Source of the DNA: Candidatus Thiodubiliella sp.
GTDB taxonomy: Bacteria > Pseudomonadota > Gammaproteobacteria > PS1 > Pseudothioglobaceae
DNA length: 64,000 bases
Assembly: GCA_029237605.1 (NCBI GenBank)
Contig: JAQRGB010000034.1
Span: 1-64,000 of the forward strand
Direction of reading: 5' to 3'
The notes beneath the pieces were generated by a model. It was not told the origin of the DNA, did not search any database, and saw only the letters and a program-made list of their open reading frames with translations. Both the position numbers and the translations under genes were made by a program. Each line of letters opens with the position of its first letter. The first letter of the stretch is position 1. This document shows, in pieces, positions 1-64,000 of this stretch.

Positions 1-7
1 TTTTGTA

Positions 8-49
8 CAACTCCTTGGCTCACAGAACGACATGGCTACGATCCGACTT
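8..49 (-). other. Sequencing adapter (BGI/MGI reverse-read adapter), full 42 nt, reverse complement
   Basis: CAACTCCTTGGCTCACAGAACGACATGGCTACGATCCGACTT; identical to many other copies in the window. Confidence 0.97.
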
Positions 50-50
50 A

Positions 51-212
51 AGAAATTGGCGCACTAAAAGCCTACATCAAGCTTGGAGAGCCACATCTGT
101 GTCTTTTATATGCTTTAGTTGGTGCGCTGGAAAATCGCTCTTGGTTGGATGTTGCACATAATGACAAAGCACGCTTACTAATTGAATTAGATAATTTCAA
201 ATATCCCAATTA
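51..212 (+). CDS. C-terminal fragment of an unidentified protein (EIGALKAYIKLGEPHLCLLYALVGALENRSWLDVAHNDKARLLIELDNFKYPN*), truncated by the adapter
   Basis: Open frame directly after the adapter, ending in TAA; no family recognised. Confidence 0.4.
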
Positions 213-819
213 ACAAAATTTTTAAGCAATTGCAATCCATCGTGCTGAGATTTTTCAGGGTGAAATTGCACAGCAAATAGATTATCTTTAGCAATCGCGC
301 AAGTAAAGTCAATGCCATAATCGCTTGACCCGGCAACCACCGAAGAATCATCCTGCTCAACATAATAGCTATGCACACTATAAAAACGTGCATTATCCTC
401 AATATTATGCCAAAGTGGATGCCCGCCCTGTATTTGTTTGACTTTATTCCAACCCATATGCGGGATTTTTAGTTCGCTTTTTGGAAAATTAACAACGTCA
501 CCAGCAAGAATAGACAGACCCTGTGTCCCGCCATTCTCTTGCGAATGATCAAATAAAAGTTGCAAGCCTAGGCAAATACCTAAAAAAGGCTTCTCATACG
601 CTGCTTGCTTAATCACATCAACCAACTCATGCGTGTTCAGTTCTTGCATACACGCACCAATTGCACCCTGCCCTGGAAATACAATACGATCTGCATTATT
701 AATTAAATCCGCATTATCAGTAAGAAAAACAAAGTCGGAGGCCAAGCGGTCTTAGGAAGCGCTTTTTGTACACTACGAACATTGCCCATGCCATAATCAA
801 CAATTGCAATACTTTGCAT
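197..819 (-). CDS. hisH: Imidazole glycerol phosphate synthase subunit HisH, frame broken by adapter at 732-759
   Basis: MQSIAIVDYGMGNVRSVQKA N-terminus (start at 819) and FLGICLGLQLLFD...FYSVHSYYVE...AVQFHPEKS motifs; adapter between. Confidence 0.93.
732..759 (+). other. Sequencing adapter (BGI/MGI forward adapter), partial 28 nt
   Basis: AAGTCGGAGGCCAAGCGGTCTTAGGAAG. Confidence 0.95.
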
Positions 820-826
820 TATAGCT

Positions 827-1408
827 TTATAAACTACCTTTAGTTGATGGAATAACGCCTGTTTGACGCTCATCTTTTATTACTGCCATTCTGAGCGCCC
901 TACCAAAAGCCTTAAAAATAGTTTCAGCTTGATGATGAGCGTTAACTCCGCTTAAGTTATCAATATGCAAAGTTATTGCGGCATGATTAACAAAACCTTG
1001 GAAAAATTCTGAAATTAAATCAACATCAAAAGTGCCAATAATTGCACGAGTAAAATTCACATTAAGCTCTAAACCTGGGCGACCTGATAGGTCTAACACC
1101 ACACGTGATAACGCCTCATCTAATGGCACATAAGCGTATCCATAACGAGTAAATCCAGCCTTATCACCTACTGTCTTTGCGAAAGCTTGGCCTAGCGTAA
1201 TGCCAATATCTTCTACGCTGTGATGGTCATCAATCTGCGTATCGCCATCGCATTTAATGGTTAAATCCATTAAACTATGGCGTGCAATCTGATCCAACAT
1301 ATGGTCTAAAAATGGCACACCAGTGTCTATATTTGCCTGGCCTGTTCCATACAAATTCAGCTCAACATGAATATCGGTTTCGTTGGTTTTTCTAGATACT
1401 TTTATCAT
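827..1408 (-). CDS. hisB: Imidazoleglycerol-phosphate dehydratase
   Basis: Intact 193 aa [47 protein letters not shown]. Confidence 0.96.
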
Positions 1409-1525
1409 GATTTTTATTTTTTTAACTTTATTTTGGTAAAAATAAGAATATTTTTATTATAACTATTGGCTACAACAATTATCAAAGAACTTTTAGCAAA
1501 TATCTTTTACCTTGATATAACTTAT

Positions 1526-2562
1526 TTACAAGTATTCTTTAATTAAAATTTCAGCAATTTGAATGGTATTAAGCGCCGCACCTTTACGAATATTATCAGA
1601 AACAACCCAAAGATTAAGTCCTTTTTCACAAGAAATATCCTCACGAATGCGGCTCACAAATGTATCATCATGATTAGCTGCCTCAATAAATGGTGTGGCA
1701 TACCCTCCATTTTCGCGCTTATCAACCACCGTAACGCCATTTGCTTTAGATAAAATTTTAGTGGCTTCAGTGGCAGTAATCTTCTTCTGGGTTTCGATAT
1801 TAATTGCTTCAGAATGTCCATAAATAACTGGCACACGAACCGCAGTAGGATTAACTAAAATATTATCATCTTCAAAAATCTTTTGCGTCTCCCACACCAT
1901 TTTCATCTCTTCTTTAGTGTAACCATTCTCTTGAAACACATCAATATGAGGAATTACATTAAATGCAATCTGCTTTGGATAAACCTCAACATCGACTTCA
2001 GTATTACCACTTAATAATTTAGTAGTTTGGTCAATTAATTCACTAATTGCCCCTTTGCCAGAACCAGACACTGCCTGATAAGTTGCAACATTAATTCTCT
2101 TAATTCCCACTGCATCATAAATTGGCTTAAGTGCTACCAACATCTGAATAGTTGAACAATTTGGGTTAGCAATAATATTATGCTTAGTGTAACCAGCAAT
2201 CGCATGCGCATTAACCTCTGGTACAACTAAAGGAATATTTTGTACAACTCCTTGGCTCACAGAACGACATGGCTACGATCCGACTTCACACAACCTGCCT
2301 CAGCCGCAATCGGCGCATATTTCTCAGAAATATTACCCCCTGCTGAGAACAGCCCCACTTGCGCCTTTGAAAAATCAAAAGTATCCAAATCTTGCACTAT
2401 CCAACTTTTTCCTTGACAAAATACCCTCTTACCATCTGAGTTAGCGCTCGCTAATGGATATAAATTATTAATCGGAAAATCACGTTGCTCTAAAATTGAG
2501 AGGATGGTCTCGCCCACTGCGCCTGTTGCACCCACAACACAAACATCTAACTTTTTATTCAT
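1526..2562 (-). CDS. asd: Aspartate-semialdehyde dehydrogenase, interrupted by adapter at 2245-2286
   Basis: N-part MNKKLDVCVVGATGAVGETIL...AEAGC and C-part IPLVVPEVN...NPNCSTIQMLVALKPIYD lie either side of the adapter. Confidence 0.95.
2245..2286 (-). other. Sequencing adapter, full 42 nt
   Basis: Exact adapter match inside asd. Confidence 0.98.
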
Positions 2563-2601
2563 AGTATAGAAATGTAAACATTATAAAAAAATTATTGGCA
2601 A

Positions 2602-3348
2602 TTATACTCTATTATCAATATCGATAAATTGATGCTCAACATCAAATTTATCGCTCAGATGTTGACACAGGGCTTGTACACCATAACGCTCAGTAGCATA
2701 ATGCCCTGCAGATATAAAAGAAATATTACTCTCTTTGGAAATCGCTGGTATTTGCTCAGATATCTCGCCTGTTATAAAACAGTCGGCATTAAGATTAATA
2801 GCATGGTCAATGTAGTTTTGTGCACCGCCTGTGCACCACGCAATGCGTTTTAATGGTTTATCGTCATCACCAAATACTAAAGGATCTCGATTAAGCACTT
2901 GTTTAATGATGCTTGAGAGTTGTGATAACGTCATATCAATCTCCCCTTGCCAAACTAGAGTATCTCCGATTGGTTTTGAATTTTTTATACCAAGACGTTG
3001 TGCAAGTTGGATGTTATTACCAACTTTTGCGTGTGCATAAGTCGGATCGTAGCCATGTCGTTCTGTGAGCCAAGGAGTTGTAGCTAAGTAATGCTTTTAT
3101 ACGGTTTTTTTAATACCTATAACTTCAAGTCCTTCATTCTTCCAGAAAAAACCATGATGTACAAATAGTGCATCGGCTTTTTCGTCAATCGCTGCGTCAA
3201 TTAAATCCTGGTTAGCGCTCACCCCTGAGATGAGTTTTTGGATTTCTGTTTTGCCCTCAATTTGCAAACCATTCGGACAATAATCAGAAAAATTATCTAC
3301 TTGCAAGTATTGATGACAATAGACAAGTAATGTTTTTTGATTAATCAT
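2602..3348 (-). CDS. Nif3-like dinuclear metal center protein (NIF3/YbgI family), interrupted by adapter at 3039-3080
   Basis: ALFVHHGFFWKNE and CTGGAQNYIDHAI...DCFITGEISEQ...SAGHYATERYGVQAL motifs on two ORFs flanking the adapter. Confidence 0.88.
3039..3080 (+). other. Sequencing adapter, full 42 nt
   Basis: AAGTCGGATCGTAGCCATGTCGTTCTGTGAGCCAAGGAGTTG. Confidence 0.98.
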
Positions 3349-3350
3349 AA

Positions 3351-4369
3351 TTAATTATAAAATTCCTCTACAATGCTGATAAATTGTTGGTTTTGTTCAC
3401 TACTTCCCACTGTCACTCGCAGACAATCTGCAAGTTTTGGCACGCTACTAAGATTTTTAATCAATATACCTTTTTGCTTTAGTGTTTCGAATAGCTCGTT
3501 GGCATTTGGCACTTTAAACAAAATAAAGTTTGCTTGTGATGAATAAACTTGAAGGCAACTAATGTTACTCAACTCCAGTGAGAGCTTATCACGCTCAGTA
3601 AGAATAATTTTTACATTTGCGTTAATTTTATTTTTTTCTTTAATAAAAAATTAGCACTCACTTGCGTTAATATATTGATATTATAAGGTAGTCTTAATTT
3701 ATCCAATTGCGTTATCGTATCTTGCACACCAATCAACAAACCTAAACGCAAGCCAGCAAAACCGATTTTTGACACTGTTCTGAGTAATACTAAATTAGGA
3801 TATTTCTTAATATCACTTAAAAAACTATCATTAGCATAGGCATAATAAGCTTCATCTAATACGACTAAGGCATCGCTTTCAGTGATGATTTCCTCAATAG
3901 CGTTTCTATCAGAACGACATGGCTACGATCCGACTTCAGTTGGATTGTTTGGATATGCGATAAAAATTAGTTTTGGTTTATGCGTTTTAATCGCTAATAG
4001 CATTGCACTTAAATCAATTTCAAACTCAGAATTTAAGCCAACACCTTGGTAATTTAAGCGTGTAAGTTTTGCAATTATCTCATACATTGCAAAACTTGGC
4101 TCAACGCTTAAAATAGTATCACCCATGTCACATGCTAATGCTAATAATTGAATAAGCTCATCAGAACCATTGCCTAGTAGAATGCCAAAGTCATTAGGTA
4201 TGTTCATCAACTCACGTAAAGTTTGTTGTAATTCTGTGGCATTTGAATTTGGATAACGATTCAACTGAGCTCTAGATAGATAGGCCAAATGTTGCCCTAT
4301 TAATTCATCTGGCAAGAGAAATGGTGATTCCATAGCGTCCAACTTCACTATATTTTCAGACATACTCAC
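3351..4369 (-). CDS. hisC: Histidinol-phosphate aminotransferase, interrupted by partial adapter (3910-3936) plus a homopolymer frameshift near 3631-3637
   Basis: LDAMESPFLLP, RYPNSNATELQQTLRE, LLGNGSDELIQLL, FIAYPNNPT; VLDEAYYAYA and TVSKIGFAGLRLG readable in the gap between ORFs. Confidence 0.93.
3910..3936 (-). other. Sequencing adapter, partial 27 nt
   Basis: CAGAACGACATGGCTACGATCCGACTT inside hisC. Confidence 0.96.
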
Positions 4370-4383
4370 ATGATAAGCATTGC

Positions 4384-4415
4384 AAGTCGGAGGCCAAGCG
4401 GTCCTTAGGAAGACA
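4384..4415 (+). other. Sequencing adapter (forward type) with one inserted C
   Basis: AAGTCGGAGGCCAAGCGGTCCTTAGGAAGACA upstream of hisC. Confidence 0.94.
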
Positions 4416-4419
4416 GTTA

Positions 4420-5181
4420 TTAATAAAACTCATGATAATTCTTTCGATTTGGATGAAACTGCATTTTACCAATACTCTTAGCATTTAATAAAGTTTGATA
4501 AGTATAGTCCAAAGACCGCTGGCAAGCAGTTTCCACTGACAAGCCATGTGTTATAAAAGATGCAATAGCGCTAGACAGCGTACAACCAGAGCCATGATAA
4601 TCACCAGGTAATTTATCGTAAATATAGCTTTTTACTAACTTAGCGTTATAATACAAACGATGTTCAATTTTAAAATCCGACACATCAGTGGTAGTAAGCA
4701 ACACCCATTCACATGCTAGTTTTTCTATGGCTCTTTGCTCGTCTTTTTCGCCAGACAAGATATATAACTCTGCCATATTAGGAGTAATGATTTTTACCAA
4801 GGGCAATAAACTTTGTTTCAGTGTATCTATTTCTCGTGTTTGCAATAAAACTTCTTGAGTGCTAGTTTTAACAATTGGGTCAAGCACAATACTTTTGCCT
4901 TGTACTAAATCGGCAATTACTGTAATTTGCTCGCTAGAGCAAAGCAACCCAATCTTAACAACATTAAAGTCAATATCTGCTTGTAAATGATGGAATTGTT
5001 TGATAATTAACTCAACATCCACAGGATGGATTTCTACAACTAATTGGGTGTTTTGTACTGTCATTGTTGTTACAATCGGTAATGGGGTAAGCCCAAGACA
5101 ATTAATGCTTTCAATATCAGCACTAATACCAGCCCCTCCACAGGGATCAAGCCCAGATAAGGCTAAAACTGACTCATTCAA
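4420..5181 (-). CDS. thiD: Hydroxymethylpyrimidine/phosphomethylpyrimidine kinase
   Basis: LSGLDPCGGAGISADI...VLDPIVKTSTQEVLL...DYHGSGCTLSSAIAS. Confidence 0.93.
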   Translation of the reverse strand: MNESVLALSGLDPCGGAGISADIESINCLGLTPLPIVTTMTVQNTQLVVEIHPVDVELIIKQFHHLQADIDFNVVKIGLLCSSEQITVIADLVQGKSIVLDPIVKTSTQEVLLQTREIDTLKQSLLPLVKIITPNMAELYILSGEKDEQRAIEKLACEWVLLTTTDVSDFKIEHRLYYNAKLVKSYIYDKLPGDYHGSGCTLSSAIASFITHGLSVETACQRSLDYTYQTLLNAKSIGKMQFHPNRKNYHEFY

Positions 5182-5791
5182 CTTTGCTTTCTTTTTTAAT
5201 TAAATAGTTTATTACATCAAACATTCGATTATTATTACCTGCATGCTTTGTGTCCACAAGGTATTTACCAGCTACGATAAAAGAAGGAACGCCGCCAACG
5301 CCTTTATACTTTTTAGTATTAATTTTTGACTGGTTAACTTTAATACGCACCGAAAATGAGTTTAAAGCATTCTTAGCTTTAATTTTATCCACGCCACGCT
5401 CAACTAACCAATTAATAAAATCTTCATCGCCAGTAAACGCCTCTTTTTCTATGTGAATTGCATTAAACAAGGCCTCATGTAGGCTATCTAGCTTTCCAAG
5501 ATACTCCAATACATAATAAAAAATAGCACCCCGCTCCCATCGATCAGAAAAAACTGCAGGCTGTTGAACGAACTGAGCAGAATTCGGCATTTTCTTAAGC
5601 CAATTATTGACTAATGGCTCAAGATTAAAGCAATGTGAACAGTAGTACCAAAACAACTCACGCACTTCAACTTTATCGCCTGTTATGGTTTTAATTGGTT
5701 TATCAAATACAATGTAATCAGCGCCTGCTTTATAATTAGCATTTGTCATGGTGGCAACTGTTAATAACAAACTTAATAGCATTCTTTTCAT
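5174..5791 (-). CDS. dsbA: Thiol:disulfide interchange protein DsbA
   Basis: Signal peptide, FWYYCSHCFNLEP (CxxC), GVGGVPSFIVAGKYLV. Confidence 0.9.
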   Translation of the reverse strand: MKRMLLSLLLTVATMTNANYKAGADYIVFDKPIKTITGDKVEVRELFWYYCSHCFNLEPLVNNWLKKMPNSAQFVQQPAVFSDRWERGAIFYYVLEYLGKLDSLHEALFNAIHIEKEAFTGDEDFINWLVERGVDKIKAKNALNSFSVRIKVNQSKINTKKYKGVGGVPSFIVAGKYLVDTKHAGNNNRMFDVINYLIKKESKVE

Positions 5792-5843
5792 GATAATTAC
5801 CTATCTAAAATATTGACATTATACGAGAGTAATGGCATTGTAG

Positions 5844-6281
5844 TCACAAGTAATTGCTGATAAGTCTTTTTTCAAGCGGGTGCACTCCCTCTGGATTGAG
5901 CTGTGCTAATGGCGCTAGCACAAAATTATATTGCAAAATATCGCTTCTGGGCAAATTATTTTTTCTATCAACTACCTCATCATACAATACCAAATCTAGG
6001 TCAATCCCTCTAGAAGAAAATTTTGGCATAGACCTGTCCCTTCCTTGTTTATTCTCAATTGTACGCAACACACTAAGCACATCGGCAATGCTTAAATCTG
6101 TTGTAGCATTTACACCCATATTATAAAAATCAGCACCTTTAAATCCTGCTGATTTACTTTCAAAAATATCAGAACATAGAACGTCAAAAAAATTGAGTCG
6201 CAAGCTATATAATGCTTGAGAAATGTTTTTTTGCGGCTCTGGTTTGAGCCAATATTAATGTGTATATGTGATATTTGCATG
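5844..6281 (-). CDS. folK: 2-amino-4-hydroxy-6-hydroxymethyldihydropteridine pyrophosphokinase, frameshifted at a poly(T) tract 6226-6232
   Basis: N-part MQISHIHINIGSNQSRKK and C-part NISQALYSLRLNFFDVL...SSRGIDLDLVLYDE in different frames. Confidence 0.87.
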
Positions 6282-6282
6282 A

Positions 6283-6645
6283 CTATGCCCAACTATCACG
6301 ATTACGCTTAATAATTACACCAACACCTTGTGCGCCAGTTACTGCTTCGCCTTTGTTTAGCGTTAACTTCACTTTTTCCACACCAAATTCTTTGATGATA
6401 GTTTGCGTTATTTTCTCTGCTAAGGTCTCTACCAATTGAAACTCACTATCTCGAACAAATTCAATCAAACGCTTTGAAACCGCTTTATAATCAAGCGTAT
6501 GGTCAATATGATCGGCCTCACTAGCGGCCTTAATATCAGCAGACATCTCAATATCTAGGATAATATCCTGACGAATTTCTCTTTCCCAATCATAAACCCC
6601 AATCACACAATCAATTTTTAATCCTTGAATAAAGACTATATCCAT
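6283..6645 (-). CDS. folB: Dihydroneopterin aldolase
   Basis: MDIVFIQGLKIDCVIGVYDWEREIRQDIILDIEM; adjacent to folK. Confidence 0.92.
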   Translation of the reverse strand: MDIVFIQGLKIDCVIGVYDWEREIRQDIILDIEMSADIKAASEADHIDHTLDYKAVSKRLIEFVRDSEFQLVETLAEKITQTIIKEFGVEKVKLTLNKGEAVTGAQGVGVIIKRNRDSWA

Positions 6646-6686
6646 AGTATCATTAGGGCCATAATTTTTCCACAAATAAGTTTACC

Positions 6687-7268
6687 ATGTTACACATTTT
6701 GATTATTGCTAGCTACCTAATTGGCTCATTATCTAGTGCTATTATAGTTTGTAAAGCTTTTAATTTACCCGACCCACGTACTAGGGGATCTAACAACCCA
6801 GGTGCAACCAATATATTACGCATTGGCGGTAAAAAGGCCGCCATTATCACCTTATTTGGTGACTGCGCGAAAGGTTTAATTCCAATATTAATTGCACAAG
6901 TTATGAACGCTAATTTACTCACAATGACATTGATCGCATTAGCCACTTTCTTAGGACACGTTTACCCAATTTTCTTTGGCTTTAAAGGCGGGAAGGGTGT
7001 AGCAACTTTTTTAGGTAGCTTGTTTGCCTTGAACTATTTAGTCGGCTTAAGTTTTGCGCTAATTTGGCTTTTTGTTGCCAAAGTGCTAAAAATTTCTTCA
7101 TTATCTGCATTAGCCTCTACCCTACTAACTCCTGGAATTTTTTATTTCTTAAGTGCCAAAGATATAAATGCCACTTATATTATCTCTTTAATATGTATTT
7201 GGATTTTTTACACTCATCGAAGTAATATTAAAAAACTACTTAACAACCAAGAAAATAAAATCAATTAG
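6687..7268 (+). CDS. plsY: Glycerol-3-phosphate acyltransferase PlsY
   Basis: YLIGSLSSAIIVCK, DPRTRGSNNPGATNILRIGGKKAA, GHVYPIFFGFKGGKGVAT. Confidence 0.95.
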   Translation: MLHILIIASYLIGSLSSAIIVCKAFNLPDPRTRGSNNPGATNILRIGGKKAAIITLFGDCAKGLIPILIAQVMNANLLTMTLIALATFLGHVYPIFFGFKGGKGVATFLGSLFALNYLVGLSFALIWLFVAKVLKISSLSALASTLLTPGIFYFLSAKDINATYIISLICIWIFYTHRSNIKKLLNNQENKIN

Positions 7269-7376
7269 CACTCAACACTTACCCATTAAAATAAGTAAAA
7301 TAACACACGTTATTATGAATGTATAATATACATAATATATTCATCTTAGTTTTTTAATTTAAATACCCAACACAAC

Positions 7377-8267
7377 ATGTCAATAAAAAATAAAAAAGAC
7401 GCTAAAAAGAAGATAAAAAAGTTACAAAATAATAAGTATGTTATGAATAAAAGTAACGTTATGTCTGGCAATGCATTATTAAATTTATCAAAAATAGCAG
7501 GAGATTATCCCTATCCTAAAAAGATGAGTGTTGAAGAATACACAAATGAAAAGTATTTGCTACAAACAGAGTTGCTAAAAGCACAAGATTGGATTAAAAA
7601 TTACAATAAAACAGCAACTCCTTGGCTCACAGAACGACATGGCTACGATCCGACTTGGACAATTAAACGTTTTATGGAACATCTTAATCCACGTGCCGCA
7701 CGTGTCATCGCCCTAGAAAAACCATCAAGGGTTGAGCTTGGTCAGTGGTATTTCCAGCGCTATATTGAGCATTTCCCAACTAATGGCGAAATGGTATTAT
7801 TTGACCGTTCTTGGTATAATAGAGCTGGCGTAGAGCGTGTTATGGGTTTTTGTAAAAATCCAGAGTATCTTGAGTTTATGCGGCAGGCTCCTTTACTAGA
7901 GCGTATGTTGGTTAATGATGGTTTTATTCTTTCTAAATATTGGTTTTCTGTCAGTAGACAAGAGCAGTTAAGGCGCTTCCATCTACGTAAAAACGACCCT
8001 TTAAAAAGATGGAAGCTAAGTGAAATAGATTTACAATCATTAACAAAATGGGAAGAATATACCAAAGCTAAAGAAGATATGTTTTTTTATACCAATACTG
8101 CTGATTCTCCCTGGATTGTTGTAAAGTCAGATGATAAAAAACGCGCAAGAATTAATTGTATTAGACACTTCCTTTACCACTTAGATTACCAGAATAAAGA
8201 TACTAAAATAATTTTTGAACCTGATAAAAAAATTATTGGAAGTATAAATAATTTATATAAAGAATAA
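7377..8267 (+). CDS. ppk2: Polyphosphate kinase 2 family protein; the Walker A region is overwritten in frame by adapter (7615-7656)
   Basis: [74 protein letters not shown] is adapter translation. Confidence 0.93.
   Translation: MSIKNKKDAKKKIKKLQNNKYVMNKSNVMSGNALLNLSKIAGDYPYPKKMSVEEYTNEKYLLQTELLKAQDWIKNYNKTATPWLTERHGYDPTWTIKRFMEHLNPRAARVIALEKPSRVELGQWYFQRYIEHFPTNGEMVLFDRSWYNRAGVERVMGFCKNPEYLEFMRQAPLLERMLVNDGFILSKYWFSVSRQEQLRRFHLRKNDPLKRWKLSEIDLQSLTKWEEYTKAKEDMFFYTNTADSPWIVVKSDDKKRARINCIRHFLYHLDYQNKDTKIIFEPDKKIIGSINNLYKE
7615..7656 (-). other. Sequencing adapter, full 42 nt, in frame with ppk2
   Basis: Exact match. Confidence 0.98.
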
Positions 8268-8279
8268 GGAAAATACATA

Positions 8280-8543
8280 ATGTCAAATATAAGAAAACAA
8301 CTTAAAGTCGCTTTGGGAATTGCTAAAAAAGCAGAAATTGAAGCATTAATTGCAACTAAAAAAGCTCAAAAAGCTGTTGATAAAATAGCAAAATTAAAAA
8401 AAGAACTAAGCGAACAACATAAAAAATTGGTCAAAAAAGTCAAAGAAAAAATTAAAAAAAATAATAAAGACAATGACGAAATGATAGAGTGCTTTTCTAA
8501 AAAAAGAATAAAAAAAGCAAGGAAAAAGAAAGCTTTAAAATGA
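8280..8543 (+). CDS. Small lysine-rich basic protein (87 aa, 28 Lys), 12 nt after ppk2
   Basis: ORF MSNIRKQLKVALGIAKKAEIEALIATKKAQKAVDK...KKRIKKARKKKALK. Confidence 0.7.
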   Translation: MSNIRKQLKVALGIAKKAEIEALIATKKAQKAVDKIAKLKKELSEQHKKLVKKVKEKIKKNNKDNDEMIECFSKKRIKKARKKKALK

Positions 8544-8624
8544 TTTTATTTTTAACTAATTAATAATACACATTAATATAGATGTATTATGTTTTAGTAA
8601 TTTTAATTCTATCAATAAGTATCG

Positions 8625-9383
8625 TTACGTCTTTATATTTACGCCTTTTTTAAGTAGATAAAAAGCAAATATTGTCAGCATAGTAATTATGATCAATAGA
8701 GCCAAAATTGATATCAAAAGATCAGAAGTACTAGTTCCTAAAAACCCTAATCTAAAACTATCAATCATATGATAAATTGGATTGAAATGACTAACATTTT
8801 TCCAAAATTCTGGCAAAATTTCAACACTATAAAACATCCCACCAAGGTAGATCATCGGCGTCAAAATAAAACTTTGAAAGATAGAAATATCATCAAATGA
8901 TTTTGCAAACACTGCATTTATAAAGCCTGCTAAAGAAAACAAAATAGCAGTTAATAAAGAAATTATTATAATAATTGAAATTGAATAAATTTCAAAGTCA
9001 ATAAAAAATAAAACTGTAAAAAATACCCCAATGCCAACAACAAAACCACGCGCGACACCGCCAGAAACATAACCTAATAAAATTACCCAATATGGCGTTG
9101 GCGATACCAATATTTCCTCAATACTGTGGTTAAATTTTGCCAAGAAAAATGAAGACACTGTGTTGGAATAAGAACTGGTAATCACTGTCATTAAAATAAT
9201 ACCAGGAATAATAAAATACAAATAATCCACACCTTGCATTGAGCCAATATGCTCGCCCATCAAACCACCAAAAATCAATAGGTAAAGTAAGGTGGTAATA
9301 ATTGGTGGCAGAATAGTTTGCGTCCAGATACGTAAAAATCGCAAAATCTCTTTAATAACAATAGTTTTATAAATAATCCACAT
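8625..9383 (-). CDS. ABC-2 type transporter permease (YadH-like)
   Basis: Six hydrophobic stretches; FIIPGIILMTVITSSYSNT, PMIYLGGMFYSVEILPEFWKNVSHFNPIYHMIDSFR. Confidence 0.9.
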   Translation of the reverse strand: MWIIYKTIVIKEILRFLRIWTQTILPPIITTLLYLLIFGGLMGEHIGSMQGVDYLYFIIPGIILMTVITSSYSNTVSSFFLAKFNHSIEEILVSPTPYWVILLGYVSGGVARGFVVGIGVFFTVLFFIDFEIYSISIIIIISLLTAILFSLAGFINAVFAKSFDDISIFQSFILTPMIYLGGMFYSVEILPEFWKNVSHFNPIYHMIDSFRLGFLGTSTSDLLISILALLIIITMLTIFAFYLLKKGVNIKT

Positions 9384-9386
9384 ACC

Positions 9387-10310
9387 TTATACGGCCTCAT
9401 TTATTAAGCGTAAAAATAGTATTTCTAAACGATTTTGTGCGTTACGAATATGATCAATATTAATGCCTTGTTTAGATAGGATTTGCAAGGCATCAGTAAT
9501 ATTTGTATCAGATTTTAACACAACTTGTAAAGAATAATCATCCAATCTTTTACAACTAAATTGCGTTTGTTCAATTCTATTTGGCAACACTATTGAACTT
9601 TCTAAAATCAAAACTTGATGCGATATCTTTGCCAACAATTTCTTCATGCTTGTTTGCTCAACCACATTGCCTTCATTAAGAATTGCAATATTGCGACACA
9701 AGTGCTCTGCTTCTTCTAGATAATGTGTGGTTAGAATAACAGTCACGCCAGAACTATTAAGCTCTTTTAAATACGACCACATAGAACGGCGAATCTCAAT
9801 ATCGACCCCTGCGGTTGGTTCATCCAAAATCAATATCTTTGGCTGATGAACAAGTGCCCTTGCTAGCATTAAACGACGCTTCATACCGCCTGATAAAGAT
9901 TTGGCTATGTCCATGCGCTTGTCCCAAAGTTGCATTTTTTTAAGCAAAATCTTTGTCTGAACTTTGGCATCTGTACTAGAAATACCGTAGTAACCAGCCT
10001 GATTGATTAGTATTTCTTCAATTGGCTCAAATGGATTGAAATTAAATTCTTGTGGCATCAAGCCAATCAAACGTTTAACCTCATTTATATGGGTATTTTG
10101 ATTAAGCCCTAATATTTGAATATCGCCCTGAGTTTTATTTAATAAACCACAAATAATACCAATAACTGTAGTTTTTCCCGCACCATTATTACCCAAAAGT
10201 GCAAAAAAATCGCCTTCCTCTACTGATAAGTCAATGCCCTTCAAAGCATGAAAATTATTAGCATAAGTTTTGGTAAGCGATTTAATTATAAGTGCATTTG
10301 ACATAAACAA
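9387..10310 (-). CDS. ABC transporter ATP-binding protein (YadG-like)
   Basis: GNNGAGKTTVIGII Walker A, LSGGMKRRLMLARALVHQPKILILDEPTAGVD. Confidence 0.93.
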   Translation of the reverse strand: MFMSNALIIKSLTKTYANNFHALKGIDLSVEEGDFFALLGNNGAGKTTVIGIICGLLNKTQGDIQILGLNQNTHINEVKRLIGLMPQEFNFNPFEPIEEILINQAGYYGISSTDAKVQTKILLKKMQLWDKRMDIAKSLSGGMKRRLMLARALVHQPKILILDEPTAGVDIEIRRSMWSYLKELNSSGVTVILTTHYLEEAEHLCRNIAILNEGNVVEQTSMKKLLAKISHQVLILESSIVLPNRIEQTQFSCKRLDDYSLQVVLKSDTNITDALQILSKQGINIDHIRNAQNRLEILFLRLINEAV

Positions 10311-10374
10311 ACATTATCCGTTAATTCTGATAATTTATGCGATAATTACACTCTTTAAAATTGCATGTTTGCTT

Positions 10375-11916
10375 ATGTCTGAAATTAAAAATATACAATT
10401 ACCCGATATCGGTGACTTTGATGAAGTTGAAGTTATTGAGATTTTAGTATCTGTTGGCGACATAATTGAAGCAAATGATAGCATAATAACACTTGAAAGC
10501 GATAAAGCTTCTATGGAAATTCCAACACCAATTGCAGGAAAAGTAATTGATATTAATGTCACATTAGGTGACAAAATTAAACAAGGATGTAGTCTTTTAT
10601 CGCTTCAAAATAAAAAACATAACGCCGATATAAATGAAAAAGAAACTACAAAGATAGCGATGGTTGAGCCAAAAATCATTCCCGTGATTGTGCCGGATAT
10701 TGGTGATTTTGATGAAGTTGAGGTCATTGAGATTCTTGTTAATGTAGGCGATGAACTATCTGCTGCTGATAGCATTATAACACTTGAAAGCGATAAAGCT
10801 TCTATGGAAATTCCAACACCAATTGCAGGAAAAGTAATTGATATTAATGTCACATTAGGCGACAAAATTAAACTGGATGATTTAATTCTTAATATTGAAA
10901 ATATGGATATTGATGTGCCTAAAGAAGAAAAATGTACGCCAGTTGCAATGACTGCAGCAACATCTGTGGTTACGCCTAAAACAACTACAACAGTCGCACC
11001 AGCGCAACAGGCCTTAGCCCAATCAGTATCAACAATACCTAATGAAGGCTCTCATGCCTCTCCATCTATTCGAAAATTGGCACGTGAATTGGGTGTTAAT
11101 TTATTCAATGTTACTGGCACAGGACAAAAAGGTAGAATACTGGATGTTGATCTCAAGACCTATGTAAAACAAATAATGATATCAGGAAGCATAGGCAGTG
11201 CGCTACCCAAGACTCCAATAATTGATTTCTCTAAATTTGGTGAAACTGAAATATTGGCATTATCCAGAATCAACAAATTATCAGGCAAACATCTGAGCGC
11301 TTGCTGGTTAAACATTCCACATGTAACGCAGTTTGACGAAGTAAACATTGGTAAAATGGAGGACTATCGACAAGCGCAAAAATCACAAGGAGTTAAATTA
11401 ACTCCATTAGTATTTATTATGAAAGCGGTAGTTGAGGCATTTAAATCTCACATGCGTTTTAATGCTTCGTTGGATGAATCTGGTGAAAACTTAATCATTA
11501 AAAAATACTTTAATCTTGGCATTGCTATAGATACACCAAACGGCCTGATGGTTCCAGTTATTAAAAATGTTGAACAAAAATCTTTCACCGAACTTGCCAC
11601 AGAATTAGCACAGACTTCTGCTAAAGCACGAAAAGGTAAGCTCAGCCCCAAAGATATACAGGGCGCAGGGTTTACTATCTCCAGCCTTGGTGGCATTGGT
11701 GGTACACAATTTACACCGATTGTAAACTCACCAGAGGTAGCTATTTTGGGGGTATCTCGTTCAATTAATAAACCCGTTTGGAATGGAAAAGAATTCATGC
11801 CAGAATTAACACTTCCATTAGCTTTATCCTATGACCATCGAGTCATAGACGGTGCGCAAGGTAGTCGCTTTATGGCAGAGCTTAATAACATCTTAAGTGA
11901 GGCAAATTATGATTAA
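10375..11916 (+). CDS. aceF: Dihydrolipoamide acetyltransferase (E2) with two tandem lipoyl domains
   Basis: Two lipoyl ESDKASMEIP motifs, E3-binding ASPSIRKLARELGVNL, catalytic LSYDHRVIDGAQG; ATG at 10375. Confidence 0.94.
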   Translation: MSEIKNIQLPDIGDFDEVEVIEILVSVGDIIEANDSIITLESDKASMEIPTPIAGKVIDINVTLGDKIKQGCSLLSLQNKKHNADINEKETTKIAMVEPKIIPVIVPDIGDFDEVEVIEILVNVGDELSAADSIITLESDKASMEIPTPIAGKVIDINVTLGDKIKLDDLILNIENMDIDVPKEEKCTPVAMTAATSVVTPKTTTTVAPAQQALAQSVSTIPNEGSHASPSIRKLARELGVNLFNVTGTGQKGRILDVDLKTYVKQIMISGSIGSALPKTPIIDFSKFGETEILALSRINKLSGKHLSACWLNIPHVTQFDEVNIGKMEDYRQAQKSQGVKLTPLVFIMKAVVEAFKSHMRFNASLDESGENLIIKKYFNLGIAIDTPNGLMVPVIKNVEQKSFTELATELAQTSAKARKGKLSPKDIQGAGFTISSLGGIGGTQFTPIVNSPEVAILGVSRSINKPVWNGKEFMPELTLPLALSYDHRVIDGAQGSRFMAELNNILSEANYD

Positions 11917-13312
11917 AACACAAATTGTTGTTATTGGTTCTGGTCCTGGCGGTTACACGGCCGCCTTTCGTGCTGCTGATTTAGGTAAAAAAGTGGTACT
12001 TATTGAACGCTATGAAAATTTAGGCGGCGTGTGTCTAAATGTTGGTTGCATCCCTTCAAAAGCACTATTACATACTGCATGGATCATCAATGAAGCCGCA
12101 GAATCTAAACATCTTGGGGTCACTTTTAATAAGCCAAAAATTGACATTAATGATATACGTAAAAATAAAAATGACGTGGTCAATAAGTTAACTATGGGCA
12201 TTCAAGCCTTAGCAAAAGCAAGAGGTGTGCAAATTATTACTGGTTATGCTAGATTTATCTCCAATACTCAAGTCAAAATTGACAACACTAACGAGATCAT
12301 TGAATTTGAACACGCCATTATTTCTGCAGGCTCACACGTTAATAAAATCCCAGATTTTCCATTGGATGACTCGCGCGTAATGGACTCAACTGATGCATTA
12401 GATTTAGAGAGCGTGCCAAAACGTTTATTAATTGTTGGTGGTGGTATTATTGGCTTAGAAATGGCAACAGTATATCATGCATTAGGCAGTGAAATAACTG
12501 TAGTTGAGCGCTCAGAACAACTAATTGTAGCAGCAGACCAAGACATTGTTAGCCCACTATTCAAACGCATCAAAAAACAATACGCCAATATTTTCTTAAA
12601 TACCGAAATTACTAGTATTAAAACACAAGAAGATGGCATTCAAATAGGTTTTAAAGGTAAAAATGCACCAGAATTTGATATTTTTGACAAAGCCTTGGTT
12701 TCTATCGGGCGTATACCAAATGGTAAATTAATTGACTGTGAAAAGGCAGGCGTTGATGTTAACGATTATGGCTTTATTAATGTTGATAAACAAATGAGAA
12801 CCAATATCCAAAACATTTATGCCATTGGTGATATTGTATGTCAACCTATGCTCGCCCACAAAGCAGTCCATGAAGCTAAAGTCGCCGCTGAAGTTATCTG
12901 CGGACACAAATCAGGTTTTGATGCACTCACCATCCCATCAGTTGCCTATACCGACCCAGAAGTTGCTTGGACAGGGAGGACTGAAAAAGAATTAAAAACT
13001 GAAGGAATAGAATATGAAGTCGGTAAATTTCCATGGGCAGCATCAGGTAGAAGCCTAAGTATTGGCAGATCAGAAGGCATATCAAAAGCCTTATTTGATA
13101 AAAAAACACATAGACTTTTAGGTATGGGAATCTGCGGCACCAACGCAGGCGAGCTAATCGCCGAACCAACACTTGCCATTGAGATGGGCTGTGATATGAG
13201 CGACATAGCACTTACCATCCATGCCCATCCAACCTTGAGTGAAACTACTGCTTTTACAGCTGAAATAGCAGAAGGCACGATTACAGATTTACTACCATCT
13301 AAGAAAAAATAA
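11909..13312 (+). CDS. lpdA: Dihydrolipoamide dehydrogenase (E3)
   Basis: GSGPGGYTAAFRAADLG, GGVCLNVGCIPSKALLH, AHPTLSET. Confidence 0.96.
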   Translation: MIKTQIVVIGSGPGGYTAAFRAADLGKKVVLIERYENLGGVCLNVGCIPSKALLHTAWIINEAAESKHLGVTFNKPKIDINDIRKNKNDVVNKLTMGIQALAKARGVQIITGYARFISNTQVKIDNTNEIIEFEHAIISAGSHVNKIPDFPLDDSRVMDSTDALDLESVPKRLLIVGGGIIGLEMATVYHALGSEITVVERSEQLIVAADQDIVSPLFKRIKKQYANIFLNTEITSIKTQEDGIQIGFKGKNAPEFDIFDKALVSIGRIPNGKLIDCEKAGVDVNDYGFINVDKQMRTNIQNIYAIGDIVCQPMLAHKAVHEAKVAAEVICGHKSGFDALTIPSVAYTDPEVAWTGRTEKELKTEGIEYEVGKFPWAASGRSLSIGRSEGISKALFDKKTHRLLGMGICGTNAGELIAEPTLAIEMGCDMSDIALTIHAHPTLSETTAFTAEIAEGTITDLLPSKKK

Positions 13313-13350
13313 CCTTTAATTTATGTATAAAAAAAATAAAGGTTATTTTT
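13308..13350 (+). terminator. Rho-independent terminator after lpdA
   Basis: AATAACCTTTA...TAAAGGTTATT hairpin followed by T run. Confidence 0.75.
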
Positions 13351-13591
13351 AAAGCTAGTGAAAAATAACATAAATATAGATGCGATTGATTTATTTTGTG
13401 ATATTAGAAAGAGTTTAGTTTATGACTCACAAAAAATCAAAATTAAAGCCATAATCAGGCCTTAACAAATGATAAATCTTGTTCACGTTCTTATAAAAAA
13501 ATAAAGTTATCATAACTTAACTGAAATGATACAGCTAGAAAGTCATAATATTTCCAACTAAAAAACATCATTTAACATCAAAGTCCATTCT

Positions 13592-14425
13592 GTGAAAATA
13601 TTAGTAAAGGCATTATTCTTATGTTTATTGTATTTACCAAACTCATTACGAGCAGTAGATAAGCCAGATTTGTTTTTACTCAAAACTTACAATAAAACAA
13701 AATCTGTAGTGGGCTGGGTGATGAGCGAGAAATTGGATGGCATACGCGGATTTTGGAATGGCAGACAATTATTAACACGTGGCGGGAAAATTATTCATAC
13801 GCCAGATTGGTTTATTGAACATTATCCGCCGTTTGCGATTGATGGGGAATTGTGGACTAAACGTGGAGATTTTGAGCACATTAGTAGTATTGTTAGACGC
13901 AAAATCCCTGATAAACGTTGGAATCAGATTACACATCAAATTTTTGAAGTACCTAATCAGACAGGCGGATTACTGGATAGACTTAAAATTTTACGAGATT
14001 ATTTACGCATTCACCCTAATAGCCCAATTAGAATTATCGAGCAACACTTCATTACTCAACAAATTCAAGTTAAGCAATTTTTGCATAAAATAACCCAACA
14101 AAATGGCGAGGGGTTAGTAGTTAGGGACCCAAAGATAGCCTATCAAACAGGTAGGTTAAATTCAGCGTTAAAAGTCAAAAAATACTTGGATTCTGAATGC
14201 GTTGTTAAAAAAATCTTACCTGGCAAAGGTAAATATATAGACAAAATTGGATCATTAGTATGCAAGACTAAAAACAGTGGGGTAGTTAGAATTGGCATAG
14301 GATTTACAGATGCACAGCGTGCAAACCCACCAACTATTGGCTCTACTATTACTTTTAAATATTATGGCTTTACAAAAAAAGGAAAATTTAAATATCCTGT
14401 GTTTTTACGTATTAAACCCCAATAA
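13592..14425 (+). CDS. ATP-dependent DNA ligase, small LigE-like with predicted N-terminal signal peptide
   Basis: Hydrophobic leader MKILVKALFLCLLYLPNSLRA; SEKLDGIRGFW (KxDGxR), DGELW, GEGLVVRDP, LKVKKY motifs. Confidence 0.88.
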   Translation: MKILVKALFLCLLYLPNSLRAVDKPDLFLLKTYNKTKSVVGWVMSEKLDGIRGFWNGRQLLTRGGKIIHTPDWFIEHYPPFAIDGELWTKRGDFEHISSIVRRKIPDKRWNQITHQIFEVPNQTGGLLDRLKILRDYLRIHPNSPIRIIEQHFITQQIQVKQFLHKITQQNGEGLVVRDPKIAYQTGRLNSALKVKKYLDSECVVKKILPGKGKYIDKIGSLVCKTKNSGVVRIGIGFTDAQRANPPTIGSTITFKYYGFTKKGKFKYPVFLRIKPQ

Positions 14426-14469
14426 ATATATTAAAATTATGAATATTCTTTATCAAAAAAAAGATTTAC

Positions 14470-15126
14470 ATGGATAATACACAAAAAGCAAGACAAAATG
14501 CCATTGACTCACAAATTCGTCCTTGGGGCGGGCTTAGCTATATTGCTAATAACGCATTGAGAAATATTCCTAGAGAATATTTTGTACCTGACGCATATAA
14601 GAGCCTTGCGTTTGCTGATATTGAAATTCCACTCAACGATAAGACAAAAATGCTCAGCCCTAAGATCGAGGGTAGATTGTTGGATGCACTTAATATTAAG
14701 CCAAATGAAATAGTGCTGGAAATTGGCACAGGCAGTGGTTATTTAACAGCAGTGACTGCAAAACTTTGTAAATCTATTACCAGCATTGAGATTGATAAAG
14801 AGCTCAGTAATAACGCAAAGAAAAAGCTTAATGAGCTTAATATCGATAACGCGCAACTTGAAATAGGTGATGCCTCACAAGGTTGGCAATCAAATGATTT
14901 TTTTGATGTTGTGATTGTCGGCAGTGCAGTGCCAAAAATCATAGGACGTTATTTTCATCTGCTTAATGTGGGTGGGCGTATTTTTGTAGTTGAAGGAACT
15001 GGCAATGTAATGAGTGCAAAACTTATTACCCGTATTAGTGAACATAAATGGGACACCAAGACATTGTTCGAAACATACCTGGGTACAATGCAAGGCTTAG
15101 AAGCAACAAAAAGCTTTGAATTTTAA
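14470..15126 (+). CDS. pcm: Protein-L-isoaspartate O-methyltransferase family protein
   Basis: VLEIGTGSGYLTAVTAKLCKSITSIEID; DNTQKARQNAIDSQIRP start. Confidence 0.88.
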   Translation: MDNTQKARQNAIDSQIRPWGGLSYIANNALRNIPREYFVPDAYKSLAFADIEIPLNDKTKMLSPKIEGRLLDALNIKPNEIVLEIGTGSGYLTAVTAKLCKSITSIEIDKELSNNAKKKLNELNIDNAQLEIGDASQGWQSNDFFDVVIVGSAVPKIIGRYFHLLNVGGRIFVVEGTGNVMSAKLITRISEHKWDTKTLFETYLGTMQGLEATKSFEF

Positions 15127-15132
15127 CAGTCT

Positions 15133-17508
15133 ATGAAATATTTTTACAATGCCGTTATCAAAAAACCTGGTGGTAGTGTCGTATTGCTACTGCTGTTTGT
15201 TATTTTTTTTATCACGCAAATTACTAATTTTCAACTAGATGCTTCGTCAGATTCATTAGTTTTAGAAGGTGATAATAATCTTCGTTATTACCAAAGTATT
15301 AAAAAAAATTATGGCTCTGATGATTACTTAGTCATTAGCTACCAAGTTAAGGATAATTTGCTCTACCCAAAACAGCTCAAGCACTTAACAAGTCTTAAAA
15401 AAGACCTTAAAGCCATTGAACAAGTTAGGTCAGTAACTACAATTTTAGATGTGCCTTTGTTCCAATCACCACCACTATCACTCACTGATTTAGCTTCTAA
15501 AGATATCTCTATTGATAATGGCAATGCCAATCTTGCACTTGCTGGCAAAGAATTCAAAACATCGCCTTTATATGCTGATAATTTAGTTAGTAAAGATGGT
15601 AAAACCAGTGCAGTTTTAGTGGTGTTAAAAGATAATAAGCAATTCAAAGAACGACGCAAAATACGTAACGAAATGCGTGCCAAAAGAGTAAATAACGAAC
15701 TCTCTAAAGAAGAATTAACAAAATTAAGAAGTATTGAAAAGCAAGTAATGCAAGATGCCACAATACAAAATAATTTGCAAAACAAAACTATTACTCAAAT
15801 CCGCGCAACGATTGATAAATATCGTGATAAAGCAAATCTATTTTTAGGTGGGCTGCCAATGATCACTACAGATATTATTGGATATATTGGCAATGACTTA
15901 GTTATTTTTAGTTTGGCAGTTATTGCCCTGATGTCGCTTATTTTAGCACTTATATTCAAAGGTATTCGCTGGGTAATAATACCAATTGGCATTAGTATTA
16001 CTGGCGCTCTAACAATGACTGGTATCTTGGCATTTTTAGGATGGAAGGTTACTATTATTTCTTCTAATTTCTTCTCATTGCTATTAGTGATGACACTCTC
16101 AGTAACTATTCATTTGGTTGTACGCTATCGAGAGCTTGCACAAAGTAATCCTGATTTAGAATATTACACATTGATTCAAAACACCTTAGAGGAAATGCTC
16201 AAGCCTTGTTTGTTCACCACAATGACCACTATTGTTGCTTTTGGGTCACTGCTGGTTAGCGGGATCAGGCCAGTGATTGACTTTGGCTTGATGATGTCTA
16301 TGGGCGTCACAATCGCCTTGGCATTGTCATTTGTTGCTTTCCCAATTATTATGCGTTTTTTACCAAAAGCACAGGTATCAAAATTTAACACTGAATTAGG
16401 GTTTACATATATTTTGGCTAAATTTAGCGAAAGATTTGGCAATCATTTGTTAGCGGCTATGGTGTTACTTATTGGGCTTTCAATCGTAGGCATTAATAAA
16501 CTCAGTGTTGAAAACCGCTTTATTGACTACTTCAAGCAAAACACTGAAATTAACCAGGGCTTGACATTGATTGACAAAAAATTAGGTGGCACGGTTCCAC
16601 TAGAAATTATTTTTGATGAATTAGCTGAGGACTATTGGTATGACGAAGATTTGCGTGCAGATATACACAAAATTCATCAGTATTTAGATAGTCTGGATGA
16701 AACAGGAAAAGTGCTCTCAATTGATACACTAATGCAAATACTAACGCGTGCAAATAATGATAAAACACCTGGTGGTTTCTTTTTAAATATTATTAAAAGT
16801 CAAATTCCAGAGGGCGCTAAAGGGCATGTATTATACCCTTACATGTCCGAAGATAGCGGACAATTGCGTATGGTTATTCGTATTCATGAGACTAATAAAA
16901 ACCTCAAACGCTCCGCATTAATTGAAAAAATTAAGAACTATATTGCAAAAGATATCGGCTTCAAGGAAGATAGCTTTCACATAACAGGTATGTTAGTATT
17001 ATATAATGATATGTTACAAAGTTTATTTAACTCGCAAATTAAAACCATTATTATGGTATTTGTAATGATTTTTATTATGTTCTTATTTATTTTTAAATCA
17101 TTTAGTTTGTCAATTTTAGCAATCATTCCTAACATACTTCCATCTGTTTTTATTTTGGGCATCATGGGTCTAATGAATATTCCACTAGATTTAATGACAA
17201 TTACTATCTCAGCCATTGCGATTGGCATTGGTGTTGACGATGCAATTCACTATATTCATCGTTTCAAGACTGAATTTAAAAAAGATCAAGACTACTTAGC
17301 CACAATGTATCGTTCACACAACTCAATTGGCTTAGCGATGTTTTACACCTCTATCACCATAACATTAGGTTTCTTGATCTTAATTTTATCTAATTTCATT
17401 CCAAGCATTTATTTTGGTGTATTCACTGCTATCGCTATGCTGAGCGCATTACTGGTAAATCTTACTTTACTACCAAAATTAATTTTAATTTTTAAACCGA
17501 AAATCTAA
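15133..17508 (+). CDS. RND superfamily (MMPL-type) exporter
   Basis: 791 aa, two sets of TM helices; IGIGVDDAIHYIHRF, VTIHLVVRYREL. Confidence 0.88.
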   Translation: MKYFYNAVIKKPGGSVVLLLLFVIFFITQITNFQLDASSDSLVLEGDNNLRYYQSIKKNYGSDDYLVISYQVKDNLLYPKQLKHLTSLKKDLKAIEQVRSVTTILDVPLFQSPPLSLTDLASKDISIDNGNANLALAGKEFKTSPLYADNLVSKDGKTSAVLVVLKDNKQFKERRKIRNEMRAKRVNNELSKEELTKLRSIEKQVMQDATIQNNLQNKTITQIRATIDKYRDKANLFLGGLPMITTDIIGYIGNDLVIFSLAVIALMSLILALIFKGIRWVIIPIGISITGALTMTGILAFLGWKVTIISSNFFSLLLVMTLSVTIHLVVRYRELAQSNPDLEYYTLIQNTLEEMLKPCLFTTMTTIVAFGSLLVSGIRPVIDFGLMMSMGVTIALALSFVAFPIIMRFLPKAQVSKFNTELGFTYILAKFSERFGNHLLAAMVLLIGLSIVGINKLSVENRFIDYFKQNTEINQGLTLIDKKLGGTVPLEIIFDELAEDYWYDEDLRADIHKIHQYLDSLDETGKVLSIDTLMQILTRANNDKTPGGFFLNIIKSQIPEGAKGHVLYPYMSEDSGQLRMVIRIHETNKNLKRSALIEKIKNYIAKDIGFKEDSFHITGMLVLYNDMLQSLFNSQIKTIIMVFVMIFIMFLFIFKSFSLSILAIIPNILPSVFILGIMGLMNIPLDLMTITISAIAIGIGVDDAIHYIHRFKTEFKKDQDYLATMYRSHNSIGLAMFYTSITITLGFLILILSNFIPSIYFGVFTAIAMLSALLVNLTLLPKLILIFKPKI

Positions 17509-17531
17509 AAGCACAAATATTTGACTTAACG

Positions 17532-19088
17532 ATGTCAGCACAACAGCACTTTGATGTTTTAATTATTGGCACAGGCAGTGCAGGACTGATGTGCGCTTTG
17601 CAGCTATCTGATGATTTATCCGTTGCGCTTGTTGCCAAAGACAAGCTTTTGGAAGGTAGCTCTTACTATGCTCAAGGCGGTATTTCAGCAGTGCTTGATA
17701 GTGCAGATAATTTTGAATCACATATCTTTGATACTTTGTTAACAGGTAACAATTTAGGCGATGAAAAGACTATCCGTTTTATGGTGGAAAGTGCTCCTAA
17801 TGCTATTGCGTCTTTAGAAAAAACTGGTGTGTTATTTACCCAAGAAAGCGGACAATATCATCTTACTACTGAGGGGGGGCACAGTAATAGACGCGTGGCG
17901 CATGTAGCAGACAAAACAGGGGAGTCTATCCAGACTAATTTATTAAATAGCATTAAAACAAGAAAAAATATCACTCTGTTTGAAAACTTTATCGCCATTG
18001 ATTTGTTGATAAAAAATGAACAGTGCTATGGCGCTTATATTCTAAATAAATCTAACAATGAAGTTGAAAGCTTTGTTGCACACAGAACTGTTGTTGCCAC
18101 AGGTGGTGCCTCCAAGGCCTATCTTTATACTTCCAATCCAGACACTTCAACTGGTGATGGCATTGCCATGACGTATCGTGCGCATTGCAATATTGTTAAT
18201 ATGGAATTTACTCAATTTCATCCAACTTGTTTATATCACCCACATGCAAAATCTTTTTTAATATCTGAAACTTTGCGTGGCGAAGGAGCGAGGCTTATTT
18301 TACCAAATGGCGAAAAATTTATGCACAAATACGACAAACGAGCCGAACTTGCCACACGTGATGTTGTCGCCAGAGCGATTGACTCAGAAATAAAAGCAAA
18401 TGGATTTGATTGTGTGTATTTAGACATTTCTTTTAAAGACAAAGATTGGATACAATGTCACTTCCCAAGCATTTATAAAAAATGCGCCTCTTTTGGTATA
18501 AATATTGCTAAACAAGCCATTCCTGTTGTGCCTGCTGCTCACTATACTTGTGGTGGCGTGCAAACCAACCTTAACGCTCAAACTAATGTGGGTAATCTAT
18601 ATGCTATTGGCGAAGTGGCACACACTGGGGTACACGGCGCTAATCGTATGGCAAGCAACTCGTTATTAGAATGTATAGTATTTGCCAAGTCTTGTGCGTG
18701 CCACATTAATCAACAGGTATTCAAACAAAATCATCCAAAGTTTAATAATTGGGACGCATCTGGGGTCAGTCCATCTAAGGAAAAAGCAATGATCTCATAC
18801 TTATGGGATGAAGTTAGGCGTATTATGTGGAACTTTGTCGGCATTGTGCGTAGCAACAAACGTTTGCATGCTGCTCAAATGCGCTTAACACAAATTCAAA
18901 ATGAAGTAGATGAATATTATCATCTTTACTTAATTTCAAGTGATTTAATCGAATTAAGAAATCTCATTATTACTGCACAAATTACAGTTAAATCGGCAAT
19001 TTCAAGAACAGAAAGTCGTGGCTTACATTACAATGAAGACTATTCAAATACATCTGATACTATTAAAAATACTTTGGTGAAATTATGA
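17532..19088 (+). CDS. nadB: L-aspartate oxidase
   Basis: [59 protein letters not shown]. Confidence 0.95.
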
Positions 19089-19639
19089 TACTTTCTATTT
19101 TAAAATTCCCGAATAATAGGCTTCGCACTAAGGCAACTGCAGTTAAATCAGTAAATAATACAATTAAAACCTTAGTTAAAGATATGTTTGAGACTATGTA
19201 TACTTCAGATGGCATCGGGTTAGCCGCTACACAAGTTAATCAGCATTTGCAAGTGATAGTGATGGACGTGCCAGACTCAAGTGAAGATTATAAATTAATA
19301 TTAGAAAATCGCAAGACCAAGAATAGCGAGTCACTCACTAGAAAACACCCTTTATGCTTTATTAACCCAACAATTACCAGAAAGGCAGAGAACAAAATAC
19401 ACACTGAAGGGTGCTTATCCGTGCCTGGCTATTATGCAGAAATTGAACGCTTTAATCATATTACAGTCGAAGCATTAGATGAAAACGGCAAGTTATTTAC
19501 CTTGGAAGCGCACAACTTTCTTGCCGTTTGTATTCAACACGAACTTGACCACTTAAAAGGTGTTTTGTTCGTGGATTATCTTTCTAAATTCAAACAGCGC
19601 CGACTCAAAGAAAAATACAGGAAGATTAGCTCTGTCTAA
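19085..19639 (+). CDS. def: Peptide deformylase
   Basis: [35 protein letters not shown]. Confidence 0.95.
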
Positions 19640-19923
19640 GTGAATATAATGAATTATAATGATGTTGGTTTTTTCTTATCAAGACATTTTTATACAAAGA
19701 TAATTATTTGTATCTTAAATAAGAAAATACAGAAAATAGAAACTGTCTCAGTATTGCACAACAAATTTATAGTAGGTGATTTATTCTAAACAAGTTAAGC
19801 TCACTATCAGCTACATTAAGCCCCTCGTTGACAAAAGTAGTCGCCAACCACAAAACCTGCTTTATTGCTAATAAGCCTAAGCATTGCAGAATTTCATCAT
19901 ATTTATCTAAGCCAGATTGACTA

Positions 19924-20926
19924 GTGTCAATTCAAATTGGTCAATACCAACTGCATTCTAGAGTTTTATTAGCACCTATGGCAGGCACCAGCGACAAACC
20001 TTTTAGAATGCTATGTCGCGCACAAGGAGCGGCACTCACTACTTCTGAAATGATAAAGTCGGATCGTAGCCATGTCGTTCTGTGAGCCAAGGAGTTGTTA
20101 TCAGAATACTAAAAAATCTAAATATCGTTTAGATTTTACAGATGAATTGTCGCCTATTAGTATTCAAATTACTGGCTCTAGAGCTAAAGAATTAAGTTTG
20201 TCTGCACAAAAAGCAGTGGGGTTTGGTGCTGATATTATTGATATTAATATGGGCTGTCCTGCCAAAAAAATTTGTAATAGGGCCGCAGGTTCTGCGCTTA
20301 TGCAAGACGAAACTCTAGTCAAAGATATTCTTAATGCCGTAACAAACAGTGTTAATGTGCCTGTAACTTTAAAAATGCGTACAGGTTGGAGTCGCAATAA
20401 TAAAAATGCACTTACTATCGCACAAATTGCTCAAGACGCCGGCATACAGATGCTTAGCATACATGGCAGAACAAAAGAAGACAAATACAATGGTAAAGCA
20501 GAATATGACACTATCGCTGAAGTGGTTTCACAAATTGAAATACCTGTGATTGCTAACGGAGATATCACTTCTGTTAAAAAAGCCAAGCTAGTATTAGATG
20601 ATACAGGCGCAAGTGGTGTTATGATTGGTAGAGCCACTCAAGGCAACCCTTGGATTATTAGAGAGATCGGTCACTACTTAAAAACTGGCACATACGATAA
20701 AGGGCCTTCAACTCTATTAAAGAAACAAACCGCACTCAATCATATTCAACAAATCCACAAATTCTATGGTGAGAATATCGGTGTTCGCATTGCTAGAAAA
20801 CATATTTTTTGGTATTTACAATATTTTAAGAATAAAACTCAAACTTGTTGGGCAAAAATTAGTAAAATAACTTCTTCTAGAGAACAATGTCAATTATTCA
20901 AAAACTGTATAGATGAGTTCAACTGA
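19924..20926 (+). CDS. dusB: tRNA-dihydrouridine synthase B, interrupted by adapter at 20056-20097
   Basis: Upstream readable frame [44 protein letters not shown]; downstream [24 protein letters not shown]; followed by fis. Confidence 0.93.
20056..20097 (+). other. Sequencing adapter, full 42 nt
   Basis: Exact match inside dusB; supplies the spurious start MSFCEPRS of ORF 20072. Confidence 0.98.
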
Positions 20927-21146
20927 CTTACAAGCATGCATTAAAGGAAAACTAAGTCACTACTTTAAGCAATTAAAAGGTGAAAAGACTTCTGGCGTAC
21001 ATAAAATGGTCATACAAGAAAGTGAATCCATTACTATTGAATTTGTCTTAAATATGGTTAAACAAAACCAAAGTGAGGCGGCCAGAATTCTAGGTATAAA
21101 TCGTGGCACTCTAAAGAAGAAAATCGAAACCTATAAACTTAAATAA
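20913..21146 (+). CDS. fis: DNA-binding protein Fis
   Basis: NQSEAARILGINRGTLKKKIETYKL; dusB-fis synteny. Confidence 0.93.
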   Translation: MSSTDLQACIKGKLSHYFKQLKGEKTSGVHKMVIQESESITIEFVLNMVKQNQSEAARILGINRGTLKKKIETYKLK

Positions 21147-22705
21147 ATGATTAAACTCGCGCTCATTAGTGTTTCTGACAAGACTGGTATTCTTAAATTG
21201 GCTGAATTCTTAACCAGCAAAGATATTGGAATACTCTCTACAGGCGGTACGGCTAAACTTTTAGCTGATAACAACATTCCAGCGATTGAAGTATCAGATT
21301 ACACGGGCTTCCCTGAAATTATGGGTGGTCGCGTTAAGACACTTAACCCAAAGATTCATGGCGGAATCCTTGCACGTCGTGGGATTGATGAAGCTGTAAT
21401 GGTACAAAATAATATCAGCCCGATTGACTTGGTTGTAGTCAATCTCTATCCTTTCCAAGAAACAATTAACAGCCCAAATTGCACACTAAAAGATGCGATT
21501 GAAAATATTGATATTGGAGGCCCAGCAATGTTGCGCTCTGCGGCTAAAAACCACGAATCAGTGACAGTGATAGTTGAGACATCAGACTACCAAACAGTAA
21601 TTGATGAAATCAATACAGATGGTGGTACAACACTAGATACTCGTATTAAATTAGCGCTTAAAGTCTTTGAGCATACTGCCAAATATGATGGCACGATTGC
21701 CAATTATTTAGGCAAAGAAGCTGATGGCTTTTGTACAACTCCTTGGCTCACAGAACGACATGGCTACGATCCGACTTCAAAACTCAGTCAATGCGCTATG
21801 GCGAAAACCCCCATCAATCAGCTGCTTTCTATGTTGAAAAAAATATTACTGAGGCTTGTATAGCGTCATCGAGGCAATGCCAAGGTAGGGGAATGTCGTA
21901 TAACAATATGGTAGATGCTGATGCGGCACTTGAGTGCGTACGCACTTTTAATGAACCATGTTGCGTTATTGTTAAACATGCTAACCCGTGCGGCGTTGCC
22001 GTGCGCTTAAACATTTTTGATGCTTATAATGATGCCTTTAAAGCCGATCCAACTTCAGCATTTGGTGGTATCATTGCCTTTAATCGTGACTTAGATAAAA
22101 AAACAGCAAAAACAATTATTGAACGTCAATTTGTTGAAGTTATCATTGCACCAAATATTAATAATGATGCTAAAAAAATCCTAGCAAACAAACAAAATAT
22201 TCGCGTTTTAGAATGCGGTCACCTGAACGCAGCGCAACCATCACTAGACTATAAGCGTGTTACTGGTGGGCTATTAGCGCAAGACAAGGACCTGGGAATT
22301 ATTGATGAAAACGATATTAAATGCGTTAGCGATTTAGCGCCAACAAACGAGCAAGTCAAGGACCTGTTATTTGCCTGGAGAGTGGCTAAAATAGTTAAGT
22401 CAAATGCCATTGTTTATGTTAAAAATCAGATGACAATTGGCATAGGCGCAGGACAAATGTCCCGTATTTATTCAGCAAAAATTGCTGGCATTAAAGCTAC
22501 TGATGAAGGTCTAAAAGTTGAAGGCTCGGTGATGGCGTCAGATGCCTTCTTTCCATTCAGAGATGGAATTGACGCAGCAGCACAATCTGGGATCAACGCC
22601 ATCATCCAACCTGGTGGCTCGATACGTGATGCAGAAGTAATTGAAGCAGCAAACCAGCATGGTATAGCTATGGTGTTTACTGATATGCGTCACTTTAAAC
22701 ACTGA
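21147..22705 (+). CDS. purH: Bifunctional AICAR transformylase/IMP cyclohydrolase, interrupted by adapter at 21736-21777
   Basis: [16 protein letters not shown]...[48 protein letters not shown]. Confidence 0.96.
21736..21777 (-). other. Sequencing adapter, full 42 nt
   Basis: Exact match inside purH. Confidence 0.98.
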
Positions 22706-22781
22706 TCTATAGAATTACTTTTTACTTAACCATAGATTAAAATTAAAATAAACACACGCCACTTATTACAAATTTTTTAAA

Positions 22782-23021
22782 ATGAGTATCAAAAAAATTA
22801 CTGTTTTTCCAGAAATTACTGCCGTTATTATTGATAGAGATAACGTTATCTCTGTTACTCAGGGAAATTATGATATTGAAAAGATAGAAATACATATACA
22901 GCAATGTATTCAAATGGTTAGAAAATATGAAGCAGCAGGTTATTACAACTTAGCCAGGCCTGAATTTGTAAATGAAGTTATTGCCACTTTTACCAACTTA
23001 GAGCTCAGAAAAAAAATGTAA
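22782..23021 (+). CDS. Hypothetical protein (79 aa)
   Basis: ORF between purH and dbpA, no family recognised. Confidence 0.5.
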   Translation: MSIKKITVFPEITAVIIDRDNVISVTQGNYDIEKIEIHIQQCIQMVRKYEAAGYYNLARPEFVNEVIATFTNLELRKKM

Positions 23022-23270
23022 TTCGTGTTAATAATTTTATGAATATTCAAGGATTTCAAGAGTGCAATCGCGTTTGGCAATTGCCCGATGAAATGAAAGC
23101 TCAAGTCTCACAAATGTTGTATGGCTTTTATGTCACTTATGATACTGAAAATTGGGAGAATTTTAGTATTGTACAAATCCAAAAATAGAAAATAGAAAAT
23201 AGAAATCTAATAGCGATTTTCAATATCCGGTTAAAATTTCTCATTTAGTTTCAGTCATAAAAATTAAAAA

Positions 23271-24650
23271 TTAAGACAAAACCTTTACTCTAAATGCTTT
23301 ACCTTTAATCTTATCATTTTGAATTTTTTTCAACACTGTTTTAACCAACTCTGAATTTACCGCTACATAAGACCAATTACTGGTGACACTAATCTTGCCA
23401 ATATTATCTCCTGGGATACCATCTTTTCCTGTAAGCCAGCCTACAATATCACCAGGACGAAGTTTTTGTTTTTTTCCCCCATAGATTTTTAACGTAGTCA
23501 TCACTGGTTTTTTAATAGGCCTATCTAAATATGCGTCACTAGGCAATGGATCATTAACATTTAATAAATCAATGTCTAATGTATCTAATTTGTGTATTTC
23601 TCTATCGCAAAAAAATGTACAAGCAACACCTCTTTTACCTGCTCTACCAGTACGGCCAATACGATGCACGTGTGCTTCTGGATCATGTGCAATATTAAAA
23701 TTAATCACCATGTCTAAATCTTTGATATCCAAACCTCGCGCCGCTACATCGGTTGCCACCAGCACAGAAACACTGCCATTTGAAAAGCGAATAAGCGCTT
23801 GATCGCGCGCTCGTTGATCCAAATCACCATGAATAGCAAGCACATAAAATCCATAATAAATCAATTCATTCTCTACATCTTGCGTATCATTTTTAGTGTT
23901 GCAAAATACCAACGTAGACCTAGGCTTATGTTTGGCAAGCAATAATCTAAGTGCAACCATACGCTTATCATCTGTATTAGTCAGGTAAAAATATTGCTTA
24001 ATAGTATTTTCTTCGTGGGTAACGGATGTCTTAAGCATTATAGGGTTTTGCAATGCACGACAGGCAATATCGGTGATCTCATCAGGATAAGTTGCACTAA
24101 ACAATAAGGTTTGGCGGTTACTAGGAATTGTTCCAATAATTCTATCTATAGCATCTTGAAAGCCCATGTCTAACATATGATCTGCTTCGTCCAATACAAG
24201 TGTAGTGACAAACTCAAATTTTAATGTTCTCTTACGTAAATGCTCTTCAATACGCCCTGGTGTGCCAACAATAATGTGCACTCCATGCTCTAATGATCCA
24301 GCTTGTGGACTAAAAGGAACACCGCCACAAAGCGTAAGAATTTTAATATTATGAATACCTCTTGCAAGCCTACGAAGCTCGTTTGCTACCTGGTCTGCTA
24401 ACTCACGCGTTGGGCACAAGACTATCGATTGCACTTTGAAAGCCCTAACATTCAGTTTTTGCAACAAACCCAGGCCAAAAGCCGCAGTCTTCCCTGAGCC
24501 AGTCCTACTTTGTACAATAACATCTTTACCCGACAAAATAACAGGCAAACTTAATACTTGAATAGGTGTCATTGACTTATAGCCCAAGCTACTAAGATTT
24601 TTTAGCAAGCCAGAATCTAATCTTAATGAAAAAAAATCAGCTACACTCAC
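23271..24650 (-). CDS. dbpA: ATP-dependent RNA helicase DbpA
   Basis: SRTGSGKTAAFGLGLL, VLDEADHMLDMGF, HRIGRTGRAG; C-terminal DbpA RNA-binding domain (LRPGDIVGWLTGKDGIPGDNIGKI). Confidence 0.94.
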   Translation of the reverse strand: MSVADFFSLRLDSGLLKNLSSLGYKSMTPIQVLSLPVILSGKDVIVQSRTGSGKTAAFGLGLLQKLNVRAFKVQSIVLCPTRELADQVANELRRLARGIHNIKILTLCGGVPFSPQAGSLEHGVHIIVGTPGRIEEHLRKRTLKFEFVTTLVLDEADHMLDMGFQDAIDRIIGTIPSNRQTLLFSATYPDEITDIACRALQNPIMLKTSVTHEENTIKQYFYLTNTDDKRMVALRLLLAKHKPRSTLVFCNTKNDTQDVENELIYYGFYVLAIHGDLDQRARDQALIRFSNGSVSVLVATDVAARGLDIKDLDMVINFNIAHDPEAHVHRIGRTGRAGKRGVACTFFCDREIHKLDTLDIDLLNVNDPLPSDAYLDRPIKKPVMTTLKIYGGKKQKLRPGDIVGWLTGKDGIPGDNIGKISVTSNWSYVAVNSELVKTVLKKIQNDKIKGKAFRVKVLS

Positions 24651-24719
24651 GATAAGCCCTAAAATAATAATATGTTAAATTTTACGCTCTATGCAACAAC
24701 ATAAGTTTATAATAAGAAT

Positions 24720-24890
24720 CGTCTATTATATTTGTGTTTGGCTTTTGTTCCCTGAGCTGATAAATAAATAAGGAAATGCGATAGCATGCTATTGAGCAAG
24801 CTCACCTTGAAGTGAGAAGCCTGCGGTAGGCTTCAAATTTCCGCCTGAACCATATGGTTCAGGCTTAGAGTCTCGCAGTATAATAGACAC
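24720..24890 (+). ncRNA. ssrS: 6S RNA
   Basis: CCCTGAGCTGAT, GAGCAAGCTCACCTTGAAGTGAGAAGCCTGCGG resembles the 6S core; closing stem GTCTATTATA/TATAATAGAC; directly upstream of fau as in enterics. Confidence 0.85.
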
Positions 24891-24911
24891 TCAAATTCAA
24901 AAATATAGTTT

Positions 24912-25473
24912 ATGTCAATACAATTGATGCGCCAATCCCTAAGGATAAAACGACATGCCATCAGAGCGCGTGAGCGCGAGCAATTTGCTAAAAAAATATT
25001 ACATCAAGTGCAAAAGATAAGCAATGTTCAACACGCTAAGAAAATGGCACTTTATTTAGAAAACGATGGAGAAAAAGTCGGATCGTAGCCATGTCGTTCT
25101 GTAAAAAAACAGGGCGTTATTGTCTATTTACCAATATTAGTCGGCAAAAACCTTAAATTTGCAAAAATTGGTAAATCTTTTAAAAAAAATAAATTTGGCA
25201 TCACAGAACGACATGGCTACGATCCGACTTTTAAGTGCTAAACATCTCAATGTTATCTTTATGCCATTGCTTGGTTTTGATAAGAATAAGTGCCGTATCG
25301 GCATGGGTGGTGGCTTCTACGACCGCGCATTATCTTTTAAAAAACACCAAACAAACTACAATAATCCAAAACTCTATGGACTAGCATTTGATTGTCAACA
25401 AGTTACAGAAATTAACAACCAACCTTGGGATATACCGCTTGACGCAGTCATTACTCCAACTAAAATTTATTAA
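24912..25473 (+). CDS. fau: 5-formyltetrahydrofolate cyclo-ligase, interrupted by two partial adapters
   Basis: MRQSLRIKRHAIRAREREQFAKK; GMGGGFYDRALSF; downstream of 6S RNA. Confidence 0.88.
25075..25102 (+). other. Sequencing adapter, partial 28 nt
   Basis: AAGTCGGATCGTAGCCATGTCGTTCTGT. Confidence 0.96.
25201..25230 (-). other. Sequencing adapter, partial 30 nt
   Basis: TCACAGAACGACATGGCTACGATCCGACTT. Confidence 0.96.
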
Positions 25474-26621
25474 TTTCTAATGGTGTGCTTTTGAAAAAAT
25501 GATTTAAGCATTGGGCTTTCATTGATTAAGTTCATGCCAAAGCCTCGTAACCACCTGAGAGGCTCATTGTTTTTTTTATAAACCCAATTGAGACCCGTCA
25601 TAGTTTTTGCCATTAATTCATTGTCCAACCTTCTAGCTCTAGCGTATTTCCTTAATACCAAATAATCACCCAAAAATTTATTATTAGTTTGTAATTGTTG
25701 TGATAATTCAGCAACATCGGCAAATCCTAAATTAACGCCTTGTCCTGCTAATGGGTGAATATTATGCGCCGCATCGCCAATTAGTGCTAGGCTTTCTTTG
25801 ACATATTCTTTAGCACTGCGCTCAATCAATGGAAATACCTGGATTTTGCTCAATATTTCAAACTCACCGAAGCGATATTCTACGCTCATTGAAAGCCGTT
25901 TAGCTAACTCTTTGGATGATAATTCCAACAATTCATCAGTAAGGTGGTTTGCTGCCGACCAAACAACTGCCGCTTCATTTTTACTAAGTGGTAATAGCGC
26001 GACAATACTCTTAGACAAAAATCGCTGCCAAGTCGTGTTCTCAAAACCCTTACTTGAGCGAATATTACAAACAATAGCTTTTTGCTGATAATTGTTCTCA
26101 CTAAAGCCAATGTTTGTCAAATCTCGAACACGAGAACACGCGCCATCTGCGCCAATTAATAATGAACATTGAAGCCTCCGCTTATCATCTAGATGTAAGC
26201 AATAGCCGTACTCAACCTTATCAAGCCCATTAACTTTAGCGCTGATAAACATCACTTTAGTATCACACAAAGAAGCATACATAGCCGATTGAATACAGTC
26301 ATTTTCTATGATATGCCCTAAATGTGTTAAACCACCTTCTGATATTGAAAAATCCAGGGTACCGTGCGAATTCTCATCCCATACTTTAGTGTTGGTAAAG
26401 GTATGCTTACGTTGAATCAAATCCCACGCACCAATATTTTTTAAAAGCGTTTCTGAGGCTGGTGTAATTGCACTTGTACGTGTATGAAAATTTTCTTTTA
26501 TTTTTGGGTTTGGATTGTTCGGCTCAATAATCGCAATACTCAAATTACTCTTTGCCATTGATAAGGCAAATGCCTGCCCAACCATACCGCCACCCACAAT
26601 GATAATATCAAAATTGCCCAT
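25470..26621 (-). CDS. UbiH/UbiF family FAD-dependent monooxygenase (ubiquinone biosynthesis)
   Basis: DIIIVGGGMVGQAFALSMA, ALIGDAAHNIHPLAGQGVNLGFADV. Confidence 0.9.
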   Translation of the reverse strand: MGNFDIIIVGGGMVGQAFALSMAKSNLSIAIIEPNNPNPKIKENFHTRTSAITPASETLLKNIGAWDLIQRKHTFTNTKVWDENSHGTLDFSISEGGLTHLGHIIENDCIQSAMYASLCDTKVMFISAKVNGLDKVEYGYCLHLDDKRRLQCSLLIGADGACSRVRDLTNIGFSENNYQQKAIVCNIRSSKGFENTTWQRFLSKSIVALLPLSKNEAAVVWSAANHLTDELLELSSKELAKRLSMSVEYRFGEFEILSKIQVFPLIERSAKEYVKESLALIGDAAHNIHPLAGQGVNLGFADVAELSQQLQTNNKFLGDYLVLRKYARARRLDNELMAKTMTGLNWVYKKNNEPLRWLRGFGMNLINESPMLKSFFQKHTIRN

Positions 26622-26626
26622 TAGGC

Positions 26627-27937
26627 TTATCCTGCCACTGTCATTTGATTAATCAACATAGAGCCAACTTTAATATTACTGCGCTGATCTATATCATTAC
26701 CTACACACACAATGCCTAATAACATGTCTTTAAGATTACCAGCAATAGTAAGCCCTGATACTGGATACTGTATCTCTCCATTCTCCACCCAAAAACCTAA
26801 TGCGCCACGAGAATAATCCCCAGTTATGCCGTTCACACCTTGCCCCATCAGTTCTGTTACCACTAATCCCTTAGTCATCATCTTAATTATTTCATTTAGC
26901 CCGCCATCAAAACTAGATTCAACAATAACATTGCTTACTCCACCTGCATTAGCTGTAGTTTGCAACCCTAATTGATTAGCAGAATATTGTCCCATAACAT
27001 AGCTTTTAACTCTACCACGCTCAATAAAATATTGTTCACGTTTAAGTACGCCATCACGATCAATCGCTCTGGACCCCAATGTTTTTTTAACAAAGGGGCT
27101 TTCGTACAAACTAATATTTTCTGGCAAAATAATCTTGTCAATACTATTTAATAGAAAACTAGATTTTTTGTATTGCTTAGAGCCGCCCAATGCACCCAAG
27201 AGTTGTAAAAATAAACCACTAGATAGGCGCGGAATGAAAATTATAGGACATTTTTGTGAAGAAAGCGAACGAGCGCCCAATTTTTGCTGCGCAAGTTTTG
27301 CTGCTTTATCACCAAGAATCTGCGGTGTTTCTAAATCATTTGCATCAAGTGCCGTAGTATATTCGTACGCTGTTTGCATATCATCACTGCGCTTAGCAAT
27401 TAGCGCGCAACTTAGCGAGTGACGAGTGCTGCTTTGTGTAGCAATCAAGCCATTAGAATTGGCATATAGGCTTTCACCTTGAAAACTAGACACCTCTGCG
27501 CCTTCAGAATTATCAATCTCATCTTGTGCGAGCGCCCCTTCTTCACAGGCTTTGGCAATCTCAATACTATATTGTGCGTCCAAATCCCAAGGATGGTACA
27601 AATCTAAATCTGGTGCATCAAATGCCATTAATTCTTTTAGCGCCAAACCATTAAAAGGGTCATCTTGGGTATATTTTGCAATTAGACAAGCAGACTCGAT
27701 AGCTTTGTCAAGGCTGTCTTTGCTAACATCAACGCTTGATGCATGCCCCTTCTTTTTGCCAAAGAATACATTTATTTCAAGACTTTTATCTAAATGATAT
27801 TGCAAAGTTTCAACTTTGCCCAATCTTACTACAGTAGATACGCCTGAGCTTGAGTCAAGCAATAATTCATAATCACTTACTCTGTATTTTTTTAATAGCT
27901 CAATTGCTAATTGTGCGGTTTTCTCTAAAGATGACAT
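26627..27937 (-). CDS. pmbA: Metalloprotease PmbA/TldE
   Basis: TTANAGGVSNVIVE, GVNGITGDYSRGALGFWVENGEIQYPVSGLTIAGNLKDM. Confidence 0.93.
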   Translation of the reverse strand: MSSLEKTAQLAIELLKKYRVSDYELLLDSSSGVSTVVRLGKVETLQYHLDKSLEINVFFGKKKGHASSVDVSKDSLDKAIESACLIAKYTQDDPFNGLALKELMAFDAPDLDLYHPWDLDAQYSIEIAKACEEGALAQDEIDNSEGAEVSSFQGESLYANSNGLIATQSSTRHSLSCALIAKRSDDMQTAYEYTTALDANDLETPQILGDKAAKLAQQKLGARSLSSQKCPIIFIPRLSSGLFLQLLGALGGSKQYKKSSFLLNSIDKIILPENISLYESPFVKKTLGSRAIDRDGVLKREQYFIERGRVKSYVMGQYSANQLGLQTTANAGGVSNVIVESSFDGGLNEIIKMMTKGLVVTELMGQGVNGITGDYSRGALGFWVENGEIQYPVSGLTIAGNLKDMLLGIVCVGNDIDQRSNIKVGSMLINQMTVAG

Positions 27938-27951
27938 ATTTTTTTTTATTG

Positions 27952-28779
27952 TTAGTTTCTAGTTACTTCTAATGAATGTAGTCTTCGAGAATCGGCCTTT
28001 AAAACCTTGAAATGAAATTTTTGTAAGTCAATTTCATTCATTTGCTCTGGTAAATAAGTAAAACCAGCAACAACTAGCCCTGCTACAGTGTCTATATTAT
28101 CTGCCTGTAATTTAACGTCAAAAAATTCATTAAACTCTTCAATTTGCGTATGTCCATTAAGTAAATAACGACCACCGCCAAAATCAACAATATTGTCTTC
28201 TTCCAAATCATGCTCATCTTCGATCTCACCCACAATTTGTTCTAACACATCTTCCAATGTTACCAGGCCAGCAGTCTCACCATACTCATCCACCACAATC
28301 GCCATATGTAGTTTTTTTTGCTGAAAATCTCTTAATAATGCGCCAAGAGTTTTGCTTTCTGGCACTAAAACAGCATCACGTAAATATTGTTTATAATTAA
28401 ACTCTGTTTTTTGCTCTTCTACAAAATAACTCAGTAAATCCTTGGCTAAAATAACACCTAATATTTTATGTTGCTCGTTGTTAATAACTGGAAATCTAGA
28501 ATGTGCAGACTCAATCATAATATCAAGCAAAGTATTTGTTGTCGCCTGATAATCGATCAATGTCATTTTTAACCTAGGCACCATTATATCGCGCACCTCC
28601 ATATTTTCAAGCTGCATCGTGCCTTCAATAATTGAGCGCGAGTGCGCATCAATCACATGGCTCTCCTCAGCCTCTTTTAAGGATTGTAGCAATTCATCAC
28701 TTGAGCTTAGTGGTGTGTGGAAAAATTGTTTTTTTAATTTTTGTAAAAAAGACAGTATTGAAGGAAGCTCTTCTTTCAT
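27952..28779 (-). CDS. corC: CBS-domain HlyC/CorC family transporter-associated protein
   Basis: MEVRDIMVPRLKM, HMAIVVDEYGETAGLVTLEDVLEQIVGEIEDEHD. Confidence 0.92.
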   Translation of the reverse strand: MKEELPSILSFLQKLKKQFFHTPLSSSDELLQSLKEAEESHVIDAHSRSIIEGTMQLENMEVRDIMVPRLKMTLIDYQATTNTLLDIMIESAHSRFPVINNEQHKILGVILAKDLLSYFVEEQKTEFNYKQYLRDAVLVPESKTLGALLRDFQQKKLHMAIVVDEYGETAGLVTLEDVLEQIVGEIEDEHDLEEDNIVDFGGGRYLLNGHTQIEEFNEFFDVKLQADNIDTVAGLVVAGFTYLPEQMNEIDLQKFHFKVLKADSRRLHSLEVTRN

Positions 28780-28821
28780 TTAAAGTTTTAGTAGTTAATT
28801 AAATTACTATTGTAACAAGAA

Positions 28822-29118
28822 TTATGCATTTTTACCACCACGCATTTTTTTGCTTTGTGCAGCACGCTCTTTACGCATTTGTTTTGGGTCAGCAAGCAGT
28901 GGTCGATAAATCTCAACTCGATCTTTTGAGCGTAAAATAGTATCTAATTTAGCAACTCTACCAAAAATACCCACCTTATCTTTAGACAAATCAATTTGCA
29001 AATAAGTGTCCATAATGCCAGATAACTCTATCGCCTGTTTAAGTGTCGTACCCTCGACCACTTCAAAAGCAAGTAGTGTTTGTTTATCCTTTAATGCATA
29101 AACAACTTCAACTAGCAT
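28822..29118 (-). CDS. RnfH family Ub-like protein
   Basis: [32 protein letters not shown]...[38 protein letters not shown]. Confidence 0.88.
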
Positions 29119-29834
29119 CGCATATTTTTTGTGCTTGAATAAAATCTAGCGTACCTTCATAAATTGCACGTCCAGTAATTGCACCTATGATACCATGGTG
29201 TGCCTCGCTGAGTAGCCCAGATATATCGTCTATATTGGTGATGCCACCAGAAGCAATAACAGGAGTTGATATCTGCTTAGCAAGAGTCGCCGTTGTTTCA
29301 ATATTTACACCATGCATCATACCATCGCGCGCAATATCAGTATAAATAATCGAGCTCACACCGTACTGCTCAAACTTTTTCGATAAATCAATAACACGTA
29401 AATTTGTCTTCTGTACCCATCCTTCTGTTGCCACAAGGTCATCATTTGCATCTAAGCCCACAATTATCTTGCCGGGAAATTCACAACATAGCTGTGATAC
29501 AAACTCTGGATGTGTAACTGCCATCGTGCCAATAATCAAATAACTAACGCCCATCTCAATATACGCATTAGCAATATACATATCGCGTATACCTCCGCCA
29601 ATCTGTACTGACAAATCAGGGAACGCCGATACAATCTGCATTACACTTGTCGCATTCACAGGCTTACCTTCAAATGCCCCATTTAGATCCACTAGATGCA
29701 AACGCCTTGCTCCTTGTTGCGCCCACTGCGCCGCCATATCTACTGGAAGTCGGATCGTAGCCATGTCGTTCTGTGAGCCAAGGAGTTGTACAAAATTGCC
29801 CATCTTTTAAATCTATCGCTGGAATTATTATCAT
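29108..29834 (-). CDS. hisA: Phosphoribosylformimino-5-aminoimidazole carboxamide ribotide isomerase, interrupted by adapter at 29747-29788
   Basis: True start [13 protein letters not shown] at 29834; [11 protein letters not shown]... style motifs ([23 protein letters not shown]). Confidence 0.93.
29747..29788 (+). other. Sequencing adapter, full 42 nt
   Basis: Exact match. Confidence 0.98.
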
Positions 29835-30401
29835 TTTTTCTGCACCTTTTTCAATTTCTAAAATTTTGCCAACTAATGCTTTTTAGAATACACTCCATCT
29901 TTGGCCCAATTAAACTATATACAGACAGCAAGCTGCAATTACGTAATCTTTTATTACCAACATCATAATAAACGGCACGCAAATTCTTTAGATAGTATCT
30001 TATAGCAACAAGCATGTTTATTCTAATTTCTTTGAAAGCAACTATAAAGTTCTATTTTTTTACATTTTTTGAGATAAATTATACTAAAAATTGCAATGAA
30101 GTGGTATTTTTATGCCATACTAATGAGATGATGCTAACTCGAATCAACCAAACTTGCCGATGTTACAAAAGACAATGTTAAAATGTCGGTTAATAAATTA
30201 AATTCGTTGAATGTAGAATTATTGAAAAATAAGAAAATAATTTCAATGAGCTATATAAAAAGATTAATGAGATTAGCAATTAAAATAAAATACAGCTGAA
30301 ATAACTATATATACAAATAAGAACCTAACAAATTACTTTAGCTAATTACTAACATGTTGGCTGAATTCAAATGTTATAAAAATAAACAGTCTTACTAAAA
30401 A

Positions 30402-31202
30402 ATGCAAAAAACAGGCGGTATCCAAAAAATGATTACCACTATTAAAGGTGGCAATGCAATATATCAATTGCCAATTGGCAATGAAATAGTGGCAATGAAC
30501 GAACTAGTAGGGCAACAAATCACACTAAAATTTAACGGTAAAATTGTGTGCTCAAACTGTGGGGTAGTTACACGAAAAAGTTATTCTCAGGGGTTCTGTT
30601 ACCTATGTTGTCAAGATTTAGCACGTTGTGATTTATGTATTATTAAGCCTGAAACTTGCCATCATCACTTCGGCACTTGCCGTGAACCACAGTGGGGACT
30701 GGACAATTGCTTTACTCCGCATATTATTTATTTGGCAAATTCATCAGATGTTAAAGTCGGCATTACTCGCAAAATTAACACTCCTAGTCGCTGGATAGAC
30801 CAAGGCGCAGTGAGCTATTTGCCGATACTTAAAGTGGATACGCGACTCAAATCAGGGCAAATTGAAATGGCACTCAAGGATTTTGTAGCAGATAAAACTA
30901 ACTGGAGAAAGATGCTGAAAAATGAAATAGAATATGTGGATTTAATATCAGTTCGTGATAAACTTCTGTTAAAAATACAAGCACATATAAATAAACTAAA
31001 TGCAATAAAGTTAGATAACAATGTATTGACTATACGCTATCCCGTGATACAATATCCATACAAAATTTTTTCACATAATTTTGATAAAAATACGAATATT
31101 ACAGGTATTTTACAAGGCATTAAAGGGCAATATTTATTATTGGATTCTGGGGTGTTTAATGTGAGAAAATTTAGCTCATATAATATAACTTTAACTTATT
31201 AA
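30402..31202 (+). CDS. DUF2797-type protein with Cys-rich N-terminal region
   Basis: CSNCGVVTRKSYSQGFCYLCCQDLARCDLCIIKPETCHHHFGTCREPQWG...IIYLANSSDVKVGITRK. Confidence 0.72.
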   Translation: MQKTGGIQKMITTIKGGNAIYQLPIGNEIVAMNELVGQQITLKFNGKIVCSNCGVVTRKSYSQGFCYLCCQDLARCDLCIIKPETCHHHFGTCREPQWGLDNCFTPHIIYLANSSDVKVGITRKINTPSRWIDQGAVSYLPILKVDTRLKSGQIEMALKDFVADKTNWRKMLKNEIEYVDLISVRDKLLLKIQAHINKLNAIKLDNNVLTIRYPVIQYPYKIFSHNFDKNTNITGILQGIKGQYLLLDSGVFNVRKFSSYNITLTY

Positions 31203-31207
31203 AAAAA

Positions 31208-31531
31208 ATGACAAAACTACAAATAGAAGATATTGAAATTGGCGAAGGCAAGGCTTGCAAACCTGGAGACTTTGTATCTATGCACTATACTGGTTGGCTA
31301 ACCAATGGCAAAAAGTTCGACTCTAGTATCGATAGAAACGAACCTTTTGAATTTAAACTCGGCTCAGGGCAAGTCATCCCTGGTTGGGATAGAGGCATTG
31401 ATGGCATGTTAGTGGGTGGCAAACGCAAACTTACTATTCCATCAGAATTGGCTTATGGAGAATTTGGCGCAGGCTCAATCCCACCAAGTGCGACAATAAT
31501 TTTTGATGTAGAGCTATTAGTAATTAAATGA
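31208..31531 (+). CDS. FKBP-type peptidyl-prolyl cis-trans isomerase
   Basis: VSMHYTGWLTNGKKFDSSIDRNEPFEFKLGSGQVIPGWDRGIDGM. Confidence 0.95.
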   Translation: MTKLQIEDIEIGEGKACKPGDFVSMHYTGWLTNGKKFDSSIDRNEPFEFKLGSGQVIPGWDRGIDGMLVGGKRKLTIPSELAYGEFGAGSIPPSATIIFDVELLVIK

Positions 31532-31654
31532 TGGCCTGAATTATGGCAAACAAAATAAACAAACATAAAATTGTAAATAAAAGACAATCAGCTAAACTGC
31601 TAACTCATTATAGACTGCATTAAGGCACTGTCTTATTCAAGATCACTATAAAAA

Positions 31655-32824
31655 ATGAATAACGACTTCCCACGAATAAAAAGATTGCCTGAATATGTTT
31701 TTGTACAACTCCTTGGCTCACAGAACGACATGGCTACGATCCGACTTGGCATGGGCAATCCTGACCAGCCAACGCCTGAACATATTGTGGAAAAATTAGT
31801 AGAAGCATCGCGCCGTGACGACACACATCGTTACTCTACTTCTCGTGGCATCCCACGTTTAAGGCATGCGATTGCAAACTGGTATAAAAATCGTTTTGAT
31901 GTTACTATTAACGCAGAAACTGAAGCGATTGTTACTATTGGCTCAAAAGAGGGTTTAGCAAATTTAGCACAAGCAATTGTTGGTAGTGGTGATACAGTTT
32001 TAGTCCCTAGTCCAGCTTACCCCATTCATCCTTATGGGTTTGTAATTGCAGGTGCTGATATTCAACATGTGCCTTGTGGTCCTGAATATGATTTTTTTAC
32101 AGAGTTGAGGCGCTCAATTAAAAATACTTTCCCAAAACCAAAGATGTTGGTGCTTAATTACCCATCTAACCCAACTACCGAGTGTGTTGAATTAGAGTTT
32201 TTTGAGCGTGTTATCAAAACTGCCAAAGAGCACAAAATTTGGGTAGTGCAAGATTTAGCTTACGCGGACATTGTATTTGATGATTATGTAGCACCAAGCA
32301 TTCTGCAAATAAAAGGCGCTAAAGATATTGCGGTTGAGTTTTTCTCATTATCAAAAAGTTACAATATGCCAGGTTGGCGTGTTGGCTTTATGGTGGGAAA
32401 TCCAATCTTAGTAGGTGCACTGGCTAAAATCAAGTCTTATTTAGATTATGGTATGTTTACCCCTATTCAAATAGCGGCAATTGAGGCGTTAGAAGGTGAC
32501 CAAAGTTGTGTTAGAGAAATTGCACAAATGTATCAAGACAGGCGTGATGTTTTGTGTAAAGGCTTAAACTCTATTGGCTGGACAGTGGCACCACCCAAAG
32601 CCACAATGTTTGTTTGGGCGCAAATTCCTGAATTTTATCAAGAAATAGGTTCGTTAGAATTTACCAAAAAACTAATTAAAATAGCAAAAGTTGGGGTCTC
32701 TCCTGGTATTGGTTTTGGTGAATATGGTGATAAATATGTACGCTTTAGCTTGATTGAAAATGAACATCGCACCCGTCAAGCTGTTCGCGGCATTCGTGAA
32801 ATGTTTAAACAAGTCGGATCGTAG
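31655..32824 (+). CDS. alaC: AlaC-type aminotransferase; adapter in frame at 31706-31747 and adapter at the 3' end
   Basis: [10 protein letters not shown]...[49 protein letters not shown] is adapter translation. Confidence 0.92.
31706..31747 (-). other. Sequencing adapter, full 42 nt
   Basis: Exact match. Confidence 0.98.
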
Positions 32825-32852
32825 CCATGTCGTTCTGTGAGCCAAGGAGTTG
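32811..32852 (+). other. Sequencing adapter, full 42 nt
   Basis: Exact match between alaC and the ATPase gene. Confidence 0.98.
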
Positions 32853-33701
32853 TTATCAGGAAACTTTCTGCTAAAGAATTTTCTAAATTAAAAAATAAAC
32901 GCCTAACGTTACTCGGTATGTCAGGTGTTGGCAAAACACATCTTTCAAAGTTACTCAGTCTTAATGACAAGTGGTATCATTATTCTGGTGATTATCGTAT
33001 TGGTGCCAAGTATCTTAATAATAACATCCTGGGCAATATAAAGCAAAAAATCTCCCAGGACAAGAGCTTGGCTAAATTATTAAGCTACGATCCGACTTAA
33101 CTCTATCAGTATTAAAAATCATGTTACTTTTGACAATTTATCTTTGGTATCGGACTTTTTAGGCAAAGTTGGCAACCCAGAACAAGATGGTTTGCCAATT
33201 GATGAGTTTATGTGTCGTCAAGCATTATTTAAAACAGCAGAATCTATGGCAATGTTAGATGTAGTTAAATTTATTGAAACATCACAACAAAAATTTAATC
33301 ATTTTATTAATGATGCTGGCGGCAGCCTGTGTGAATTGAACGATAAAAAAGTATATGAAACACTATCTGAGTGTACGCTTATCCTTTATATTCGAGCAAG
33401 TAAAGACAATGAATTGGCGTTAATTAGACGCGCACAAACACACCCAAAGCCCTTATATTATCAAGCTGATTTTCTTAGACAGCAATTAAATTTCTACTTA
33501 CAAGAAAATCAACTGAACTATGTCGCACAAATTAACCCAAATGAATTTGTACGCTGGATATTCCCACGCCTACTTGAACATCGCAAGCCAAAATATGAAG
33601 CAATTGCCACACAATATGGCTACACCATTGATAGCCAAGACTTATACCAATGTAAAAACGCCAACGAGGTGCTTAAACTTATCTACGGAGCACTTGGCTA
33701 A
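32853..33701 (+). CDS. P-loop ATPase, start masked by adapter and interrupted by a 15-nt adapter remnant (33084-33098)
   Basis: LTLLGMSGVGKTHLSKLL Walker A in ORF 1; C-part ORF 33144-33701 (SDFLGKVGNPEQDGLPIDEFMCRQALFKTAES). Confidence 0.75.
33084..33098 (-). other. Short adapter remnant (15 nt)
   Basis: GCTACGATCCGACTT, exact to adapter end; splits the ATPase frame. Confidence 0.8.
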
Positions 33702-34756
33702 TGCCACTGATTGCACACTCAAACCTACCTTCTTTTAAGCGTCTCCAGCAAGAGGGAGAAACTATTTTATCAAAAGATAGGGCAGATCACCAAGTTATTA
33801 GAGAGCTGCACATAGGGTTATTAAATATGATGCCAGACCCAGCACTTGAGGCTACTGAAAGACAATTTTTTCGTTTAATTGGGCATTCTAATCAAATTGC
33901 ACAATTTTATCTACATCCATTTACACTGCCTTCTATTAAACGAGGCGAAAAAATGCAAGTACACATTGACCAATACTACCAAAGTTTTGACAATATTAAA
34001 GCACAAGGGCTAGATGCACTGATTATCACAGGTGCACAAATTAAAGGCACTGATTTAAAAAAAACCCCATTCTATGAGCAGCTTAAAAAAGTAATTGATT
34101 GGTCGTACAGTAATGTTACTTCAACGCTATGCTCGTGCTTGGCGACACACGCTGTATTCGAATTTTTATATGGACAAAAGCGTCAATCAATTGGTGAAAA
34201 ATGTTGGGGGGTATTTCCACACCAGGTGCTAGATAGGCAGCATCCATTAATGAGGGGCGTCAATACACATTTTGATGTGCCACACTCTCGATATAACGAA
34301 ATCTCAAAAGCACAATTTGATGCCGCTGGCGTCAAGGTTTTAGTTAATAGCGCAGTTGGCGCTCATTTAGGCGTGAGTCAAGATTTGCTTAGGATTGTAT
34401 TCTTCCAAGGACATCCAGAATATGATGCTATCAGCCTGCTAAAAGAATACAAACAAGAAATTATTGCTTATTTAGCAAAAACAAGGTGCGATTATCCATT
34501 ATTTCCAAAAAATTATCTAGGTGAGCAAAATAAAGCTATTCTCAATGAATTTAAAGCCAAACTCCTTTCTAATGAACTCTCAATTAAAGGATTTCCTGAA
34601 ACATTGATTAGTAAAACTTTAGGCAACACTTGGCATAATGCAACTAGTGGCATTATTAATAATTGGATAGGCTGTGTTTATCAAGTTACCCACAAAGAGG
34701 TTAAGAAGCCATTCATGGATGGTGTTAACCCGAACGATCCGCTAAATTTAAAATAA
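33701..34756 (+). CDS. metA: Homoserine O-succinyltransferase family (MetA)
   Basis: LHIGLLNMMPDPALEATERQFFRLIG, STLCSCLATHAVFEFLYG, FDVPHSRYNEI, FFQGHPEYD. Confidence 0.92.
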   Translation: MPLIAHSNLPSFKRLQQEGETILSKDRADHQVIRELHIGLLNMMPDPALEATERQFFRLIGHSNQIAQFYLHPFTLPSIKRGEKMQVHIDQYYQSFDNIKAQGLDALIITGAQIKGTDLKKTPFYEQLKKVIDWSYSNVTSTLCSCLATHAVFEFLYGQKRQSIGEKCWGVFPHQVLDRQHPLMRGVNTHFDVPHSRYNEISKAQFDAAGVKVLVNSAVGAHLGVSQDLLRIVFFQGHPEYDAISLLKEYKQEIIAYLAKTRCDYPLFPKNYLGEQNKAILNEFKAKLLSNELSIKGFPETLISKTLGNTWHNATSGIINNWIGCVYQVTHKEVKKPFMDGVNPNDPLNLK

Positions 34757-34962
34757 TGCCCAATTTCAAAGCCATTAAAAATTTGATAAAAATATAAAAT
34801 AGAATGCCCATCAACTCTCAGGTGTGATTTTATCACTACCACTTAATGACTAGCACTATTGTAGTAACTTACTCGAAAACTAATGATTGCTTTATCTCTA
34901 TAATAGAATTAAAAATTAGCTTGCCAACACCTGTTAAGAAAATTATTGCTAAAATATAACTT

Positions 34963-35892
34963 ATGCATTTAATTCGCGGTTTACAAAATTTAAAAAAACT
35001 TCCAGGCAGTAGTGCAGTTACCATCGGCAACTTCGATGGTGTGCATATAGGGCATAGAAAAATCATCTCACAATTGGTAAAAAAGTCCAAAAAACTGAGC
35101 TTATCCTCTGTGCTAATTTCATTTGCGCCCACTCCACAGAATTTTTTTTTTCGTGAACAAGCGTCACTTAGTAATTTTAAAGAAAAATACTATCTATTAC
35201 GCGAACTGGGTTTAGACATATGTTTAATTATCCATTTAAGCCAAGCTTTTTCTCAATTAGATGCTCAAAATTTTGTACAAAAAATATTGCTTAATAAACT
35301 AAATATGAAATATTGTCTGACTGGTGATGATTTTTGTTTTGGTAAAAACAGAAGAGGTGATTTTAAACTGCTGCAAGTTCTATCAAAAGACAGCGGCTTT
35401 ACCGTAAAAAAAGCATCAAGCGTTTTGTGTAACAATCATCGTGTTAGCAGTTCGGCAATTCGCACATTTTTAAAATACGGCGACATGCAATCAGCATCAC
35501 AAATGTTGGGGCGTGAGTTTTCTATCGCTGGCAAAGTTGTACATGGATTGAAAAATGGTCGTATCATTAATTTTCCTACTATCAACATTCCTATTAAACG
35601 CAAAATTAGCCCAATTTATGGGGTATTTGCTGTAACTGTTGAGTTGTATGGCACAACTTATCAAGGTGTGTGTAATATTGGCAATAGGCCGATTATAAAA
35701 GGTGGAAACAACTTGTTAGAAATATTTTTATTTAACTTTAATCGTGAAGTTTACGGGATTGAGGTAAAAGCCACCTTTAAACACAAGATTACGATCCGAC
35801 TTCAATATTTTAGTAATTTTGAGTTATTAAAACAACAAATCAAAATTGATGTTAAGGATGCTGAAGACTACTTTAACAAACTTTCCAGCTGA
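34963..35892 (+). CDS. ribF: Bifunctional riboflavin kinase/FAD synthetase
   Basis: AVTIGNFDGVHIGHRKII, LTGDDFCFGKNRRGDF, VSSSAIRTFLKYGD. Confidence 0.94.
   Translation: MHLIRGLQNLKKLPGSSAVTIGNFDGVHIGHRKIISQLVKKSKKLSLSSVLISFAPTPQNFFFREQASLSNFKEKYYLLRELGLDICLIIHLSQAFSQLDAQNFVQKILLNKLNMKYCLTGDDFCFGKNRRGDFKLLQVLSKDSGFTVKKASSVLCNNHRVSSSAIRTFLKYGDMQSASQMLGREFSIAGKVVHGLKNGRIINFPTINIPIKRKISPIYGVFAVTVELYGTTYQGVCNIGNRPIIKGGNNLLEIFLFNFNREVYGIEVKATFKHKITIRLQYFSNFELLKQQIKIDVKDAEDYFNKLSS
35790..35802 (-). other. Possible short adapter remnant (about 12 nt)
   Basis: ACGATCCGACTT inside ribF, in frame, giving TIRLQ. Confidence 0.55.
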
Positions 35893-36895
35893 GTGTTTTA
35901 CCGGCCATAAATGGAACAACAATATTGCTAGCAAAATTATAATTCTTTGGCACAATCCAATCTTGTTTTTTCAAAGTAATAATTTCGTTGTTATATGGCA
36001 AACCATAAAAATCTGCACCAAACTTTGCAGCAAAACCTTCTAATTTGTCTATTGCATTTACTTTATCAAATGCTTGAGCATAAAGCTCAATGGCGTGTGG
36101 TGCCGAAAATACGCCAGCACAGCCACATGCGGATTCTTTATCATACTTAGAGTGTGGCGCTGAATCGGTACCTAAAAAAAACTTTGGATTACCACTAATT
36201 GCCGCATCAATAAGTGCTGATTGATGACTGGCGCGCTTTACAACTGGTAAACAATAATTATGTGGCTTAATGCCACCCACTAACATATCGTTACGATTAA
36301 CGAGAATATGTTGCGGGGTAATTGTGGCAGCAATATTGTCATAATTACATACAAAATCTACCGCATTTTTGGTAGTAATATGCTCAAATACAATTTTCAA
36401 TTCAGGTAAATCACTCATTACTTGACTTAAAACCTCGTCAATAAATACCGCTTCACGGTCAAAAATATCTACCTCACTGCGCGTAACTTCACCATGTACC
36501 AATAATGGCATACCTAGTTTTTGCATTGTCTCTAATGTGTGATAAATATTTTTAATCTTAGTAACGCCACTATCAGAATTAGTAGTAGCTCCTGCAGGAT
36601 AAAGTTTTGCCGCTACTACGTCTGCATTATGAGCCTTAATAATCATTTCAGATGTAGTATTATCGGTTAAATATAAAACCATTAATGGCTTAAATACACT
36701 GCCTCTTGGCAAAGCACTAAGAATTTCTTCTCGATACGCATTTACACCAGTTGCATTAATCACAGGTGGTTTTATATTAGGCATAATAATCGCTCGTCCC
36801 ATCTGTTTAGCGCTCATGCCAACTACTGATCTTAATACTTCACCGCTACGAACATGAAGGTGCCAATCATCAGGTTTAATCATCTCAAATTGCAT
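35873..36895 (-). CDS. pyrC: Dihydroorotase
   Basis: DDWHLHVRSGEVL, MPNIKPPV, FFLGTDSAPHSKYDKESACGCAGVFSAPHAIELYA. Confidence 0.95.
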   Translation of the reverse strand: MQFEMIKPDDWHLHVRSGEVLRSVVGMSAKQMGRAIIMPNIKPPVINATGVNAYREEILSALPRGSVFKPLMVLYLTDNTTSEMIIKAHNADVVAAKLYPAGATTNSDSGVTKIKNIYHTLETMQKLGMPLLVHGEVTRSEVDIFDREAVFIDEVLSQVMSDLPELKIVFEHITTKNAVDFVCNYDNIAATITPQHILVNRNDMLVGGIKPHNYCLPVVKRASHQSALIDAAISGNPKFFLGTDSAPHSKYDKESACGCAGVFSAPHAIELYAQAFDKVNAIDKLEGFAAKFGADFYGLPYNNEIITLKKQDWIVPKNYNFASNIVVPFMAGKTLSWKVC

Positions 36896-37949
36896 AAACT
36901 GCCCCTAATATTCTTTTGTGTTTAGCGCCAGTTACCGATGGCAGGCTCGATGGTTTGCCGTTTATTGTTTGTTTGGCAAAATAAGCAATTGCTGCTGCTT
37001 CTACATAATCCACTGATACGCCTAAATCATCAGTCACTAAGATTTCACTATTAGGATTTTGGTAAATTAGACGCTCGCATAAAAACAAATTATGCACGCC
37101 GCCGCCACATAAATAGACCTCTGCGCCTGCAGGAATGTTCGCGGAGACACTCATAGCCGTTAATTCTACTAGGGTTCTTTGCACATTTTCAGATGTTTCA
37201 GTGCCTTTTAAATACTGAGACAACCAGCCTAGATTAAAATACTCTGGGCCTGTGCTTTTTGGATATTTTTGGTTGAAATAATCATCTTCAAGCATTGAAT
37301 CTAACAATGCTAGATCAACCATTCCAGAACGAGACCATAGTCCATCTCGGTCATAATCTATACCTTTGTTTTTTTTTATCCAATTATCTAACAATATATT
37401 GGCAGGGCCTATATCAAACCCAGATACTTCATTGTTTTTAACAATCGTAATATTGGCAATGCCTCCTAAATTAATAATCACTCCATCTTTGCCATTAAGC
37501 ATATATTGATGATACGCTGGCGTGAGGGGGGCGCCTTGCCCGCCAGCTGCCACATCTTGCATACGAAAATCTGCCACTGTAGTAATGCCTGTTTGCTCAG
37601 CAATGAGTGCGCCATGCCCAATTTGCATAGAATATTTACCACCTTGATGATATATAGTCTGTCCATGCGAGCCAATTGCTCGAATATCATCTTTGCTCAA
37701 CAAACTTTGTGTTAATAGTTGAGTGGCAGTTTGTGCAAATATTTGCGCCACATCAATCTCAGCTTGAGCTAAGTCTGCTAAAAACACACTTCCCATTTGA
37801 CTTAATTGTTGCAAGCGCGTTTTTAACTCTGCAGAATATGGCGTGTAAGTCGAAGTAATAATTTTCTGACAATCATCAAGTACAACACCATCAACGCCAT
37901 CCATGCTAGTGCCTGACATTAGGCCTATGTAGATACTAGTTTTTGCCAT
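36885..37949 (-). CDS. anmK: Anhydro-N-acetylmuramic acid kinase
   Basis: YIGLMSGTSMDGVDGVV, GSHGQTIYHQG, NLGGIANIT. Confidence 0.94.
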   Translation of the reverse strand: MAKTSIYIGLMSGTSMDGVDGVVLDDCQKIITSTYTPYSAELKTRLQQLSQMGSVFLADLAQAEIDVAQIFAQTATQLLTQSLLSKDDIRAIGSHGQTIYHQGGKYSMQIGHGALIAEQTGITTVADFRMQDVAAGGQGAPLTPAYHQYMLNGKDGVIINLGGIANITIVKNNEVSGFDIGPANILLDNWIKKNKGIDYDRDGLWSRSGMVDLALLDSMLEDDYFNQKYPKSTGPEYFNLGWLSQYLKGTETSENVQRTLVELTAMSVSANIPAGAEVYLCGGGVHNLFLCERLIYQNPNSEILVTDDLGVSVDYVEAAAIAYFAKQTINGKPSSLPSVTGAKHKRILGAVYAI

Positions 37950-40621
37950 GGCATTGTTTGTATTTTTTACCTGAACCACAATGGCATGGGCTGTTGCGTC
38001 CTATTTTCTCACCACTGCGCTGATAAGTTTGCAATCCACTTGGGCTTTTGTTGTCTATATTTTTCATCGCCGCCGCTTCGTGGCGCATTTGCTGTGTATC
38101 GTTATTGTTTTGTTGTTCTACATCATCAGCACTGGTATTTTCATTAATAGCCACACTGGAGAGTGCCTTAACAATCTCAACATTAATCGTGTTTAATAAA
38201 GTCTCAAACATTGCAAAAGATTCACGCTTATATTCTTGTGTTGGGTTTTTCTGTGCATAGCCTCGTAAATTCACACTTTGACGTAAGTAATCCATAGCCG
38301 CCAAATGCTCTTTCCAAAAATGATCTAAAGTTTGTAGCATTACCGCTTTTTCAAAGCCACGCATTTGTTCGCTACCAACAAGTCGGATCGTAGCCATGTC
38401 GTTCTGTGAGCCAAGGAGTTGTTATCAGGACCTTGGGAAATTCTTGATTTCAATTTGCCCACATCCACACCTTCATCTAGCCATTCTTGTAATGGGAAAG
38501 TAGCTGCATAGTCTGCCTTCAATGCATTATGTAAGCCTTCAACGTCCCAATCTTCTTCAGACTGTATTAACGAGATATAATCGGCAAATAAATCACAGAA
38601 CGACATGGCTACGATCCGACTTCATTATTAGAACCCATTAATTCATCTCGTAATTTATAAACTACTCTGCGCTGGTCATTCGACACATTGTCATACTCTA
38701 AGAGGTGTTTACGCGAATCATAGTTCATGCCTTCGACTTTTTTCTGTGCATTTTCGATAGCACGATTTACCATCTTATGTTCAATGGCTTCGCCTTTTTT
38801 CATGCCCAATCTCTGCATCATTGTTGCCATTTTTTCACTAGCAAAAATACGCATTAAATTGTCTTCCAAAGATAGATAAAAACGCGTTGACCCTACATCA
38901 CCTTGACGACCAGAACGGCCACGTAACTGATTATCCACACGACGAGACTCATTGCGCTCAGTGCCGACAATATGCAATCCACCAGCTTTAATCACGTCGT
39001 CATGATGCTTTTGCCAATCTTGTTTTTGCGCATCGGTTGCATCTTCTGTTAATTTACCTCCAAGCACAATATCTGTGCCCCTACCAGCCATATTTGTCGC
39101 AATTGTTACCGCGCCAATCGCTCCAGCATTAGCAATAATTTGTGCTTCTCGCTCATGCTGTTTAGCGTTCAAAACTTCGTGTTTAATATTCTTCTGTAAT
39201 AGAAGTGCTGAAATTGCCTCAGAATTCTCGATACTACTTGTGCCTACCAAAACAGGCTGTCCTGTTTTTTGGCATCCCTCTATGTCTTTAGCAATTGCTT
39301 CTAATTTTTCATCTAAAGTTAGATAAATTTGATCTGGCATATCGTCTCGTGACGATGGCTTGTTCGGTGGGACGACCACAGTTTCTAAATTATAAATCGA
39401 CTGAAACTCAACTGCCTCAGTGTCCGCTGTACCTGTCATACCCGAAAGCTTGTTGTAGAGTCTGAAATAGTTCTGAAAAGTAATTGACGCCAAGGTTTGA
39501 TTTTCATTTTTAATACTCACGCCTTCTTTAGCTTCAATCGCCTGATGCAGTCCTTCAGACCAACGACGCCCTGGCATAGCCCTACCGGTAAACTCATCAA
39601 CAATCACTACTTCATCACCGTCAATAATATAATTGTCATCTTTGTGGAACAAAACATGCGCACGCAATGCTGAACTAATATGCTGCATCAACAAAAGATT
39701 ACTTGCATCATATAAATTCGCTCCTTCCAATAAAACACCTGTCTCAATTAACAGGATTTCTGCCTTGGCGTGTCCACTATCAGTCAAAAATACCTGCTGA
39801 TGCTTTTCATCAACGGTGTAATCACCTTCTTCTTCAACCACAATTTCTTTACCTTCTCCGCTCTCAGTTTGCTTGATAAAATTTGGAATCATGTGATTAA
39901 TCGCCTGATAAACATCAGAATAATCGTCTGCTGGGCCAGAAATAATAAGCGGCGTTCTAGCTTCATCAATTAAAATAGAATCAACTTCATCAATAATAGC
40001 AAAATTAAGTTCGCGCTGTACTTTTTGCTCAGCAGTGAACGCCATGTTATCTCTTAAATAGTCAAAGCCTAACTCATTATTTGTCGCATAAACAATATCA
40101 CAGTTATAAGCGTCTTTTTTATTTTCTGGCGGCATATCTGAAGTAACAACGCCAACACTCAAACCTAAAAAATCAAATATTTTGCCCATCCACTGTGCAT
40201 CACGCGCCGCCAAATAATCATTTACCGTAACTATATGAACGCCATTACCAGTAAGCGCGTTTAAATAAGCAGGCAAAGTTGCTACCAAAGTTTTTCCTTC
40301 ACCAGTGCCCATTTCTGAAATATTGCCATCACTAAGCACCATGCCACCAATCATTTGCACATCATGGTGCCTAAGCCCCAACACTCTAACGCTGGCTTCA
40401 CGCATCACTGCAAATGCTTCTGGCAATAAAGATCTTAATGTTGCTTGTTTTTCAAACTTTTGCTTAAATTCTTGCGTTTTAGCCTTTAATTCTTTGTCAT
40501 CTAAAGCCTGTAATCCTGGCTCAAGTATATTAATACTCTCAATCACTTCGCTAAGTTTTTTTATTAATCTATTGTTACGAGAGCCAATAATCTTAGAGGC
40601 AATTTTATTTATAATACTCAT
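37936..40621 (-). CDS. secA: Preprotein translocase SecA, split into three ORFs by two adapters
   Basis: [28 protein letters not shown]-terminal [17 protein letters not shown] zinc motif. Confidence 0.97.
38380..38421 (+). other. Sequencing adapter, full 42 nt
   Basis: Exact match in secA. Confidence 0.98.
38593..38622 (-). other. Sequencing adapter, partial 30 nt
   Basis: TCACAGAACGACATGGCTACGATCCGACTT. Confidence 0.97.
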
Positions 40622-40697
40622 TGATATTTATCAAACATAATTTTAAAAATTATTCTATTTTCCCACAGATGGCATAATATATATAATTAAAATACTT

Positions 40698-41000
40698 ATG
40701 TCAAAAAAAATAACAACCTTATCAAAATTTACCCCAAAAGGTGTATTGGGACAGCTATTTAAAACAGCTAGAACCTTAAGTTATGCCAATGAACAATTGT
40801 CAGAATGCCTACCAAAACAATTTGCGACATTATCACTATGTGTCATTAAAAATAACACCGCTGTTTTTGTTACTGATAATCAAGCAATAATTTTTCGTGC
40901 AAAGGAACAAAGCAATATTTTACTGGATGCAATAAGGCAAATAGAATCACTTAAAAACATAAAAAAAGTAGTTGTAAAAATTGATTTGAAAAAATATTAA
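40698..41000 (+). CDS. DUF721/DciA-like protein
   Basis: 100 aa ORF divergent from secA; LPKQFATLSLCVIKNNTAVFVTDNQAIIFRAKEQ resembles DUF721. Confidence 0.55.
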   Translation: MSKKITTLSKFTPKGVLGQLFKTARTLSYANEQLSECLPKQFATLSLCVIKNNTAVFVTDNQAIIFRAKEQSNILLDAIRQIESLKNIKKVVVKIDLKKY

Positions 41001-41086
41001 AATAATTTAACTTAACAAAGATAATATACATTATAATTATCGGGCTTTTGTTTTAATCATTTTTCCAAAAAAAGAATAATCACTTT

Positions 41087-41686
41087 ATGTCAGAACAAGC
41101 AATAGACCTTAAGAAAAGACGCTTTATAACTAGCGCAACAAGCGTGGTTGGTGCTGTTGGTGTTGGCTTTGTAGCATGGCCATTTTTATCAACTTGGATG
41201 CCATCGGCAAGAGCAAAATCTGCTAGTGCGCCCGTTGATATTAATATCAGCAAACTGGAAAATGGACAATTAGTACGTGTGTTATGGCGTAAAAAGCCAG
41301 TTTGGGTTTTTAAGCGCGACAAAACAACTATCGCAAACTTAAATACAATGAATAGTATGTTGTCTGACCCTAATAGCGACGAAACCTCTCAACAACCAAC
41401 GTATGCTAAGAATGCTTACCGCTCAATTAACCCTAATATTGCAGTTATTATTGGCATTTGTACACATTTAGGCTGTTCACCCACTTATCGTCCAGAAATT
41501 GGCGCAGCTGATTTAGGTGGTGACCTTTGGAAAGGTGGCTTCTATTGTCCATGTCATGGTTCCAAATTTGACTTAGCAGGTCGCGTTTTCTCAGGCGTTC
41601 CAGCGCCAACTAACTTGATAATCCCGCCATATCATTTTGTATCTGATTCATTAATTCGAATTGGTATTGGCCCAAAAGCATCTTAG
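41087..41686 (+). CDS. petA: Ubiquinol-cytochrome c reductase Rieske iron-sulfur subunit
   Basis: CTHLGCSP...YCPCHGSKFDLAGRV. Confidence 0.97.
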   Translation: MSEQAIDLKKRRFITSATSVVGAVGVGFVAWPFLSTWMPSARAKSASAPVDINISKLENGQLVRVLWRKKPVWVFKRDKTTIANLNTMNSMLSDPNSDETSQQPTYAKNAYRSINPNIAVIIGICTHLGCSPTYRPEIGAADLGGDLWKGGFYCPCHGSKFDLAGRVFSGVPAPTNLIIPPYHFVSDSLIRIGIGPKAS

Positions 41687-41695
41687 AGGCGAATA

Positions 41696-42919
41696 ATGAA
41701 TAATAATAAAAACTGGATTGACCAAAGATTTCCGTTAACTAAAGTTTGGAACGAGCATTTAGCAGAATACTACACACCAAGAAATTTTAATTTTTGGTAC
41801 TTTTTTGGTTCATTAGCAATTCTAGTATTAGTAATGCAAATTGTTACCGGCATATTCTTAACTATGCACTTTAAGGCTGATGAAGCCAATGCATTTGCTT
41901 CAGTTGAATATATTATGCGTGATGTTGATTGGGGTTGGTTAATTCGCTATATGCATTCAACAGGCGCATCAGCATTCTTCATAGTGATTTACCTACATAT
42001 GTACCGTGCCTTGCTTTATGGTTCATACAAAACACCGCGTGAATTAATTTGGATTATTGGTATGGTACTCTATATTGTGCTAATGGCCGAAGCATTTATG
42101 GGCTATGTATTACCATGGGGGCAGATGTCTTATTGGGGGGCACAAGTAATTATTTCACTATTTGGCTCTGTGCCATTTATTGGACCTGATCTGTTAATAT
42201 GGATTTTAGGTGACTACGTAGTAGGTGATCCTGCGCTAAACCGTTTTTTCTCATTGCATGTTATTGCGTTACCACTTATCTTGGTAATATTAGTATTCTT
42301 ACACATTGTGGCATTGCATACAGTTGGGTCAAACAACCCAGATGGCATTGAAATCAAAAAGAATAAAGATAAAAAAGGCATTCCTAAAGATGGTATTCCA
42401 TTTCACCCCTACTACAGCGTAAAAGATATTGTTGGCGTAGTGGTATTCTTAATGATTTTCTCAGCTGTTGTGTTTTTTTCGCCAACTCTCAACGGTTATT
42501 TTCTAGAGAATGCTAATTTTGTTGAGGCCAACCCGCTTAAAACACCTGACCATATCGCGCCACTTTGGTATTTAACGCCCTTTTATTCAGTGTTAAGAGC
42601 AATTCCACCAATGTTTGGTTCACAATTTCCAGGGGTTATGGGTATGTTTTCATCGTTACTAATTCTATTAGCTCTACCATGGTTAGACCGTTCTAAAGTA
42701 AAGTCAATTCGTTACCGCTCATATCCATATAAAATTGCATTAGGTATTTTTGTGGTGAGTTTTATTTATTTGGGTTACTTAGGCATGCAGCCAGTAACAC
42801 CAACAAATGTCTTTTTAGCGCGTGTATTTACTGTTGCTTATTTTGGCTTCTTTATCTTAATGCCTTGGTTTACCTCAATTGGAAAAACCAAGACAGAACC
42901 TAAAAGAATAACAGGGTAA
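41696..42919 (+). CDS. petB: Cytochrome b
   Basis: HSTGASAFFIVIYLHMYRALLYGSY, GYVLPWGQMSYWGAQVI. Confidence 0.97.
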   Translation: MNNNKNWIDQRFPLTKVWNEHLAEYYTPRNFNFWYFFGSLAILVLVMQIVTGIFLTMHFKADEANAFASVEYIMRDVDWGWLIRYMHSTGASAFFIVIYLHMYRALLYGSYKTPRELIWIIGMVLYIVLMAEAFMGYVLPWGQMSYWGAQVIISLFGSVPFIGPDLLIWILGDYVVGDPALNRFFSLHVIALPLILVILVFLHIVALHTVGSNNPDGIEIKKNKDKKGIPKDGIPFHPYYSVKDIVGVVVFLMIFSAVVFFSPTLNGYFLENANFVEANPLKTPDHIAPLWYLTPFYSVLRAIPPMFGSQFPGVMGMFSSLLILLALPWLDRSKVKSIRYRSYPYKIALGIFVVSFIYLGYLGMQPVTPTNVFLARVFTVAYFGFFILMPWFTSIGKTKTEPKRITG

Positions 42920-42920
42920 T

Positions 42921-42955
42921 AAGTCGGATCGTAGCCATGTCGTTCTGTGAGCCAA
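42921..42955 (+). other. Sequencing adapter, partial 35 nt
   Basis: AAGTCGGATCGTAGCCATGTCGTTCTGTGAGCCAA; masks the petC start. Confidence 0.97.
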
Positions 42956-43620
42956 CGGCGTCTGTTTTAATAAGCTTAATAGCTTCATTCAATATACTGG
43001 CTAACGTAGATGTGCACTTAAACTCTGCAAATACCGATATTAATAATCAAAAATCACTGCAAAATGGCGCAAAGTTATTTATGAACTATTGTTCAGGTTG
43101 TCATTCAATTTCGTTTATGCGTTATAACCGCATCGGTAAAGATCTCAATATATCTGACGCCGATATCGAGAAAAATTTAATGTTTAATAGCGAAAAAATT
43201 GGTGGTAAAATAACCTCGTCAATGCCAAAAGATGGCTCTTTAAAATGGTTCGGAGTAACTCCACCAGATTTATCTTTAGTTTCTCGCTCAAAAGGTGTAG
43301 ATTGGATTTACACTTATCTGCATAGTTTTTATGCAGATGCTTCTCGCCCATTTGGTGTAAATAACAAAATCTTTGCCAACGTATCTATGCCAGATGTTTT
43401 GTGGGCCCTTAAAAAAACTAAATCACCAAAAGCATTTGATCAAGATGTTAGGGATATTGTCAATTTCTTAGACTACGTTGGAGAGCCTGCAAGGCTAGTG
43501 CGTGTTGATTTGGGCTATAAGGTATTAGGATTCTTGATTATTTTGTTTATTCTCGCTTATTTAATGAAAAAAGAATATTGGAAAGACGTGAAATATGGCA
43601 AATGGCGTGCTAAAGATTAA
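42956..43620 (+). CDS. petC: Cytochrome c1, true 5' end overwritten by adapter
   Basis: NYCSGCHSISFMRYNRIGKDL, MPDVLWAL, C-terminal TM anchor; ORF start MSFCEP is adapter. Confidence 0.94.
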
Positions 43621-43647
43621 TTGATTTTATTTTTTGGTGCAATCTAA

Positions 43648-43685
43648 CAGCATCTCCTTAGTGAGTAAGTGCTGTTTTTTTTATT
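43648..43685 (+). terminator. Rho-independent terminator after petC
   Basis: CAGCA...CTTAGTGAGTAAG...TGCTG followed by T8. Confidence 0.75.
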
Positions 43686-43705
43686 TTTAAAGGACCCGTT
43701 CGATA

Positions 43706-44340
43706 TGTTAAGTAAAATAAACCAATCTTCAACTATTCTTTATTCTTCTATTAGTGGAATGGAATCGCATATAGTACGCTTTATTATGGCAGAAAAGAAA
43801 ATTGAAAGAGAGATTATTAACTTAAAAATCAAAGATTTCCCTGAAGAAATCTTTGATTTCACAGAACGACATGGCTACGATCCGACTTTATTTGACCGTG
43901 GTGTTATTTTATACGACCTTTCTGTCATCATGGAATACCTAGATGAGAGATTTCCATTCCCCCCATTGTTACCCGTTGACCCAATTGAAAAATCAAAAAA
44001 ACGTCTACTAATATTTAGATTTACAAGAGCAACTGGCAACTGGTTTGAATTAGTAAATACCATCCAAACAGGTATAAAAAAAGATGCTGATAATGCAAGA
44101 AAAATCATTAAAAGCAACTTAATAGAATTAACGCCTCTGTTTGCACACCAGCCTTTCTTTAATAGCAACAGCATGACGATTGTTGATGCTTGCTTAGCAG
44201 TATTGTTATGGCGTTTAAAAAGGCTGGATATTAATTTGGGAAAACCAGGAAAAGCGGCAACTGATTATGCAAAGCGTTTGTTTGCAAGAGAAGGGTTTAA
44301 AGAAAGTTTGACTGATTGTGAGAAAGAATATAACACCTAG
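43706..44340 (+). CDS. sspA: Stringent starvation protein A (GST-fold), adapter in frame at 43859-43888
   Basis: GVILYDLSVIMEYLDERFPFPPLLPVDPIEKSK; petABC-sspA synteny. Confidence 0.9.
43859..43888 (-). other. Sequencing adapter, partial 30 nt
   Basis: TCACAGAACGACATGGCTACGATCCGACTT. Confidence 0.97.
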
Positions 44341-44619
44341 AAAAACAACTATTGCGACCTCAGCTATACTCTGTTTAATACGTGTTCACTGAAACTATGA
44401 TACATAATTTAACTTACGCATCATAGCTTTGACTAATTATTCAAAATATAATGTTAGTTGCGTTATATTCAAACCATTTTTATTTAGCAAGACAAAATTG
44501 TGCTTAATATCGGTTGCAATGCAAACTCACCTCCTTAGTTGTAAATTTATACAGATAAGAAATACGTAAGCATATTTTTTTAAAATGAAACCAAATCTAC
44601 TGATACAGAAAAATATAAA

Positions 44620-45276
44620 CTAATATAATGCTGTTATTAATGTCAATATCTTGGCATCAAAGTCACTTTTTTTATCTTTGTTAAAAGTCACCACGTCAAC
44701 ATCTGTATAACAACTAATCGCCTTAGCGTTGTCTAAATTATTAGGCATTATTTGATTTAAAACCAACATTACTATGTTTAGCTTATGTTTTTTGGCGACT
44801 TCTACGCTAAGTAATGCCTGATTAACAGCACCCAATTCATCTTTAACAACAATAACAATAGGTAAATTAATAGTAATAGCAAAATCACTATTTAATATTT
44901 GCTGTGCAATTGGTGAATATAGACCTCCTGCACCCTCAATTACCATAAAATCATCTTTACTATTTGGCTGAACTGCCTTAACTAAATCCTGAATAGTAAT
45001 GCTTAAGTTTTGGTCCATACTGGCTTTTTCACTGCTCACACAGGCTTCAAATTTGAACCGACAAACCACATCAATCGGTCCTGAATTTGCACAAGCATTG
45101 TTTAACAATACTGCATCTCTTGGTAGTAAACCACCACCACTAGTTTTGATACAATCACTTTCAATCGGCTTTCTAGCTACAATATGATATTTTGTATTAA
45201 GCACTCGAATAATATGACTAGCAATAAATGTTTTTCCAACATTAGTACCACTGCCACTAATAAACAACCCTTTCAT
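44620..45276 (-). CDS. bioD: Dethiobiotin synthetase
   Basis: MKGLFISGSGTNVGKTFIASHI, VIEGAGGLYSPI. Confidence 0.93.
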   Translation of the reverse strand: MKGLFISGSGTNVGKTFIASHIIRVLNTKYHIVARKPIESDCIKTSGGGLLPRDAVLLNNACANSGPIDVVCRFKFEACVSSEKASMDQNLSITIQDLVKAVQPNSKDDFMVIEGAGGLYSPIAQQILNSDFAITINLPIVIVVKDELGAVNQALLSVEVAKKHKLNIVMLVLNQIMPNNLDNAKAISCYTDVDVVTFNKDKKSDFDAKILTLITALY

Positions 45277-45315
45277 AGTAAATGATTTTAACAAAAAATG
45301 TATAATAACACACTT

Positions 45316-46272
45316 ATGCATAATAATTTAAAAACTAAGCTCTGCGGAATGTCTCTGAATTCGCCAATTGTCCTGCTATCTGGATGTGTTGGTTTTGGAG
45401 AAGAATACACACGCATTCAAGGATTTTCTAACAAAAATGTTGGCGCTGTCTGCCTTAAGGGCACTACACTAGAGCCACGTCTTGGCAATATCTCGCATAG
45501 AGTCTGCGAAACACCCAATGGAATGATTAATGCTATAGGCTTGCAGAATCCTGGCGCTGATGTTGTTATTAATGATATTATGCCAAGATTAGACAAAGCT
45601 GAAACTCGTTTTATCATCAATATTTCAGGTTCATCTGTACAAGAATACGAAGAAATCACTAAGCGCTTTGATGACACCGATATTGATGCTATAGAAATAA
45701 ACATTTCATGCCCAAATATCAAAGAAGGAGGGGTAACGTTTGGCAATGACCCAGATATGTCCTATCGTGTAGTTGAGGCTTGTCGTCAAAATACGACAAA
45801 GCCAATTATTACTAAGCTCTCACCTAACCAAACTGATATTGCTCATAGTGCACAATGTTGCATTGATGCAGGAACAGATGGCTTGGCAGTAATTAACACG
45901 CTAATGGGCATGGCAATTGATACAAGTTCGCGCAGGCCTGTTATTGGCAATAATCAAGGTGGATTGTCAGGAAGTGCAATTAAGCCCGTTGCTTTATTAA
46001 AAGTGCATCAAGTTTATCAAGTTAGTAAAAAACATAATATACCAATTATTGGCCAAGGTGGCATTATGAGTGCAAATGATGCGATTGAATTTATCATTGC
46101 TGGGGCAGCTACTATTGGCGTTGGGACTGCACTATTTTACAACCCTTTAGTATGTCATAAAATTAATGATGGTATTAGTCAATATCTCATAAATAATAAC
46201 TTAAATAGTGTTAATGAATTAGTTGGTACACTGGAACTTAATCCTGTCATCTCGCCTTGTAACCAAAAGTAA
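45316..46272 (+). CDS. pyrD: Dihydroorotate dehydrogenase, class 1B-like catalytic subunit
   Basis: [11 protein letters not shown]...[47 protein letters not shown]. Confidence 0.92.
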
Positions 46273-46276
46273 ACAT

Positions 46277-48727
46277 ATGAACTTAGAATATAACGCTAAA
46301 AAAATAGAGGCGCAAGCGCAAAAATATTGGCAAGAAAATAATTCATTTAAAGTTATTGAAGATGACACAAAAGAAAAATTTTACTGCTTAAGTATGTTTC
46401 CATACCCTTCAGGTCGTCTACATATGGGACACGTACGTAATTATAGCATTGGTGATGTAATTTCTCGCTATCAAAAAATGCAAGGTAAAAATGTACTACA
46501 ACCAATTGGCTGGGACGGCTTTGGCTTGCCAGCTGAAAACGCCGCATTAAAAAATAAAGTTCCTCCAGCACAATGGACTTATAAAAATATAGACTATATG
46601 AAAAACCAACTAAGCCAATTAGGTTTTGGTTATGATTGGTCTCGCGAGCTTGCCACTTGTCATCCGAAGTATTACCGTTGGGAGCAGTGGTTGTTTGTTA
46701 AATTATTTAAAAAAAATTTGGTATATAAAAAGAAGTCCATTGTCAATTGGGATCCAGTTGATAAAACCGTACTAGCAAATGAACAAGTTATTGATGGACG
46801 TGGATGGCGTTCAAATGCACTGATTGAGCAAAAAGAAATATCACAATGGTTTATGCGTATCACTAATTATGCCGACGAATTATTAAACGATTTAGATAAA
46901 TTAGACGGATGGCCTAATGCAGTTAAAGCCATGCAAAAAAATTGGATTGGCAAATCAATAGGTTTAGAAATTGGCTTCATTAGAGAGGGTGGTGATGCAA
47001 TAAGTGTTTATACCACACGACCAGATACGCTAATGGGTGTTACTTATTTAGCAATTGCTGCAGAACACCCTTTAGCACTAAATGCAGGCAAAAACAATAC
47101 CGTCGTGCAAGCCTTTATTGACGAGTGCAAAACTATGGAAACTTCTGAAGCCGCTATAAAAACTATGGAAAAAAAAGGCATTAATTCAGGGCTCAAATGC
47201 ATGCACCCAGTTACTGGAGAGGCTGTGCCAATTTGGATTGCTAATTTTGTATTAATGGAATATGGAACAGGTGCAGTAATGAGCGTACCAGCACATGATG
47301 AGCGCGATTATGAATTTGCCAAAAAATACAATATCAATATCAAACAAGTCATCAACGAAGACCAAAACATCGATAAATGCGCCATTACTGACAAAGGTAT
47401 TTTATTTAATTCTGGCGAATTTAATGGCTTAAATTTTGACCAGGCCTTTCGAGCAATTGTCAAAACTATTGAAGATAAAGGCTTAGGTAGTAAGAAAACC
47501 AACTACCGCTTGCGTGATTGGGGGGTATCACGCCAACGCTATTGGGGTTGCCCAATTCCCATTATTAACTGCCCAAGTTGTGGATCAGTAGCCGTTGAAG
47601 AATCCAACTTACCAGTTATTTTACCCGAAGAGGTAGTCTTTAGCGGCGTTGGTTCACCGATTAAAAAAATGCCAGAATTTTACCAAGTCACCTGCCCGAA
47701 ATGCGGCGATGCGGCGATGCGTGAAACCGACACTTTTGATACTTTTTTTGAATCATCTTGGTATTTTGCGCGCTACACTTGCAAAGATAATAGCGAAGTT
47801 ATGTTAGACGAACGCACTAACTATTGGCTAGGAGAAGGAGGTGTAGACCAATATATTGGCGGCATAGAACATGCAATCCTGCATCTTTTGTATGCAAGAT
47901 TTTTCAACAAATTACTGCGTGACGAGGGGTTAGTTAAAAATGATGAACCATTTAAAAACCTACTAACACAGGGCATGGTTTTAAAAGATGGATTCAAAAT
48001 GAGCAAATCTAAAGGCAATACTGTCGACCCACAAGAAATGATAGCCAAATATGGCGCAGATACGGTACGCTTATTTATTTTGTTTGCAGCCCCTCCTACA
48101 CAAGATTTAGAGTGGAATTATTCTGGGCTAGAAGGTGTATATCGCTTTATTAATAAAGTTTATCGTTTAGCTTTGTATTTTATAAAGGACAAAGAAAATA
48201 ATACTGTCGGCTCTTTAGATAACCTTAATAAACAGCAAAAAAATATACGCTTTAAAGCCCATCAAATACTAAATAAAGTTACTGATAACATGCAGAACAG
48301 ACACCTGTTTAATACGGTTATTGCAGCGCTCATGGAACTCAACAACACTCTGTCAAAATTCACCAATACCACAGACACCTCGATGGCAGTGCGTGAAGAA
48401 TCACTACATATCTTACTTAAAGCGCTGAGTCCGATTGCACCACATATATGCCATTATCTGTGGCAAGAATTAGGCAATACGCACGCCATTATCAATGAGC
48501 CTTGGCCGATTGTTGATGAGAGTGCGCTTGTACAAGATAAGGTGCAAATTATCGTGCAGGTAGATGGTAAACTTCGTACAAAATTAACTCTTAGCGCTGA
48601 TACCGATAAAGCGCAAATAAAATCCAAAGCATTGGCTAATGATAATGTTGTTAAATTCACCAAAAATAGAACCGTAATTAAAGTAATTGTAGTGCCAAAT
48701 AAATTGATTAATATTGTTACAAGATAG
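46277..48727 (+). CDS. leuS: Leucyl-tRNA synthetase
   Basis: [22 protein letters not shown] (HIGH-like), [11 protein letters not shown] (KMSKS). Confidence 0.98.
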
Positions 48728-48937
48728 CCGACCCCTTGTGGGACATTATATTATCATACAATTAAGTTTGCTTACTATACTTCAGCTTTAAAGCATTGCC
48801 TTTGTTTTTTTAAGATCTATTTTTACCTCATAGTCTATTTTTCAAAGCAAGTGTAAAATTAATACCACTCAACAACGTTAGCGTCTTATTCTTTGCAAGA
48901 CAGTCAAAATCCAGCCTACTTATTCTTTATGCAAAAC

Positions 48938-48968
48938 TCACCTAATAATATCTGATATTATTAGGTGA
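48938..48968. terminator. Perfect 14-bp inverted repeat between convergent leuS and traT-like genes, likely bidirectional terminator
   Basis: TCACCTAATAATAT-CTG-ATATTATTAGGTGA. Confidence 0.7.
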
Positions 48969-48986
48969 AGTACCTTGTTTATTCTT

Positions 48987-49715
48987 TTAAAAAATACCAC
49001 TAATAGCTCTAATTAAACCTTTTTCTAGCTCTTTTTGTGCATCATCAAATTTCAAGTTCACTTTGTTTGCTGTGCTAACAATGCGAGAGCGGTATGTTTT
49101 CCAATTAATCCTTCCCCCTGTTATTTTTTGTATAACCTTAGTTCCTGTTCCTTGAGATATATTGGTGTTTTGTTGTTGCGTAATGCTTTCGTCAGTTAGT
49201 GGCCTTTCTCTGACCTGAATATCAGTTATCATATTATAAACAACATCTTCTATCAAAGTCGGATCGTAGCCATGTCGTTCAAAACTAAATACTCCGGATA
49301 TTAATCCAACATTTTTTACAGAATTAGGGCTATTTCCTAATAAAGCTGCCCCAACAATTGCGCCACCGAAGCCGCCAACCAAAGCCGAAGTAGACTCTCT
49401 TAAGTCTGATTTTCCAACCTTTAATATATTAGCTTGTAACATAAAATTAGCACTATCTGGGTTTTGTGTTAAGACATAACCATTGCTAATTAATATTTTT
49501 TCAATCTTAGGCTCGACATGCAGATCTTTATCTGATGTATTGCGAATATCAATATATATATATTTTTTATCTGGCCTGACTGGCTCTAAAAATATCGTGT
49601 CGCTCATTTTAGTTTGTACATCTAAATTAGCTTTTTTAATTAAAGTTTGTACAGCACAAGATGTTAGTCCAAATACTATTAAAAATATTACAGATAAATT
49701 TATTATTATTTTCAT
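48987..49715 (-). CDS. TraT-like complement-resistance lipoprotein family, adapter in frame at 49256-49280
   Basis: Lipobox [48 protein letters not shown] is adapter translation. Confidence 0.82.
   Translation of the reverse strand: MKIIINLSVIFLIVFGLTSCAVQTLIKKANLDVQTKMSDTIFLEPVRPDKKYIYIDIRNTSDKDLHVEPKIEKILISNGYVLTQNPDSANFMLQANILKVGKSDLRESTSALVGGFGGAIVGAALLGNSPNSVKNVGLISGVFSFERHGYDPTLIEDVVYNMITDIQVRERPLTDESITQQQNTNISQGTGTKVIQKITGGRINWKTYRSRIVSTANKVNLKFDDAQKELEKGLIRAISGIF
49256..49280 (+). other. Sequencing adapter, partial 25 nt
   Basis: AAGTCGGATCGTAGCCATGTCGTTC. Confidence 0.95.
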
Positions 49716-49929
49716 TTTTCTCTATCTTTATACAAAAAACACACTTCATTCTGTAATATTATTTATATTTTTAACGCGAACATAATATTAAGATATAACT
49801 AAAAATATTGCTGTAAAAATTATAGTATTACTCGATAACATGCAACCTAATTGTTTATTGATATCCATTATTATGTGTAGTATTTAAAACATAATATAAA
49901 ATCATAACTATATATATTATACTAACAAT

Positions 49930-51255
49930 TTAGAAAAATGACACACTTAAACCAAGTATGCTGCCTGCAGCAATCACACTCATAATGCCTATTTTAAAAT
50001 AAAATAATGCAATAAATGCAATAAATGCAATAATAGTAATAATAGTAATAATAGTAGCAAACCAGTCTATTTGGCTGTTTTGATAAAGTGTGGCAAGTGC
50101 GAAAAATACTGCTAAATTCACAATAACGCCTACTACGGCCGCCGTTACTGCCGATAGCGGTGCACTAAATTTAAGATCACCTCGTGTTGCCTCAACCCGT
50201 GGGCCACCTAAAAAAATAAATAAAAACGATGGTAAAAAGGTAAAGAAAGTAGCCACCGATGCACCAGCGAATCCAGCCATTAACACAGACTCTGCGCCAA
50301 AAATTTCTTTTACTGTTGCACCTACAAAACCTACAAATGCCACCACCATAATCAGTGGCCCTGGGGTAGATTCTCCTAAAGCTAAACCATCCATCATCTG
50401 TGTGTTACTCAGCCAACCATATTGTTCAACTCCTCCTTGGTAGATATAAGGCAGTACCGCATAAGCACCTCCAAAGGTAACAAGTGCAGCTTTAGTAAAA
50501 AATTCAGCCATATCATGTAAAACTTTGTTATCTAAAAAACTCATAATTGATATGCCAAGTACAACACTTACCACAATAAAAACAATTAAACGTGATAGCT
50601 TAAATTTAGCATACTCAGGAATAGGTGTATTATCATCAATTAACGCTGGGCAGTAAGTATACTTACTGTTACCATGATCTGTTCTCATATTAAAAGTATC
50701 AGGTGATAATTTAGCACCCATATAGCCAATTAATGCAGCGCATAGAATAATATAAGGGAAAGGCACTTTAAATATAAAAATCGCAATAAATGCAAGTATT
50801 GCAAGTATCTTTAAAATGTTGTTTGATAAGGCTTTAGAACCAATACGATAAGCAGCAAATAAAACAATAGCAGTCACTGTAGGCTTGATACCGTAAAAAA
50901 CCCCTTCTACTATGTCAACATTACCGTATGTTAAATATATCCATGTTAATGCGCTCAATATAAACAAGGATGGTAATACAAACAGTACTCCCGCCACAAT
51001 ACCACCACGCACACCAAACATCAACCAACCAATATAAGTAGCAAGTTGTTGTGCCTCGGGGCCTGGTAATATCATAGTGTAATTTAGAGCGTGTAAAAAA
51101 CGATGCTCTGAAATCCAACGACGCTTTTCTACCAACTCTTGATGCATCATTGATATTTGCCCAGCAGGGCCACCAAAACTAATAAATCCAAGCTTTAACC
51201 AATAAATAAAAAATCGGATAAAACTAGGTTTTAAAGGTGCTTTTATTACATTCAT
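49930..51255 (-). CDS. chrA: Chromate transporter ChrA family
   Basis: FISFGGPAGQISMMHQELVEKRRWISE, ALNYTMILPGPEAQQLATYIGWL, FGGAYAVLPY. Confidence 0.94.
   Translation of the reverse strand: MNVIKAPLKPSFIRFFIYWLKLGFISFGGPAGQISMMHQELVEKRRWISEHRFLHALNYTMILPGPEAQQLATYIGWLMFGVRGGIVAGVLFVLPSLFILSALTWIYLTYGNVDIVEGVFYGIKPTVTAIVLFAAYRIGSKALSNNILKILAILAFIAIFIFKVPFPYIILCAALIGYMGAKLSPDTFNMRTDHGNSKYTYCPALIDDNTPIPEYAKFKLSRLIVFIVVSVVLGISIMSFLDNKVLHDMAEFFTKAALVTFGGAYAVLPYIYQGGVEQYGWLSNTQMMDGLALGESTPGPLIMVVAFVGFVGATVKEIFGAESVLMAGFAGASVATFFTFLPSFLFIFLGGPRVEATRGDLKFSAPLSAVTAAVVGVIVNLAVFFALATLYQNSQIDWFATIITIITIIAFIAFIALFYFKIGIMSVIAAGSILGLSVSFF
50005..50057. repeat. In-frame short tandem repeats (9-nt units) in the chrA 3' part
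   Basis: TGCAATAAA-type x3 then AGTAATAAT-type x3. Confidence 0.85.
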
Positions 51256-51320
51256 TTATTATTTTATTTTAAATAAACATACTAGTCATTTAGCTAGTAT
51301 TCTTATTCGGCATGATTTAA

Positions 51321-52207
51321 TTATTTGTTATTAATCAAATTATGAATGATTGGATACAAAATAACTTCCATTGCTAATCCCATTTTGTTGCCTGGCACTA
51401 CAATTGTATTACGTCTAGACATAAACGAACCTTCAATCATGTTTTTAACATGTAAAAAATCAACGATTGTTTTACTTAAATTTTTAAAACGAATTACCAC
51501 AAGAGATTCGTCTGGAGCAGGAATATTACGTGTAATAAAGGGATTAGAGGTATCTACAGTGGCAATACGCTGGAAGTTAATATCTGTTTGAGAAAACTGT
51601 GGTGTAATATAATTAATATAATCTGGCATTCTGCGTAAAATTGTATCAACCGTTTCCTCTGCAGAATATCCACGCTCAGCGTTATCACGGTGAATTTTTT
51701 GAATCCATTCAAGATTAACACTAGGTACAACGCCAATTTTTAGATCTCCATATTGCGCCATGTTAACGCTATTAGAAACAACGGCTCCGTGCAAACCTTC
51801 ATAAAATAATAAATCTGTATTATCACCAACTTTTTCCCAAGGGGTAAATTCACCAGGATTAAGACTTAAGCCCATCCTTGTATTGTGTTCAAGTGCTTCG
51901 TCATCAGAATGTATATAATAACGACGTTCACATGTTCCAGTAGAACCGTATTTCTTAAAAGTTTGTTCAATTTTATCAAATTTATTAGCATCTGGACCAA
52001 AATGAGAAAAAAATGATTGCCTTTAATTTCTTGTTCTTGCACCATTTTTTTCATTCCAATACGGTCATATTTATGAAAACTATCACCCTCAACAATTAAT
52101 GGATTAATATTTTCTTTTTTAAAAATAGATTCGAATGCACGTTTTACAAAAGTAGTTCCAGCACCAGATGAGCCAGTTACAACAATAATAGGGTGTTTTT
52201 TCGACAT
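51321..52207 (-). CDS. prkB: Phosphoribulokinase, frameshifted at a 7-T/7-A tract near 52007-52013
   Basis: VVTGSSGAGTTFVKRAFESIF...VEGDSFHKYDR; second ORF GLSLNPGEFTPWEKVGDNTDLLFYEGLHGAV; HFGPDANKFDKI readable in the alternate frame. Confidence 0.92.
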
Positions 52208-52216
52208 ATTATTTTT

Positions 52217-54633
<2,417 letters not shown>

Positions 54634-54765
54634 TAAAGATTTTATAATTAATTAATTAATTAATTATATCATGAAAAACCTAAAAATAAGATTTTTTTTA
54701 CTATATTTTATTTAGATTATTTTTAGATATGTTGATTTTTAAGAGGTGTATTAAAATTAATAATT

Positions 54766-55842
54766 TTATTTAATATTGCCATTTTTAATTTGAAACACCA
54801 TGGGATTAATTTTATTAATTATAGATAAATTATAATCAATATTTGTTATAAAAGCTTGGATTTTTAAATTCTTTAAATAATATAAAATAATATTAATTTT
54901 TTCTTCATCTAATTCAGATGATAAATCATCAATTAAAACAATAGGGTTTATTTTAATATTAGATAGCAATACAACTTGAGTTAACCAAAAAATAATAGAT
55001 AAGGTTTTTTGTTCACCCCTTGAAAAAAAACATTCATTTTTATTATTAAATAAAAAATTAATATTAGCCTTATGAGGTCCATAATTTAAATATTTAATAC
55101 GTAATAAATAAAATTTATTTTTATTTAAATATTGATAAATACTTTGTTTATTAGTTTCATCAATTTCTTTTGGCCAACCAGAAAAAAATTGATAATTAAA
55201 TTCACCTTGTAAATTAATTAATATATTTAATTTTTTTATCTGATTAGATAATAAAGTTTTTTAAGTTGATACAAATAATCTAAACGATTTTTACTAATAA
55301 TCGCAGCAGTTTTTGCTAATTCTAAAAACCAAAAATCTAATTCGTTAGTTTTATTTTTAGAAAGTAAAACATTAATATTTTTTAGTATTTTGTAATAACT
55401 TTTGAATATTTTAGAAATTTCTGGTTTCACGTGAAACACACCCCAATCTAAATAAGAACGTTTATTTTTAGGAGTTCCATTTACAATAAATCCTTTATCT
55501 GGAGTGATAATTTGAATTGGTAGTATTTGACTTAATTGTGAAGTGTTAGTGATTTTTTTGGTTAATACTAATAGTGCTTTTATTATTTGATTTTTTAAGT
55601 TTTATTTTATTTTTATCAATTTCTGCATCTAATTGAAATTTATCGGTATTAAAATTAATAACTTCTTTAATGGTTTTAGCTTTAAAAGATCGATTGTGAC
55701 CTAAATAATAAATTGCTTCTATTAAATTAGTTTTTCCTTGTGCATTACCACCTATAAATAAATTTATATTTTTACAAGGTGTAATATATTGAGAAGTTAA
55801 ATTACGAAATTGATGAATAAATAATTTGTTAATAATAGCCAT
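54766..55842 (-). CDS. recF: DNA replication/repair protein RecF, three ORF pieces (two poly(A) frameshifts)
   Basis: QFRNLTSQY...FIGGNAQGKTNLIEAIYYLG; ...LIDDLSSELDEEK; intermediate frame TPKNKRSYLDWGVFHVKPE. Confidence 0.88.
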
Positions 55843-55863
55843 ATAAAGACTTAGATTAATATA

Positions 55864-56965
55864 TTATATTTTCATTGGCATAATAACATATTGATAATCT
55901 TTATTATTAATATTATTCAATAAACAAGATTTAGAATTTTTACTAGGCAGAATAATATTAATTACATCAGTAGTTAAAATTTCTAAAACACTAATTAAAT
56001 AATTAATATTAAAAGCAATATCTATTTCTTTATTAAAATTTTTAATTTTAATTTTAGCTTTAGCCTGACCTCGTTCAGAATGAGAAAATATATTAATTTG
56101 ATTGTTTTTAAATGTTAATTTAACACCTTTGGTACGCTCATCAACAAAAATTGAAACTTGTTGTAAATTATTTAAAAAATCTTGGCGATTAACAATTACT
56201 GTATTTTCATAATTAGTTGGAATTACTTGTTCATAATTAGGGAAATTACCGTCAATTAAGCGACTAATTAAAATTGTATTATTTGTTTTTAAGTGAAAAT
56301 AATTTTTTGAAAGATGTATATCAATATTTAAATTATCATCTTTTTCTAAAATTTTATTTAATTCTGATACTGCTTTTCTTGGTAAGATAACAGTTTTTTG
56401 ATCAGTTAAATTATTATTTTGTTTAATTTTACCGATTGATAAACGATGCCCGTCTGTTGCAACTACAATAATATTATTTTTATTTACTTCAATATATAAA
56501 CCATTTAAATAAGCACGAATATCTTGATTAGCCATTGAGAATGATGTTTTTTTAATTATTTCTTTTAAAGTAGTGCGATTAATATTAATAATTTCACTAT
56601 TAATAATTTTTGGTAATTCTGGAAAATTTTGAGTATTAAATGTATTAAGTTCAAAAGAATTATTATTAGTTTCTATATAAATTTTAGATTTTTCAATAAT
56701 AAATTTAATAATTGTATTTTTATTTAAATTACGAATAATATCAATTAAGTCTTTTGCATAAATTGTAAAACTAATATTTTCTTGAGCTTGGATTTTTTGA
56801 TGTATGGAGTTCGATTTCCATGTCAGTAGTAGTTAAAATTAATTCACCATTTTTTAATTTAATTAATACATGTGAAAGAATTGGTAGTGTTGGTTGGTTT
56901 TCAATAACACTAATAACTGTTTGTAATGGTTCTAATAATTCATTTACTGTAAGTTGTATATTCAT
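55864..56965 (-). CDS. dnaN: DNA polymerase III beta subunit, frameshifted at a poly(A) tract near 56795
   Basis: N-part MNIQLTVNELLEPLQTVISVIENQPTLPILSHVLIKLK; C-part RAYLNGLYIEV...VATDGHRLSIGKI...VIMPMKI. Confidence 0.93.
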
Positions 56966-56979
56966 AAGTAATTCTTTAA

Positions 56980-57001
56980 TTTATTATTATTATTATTATT
57001 T
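56980..57001. repeat. (TTA)n triplet repeat just upstream of dnaN
   Basis: TTTATTATTATTATTATTATT. Confidence 0.85.
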
Positions 57002-57174
57002 GTGTGATTTTTTGTTGATAATACATTATTTTCTTTTAAAAACAATAAATTAAGATGTTGATAGTTTAGTGTTTATTTTATGTAAAAATTAATGATTATG
57101 TTTACATAATGTAATAATTAATTAAGTTATTAAAATTATTAATAGTTAATTGAAAAAGTTATTGTGGATTATGT

Positions 57175-58475
57175 TTATAAGTTAGCTAGTTTTAATTTAA
57201 TTACCTCGTGATTACTTTTTGTTTCAGCCTCTTCAATTTTTAATTTAATTTTTTTTATGGCATAAAAAACTGTGGAATGATCACGGTTTCCAAAATGTTT
57301 TCCAATATTTGTTAAAGATAAATCTGTAAGTTCATGTGCTATGAAAATTGCTGTTTGTCGAGCTAAAACAATATGTTTTTTTCGGCTTTTTGAGCTTAAA
57401 TCTGATACAGTAATTGCATAATATTTAGCAATTACTTTTTGTATATCATTAATATCAACAGCTACAGTTTGTGATTTAATTAAATCTTCTAGAGCAGTAT
57501 CTATAACTTCTTTGGTAACAATAAGGTTGGGTAATTTAGAAAAATCAATGAATGCCTTAAGCTTTAACAACGCACCTTCTAAATCTCGTACATTTGAGTT
57601 TATATTACCTGCAATATAACAGAACGACATGGCTACGATCCGACTTGTTCAATATTAATTTTTTTATTGTGTGCTTTTTTAAGTAGAATTGCGGCACGCA
57701 TTTCTAATTCTGGCGGCTTTAAAAGCAGGTTTAAGCCTTGAGAGAATCTTGTTTTTAAACGTCCTTCTAAAGATTTAATGTTTTTTGGCGATTGATCACA
57801 AGTGAATATAATCTGCTTTTTTGTATTAAATAAGAAATTAAAAATATGAAAAAATTCTTCTTGAGATTTTTCCTTACCGGCAATTAAGTGAATATCATCC
57901 ACTAATAATAAGTCTGCTGATTGGTAGTAAGATTTAATATCTTCAATAGTATTGTGGCGAAGGCTAGTGGTGATATTTCTGACAAAATCCATTAGTGGTA
58001 CATAGATAACTTTGGTTTTAATATTTTTTTCTTGTGTTAAATGCCCTGCAGCTTGCATTAAATGTGTTTTTCCTAACCCTGAATCACCATAAATAATACA
58101 AGGGTTGTAAGGAGAACTTTCAAGATTTTCTGCGATTTGCTGAATAGCGCCATAGGCTATTTGATTGGCGTTACCTAAAACTAAATTGTCAAAAGTATAG
58201 TCACTTAGAAGCGGCGTTGTGTGTTGTTTTTTTACTTGTAGTTGTATTGTAGTACCAATTAAAACTTTAAGATTTTTGTTGTGTTGTGTAATAGCATCTT
58301 TAATTTTTTGCTTTAGGTTCTTTTTAAGATATTTTACCGCTGAATTATTAGGCGCTAATATTGTCAAAGTACCATTTTTTTCTTGAGCTATTAATGGCTT
58401 AATCCAAACACTAAATTGCCCTATTGGCACAGTGTCTTTTAGGGTTTCTAGGCATTTTTTCCAAGTTTTTGACAT
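57175..58475 (-). CDS. dnaA: Chromosomal replication initiator DnaA, interrupted by partial adapter 57620-57646
   Basis: YGDSGLGKTHLMQAAGH, LLVDDIHLIAGKEKSQEEFFHIFN, HFGNRDHSTVFYAIKKI. Confidence 0.97.
57620..57646 (-). other. Sequencing adapter, partial 27 nt
   Basis: CAGAACGACATGGCTACGATCCGACTT. Confidence 0.97.
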
Positions 58476-58697
58476 AAAATTTTAAGTGCATACAATAAAA
58501 TATTATTTTAATTGTATTTTTGTTCTATTAAAAACAAATAATGATATACTAAACTTCTGTCTTTTAAATAGTAAAGATATTGTATTGAAGACAAAAATTA
58601 TCTAATAGGTGGTTTTTTTACTTATTTTATTATAAGTAAGTGTTTATATATGTTTAGCTTTTATTTTTAATATAATGATATTGTAGGAGGTTAATAA

Positions 58698-59216
58698 ATG
58701 AAATTAGTTGAAAAGTATTTTGAAAAATTATTATGGAATTCGCGTCTTATGGTACTTGTGGCAGTACTTTCCTCGTTGTTATTATCATTGGTGCTGTTTG
58801 TGATTACTGCCATTGATGTCGGCTCGTTATTTATGCATGCAGGTGAGTATTTAGACTCAACAATTGAGGCTAGAAGGATGTTAAAAATTAAAATAGTTGC
58901 TCATGCAGTAGGCTCTATTGATGGATTTTTACTGGCAACTATTTTGCTAATATTTGCATTAGGTTTGTATGAGCTATTTATTAGTGATATTGATGAGGCT
59001 AAAGGCTGCGGTAGGTCGGTAAAGGTATTAGTGATTAATTCGCTTGATGATTTAAAATCGAAGCTTGCTAAAGTTATTTTAATGATTTTGGTAGTTACCT
59101 TTTTTGAGGTTTCTTTGTCAATGACTTTTGTAGGCGCACTAGACTTGGTGTATTTTTCACTCGGTATTTTAATGGTTTCTTTGGCGCTTTATTTTGGCTC
59201 AAAATCTAAGCACTGA
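58698..59216 (+). CDS. UPF0114 (YqhA-like) membrane protein
   Basis: EKYFEKLLWNSRLMVLVAVLSSLLLSLVLFVITAIDV, DGFLLATILLIFALGLYELFISDI. Confidence 0.85.
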   Translation: MKLVEKYFEKLLWNSRLMVLVAVLSSLLLSLVLFVITAIDVGSLFMHAGEYLDSTIEARRMLKIKIVAHAVGSIDGFLLATILLIFALGLYELFISDIDEAKGCGRSVKVLVINSLDDLKSKLAKVILMILVVTFFEVSLSMTFVGALDLVYFSLGILMVSLALYFGSKSKH

Positions 59217-59275
59217 TTGATTTTTTTATTCAATTAGAGTAACATTGTTTAATTTCATATTAATATCAATATATT

Positions 59276-60022
59276 ATGCGTCAAACAATTATAGCTGGCA
59301 ACTGGAAGATGAACGCCTCAAAAGAAGCGGTCAACACATTGTTGTTAGGCGTTCTTAAGGGCATGATGGATGTTAAATCAGAGGTTATTGTATGTGTACC
59401 TTATCCTTACTTATGTCAGGCCGAGGCTTTGACAACTCACTCACAATTAAAGATCGGAGCACAAAATCTAAACATTAATATTTCAGGTGCGTTTACAGGT
59501 GAGGTGAGTGCGGATATGATTAAAGACTTCGGTGTTGAGTATGTAATTGTTGGGCATTCAGAGCGCAGAAGTTTATATGGTGAAACTAATAAAATTGTAG
59601 CTAGAAAAGTACAAGTTGCGTTAGATAACGGGTTAACGCCATTGCTGTGTATTGGTGAATTATTAGAAGAAAAAGAGTCTGGCAATACAAAGAATGCTGT
59701 GGCACGACAAATTAATGCAGTAATTGAGCGCGTTGGAATTGAGTCCTTTAAAGGTGTTATTATTGCTTATGAGCCAGTTTGGGCGATCGGCACTGGTATT
59801 ACCGCAACACCACAACAGGCGCAAGACACACATGCCTATATTCGTGAGTTGTTGGCACAAAACGATGAGAATATAGCGCAATCAACGTCTATTCTTTATG
59901 GTGGCAGTATGAATCCGGATAATGTGGATGAGCTAATTGCCTGCAAAGATATTGATGGCGGCTTGATTGGCGGGGCATCGCTAAAGCCAGATGATTTTTT
60001 ACGTATTTGTAAGGCGGGTTAA
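59276..60022 (+). CDS. tpiA: Triosephosphate isomerase
   Basis: AGNWKMNASKEAV, VGHSERRSLYGE, AYEPVWAIGTG, ILYGGSMNPDN. Confidence 0.98.
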   Translation: MRQTIIAGNWKMNASKEAVNTLLLGVLKGMMDVKSEVIVCVPYPYLCQAEALTTHSQLKIGAQNLNINISGAFTGEVSADMIKDFGVEYVIVGHSERRSLYGETNKIVARKVQVALDNGLTPLLCIGELLEEKESGNTKNAVARQINAVIERVGIESFKGVIIAYEPVWAIGTGITATPQQAQDTHAYIRELLAQNDENIAQSTSILYGGSMNPDNVDELIACKDIDGGLIGGASLKPDDFLRICKAG

Positions 60023-60027
60023 TTATT

Positions 60028-60393
60028 ATGTCATTTCAAGTTGTTTTAGTTATTCATATGTTGTTGGCATTTGGTCTAATCACACTTATCTTAATGCAAC
60101 ATGGTAAAGGCGCAGATGCTGGTGCTGCTTTTGGTTCTGGCGCTTCAGGATCAGTTTTTGGAGCACGTGGCGCAAATTCATTCGTATATAAACTAACTGC
60201 CAGTATTGCTGTTGGTTTTTTTATTACTAGTTTGACTTTAGCGTATCTTGCAACGCCAACAAGCACAGAAATAAAGCCTAAAAGTGTGATGGATCAAGTA
60301 CTTATTGATCCAGTGCCATTAAATAAAGAGACAACGATTGACTTAGTGCCGTCAATTAAAGATAAGAATACAACGATTGACGTTCCTAAATAA
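60028..60393 (+). CDS. secG: Preprotein translocase subunit SecG
   Basis: LILMQHGKGADAGAAFGSGASGSVFGARGANSF; tpiA-secG-tRNA-Leu synteny. Confidence 0.96.
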   Translation: MSFQVVLVIHMLLAFGLITLILMQHGKGADAGAAFGSGASGSVFGARGANSFVYKLTASIAVGFFITSLTLAYLATPTSTEIKPKSVMDQVLIDPVPLNKETTIDLVPSIKDKNTTIDVPK

Positions 60394-60407
60394 TACTAAT
60401 TATTTTT

Positions 60408-60493
60408 GCCGATGTGGTGGAATTGGTAGACACGCTACCTTGAGGGGGTAGTAAGCTATGCTTGTGCGAGTTCAACTCTCGCCGTCGGCACCA
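60408..60493 (+). tRNA. tRNA-Leu (anticodon GAG), CCA encoded
   Basis: GCCGATG...CGTCGGCACCA acceptor; CTACCTTGAGGGGGTAG anticodon arm; GTTCAACTC T-loop; long variable arm. Confidence 0.96.
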
Positions 60494-60538
60494 TTTTTTG
60501 TTTTGTATTTTATTTTTACTATGTAAAATTTAAAGAAA

Positions 60539-60566
60539 CTTGACTTTTCTCTGTCAAGGTTTTTTG
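60539..60566 (+). terminator. Rho-independent terminator after tRNA-Leu
   Basis: CTTGAC-TTTTCTCT-GTCAAG followed by GTTTTTTG. Confidence 0.75.
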
Positions 60567-60584
60567 TATGCCGTTCAATTTTGG

Positions 60585-61754
60585 TCAATCAGAATGATCT
60601 TTGTATATTTTTATTCTTAGGACTAAATAACCAATAATTCCTGATGCAAACGACCCTATAAGTATTGCCAATTTATCTGTATATTGAAAGATACTGTCGT
60701 CCTTAAATGCCAAAGAAACAATAAATAAACTCATTGTAAATCCAATTCCTGTTAATATGGATACACCATAAAGTTGTATCCAATTGCTGTCTTTTGGCAA
60801 TTGGGCGATCTTTAATTTGATTGCCAGCCAACTAAAGCCAAATACACCTAGTTGCTTGCCAATAAATAATCCAAGCATAATTCCTAGCGGTACAGATCCA
60901 GACATTTGATTAAACGATATTTTAGTAATATCAACACCGGCATTAACAAAAGCAAATAATGGCAGAATCAAAAAAATAACCCAAAAGTGTAAATCTTGCT
61001 CTATTTCTTTAAGTGGTGATAACGATTTTTTATTTCTGTTCTTGACTTTTAATGGAATTGTAAATGCTAAAATTACACCAGCTAAAGTAGCGTGAACGCC
61101 AGATTTAAGCACACTAATCCATAATATTGTTCCTATAATAAAATATCCCATTTTTTTCACAACATCTAGTTGGTTTAAAACAATTAAAATAATGAAAGAG
61201 CTAACGGCAATATAGATAGATAATGCAGATAATTCAGTTGTATAAAAAATAGCAATTATTACAATTGCCCCTAAATCATCAATAATCGCTAGTGCCATTA
61301 AAAATATTTTAAGCGATGCAGGAATGCGATTACCTAGCAATGAAAGTATTGCTAATGCAAATGCAATATCTGTTGCTGTTGGAATTGCCCACCCATTAAT
61401 GGCAATTGGGTTATTTTGGTTAAATATTAAATAAATGATCGCAGGAACAACCATGCCACCAATTCCAGGCAAGGCTATTTGACCCAAAGAAGATAAGCTT
61501 CCTTCTAATATTTCTCTTTTTACTTCAAGCCCAATTAGTAAAAAGAAAATAGCCATTAACCCATCATTAACCCAATGATAAAGAGATTTATCTAAATATA
61601 GCGAGCCAATGCGTATTTCTACAGGTATATGTAAAAACGATTCATATAGTGGCGCCATAAAGGTGTTACTTAAAATAAGTGCAAAAATAGTTGCAAATAT
61701 TAACAATATGCCGCCAAATGATTCTTTTTTTATAAACTCTTCAATTGTTTTCAT
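60585..61754 (-). CDS. nhaA: Na+/H+ antiporter NhaA
   Basis: MKTIEEFIKKESFGGILLIFAT, HWVNDGLMAIFFLLIGLEVKREI, ATDIAFALAILSLLG, LAIIDDLGAIVIIAIFYT. Confidence 0.97.
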   Translation of the reverse strand: MKTIEEFIKKESFGGILLIFATIFALILSNTFMAPLYESFLHIPVEIRIGSLYLDKSLYHWVNDGLMAIFFLLIGLEVKREILEGSLSSLGQIALPGIGGMVVPAIIYLIFNQNNPIAINGWAIPTATDIAFALAILSLLGNRIPASLKIFLMALAIIDDLGAIVIIAIFYTTELSALSIYIAVSSFIILIVLNQLDVVKKMGYFIIGTILWISVLKSGVHATLAGVILAFTIPLKVKNRNKKSLSPLKEIEQDLHFWVIFLILPLFAFVNAGVDITKISFNQMSGSVPLGIMLGLFIGKQLGVFGFSWLAIKLKIAQLPKDSNWIQLYGVSILTGIGFTMSLFIVSLAFKDDSIFQYTDKLAILIGSFASGIIGYLVLRIKIYKDHSD

Positions 61755-61935
61755 TGGTATATATTTATTTTTATTTACATACAATAGAATTGTCAATTAT
61801 TTATTAACTGTAAGATACAATGGTTCTTGTATGTATATATCTTGTTTTAAGTTGTGCAAGTGTAAAAGTATAATTTTTATGAATTATACTGCAAACTTGA
61901 TAATCGATAAGACCAAGTGGGGTTAGGTAGTAAGG

Positions 61936-62448
61936 TTATTTGTCTTTATGCCTTCTGTCAAGTCGGAGGCCAAGCGGTCTTAGGAAGACAATCCGTGGGT
62001 TTTTATCATTTGGCTTATGGCTCTCTCTAAATGTTTCAACAAAATCATCTCGATTAAATTCAGGGAAGTAGGCGTCGCCTTTAAATTTGCCTTCAATTTG
62101 GGTGATATAGAGCCTATCAACGCTTGGCAGTGTTTGCTCATAGAGTGATGCGCCGCCAATTACTATTACATCTTTTTTAGTTAATTTTAGTGCAATACTT
62201 ATACTGTCAACCATTTCGCAGCCCTCAGCTTGAAAATCAATATTACGGCTTATTATTATATTGCGACGATTGTCCAGTGGTTTGCCAATGGATTCATAAG
62301 TTTTACGCCCCATTAGCACTGGCTTGTTGCTGGTGATTTTTTTAAAATAGGCCAAATCTGCAGGCAGACGCCAAGGTAAGGCGTTGTTGTTGCCGATAAG
62401 TTGATTATCATCCATTGCTACAATAATAGATAAGCACATAATAAACAA
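61936..62448 (-). CDS. folA: Dihydrofolate reductase, C-terminal codons overwritten by adapter
   Basis: IVAMDDNQLIGNNNALPWRLPADLAYFKKIT, VLMGRKTYESIGKPLDNRRNI. Confidence 0.95.
   Translation of the reverse strand: MFIMCLSIIVAMDDNQLIGNNNALPWRLPADLAYFKKITSNKPVLMGRKTYESIGKPLDNRRNIIISRNIDFQAEGCEMVDSISIALKLTKKDVIVIGGASLYEQTLPSVDRLYITQIEGKFKGDAYFPEFNRDDFVETFRESHKPNDKNPRIVFLRPLGLRLDRRHKDK
61960..61991 (+). other. Sequencing adapter (forward type), full 32 nt
   Basis: AAGTCGGAGGCCAAGCGGTCTTAGGAAGACAA. Confidence 0.98.
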
Positions 62449-62501
62449 TAAAGTAAAATAATGCTATTTTACAAACACCTTTATCAGTTGTGTTATTAAT
62501 T

Positions 62502-62533
62502 TTGTCTTCCTAAGACCGCTTGGCCTCCGACTT
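62502..62533 (-). other. Sequencing adapter (forward type), full 32 nt
   Basis: TTGTCTTCCTAAGACCGCTTGGCCTCCGACTT. Confidence 0.98.
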
Positions 62534-63053
62534 GAAAAAAGCTGCTTAATAAATTGGGCTTGGACTTTGATATTGTATCACCAGATATTGACGAATCCAG
62601 AAAGGCCAACGAAACGCCCAAGCAGTTGGTGTTTAGATTGGCACAAGAAAAAGCACGAGAAGTGGCGAAAAGCCACAGTGGACTTATTATTGCTTCTGAC
62701 CAAGTAGCAATACTCGGTGATGAAATTCTGACAAAACCACAATTACATGAAAATGCCGTTAAGCAACTTGAGAAGAGTTCTGGAAATAGCGTAATATTTT
62801 TTACAAGCTTGACGCTTTTAAACACAGATAACGATACAATAGACACAGTTGTTGAAGAGTCTAGGGTTGTTTTTAAAATTTTGAGTGCCAAGCAAATTGA
62901 GAATTATTTGCAAAAAGAACAACCTTATAACTGCGTGGGCAGCTTCAAGTCAGAAACCTTGGGCATAAGTCTTGTAGAGCGTATAGAGGGCAGAGACCCT
63001 AATGCTTTGATTGGCTTGCCACTAATTAAACTCATAAAAATGTTAGAGAATCA
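62534..63053 (+). CDS. maf: Maf-like nucleotide pyrophosphatase, both ends cut by adapters
   Basis: KKLLNKLGLDFDIVSPDIDESRKANETPKQLVFRLAQEKAREVA, IIASDQVAIL, GLPLIKLIKML. Confidence 0.9.
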
Positions 63054-63085
63054 AAGTCGGAGGCCAAGCGGTCTTAGGAAGACAA
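63054..63085 (+). other. Sequencing adapter (forward type), full 32 nt
   Basis: AAGTCGGAGGCCAAGCGGTCTTAGGAAGACAA. Confidence 0.98.
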
Positions 63086-63095
63086 TATTTTTTAT

Positions 63096-64000
63096 ATGCA
63101 ATATCTTTATCCTCAAGGCATAACGCCTTTTAAATCTGGGCAAAAATCCTATTGGGGCTCGCTCTATGGCAGCGCACAGGCGCTGGCTCTAGTTGAGTTT
63201 GCTAAAACACAAGATAATGTTATTTTGGTGGTGGCAAATGATATTAATCATTTCGACCAGTTATTTAAATCACTGCATTTTTATAATATTGGTTTGGATA
63301 TTCTCAGGTTTGATAATTGGGAAGTGCTGGCTTTTGATCATTTTTCTCCACATCCAGATATTACCTCAAGTCGGCTCAACACTTTGTCAAAATTACCTGA
63401 GCTTAAAAGTGGCATTGTTATTACTACATTAGAGTCATTAACACAGCGATTATGCCCAATAGAATTTAGCAAAGGATGCGTCTTTAGCCTCAAAGTTGGA
63501 GATACGCTGGAAATACAAGCCTTTGCCCAGCATTTACTTAAAATTAACTACAATCGAGTAATGAGAGTGATGGAGCATGGTGAATTTAGTATCAAAGGTT
63601 CGTTATTAGATGTCTATCCTATGGGTGCTGATATGCCATATCGTTTGGATTTGTTTGATCAAGAAATTGAATCTATTCGCCTATTTGACACTTCAACACA
63701 GCGCTCTGTGGAAACAATACAAGAAGTTTTCTTATTACCAGCGAGAGAGTTTGCCACAGATCAAAATAGCATTGAGGCTTTTAAAGAAAACTATCAAAAA
63801 ACTTTTGGAGATACTAATGGTTTTATTTTTGATGAAGTCAGCGAATCACGTTTACCGAACGGTATTGAGTTTTATCTTTCGTTATTTTTTACTCACACTA
63901 ATACTTTGTTTGATTATTTACCAAGTGACAGCATTATTGCCACCAGTCATGGCTTTAACACACTTGTAGAGTTAACTTATGATGAAATACATAGTAGATA
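63096..64000 (+). CDS. mfd: Transcription-repair coupling factor Mfd, N-terminal part running off the window (absent from the ORF track as no stop)
   Basis: SGQKSYWGSLYGSAQALALVEFA, MEHGEFSIKGSLLDVYPMGADMPYRLDLFDQEIESIRLFDTSTQRSVE. Confidence 0.9.
   Translation, partial: MQYLYPQGITPFKSGQKSYWGSLYGSAQALALVEFAKTQDNVILVVANDINHFDQLFKSLHFYNIGLDILRFDNWEVLAFDHFSPHPDITSSRLNTLSKLPELKSGIVITTLESLTQRLCPIEFSKGCVFSLKVGDTLEIQAFAQHLLKINYNRVMRVMEHGEFSIKGSLLDVYPMGADMPYRLDLFDQEIESIRLFDTSTQRSVETIQEVFLLPAREFATDQNSIEAFKENYQKTFGDTNGFIFDEVSESRLPNGIEFYLSLFFTHTNTLFDYLPSDSIIATSHGFNTLVELTYDEIHSR

Follow-up and report, generated by a model that had tools for sequence, protein, structure and literature searches.

Adapters of the BGISEQ/MGI DNBSEQ platform are the closest described counterpart of the repeats analysed here. 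The "left" and "right" adapters of the BGISEQ-500 are printed in PMC10788357 (AAGTCGGATCG... and AAGTCGGAGGCC...), and the pair is also given for a BGI hybrid assembly in PMC12454333, where one member (adapter A, below) is printed slightly differently. The first 30 bases of adapter A were found in at least 85 stretches of named GTDB genomes, spanning Planctomycetota, Gammaproteobacteria, Fibrobacterota, cyanobacteria (Tychonema), actinobacteria (Pseudonocardia), Clostridia and others. When such stretches were checked, the copy pointed outward and lay 110 nt or less from the end of the stretch in 78 of 80. The adapter was also present in four phage records and in one of 5,426 E. coli genomes, always about 260 nt or less from the record end. 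This contamination thus usually appears as an adapter at the tip of an assembled sequence, pointing outward. Many GTDB representative genomes carry the adapter at contig tips, including a large set of CSMAG metagenome bins.

The same oligonucleotide occurs in the present assembly and differs from the described pair in its place only, deep inside contigs. In the CSMAG MAGs, Roseisolibacter sp. H3M3-2 and Tychonema sp. BBK16, the adapter is the same and points outward as it does here, with the tips mostly at contig ends; in the present assembly, by comparison, the tipped contigs were scaffolded, and the tips are buried in long contigs and displace sequence. This is very probably an unusual form of a known contamination: buried tips overwrite real sequence in scaffolded contigs instead of adding to it, are missed by contig-end trimming and make essential genes resemble pseudogenes.

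Adapter copies and their identity

The window (the whole stretch of DNA analysed, 64,000 nt) is part of contig 34 of an assembly of 1.325 Mb in 44 contigs. The initial annotation had reported about 27 copies of two fixed sequences on both strands, nearly free of mutations, with truncations that almost always keep the AAGTCGG end. Full and truncated copies on both strands indeed numbered 27 (20 of adapter A, 42 nt; 7 of adapter B, 32 nt), with 10 exact full copies of A and 5 of B (0 expected for either, from shuffles). The AAGTCGG end (adapter base 1) was kept in every one of the 27 copies; three other AAGTCGG heptamers were present in the window (13017, 30754 and 63368), against 2.8 expected by chance. 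For strand, block and error counts, about 450 kb of the assembly was read in stretches, and small internal errors were found in only three copies, all of B: window 4384-4415 (extra C), G000:C12:38420 and G000:C23:31603. In each of these, the error includes one surplus base within or close to a short run, perhaps left by a fill or polishing step. The copies in the window are as follows:

8..49, minus strand: adapter A, full (exact match), then barcode start TACAAAA; left end of the contig
732..759, plus strand: adapter B, bases 1-28; glutamine amidotransferase gene
2245..2286, minus strand: adapter A, full, and barcode start; asd
3039..3080, plus strand: adapter A, full, and barcode start; NIF3-like gene
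3910..3936, minus strand: adapter A, bases 1-27; aminotransferase gene (also carries the 4384 copy)
4384..4415, plus strand: adapter B with one extra C; aminotransferase gene already hit at 3910
7615..7656, minus strand: adapter A, full, and barcode start; in frame within polyphosphate kinase 2
20056..20097, plus strand: adapter A, full, and barcode start; dihydrouridine synthase gene
21736..21777, minus strand: adapter A, full, and barcode start; purH
25075..25102, plus strand: adapter A, bases 1-28
25201..25230, minus strand: adapter A, bases 1-30
29747..29788, plus strand: adapter A, full, and barcode start; hisA
31706..31747, minus strand: adapter A, full, and barcode start; in frame, alanine-transaminase-like aminotransferase gene
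32811..32852, plus strand: adapter A, full, and barcode start; end of the alanine-transaminase-like gene hit at 31706
33084..33098, minus strand: adapter A, bases 1-15; within an ORF conserved in G007
35790..35802, minus strand: adapter A, bases 1-13; 3' part of ORF 34963-35892
38380..38421, plus strand: adapter A, full, and barcode start; secA
38593..38622, minus strand: adapter A, bases 1-30; secA (second copy)
42921..42955, plus strand: adapter A, bases 1-35; between ORF 41696-42919 and the cytochrome c1 gene
43859..43888, minus strand: adapter A, bases 1-30; GST-like gene
49256..49280, plus strand: adapter A, bases 1-25; TraT-family ORF
53140..53171, minus strand: adapter B, full; gyrB
53702..53733, plus strand: adapter B, full; gyrB (second copy)
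57619..57646, minus strand: adapter A, bases 1-28; dnaA
61960..61991, plus strand: adapter B, full
62502..62533, minus strand: adapter B, full
63054..63085, plus strand: adapter B, full

Both sequences are identical, letter for letter, to the adapter pair of PMC10788357. On the 3' side of full A copies, mostly recurring strings were found (TACAAAA, TTATCAGG, TAGCTAAGT, GGTCTAGT, CTGTTTGG, ACTCTCT and AGTTGCCA). Many full copies of B are extended on the 3' side by one of seven complete 10-mers in reverse complement (TACAAAAGGA, ACTCTCTACC, TTATCAGGTC, CTGTTTGGAC, GGTCTAGTCA, TAGCTAAGTG and TAAGAGACCC), which agree with the starts found after A and are followed by CAACTCC, the reverse complement of the 3' end of A. 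The recurring 10-mers are taken to be sample barcodes, in keeping with the known DNBSEQ adapter layout, and the complete oligonucleotide was thus recovered: A, a 10-base sample barcode and the reverse complement of B. No natural repeat built in this way is known to us. Only the synthetic oligonucleotide explains such 3' extensions, in which a barcode precedes the reverse-complemented partner adapter.

The initial annotation had named the BGI/MGI DNBSEQ pair and had read the dominant repeat as adapter contamination, not biology; the published identity, the barcodes with the partner adapter and the contig tips in unrelated organisms bear out both statements. The repeats are an ordinary contamination artefact of low biological interest, and the "broken" genes are artefactual. 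What is added here is the tip-and-fill anatomy, the replacement of real sequence and the absence of target-site duplications.

Genes affected and replacement of genomic bases

The estimate of about 20 interrupted genes, many of them essential, held roughly: about 16-17 recognisable genes are touched, and secA, gyrB, dnaA and purH each carry adapter, although not every copy breaks a frame. The frame is intact at 7615 (polyphosphate kinase 2) and at 31706 (aminotransferase), and the copy at 42921 lies at a gene end. Two copies each are carried by the aminotransferase gene, the alanine-transaminase-like gene, secA and gyrB. ORF 48987-49715, still in frame through the adapter at 49256, matches Pfam TraT (PF05818) strongly and over the full length; this family takes its name from enterobacterial conjugative plasmids.

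For comparison, proteins were taken from 700 kb of G007, a single-contig genome of the same genus, in which the orthologues of hit genes that could be aligned across a site are uninterrupted. At 37 gene sites aligned on both sides of the tip (found through a change of frame, so that in-frame sites are under-counted), the net extra DNA had a median of 8 nt (-10 to +38), against a median tip length of 46 nt. In polyphosphate kinase 2 (7377-8267), the frame continues across the adapter without a break, and 229 residues match 229 profile positions. Because the net gain is small relative to the tip length and this frame is kept, we conclude that the tips mostly overwrite the bases they cover, which refines the earlier wording that they interrupt genes. 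For repeats of 4-9 nt, target-site duplications were no more frequent than in a shifted control.

As the adapters mostly replace bases, their excision would not restore the genes and editing of the contigs is insufficient; the earlier recommendation to rebuild the assembly from trimmed reads is therefore endorsed. In this 1.3-Mb assembly, parts of genes, dnaA, gyrB, secA and purH among them, are overwritten by more than 200 adapter copies in a manner that could be mistaken for gene decay, and any gene-loss or pseudogene claim that rests on this assembly is unsafe.

Strand order, block lengths and proposed origin

Along the window, the strand of the copies alternates at 25 of 26 steps, which was reached in none of 100,000 shuffles. 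Over the 450 kb, it alternates at 136 of 155 steps (shuffle mean 80, maximum 106); the remaining 19 steps would require contig ends that are short, lost or untipped. Where a plus copy follows a minus copy, the two delimit a block with outward adapter tips at both ends. All 69 such blocks, tips included, measure about 500 nt or longer (shortest counted 494, or about 506 if the B copy with the extra C at 4384 is taken whole), whereas the 67 plus-to-minus stretches (fills) range from 10 nt to 9 kb. The shortest 18 of the 136 stretches are all plus-to-minus (P = 8e-7 if both classes share one length distribution). An outward adapter starts contigs 1, 23 and 34, and at C12:81048-81114 seven Ns separate an A tip from a B tip that faces it.

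Given the strand alternation and the floor of about 500 nt on outward-tipped blocks, the copies are almost certainly DNBSEQ adapter tips of untrimmed short-read contigs that subsequently went through scaffolding and gap filling. In this course of events, short inserts would have been read through into the adapter and the reads left untrimmed, and a short-read assembler, with a cut-off of 500 bp, would have ended contigs in A or B, complete or partial, sometimes together with the barcode and the start of the partner adapter. Later scaffolding and gap-filling would have joined the tipped contigs with their tips kept, and the length of each tip would be close to that of the genomic sequence it displaced. 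We infer that long reads supplied the fill and that a hybrid assembler was most likely responsible. Hybrid metagenome assemblers such as OPERA-MS start from short-read contigs that are linked by long reads (PMC11458758). A literature search for a symbiont paper naming both OPERA-MS and MGI returned nothing useful.

Three other origins were weighed. It is possible, though rather unlikely, that both the scaffolding of the tipped contigs and the filling of gaps relied only on paired short reads: runs of 7 and 96 Ns are present and the excess of frameshifts in fills, which filling by long reads would predict, is suggestive but not significant (0.149 per kb, against 0.069 in contig blocks, P = 0.11), but the fills reach 9 kb, a considerable length for paired-end gap closing. 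It is improbable that adapter ends were written into the consensus of a long-read assembly when it was polished with untrimmed short reads. In favour of this, replacement at about equal length would also fit a consensus edit, and the closed relative G007 can be aligned to either side of every site of this kind; against it, polishing gives no cause for strands to alternate (25/26) or for a floor of about 500 nt on one class of blocks only, and one N gap is flanked by two tips that point at each other. A genuine mobile element or dispersed repeat spread in this genome (MITE-like, IS fragment or REP-type), as might be suggested by many near-identical copies on both strands, within and between genes, was ruled out with next to no doubt by the barcodes beyond the adapter cores, the lack of excess target-site duplications, the replacement instead of insertion of its own length (8 nt against 46 nt at 37 sites) and the near-perfect strand alternation, as well as by the letter-for-letter commercial identity, the presence at contig ends in unrelated phyla and the lack of any copy of A elsewhere in the family (82 other genomes).

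For adapter tips in scaffolded contigs, the combination of alternating strands, a floor of about 500 nt on outward-tipped blocks and replacement provides a simple test that can be applied to other scaffolded assemblies.

Distribution in the rest of the assembly

At least 130 copies of the first 22 bases of A and at least 77 of the first 18 bases of B (at least 207 together) were found in the assembly, in which a reversed control pattern gave no match. Two runs of exactly 96 N are present (G000:C12:30078-30173, inside a short tandem repeat of CTACT/CTAAT units, and G000:C34:71200-71295), and these resemble the product of a second round of scaffolding. On contigs 12, 23 and 34, the adapter density is one per 2-4 kb. 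Only three adapter copies lie in about 480 kb of G000:C1 (approximately 84,500-568,000), where the short-read assembly was far less broken, perhaps through coverage or another origin of the stretch.
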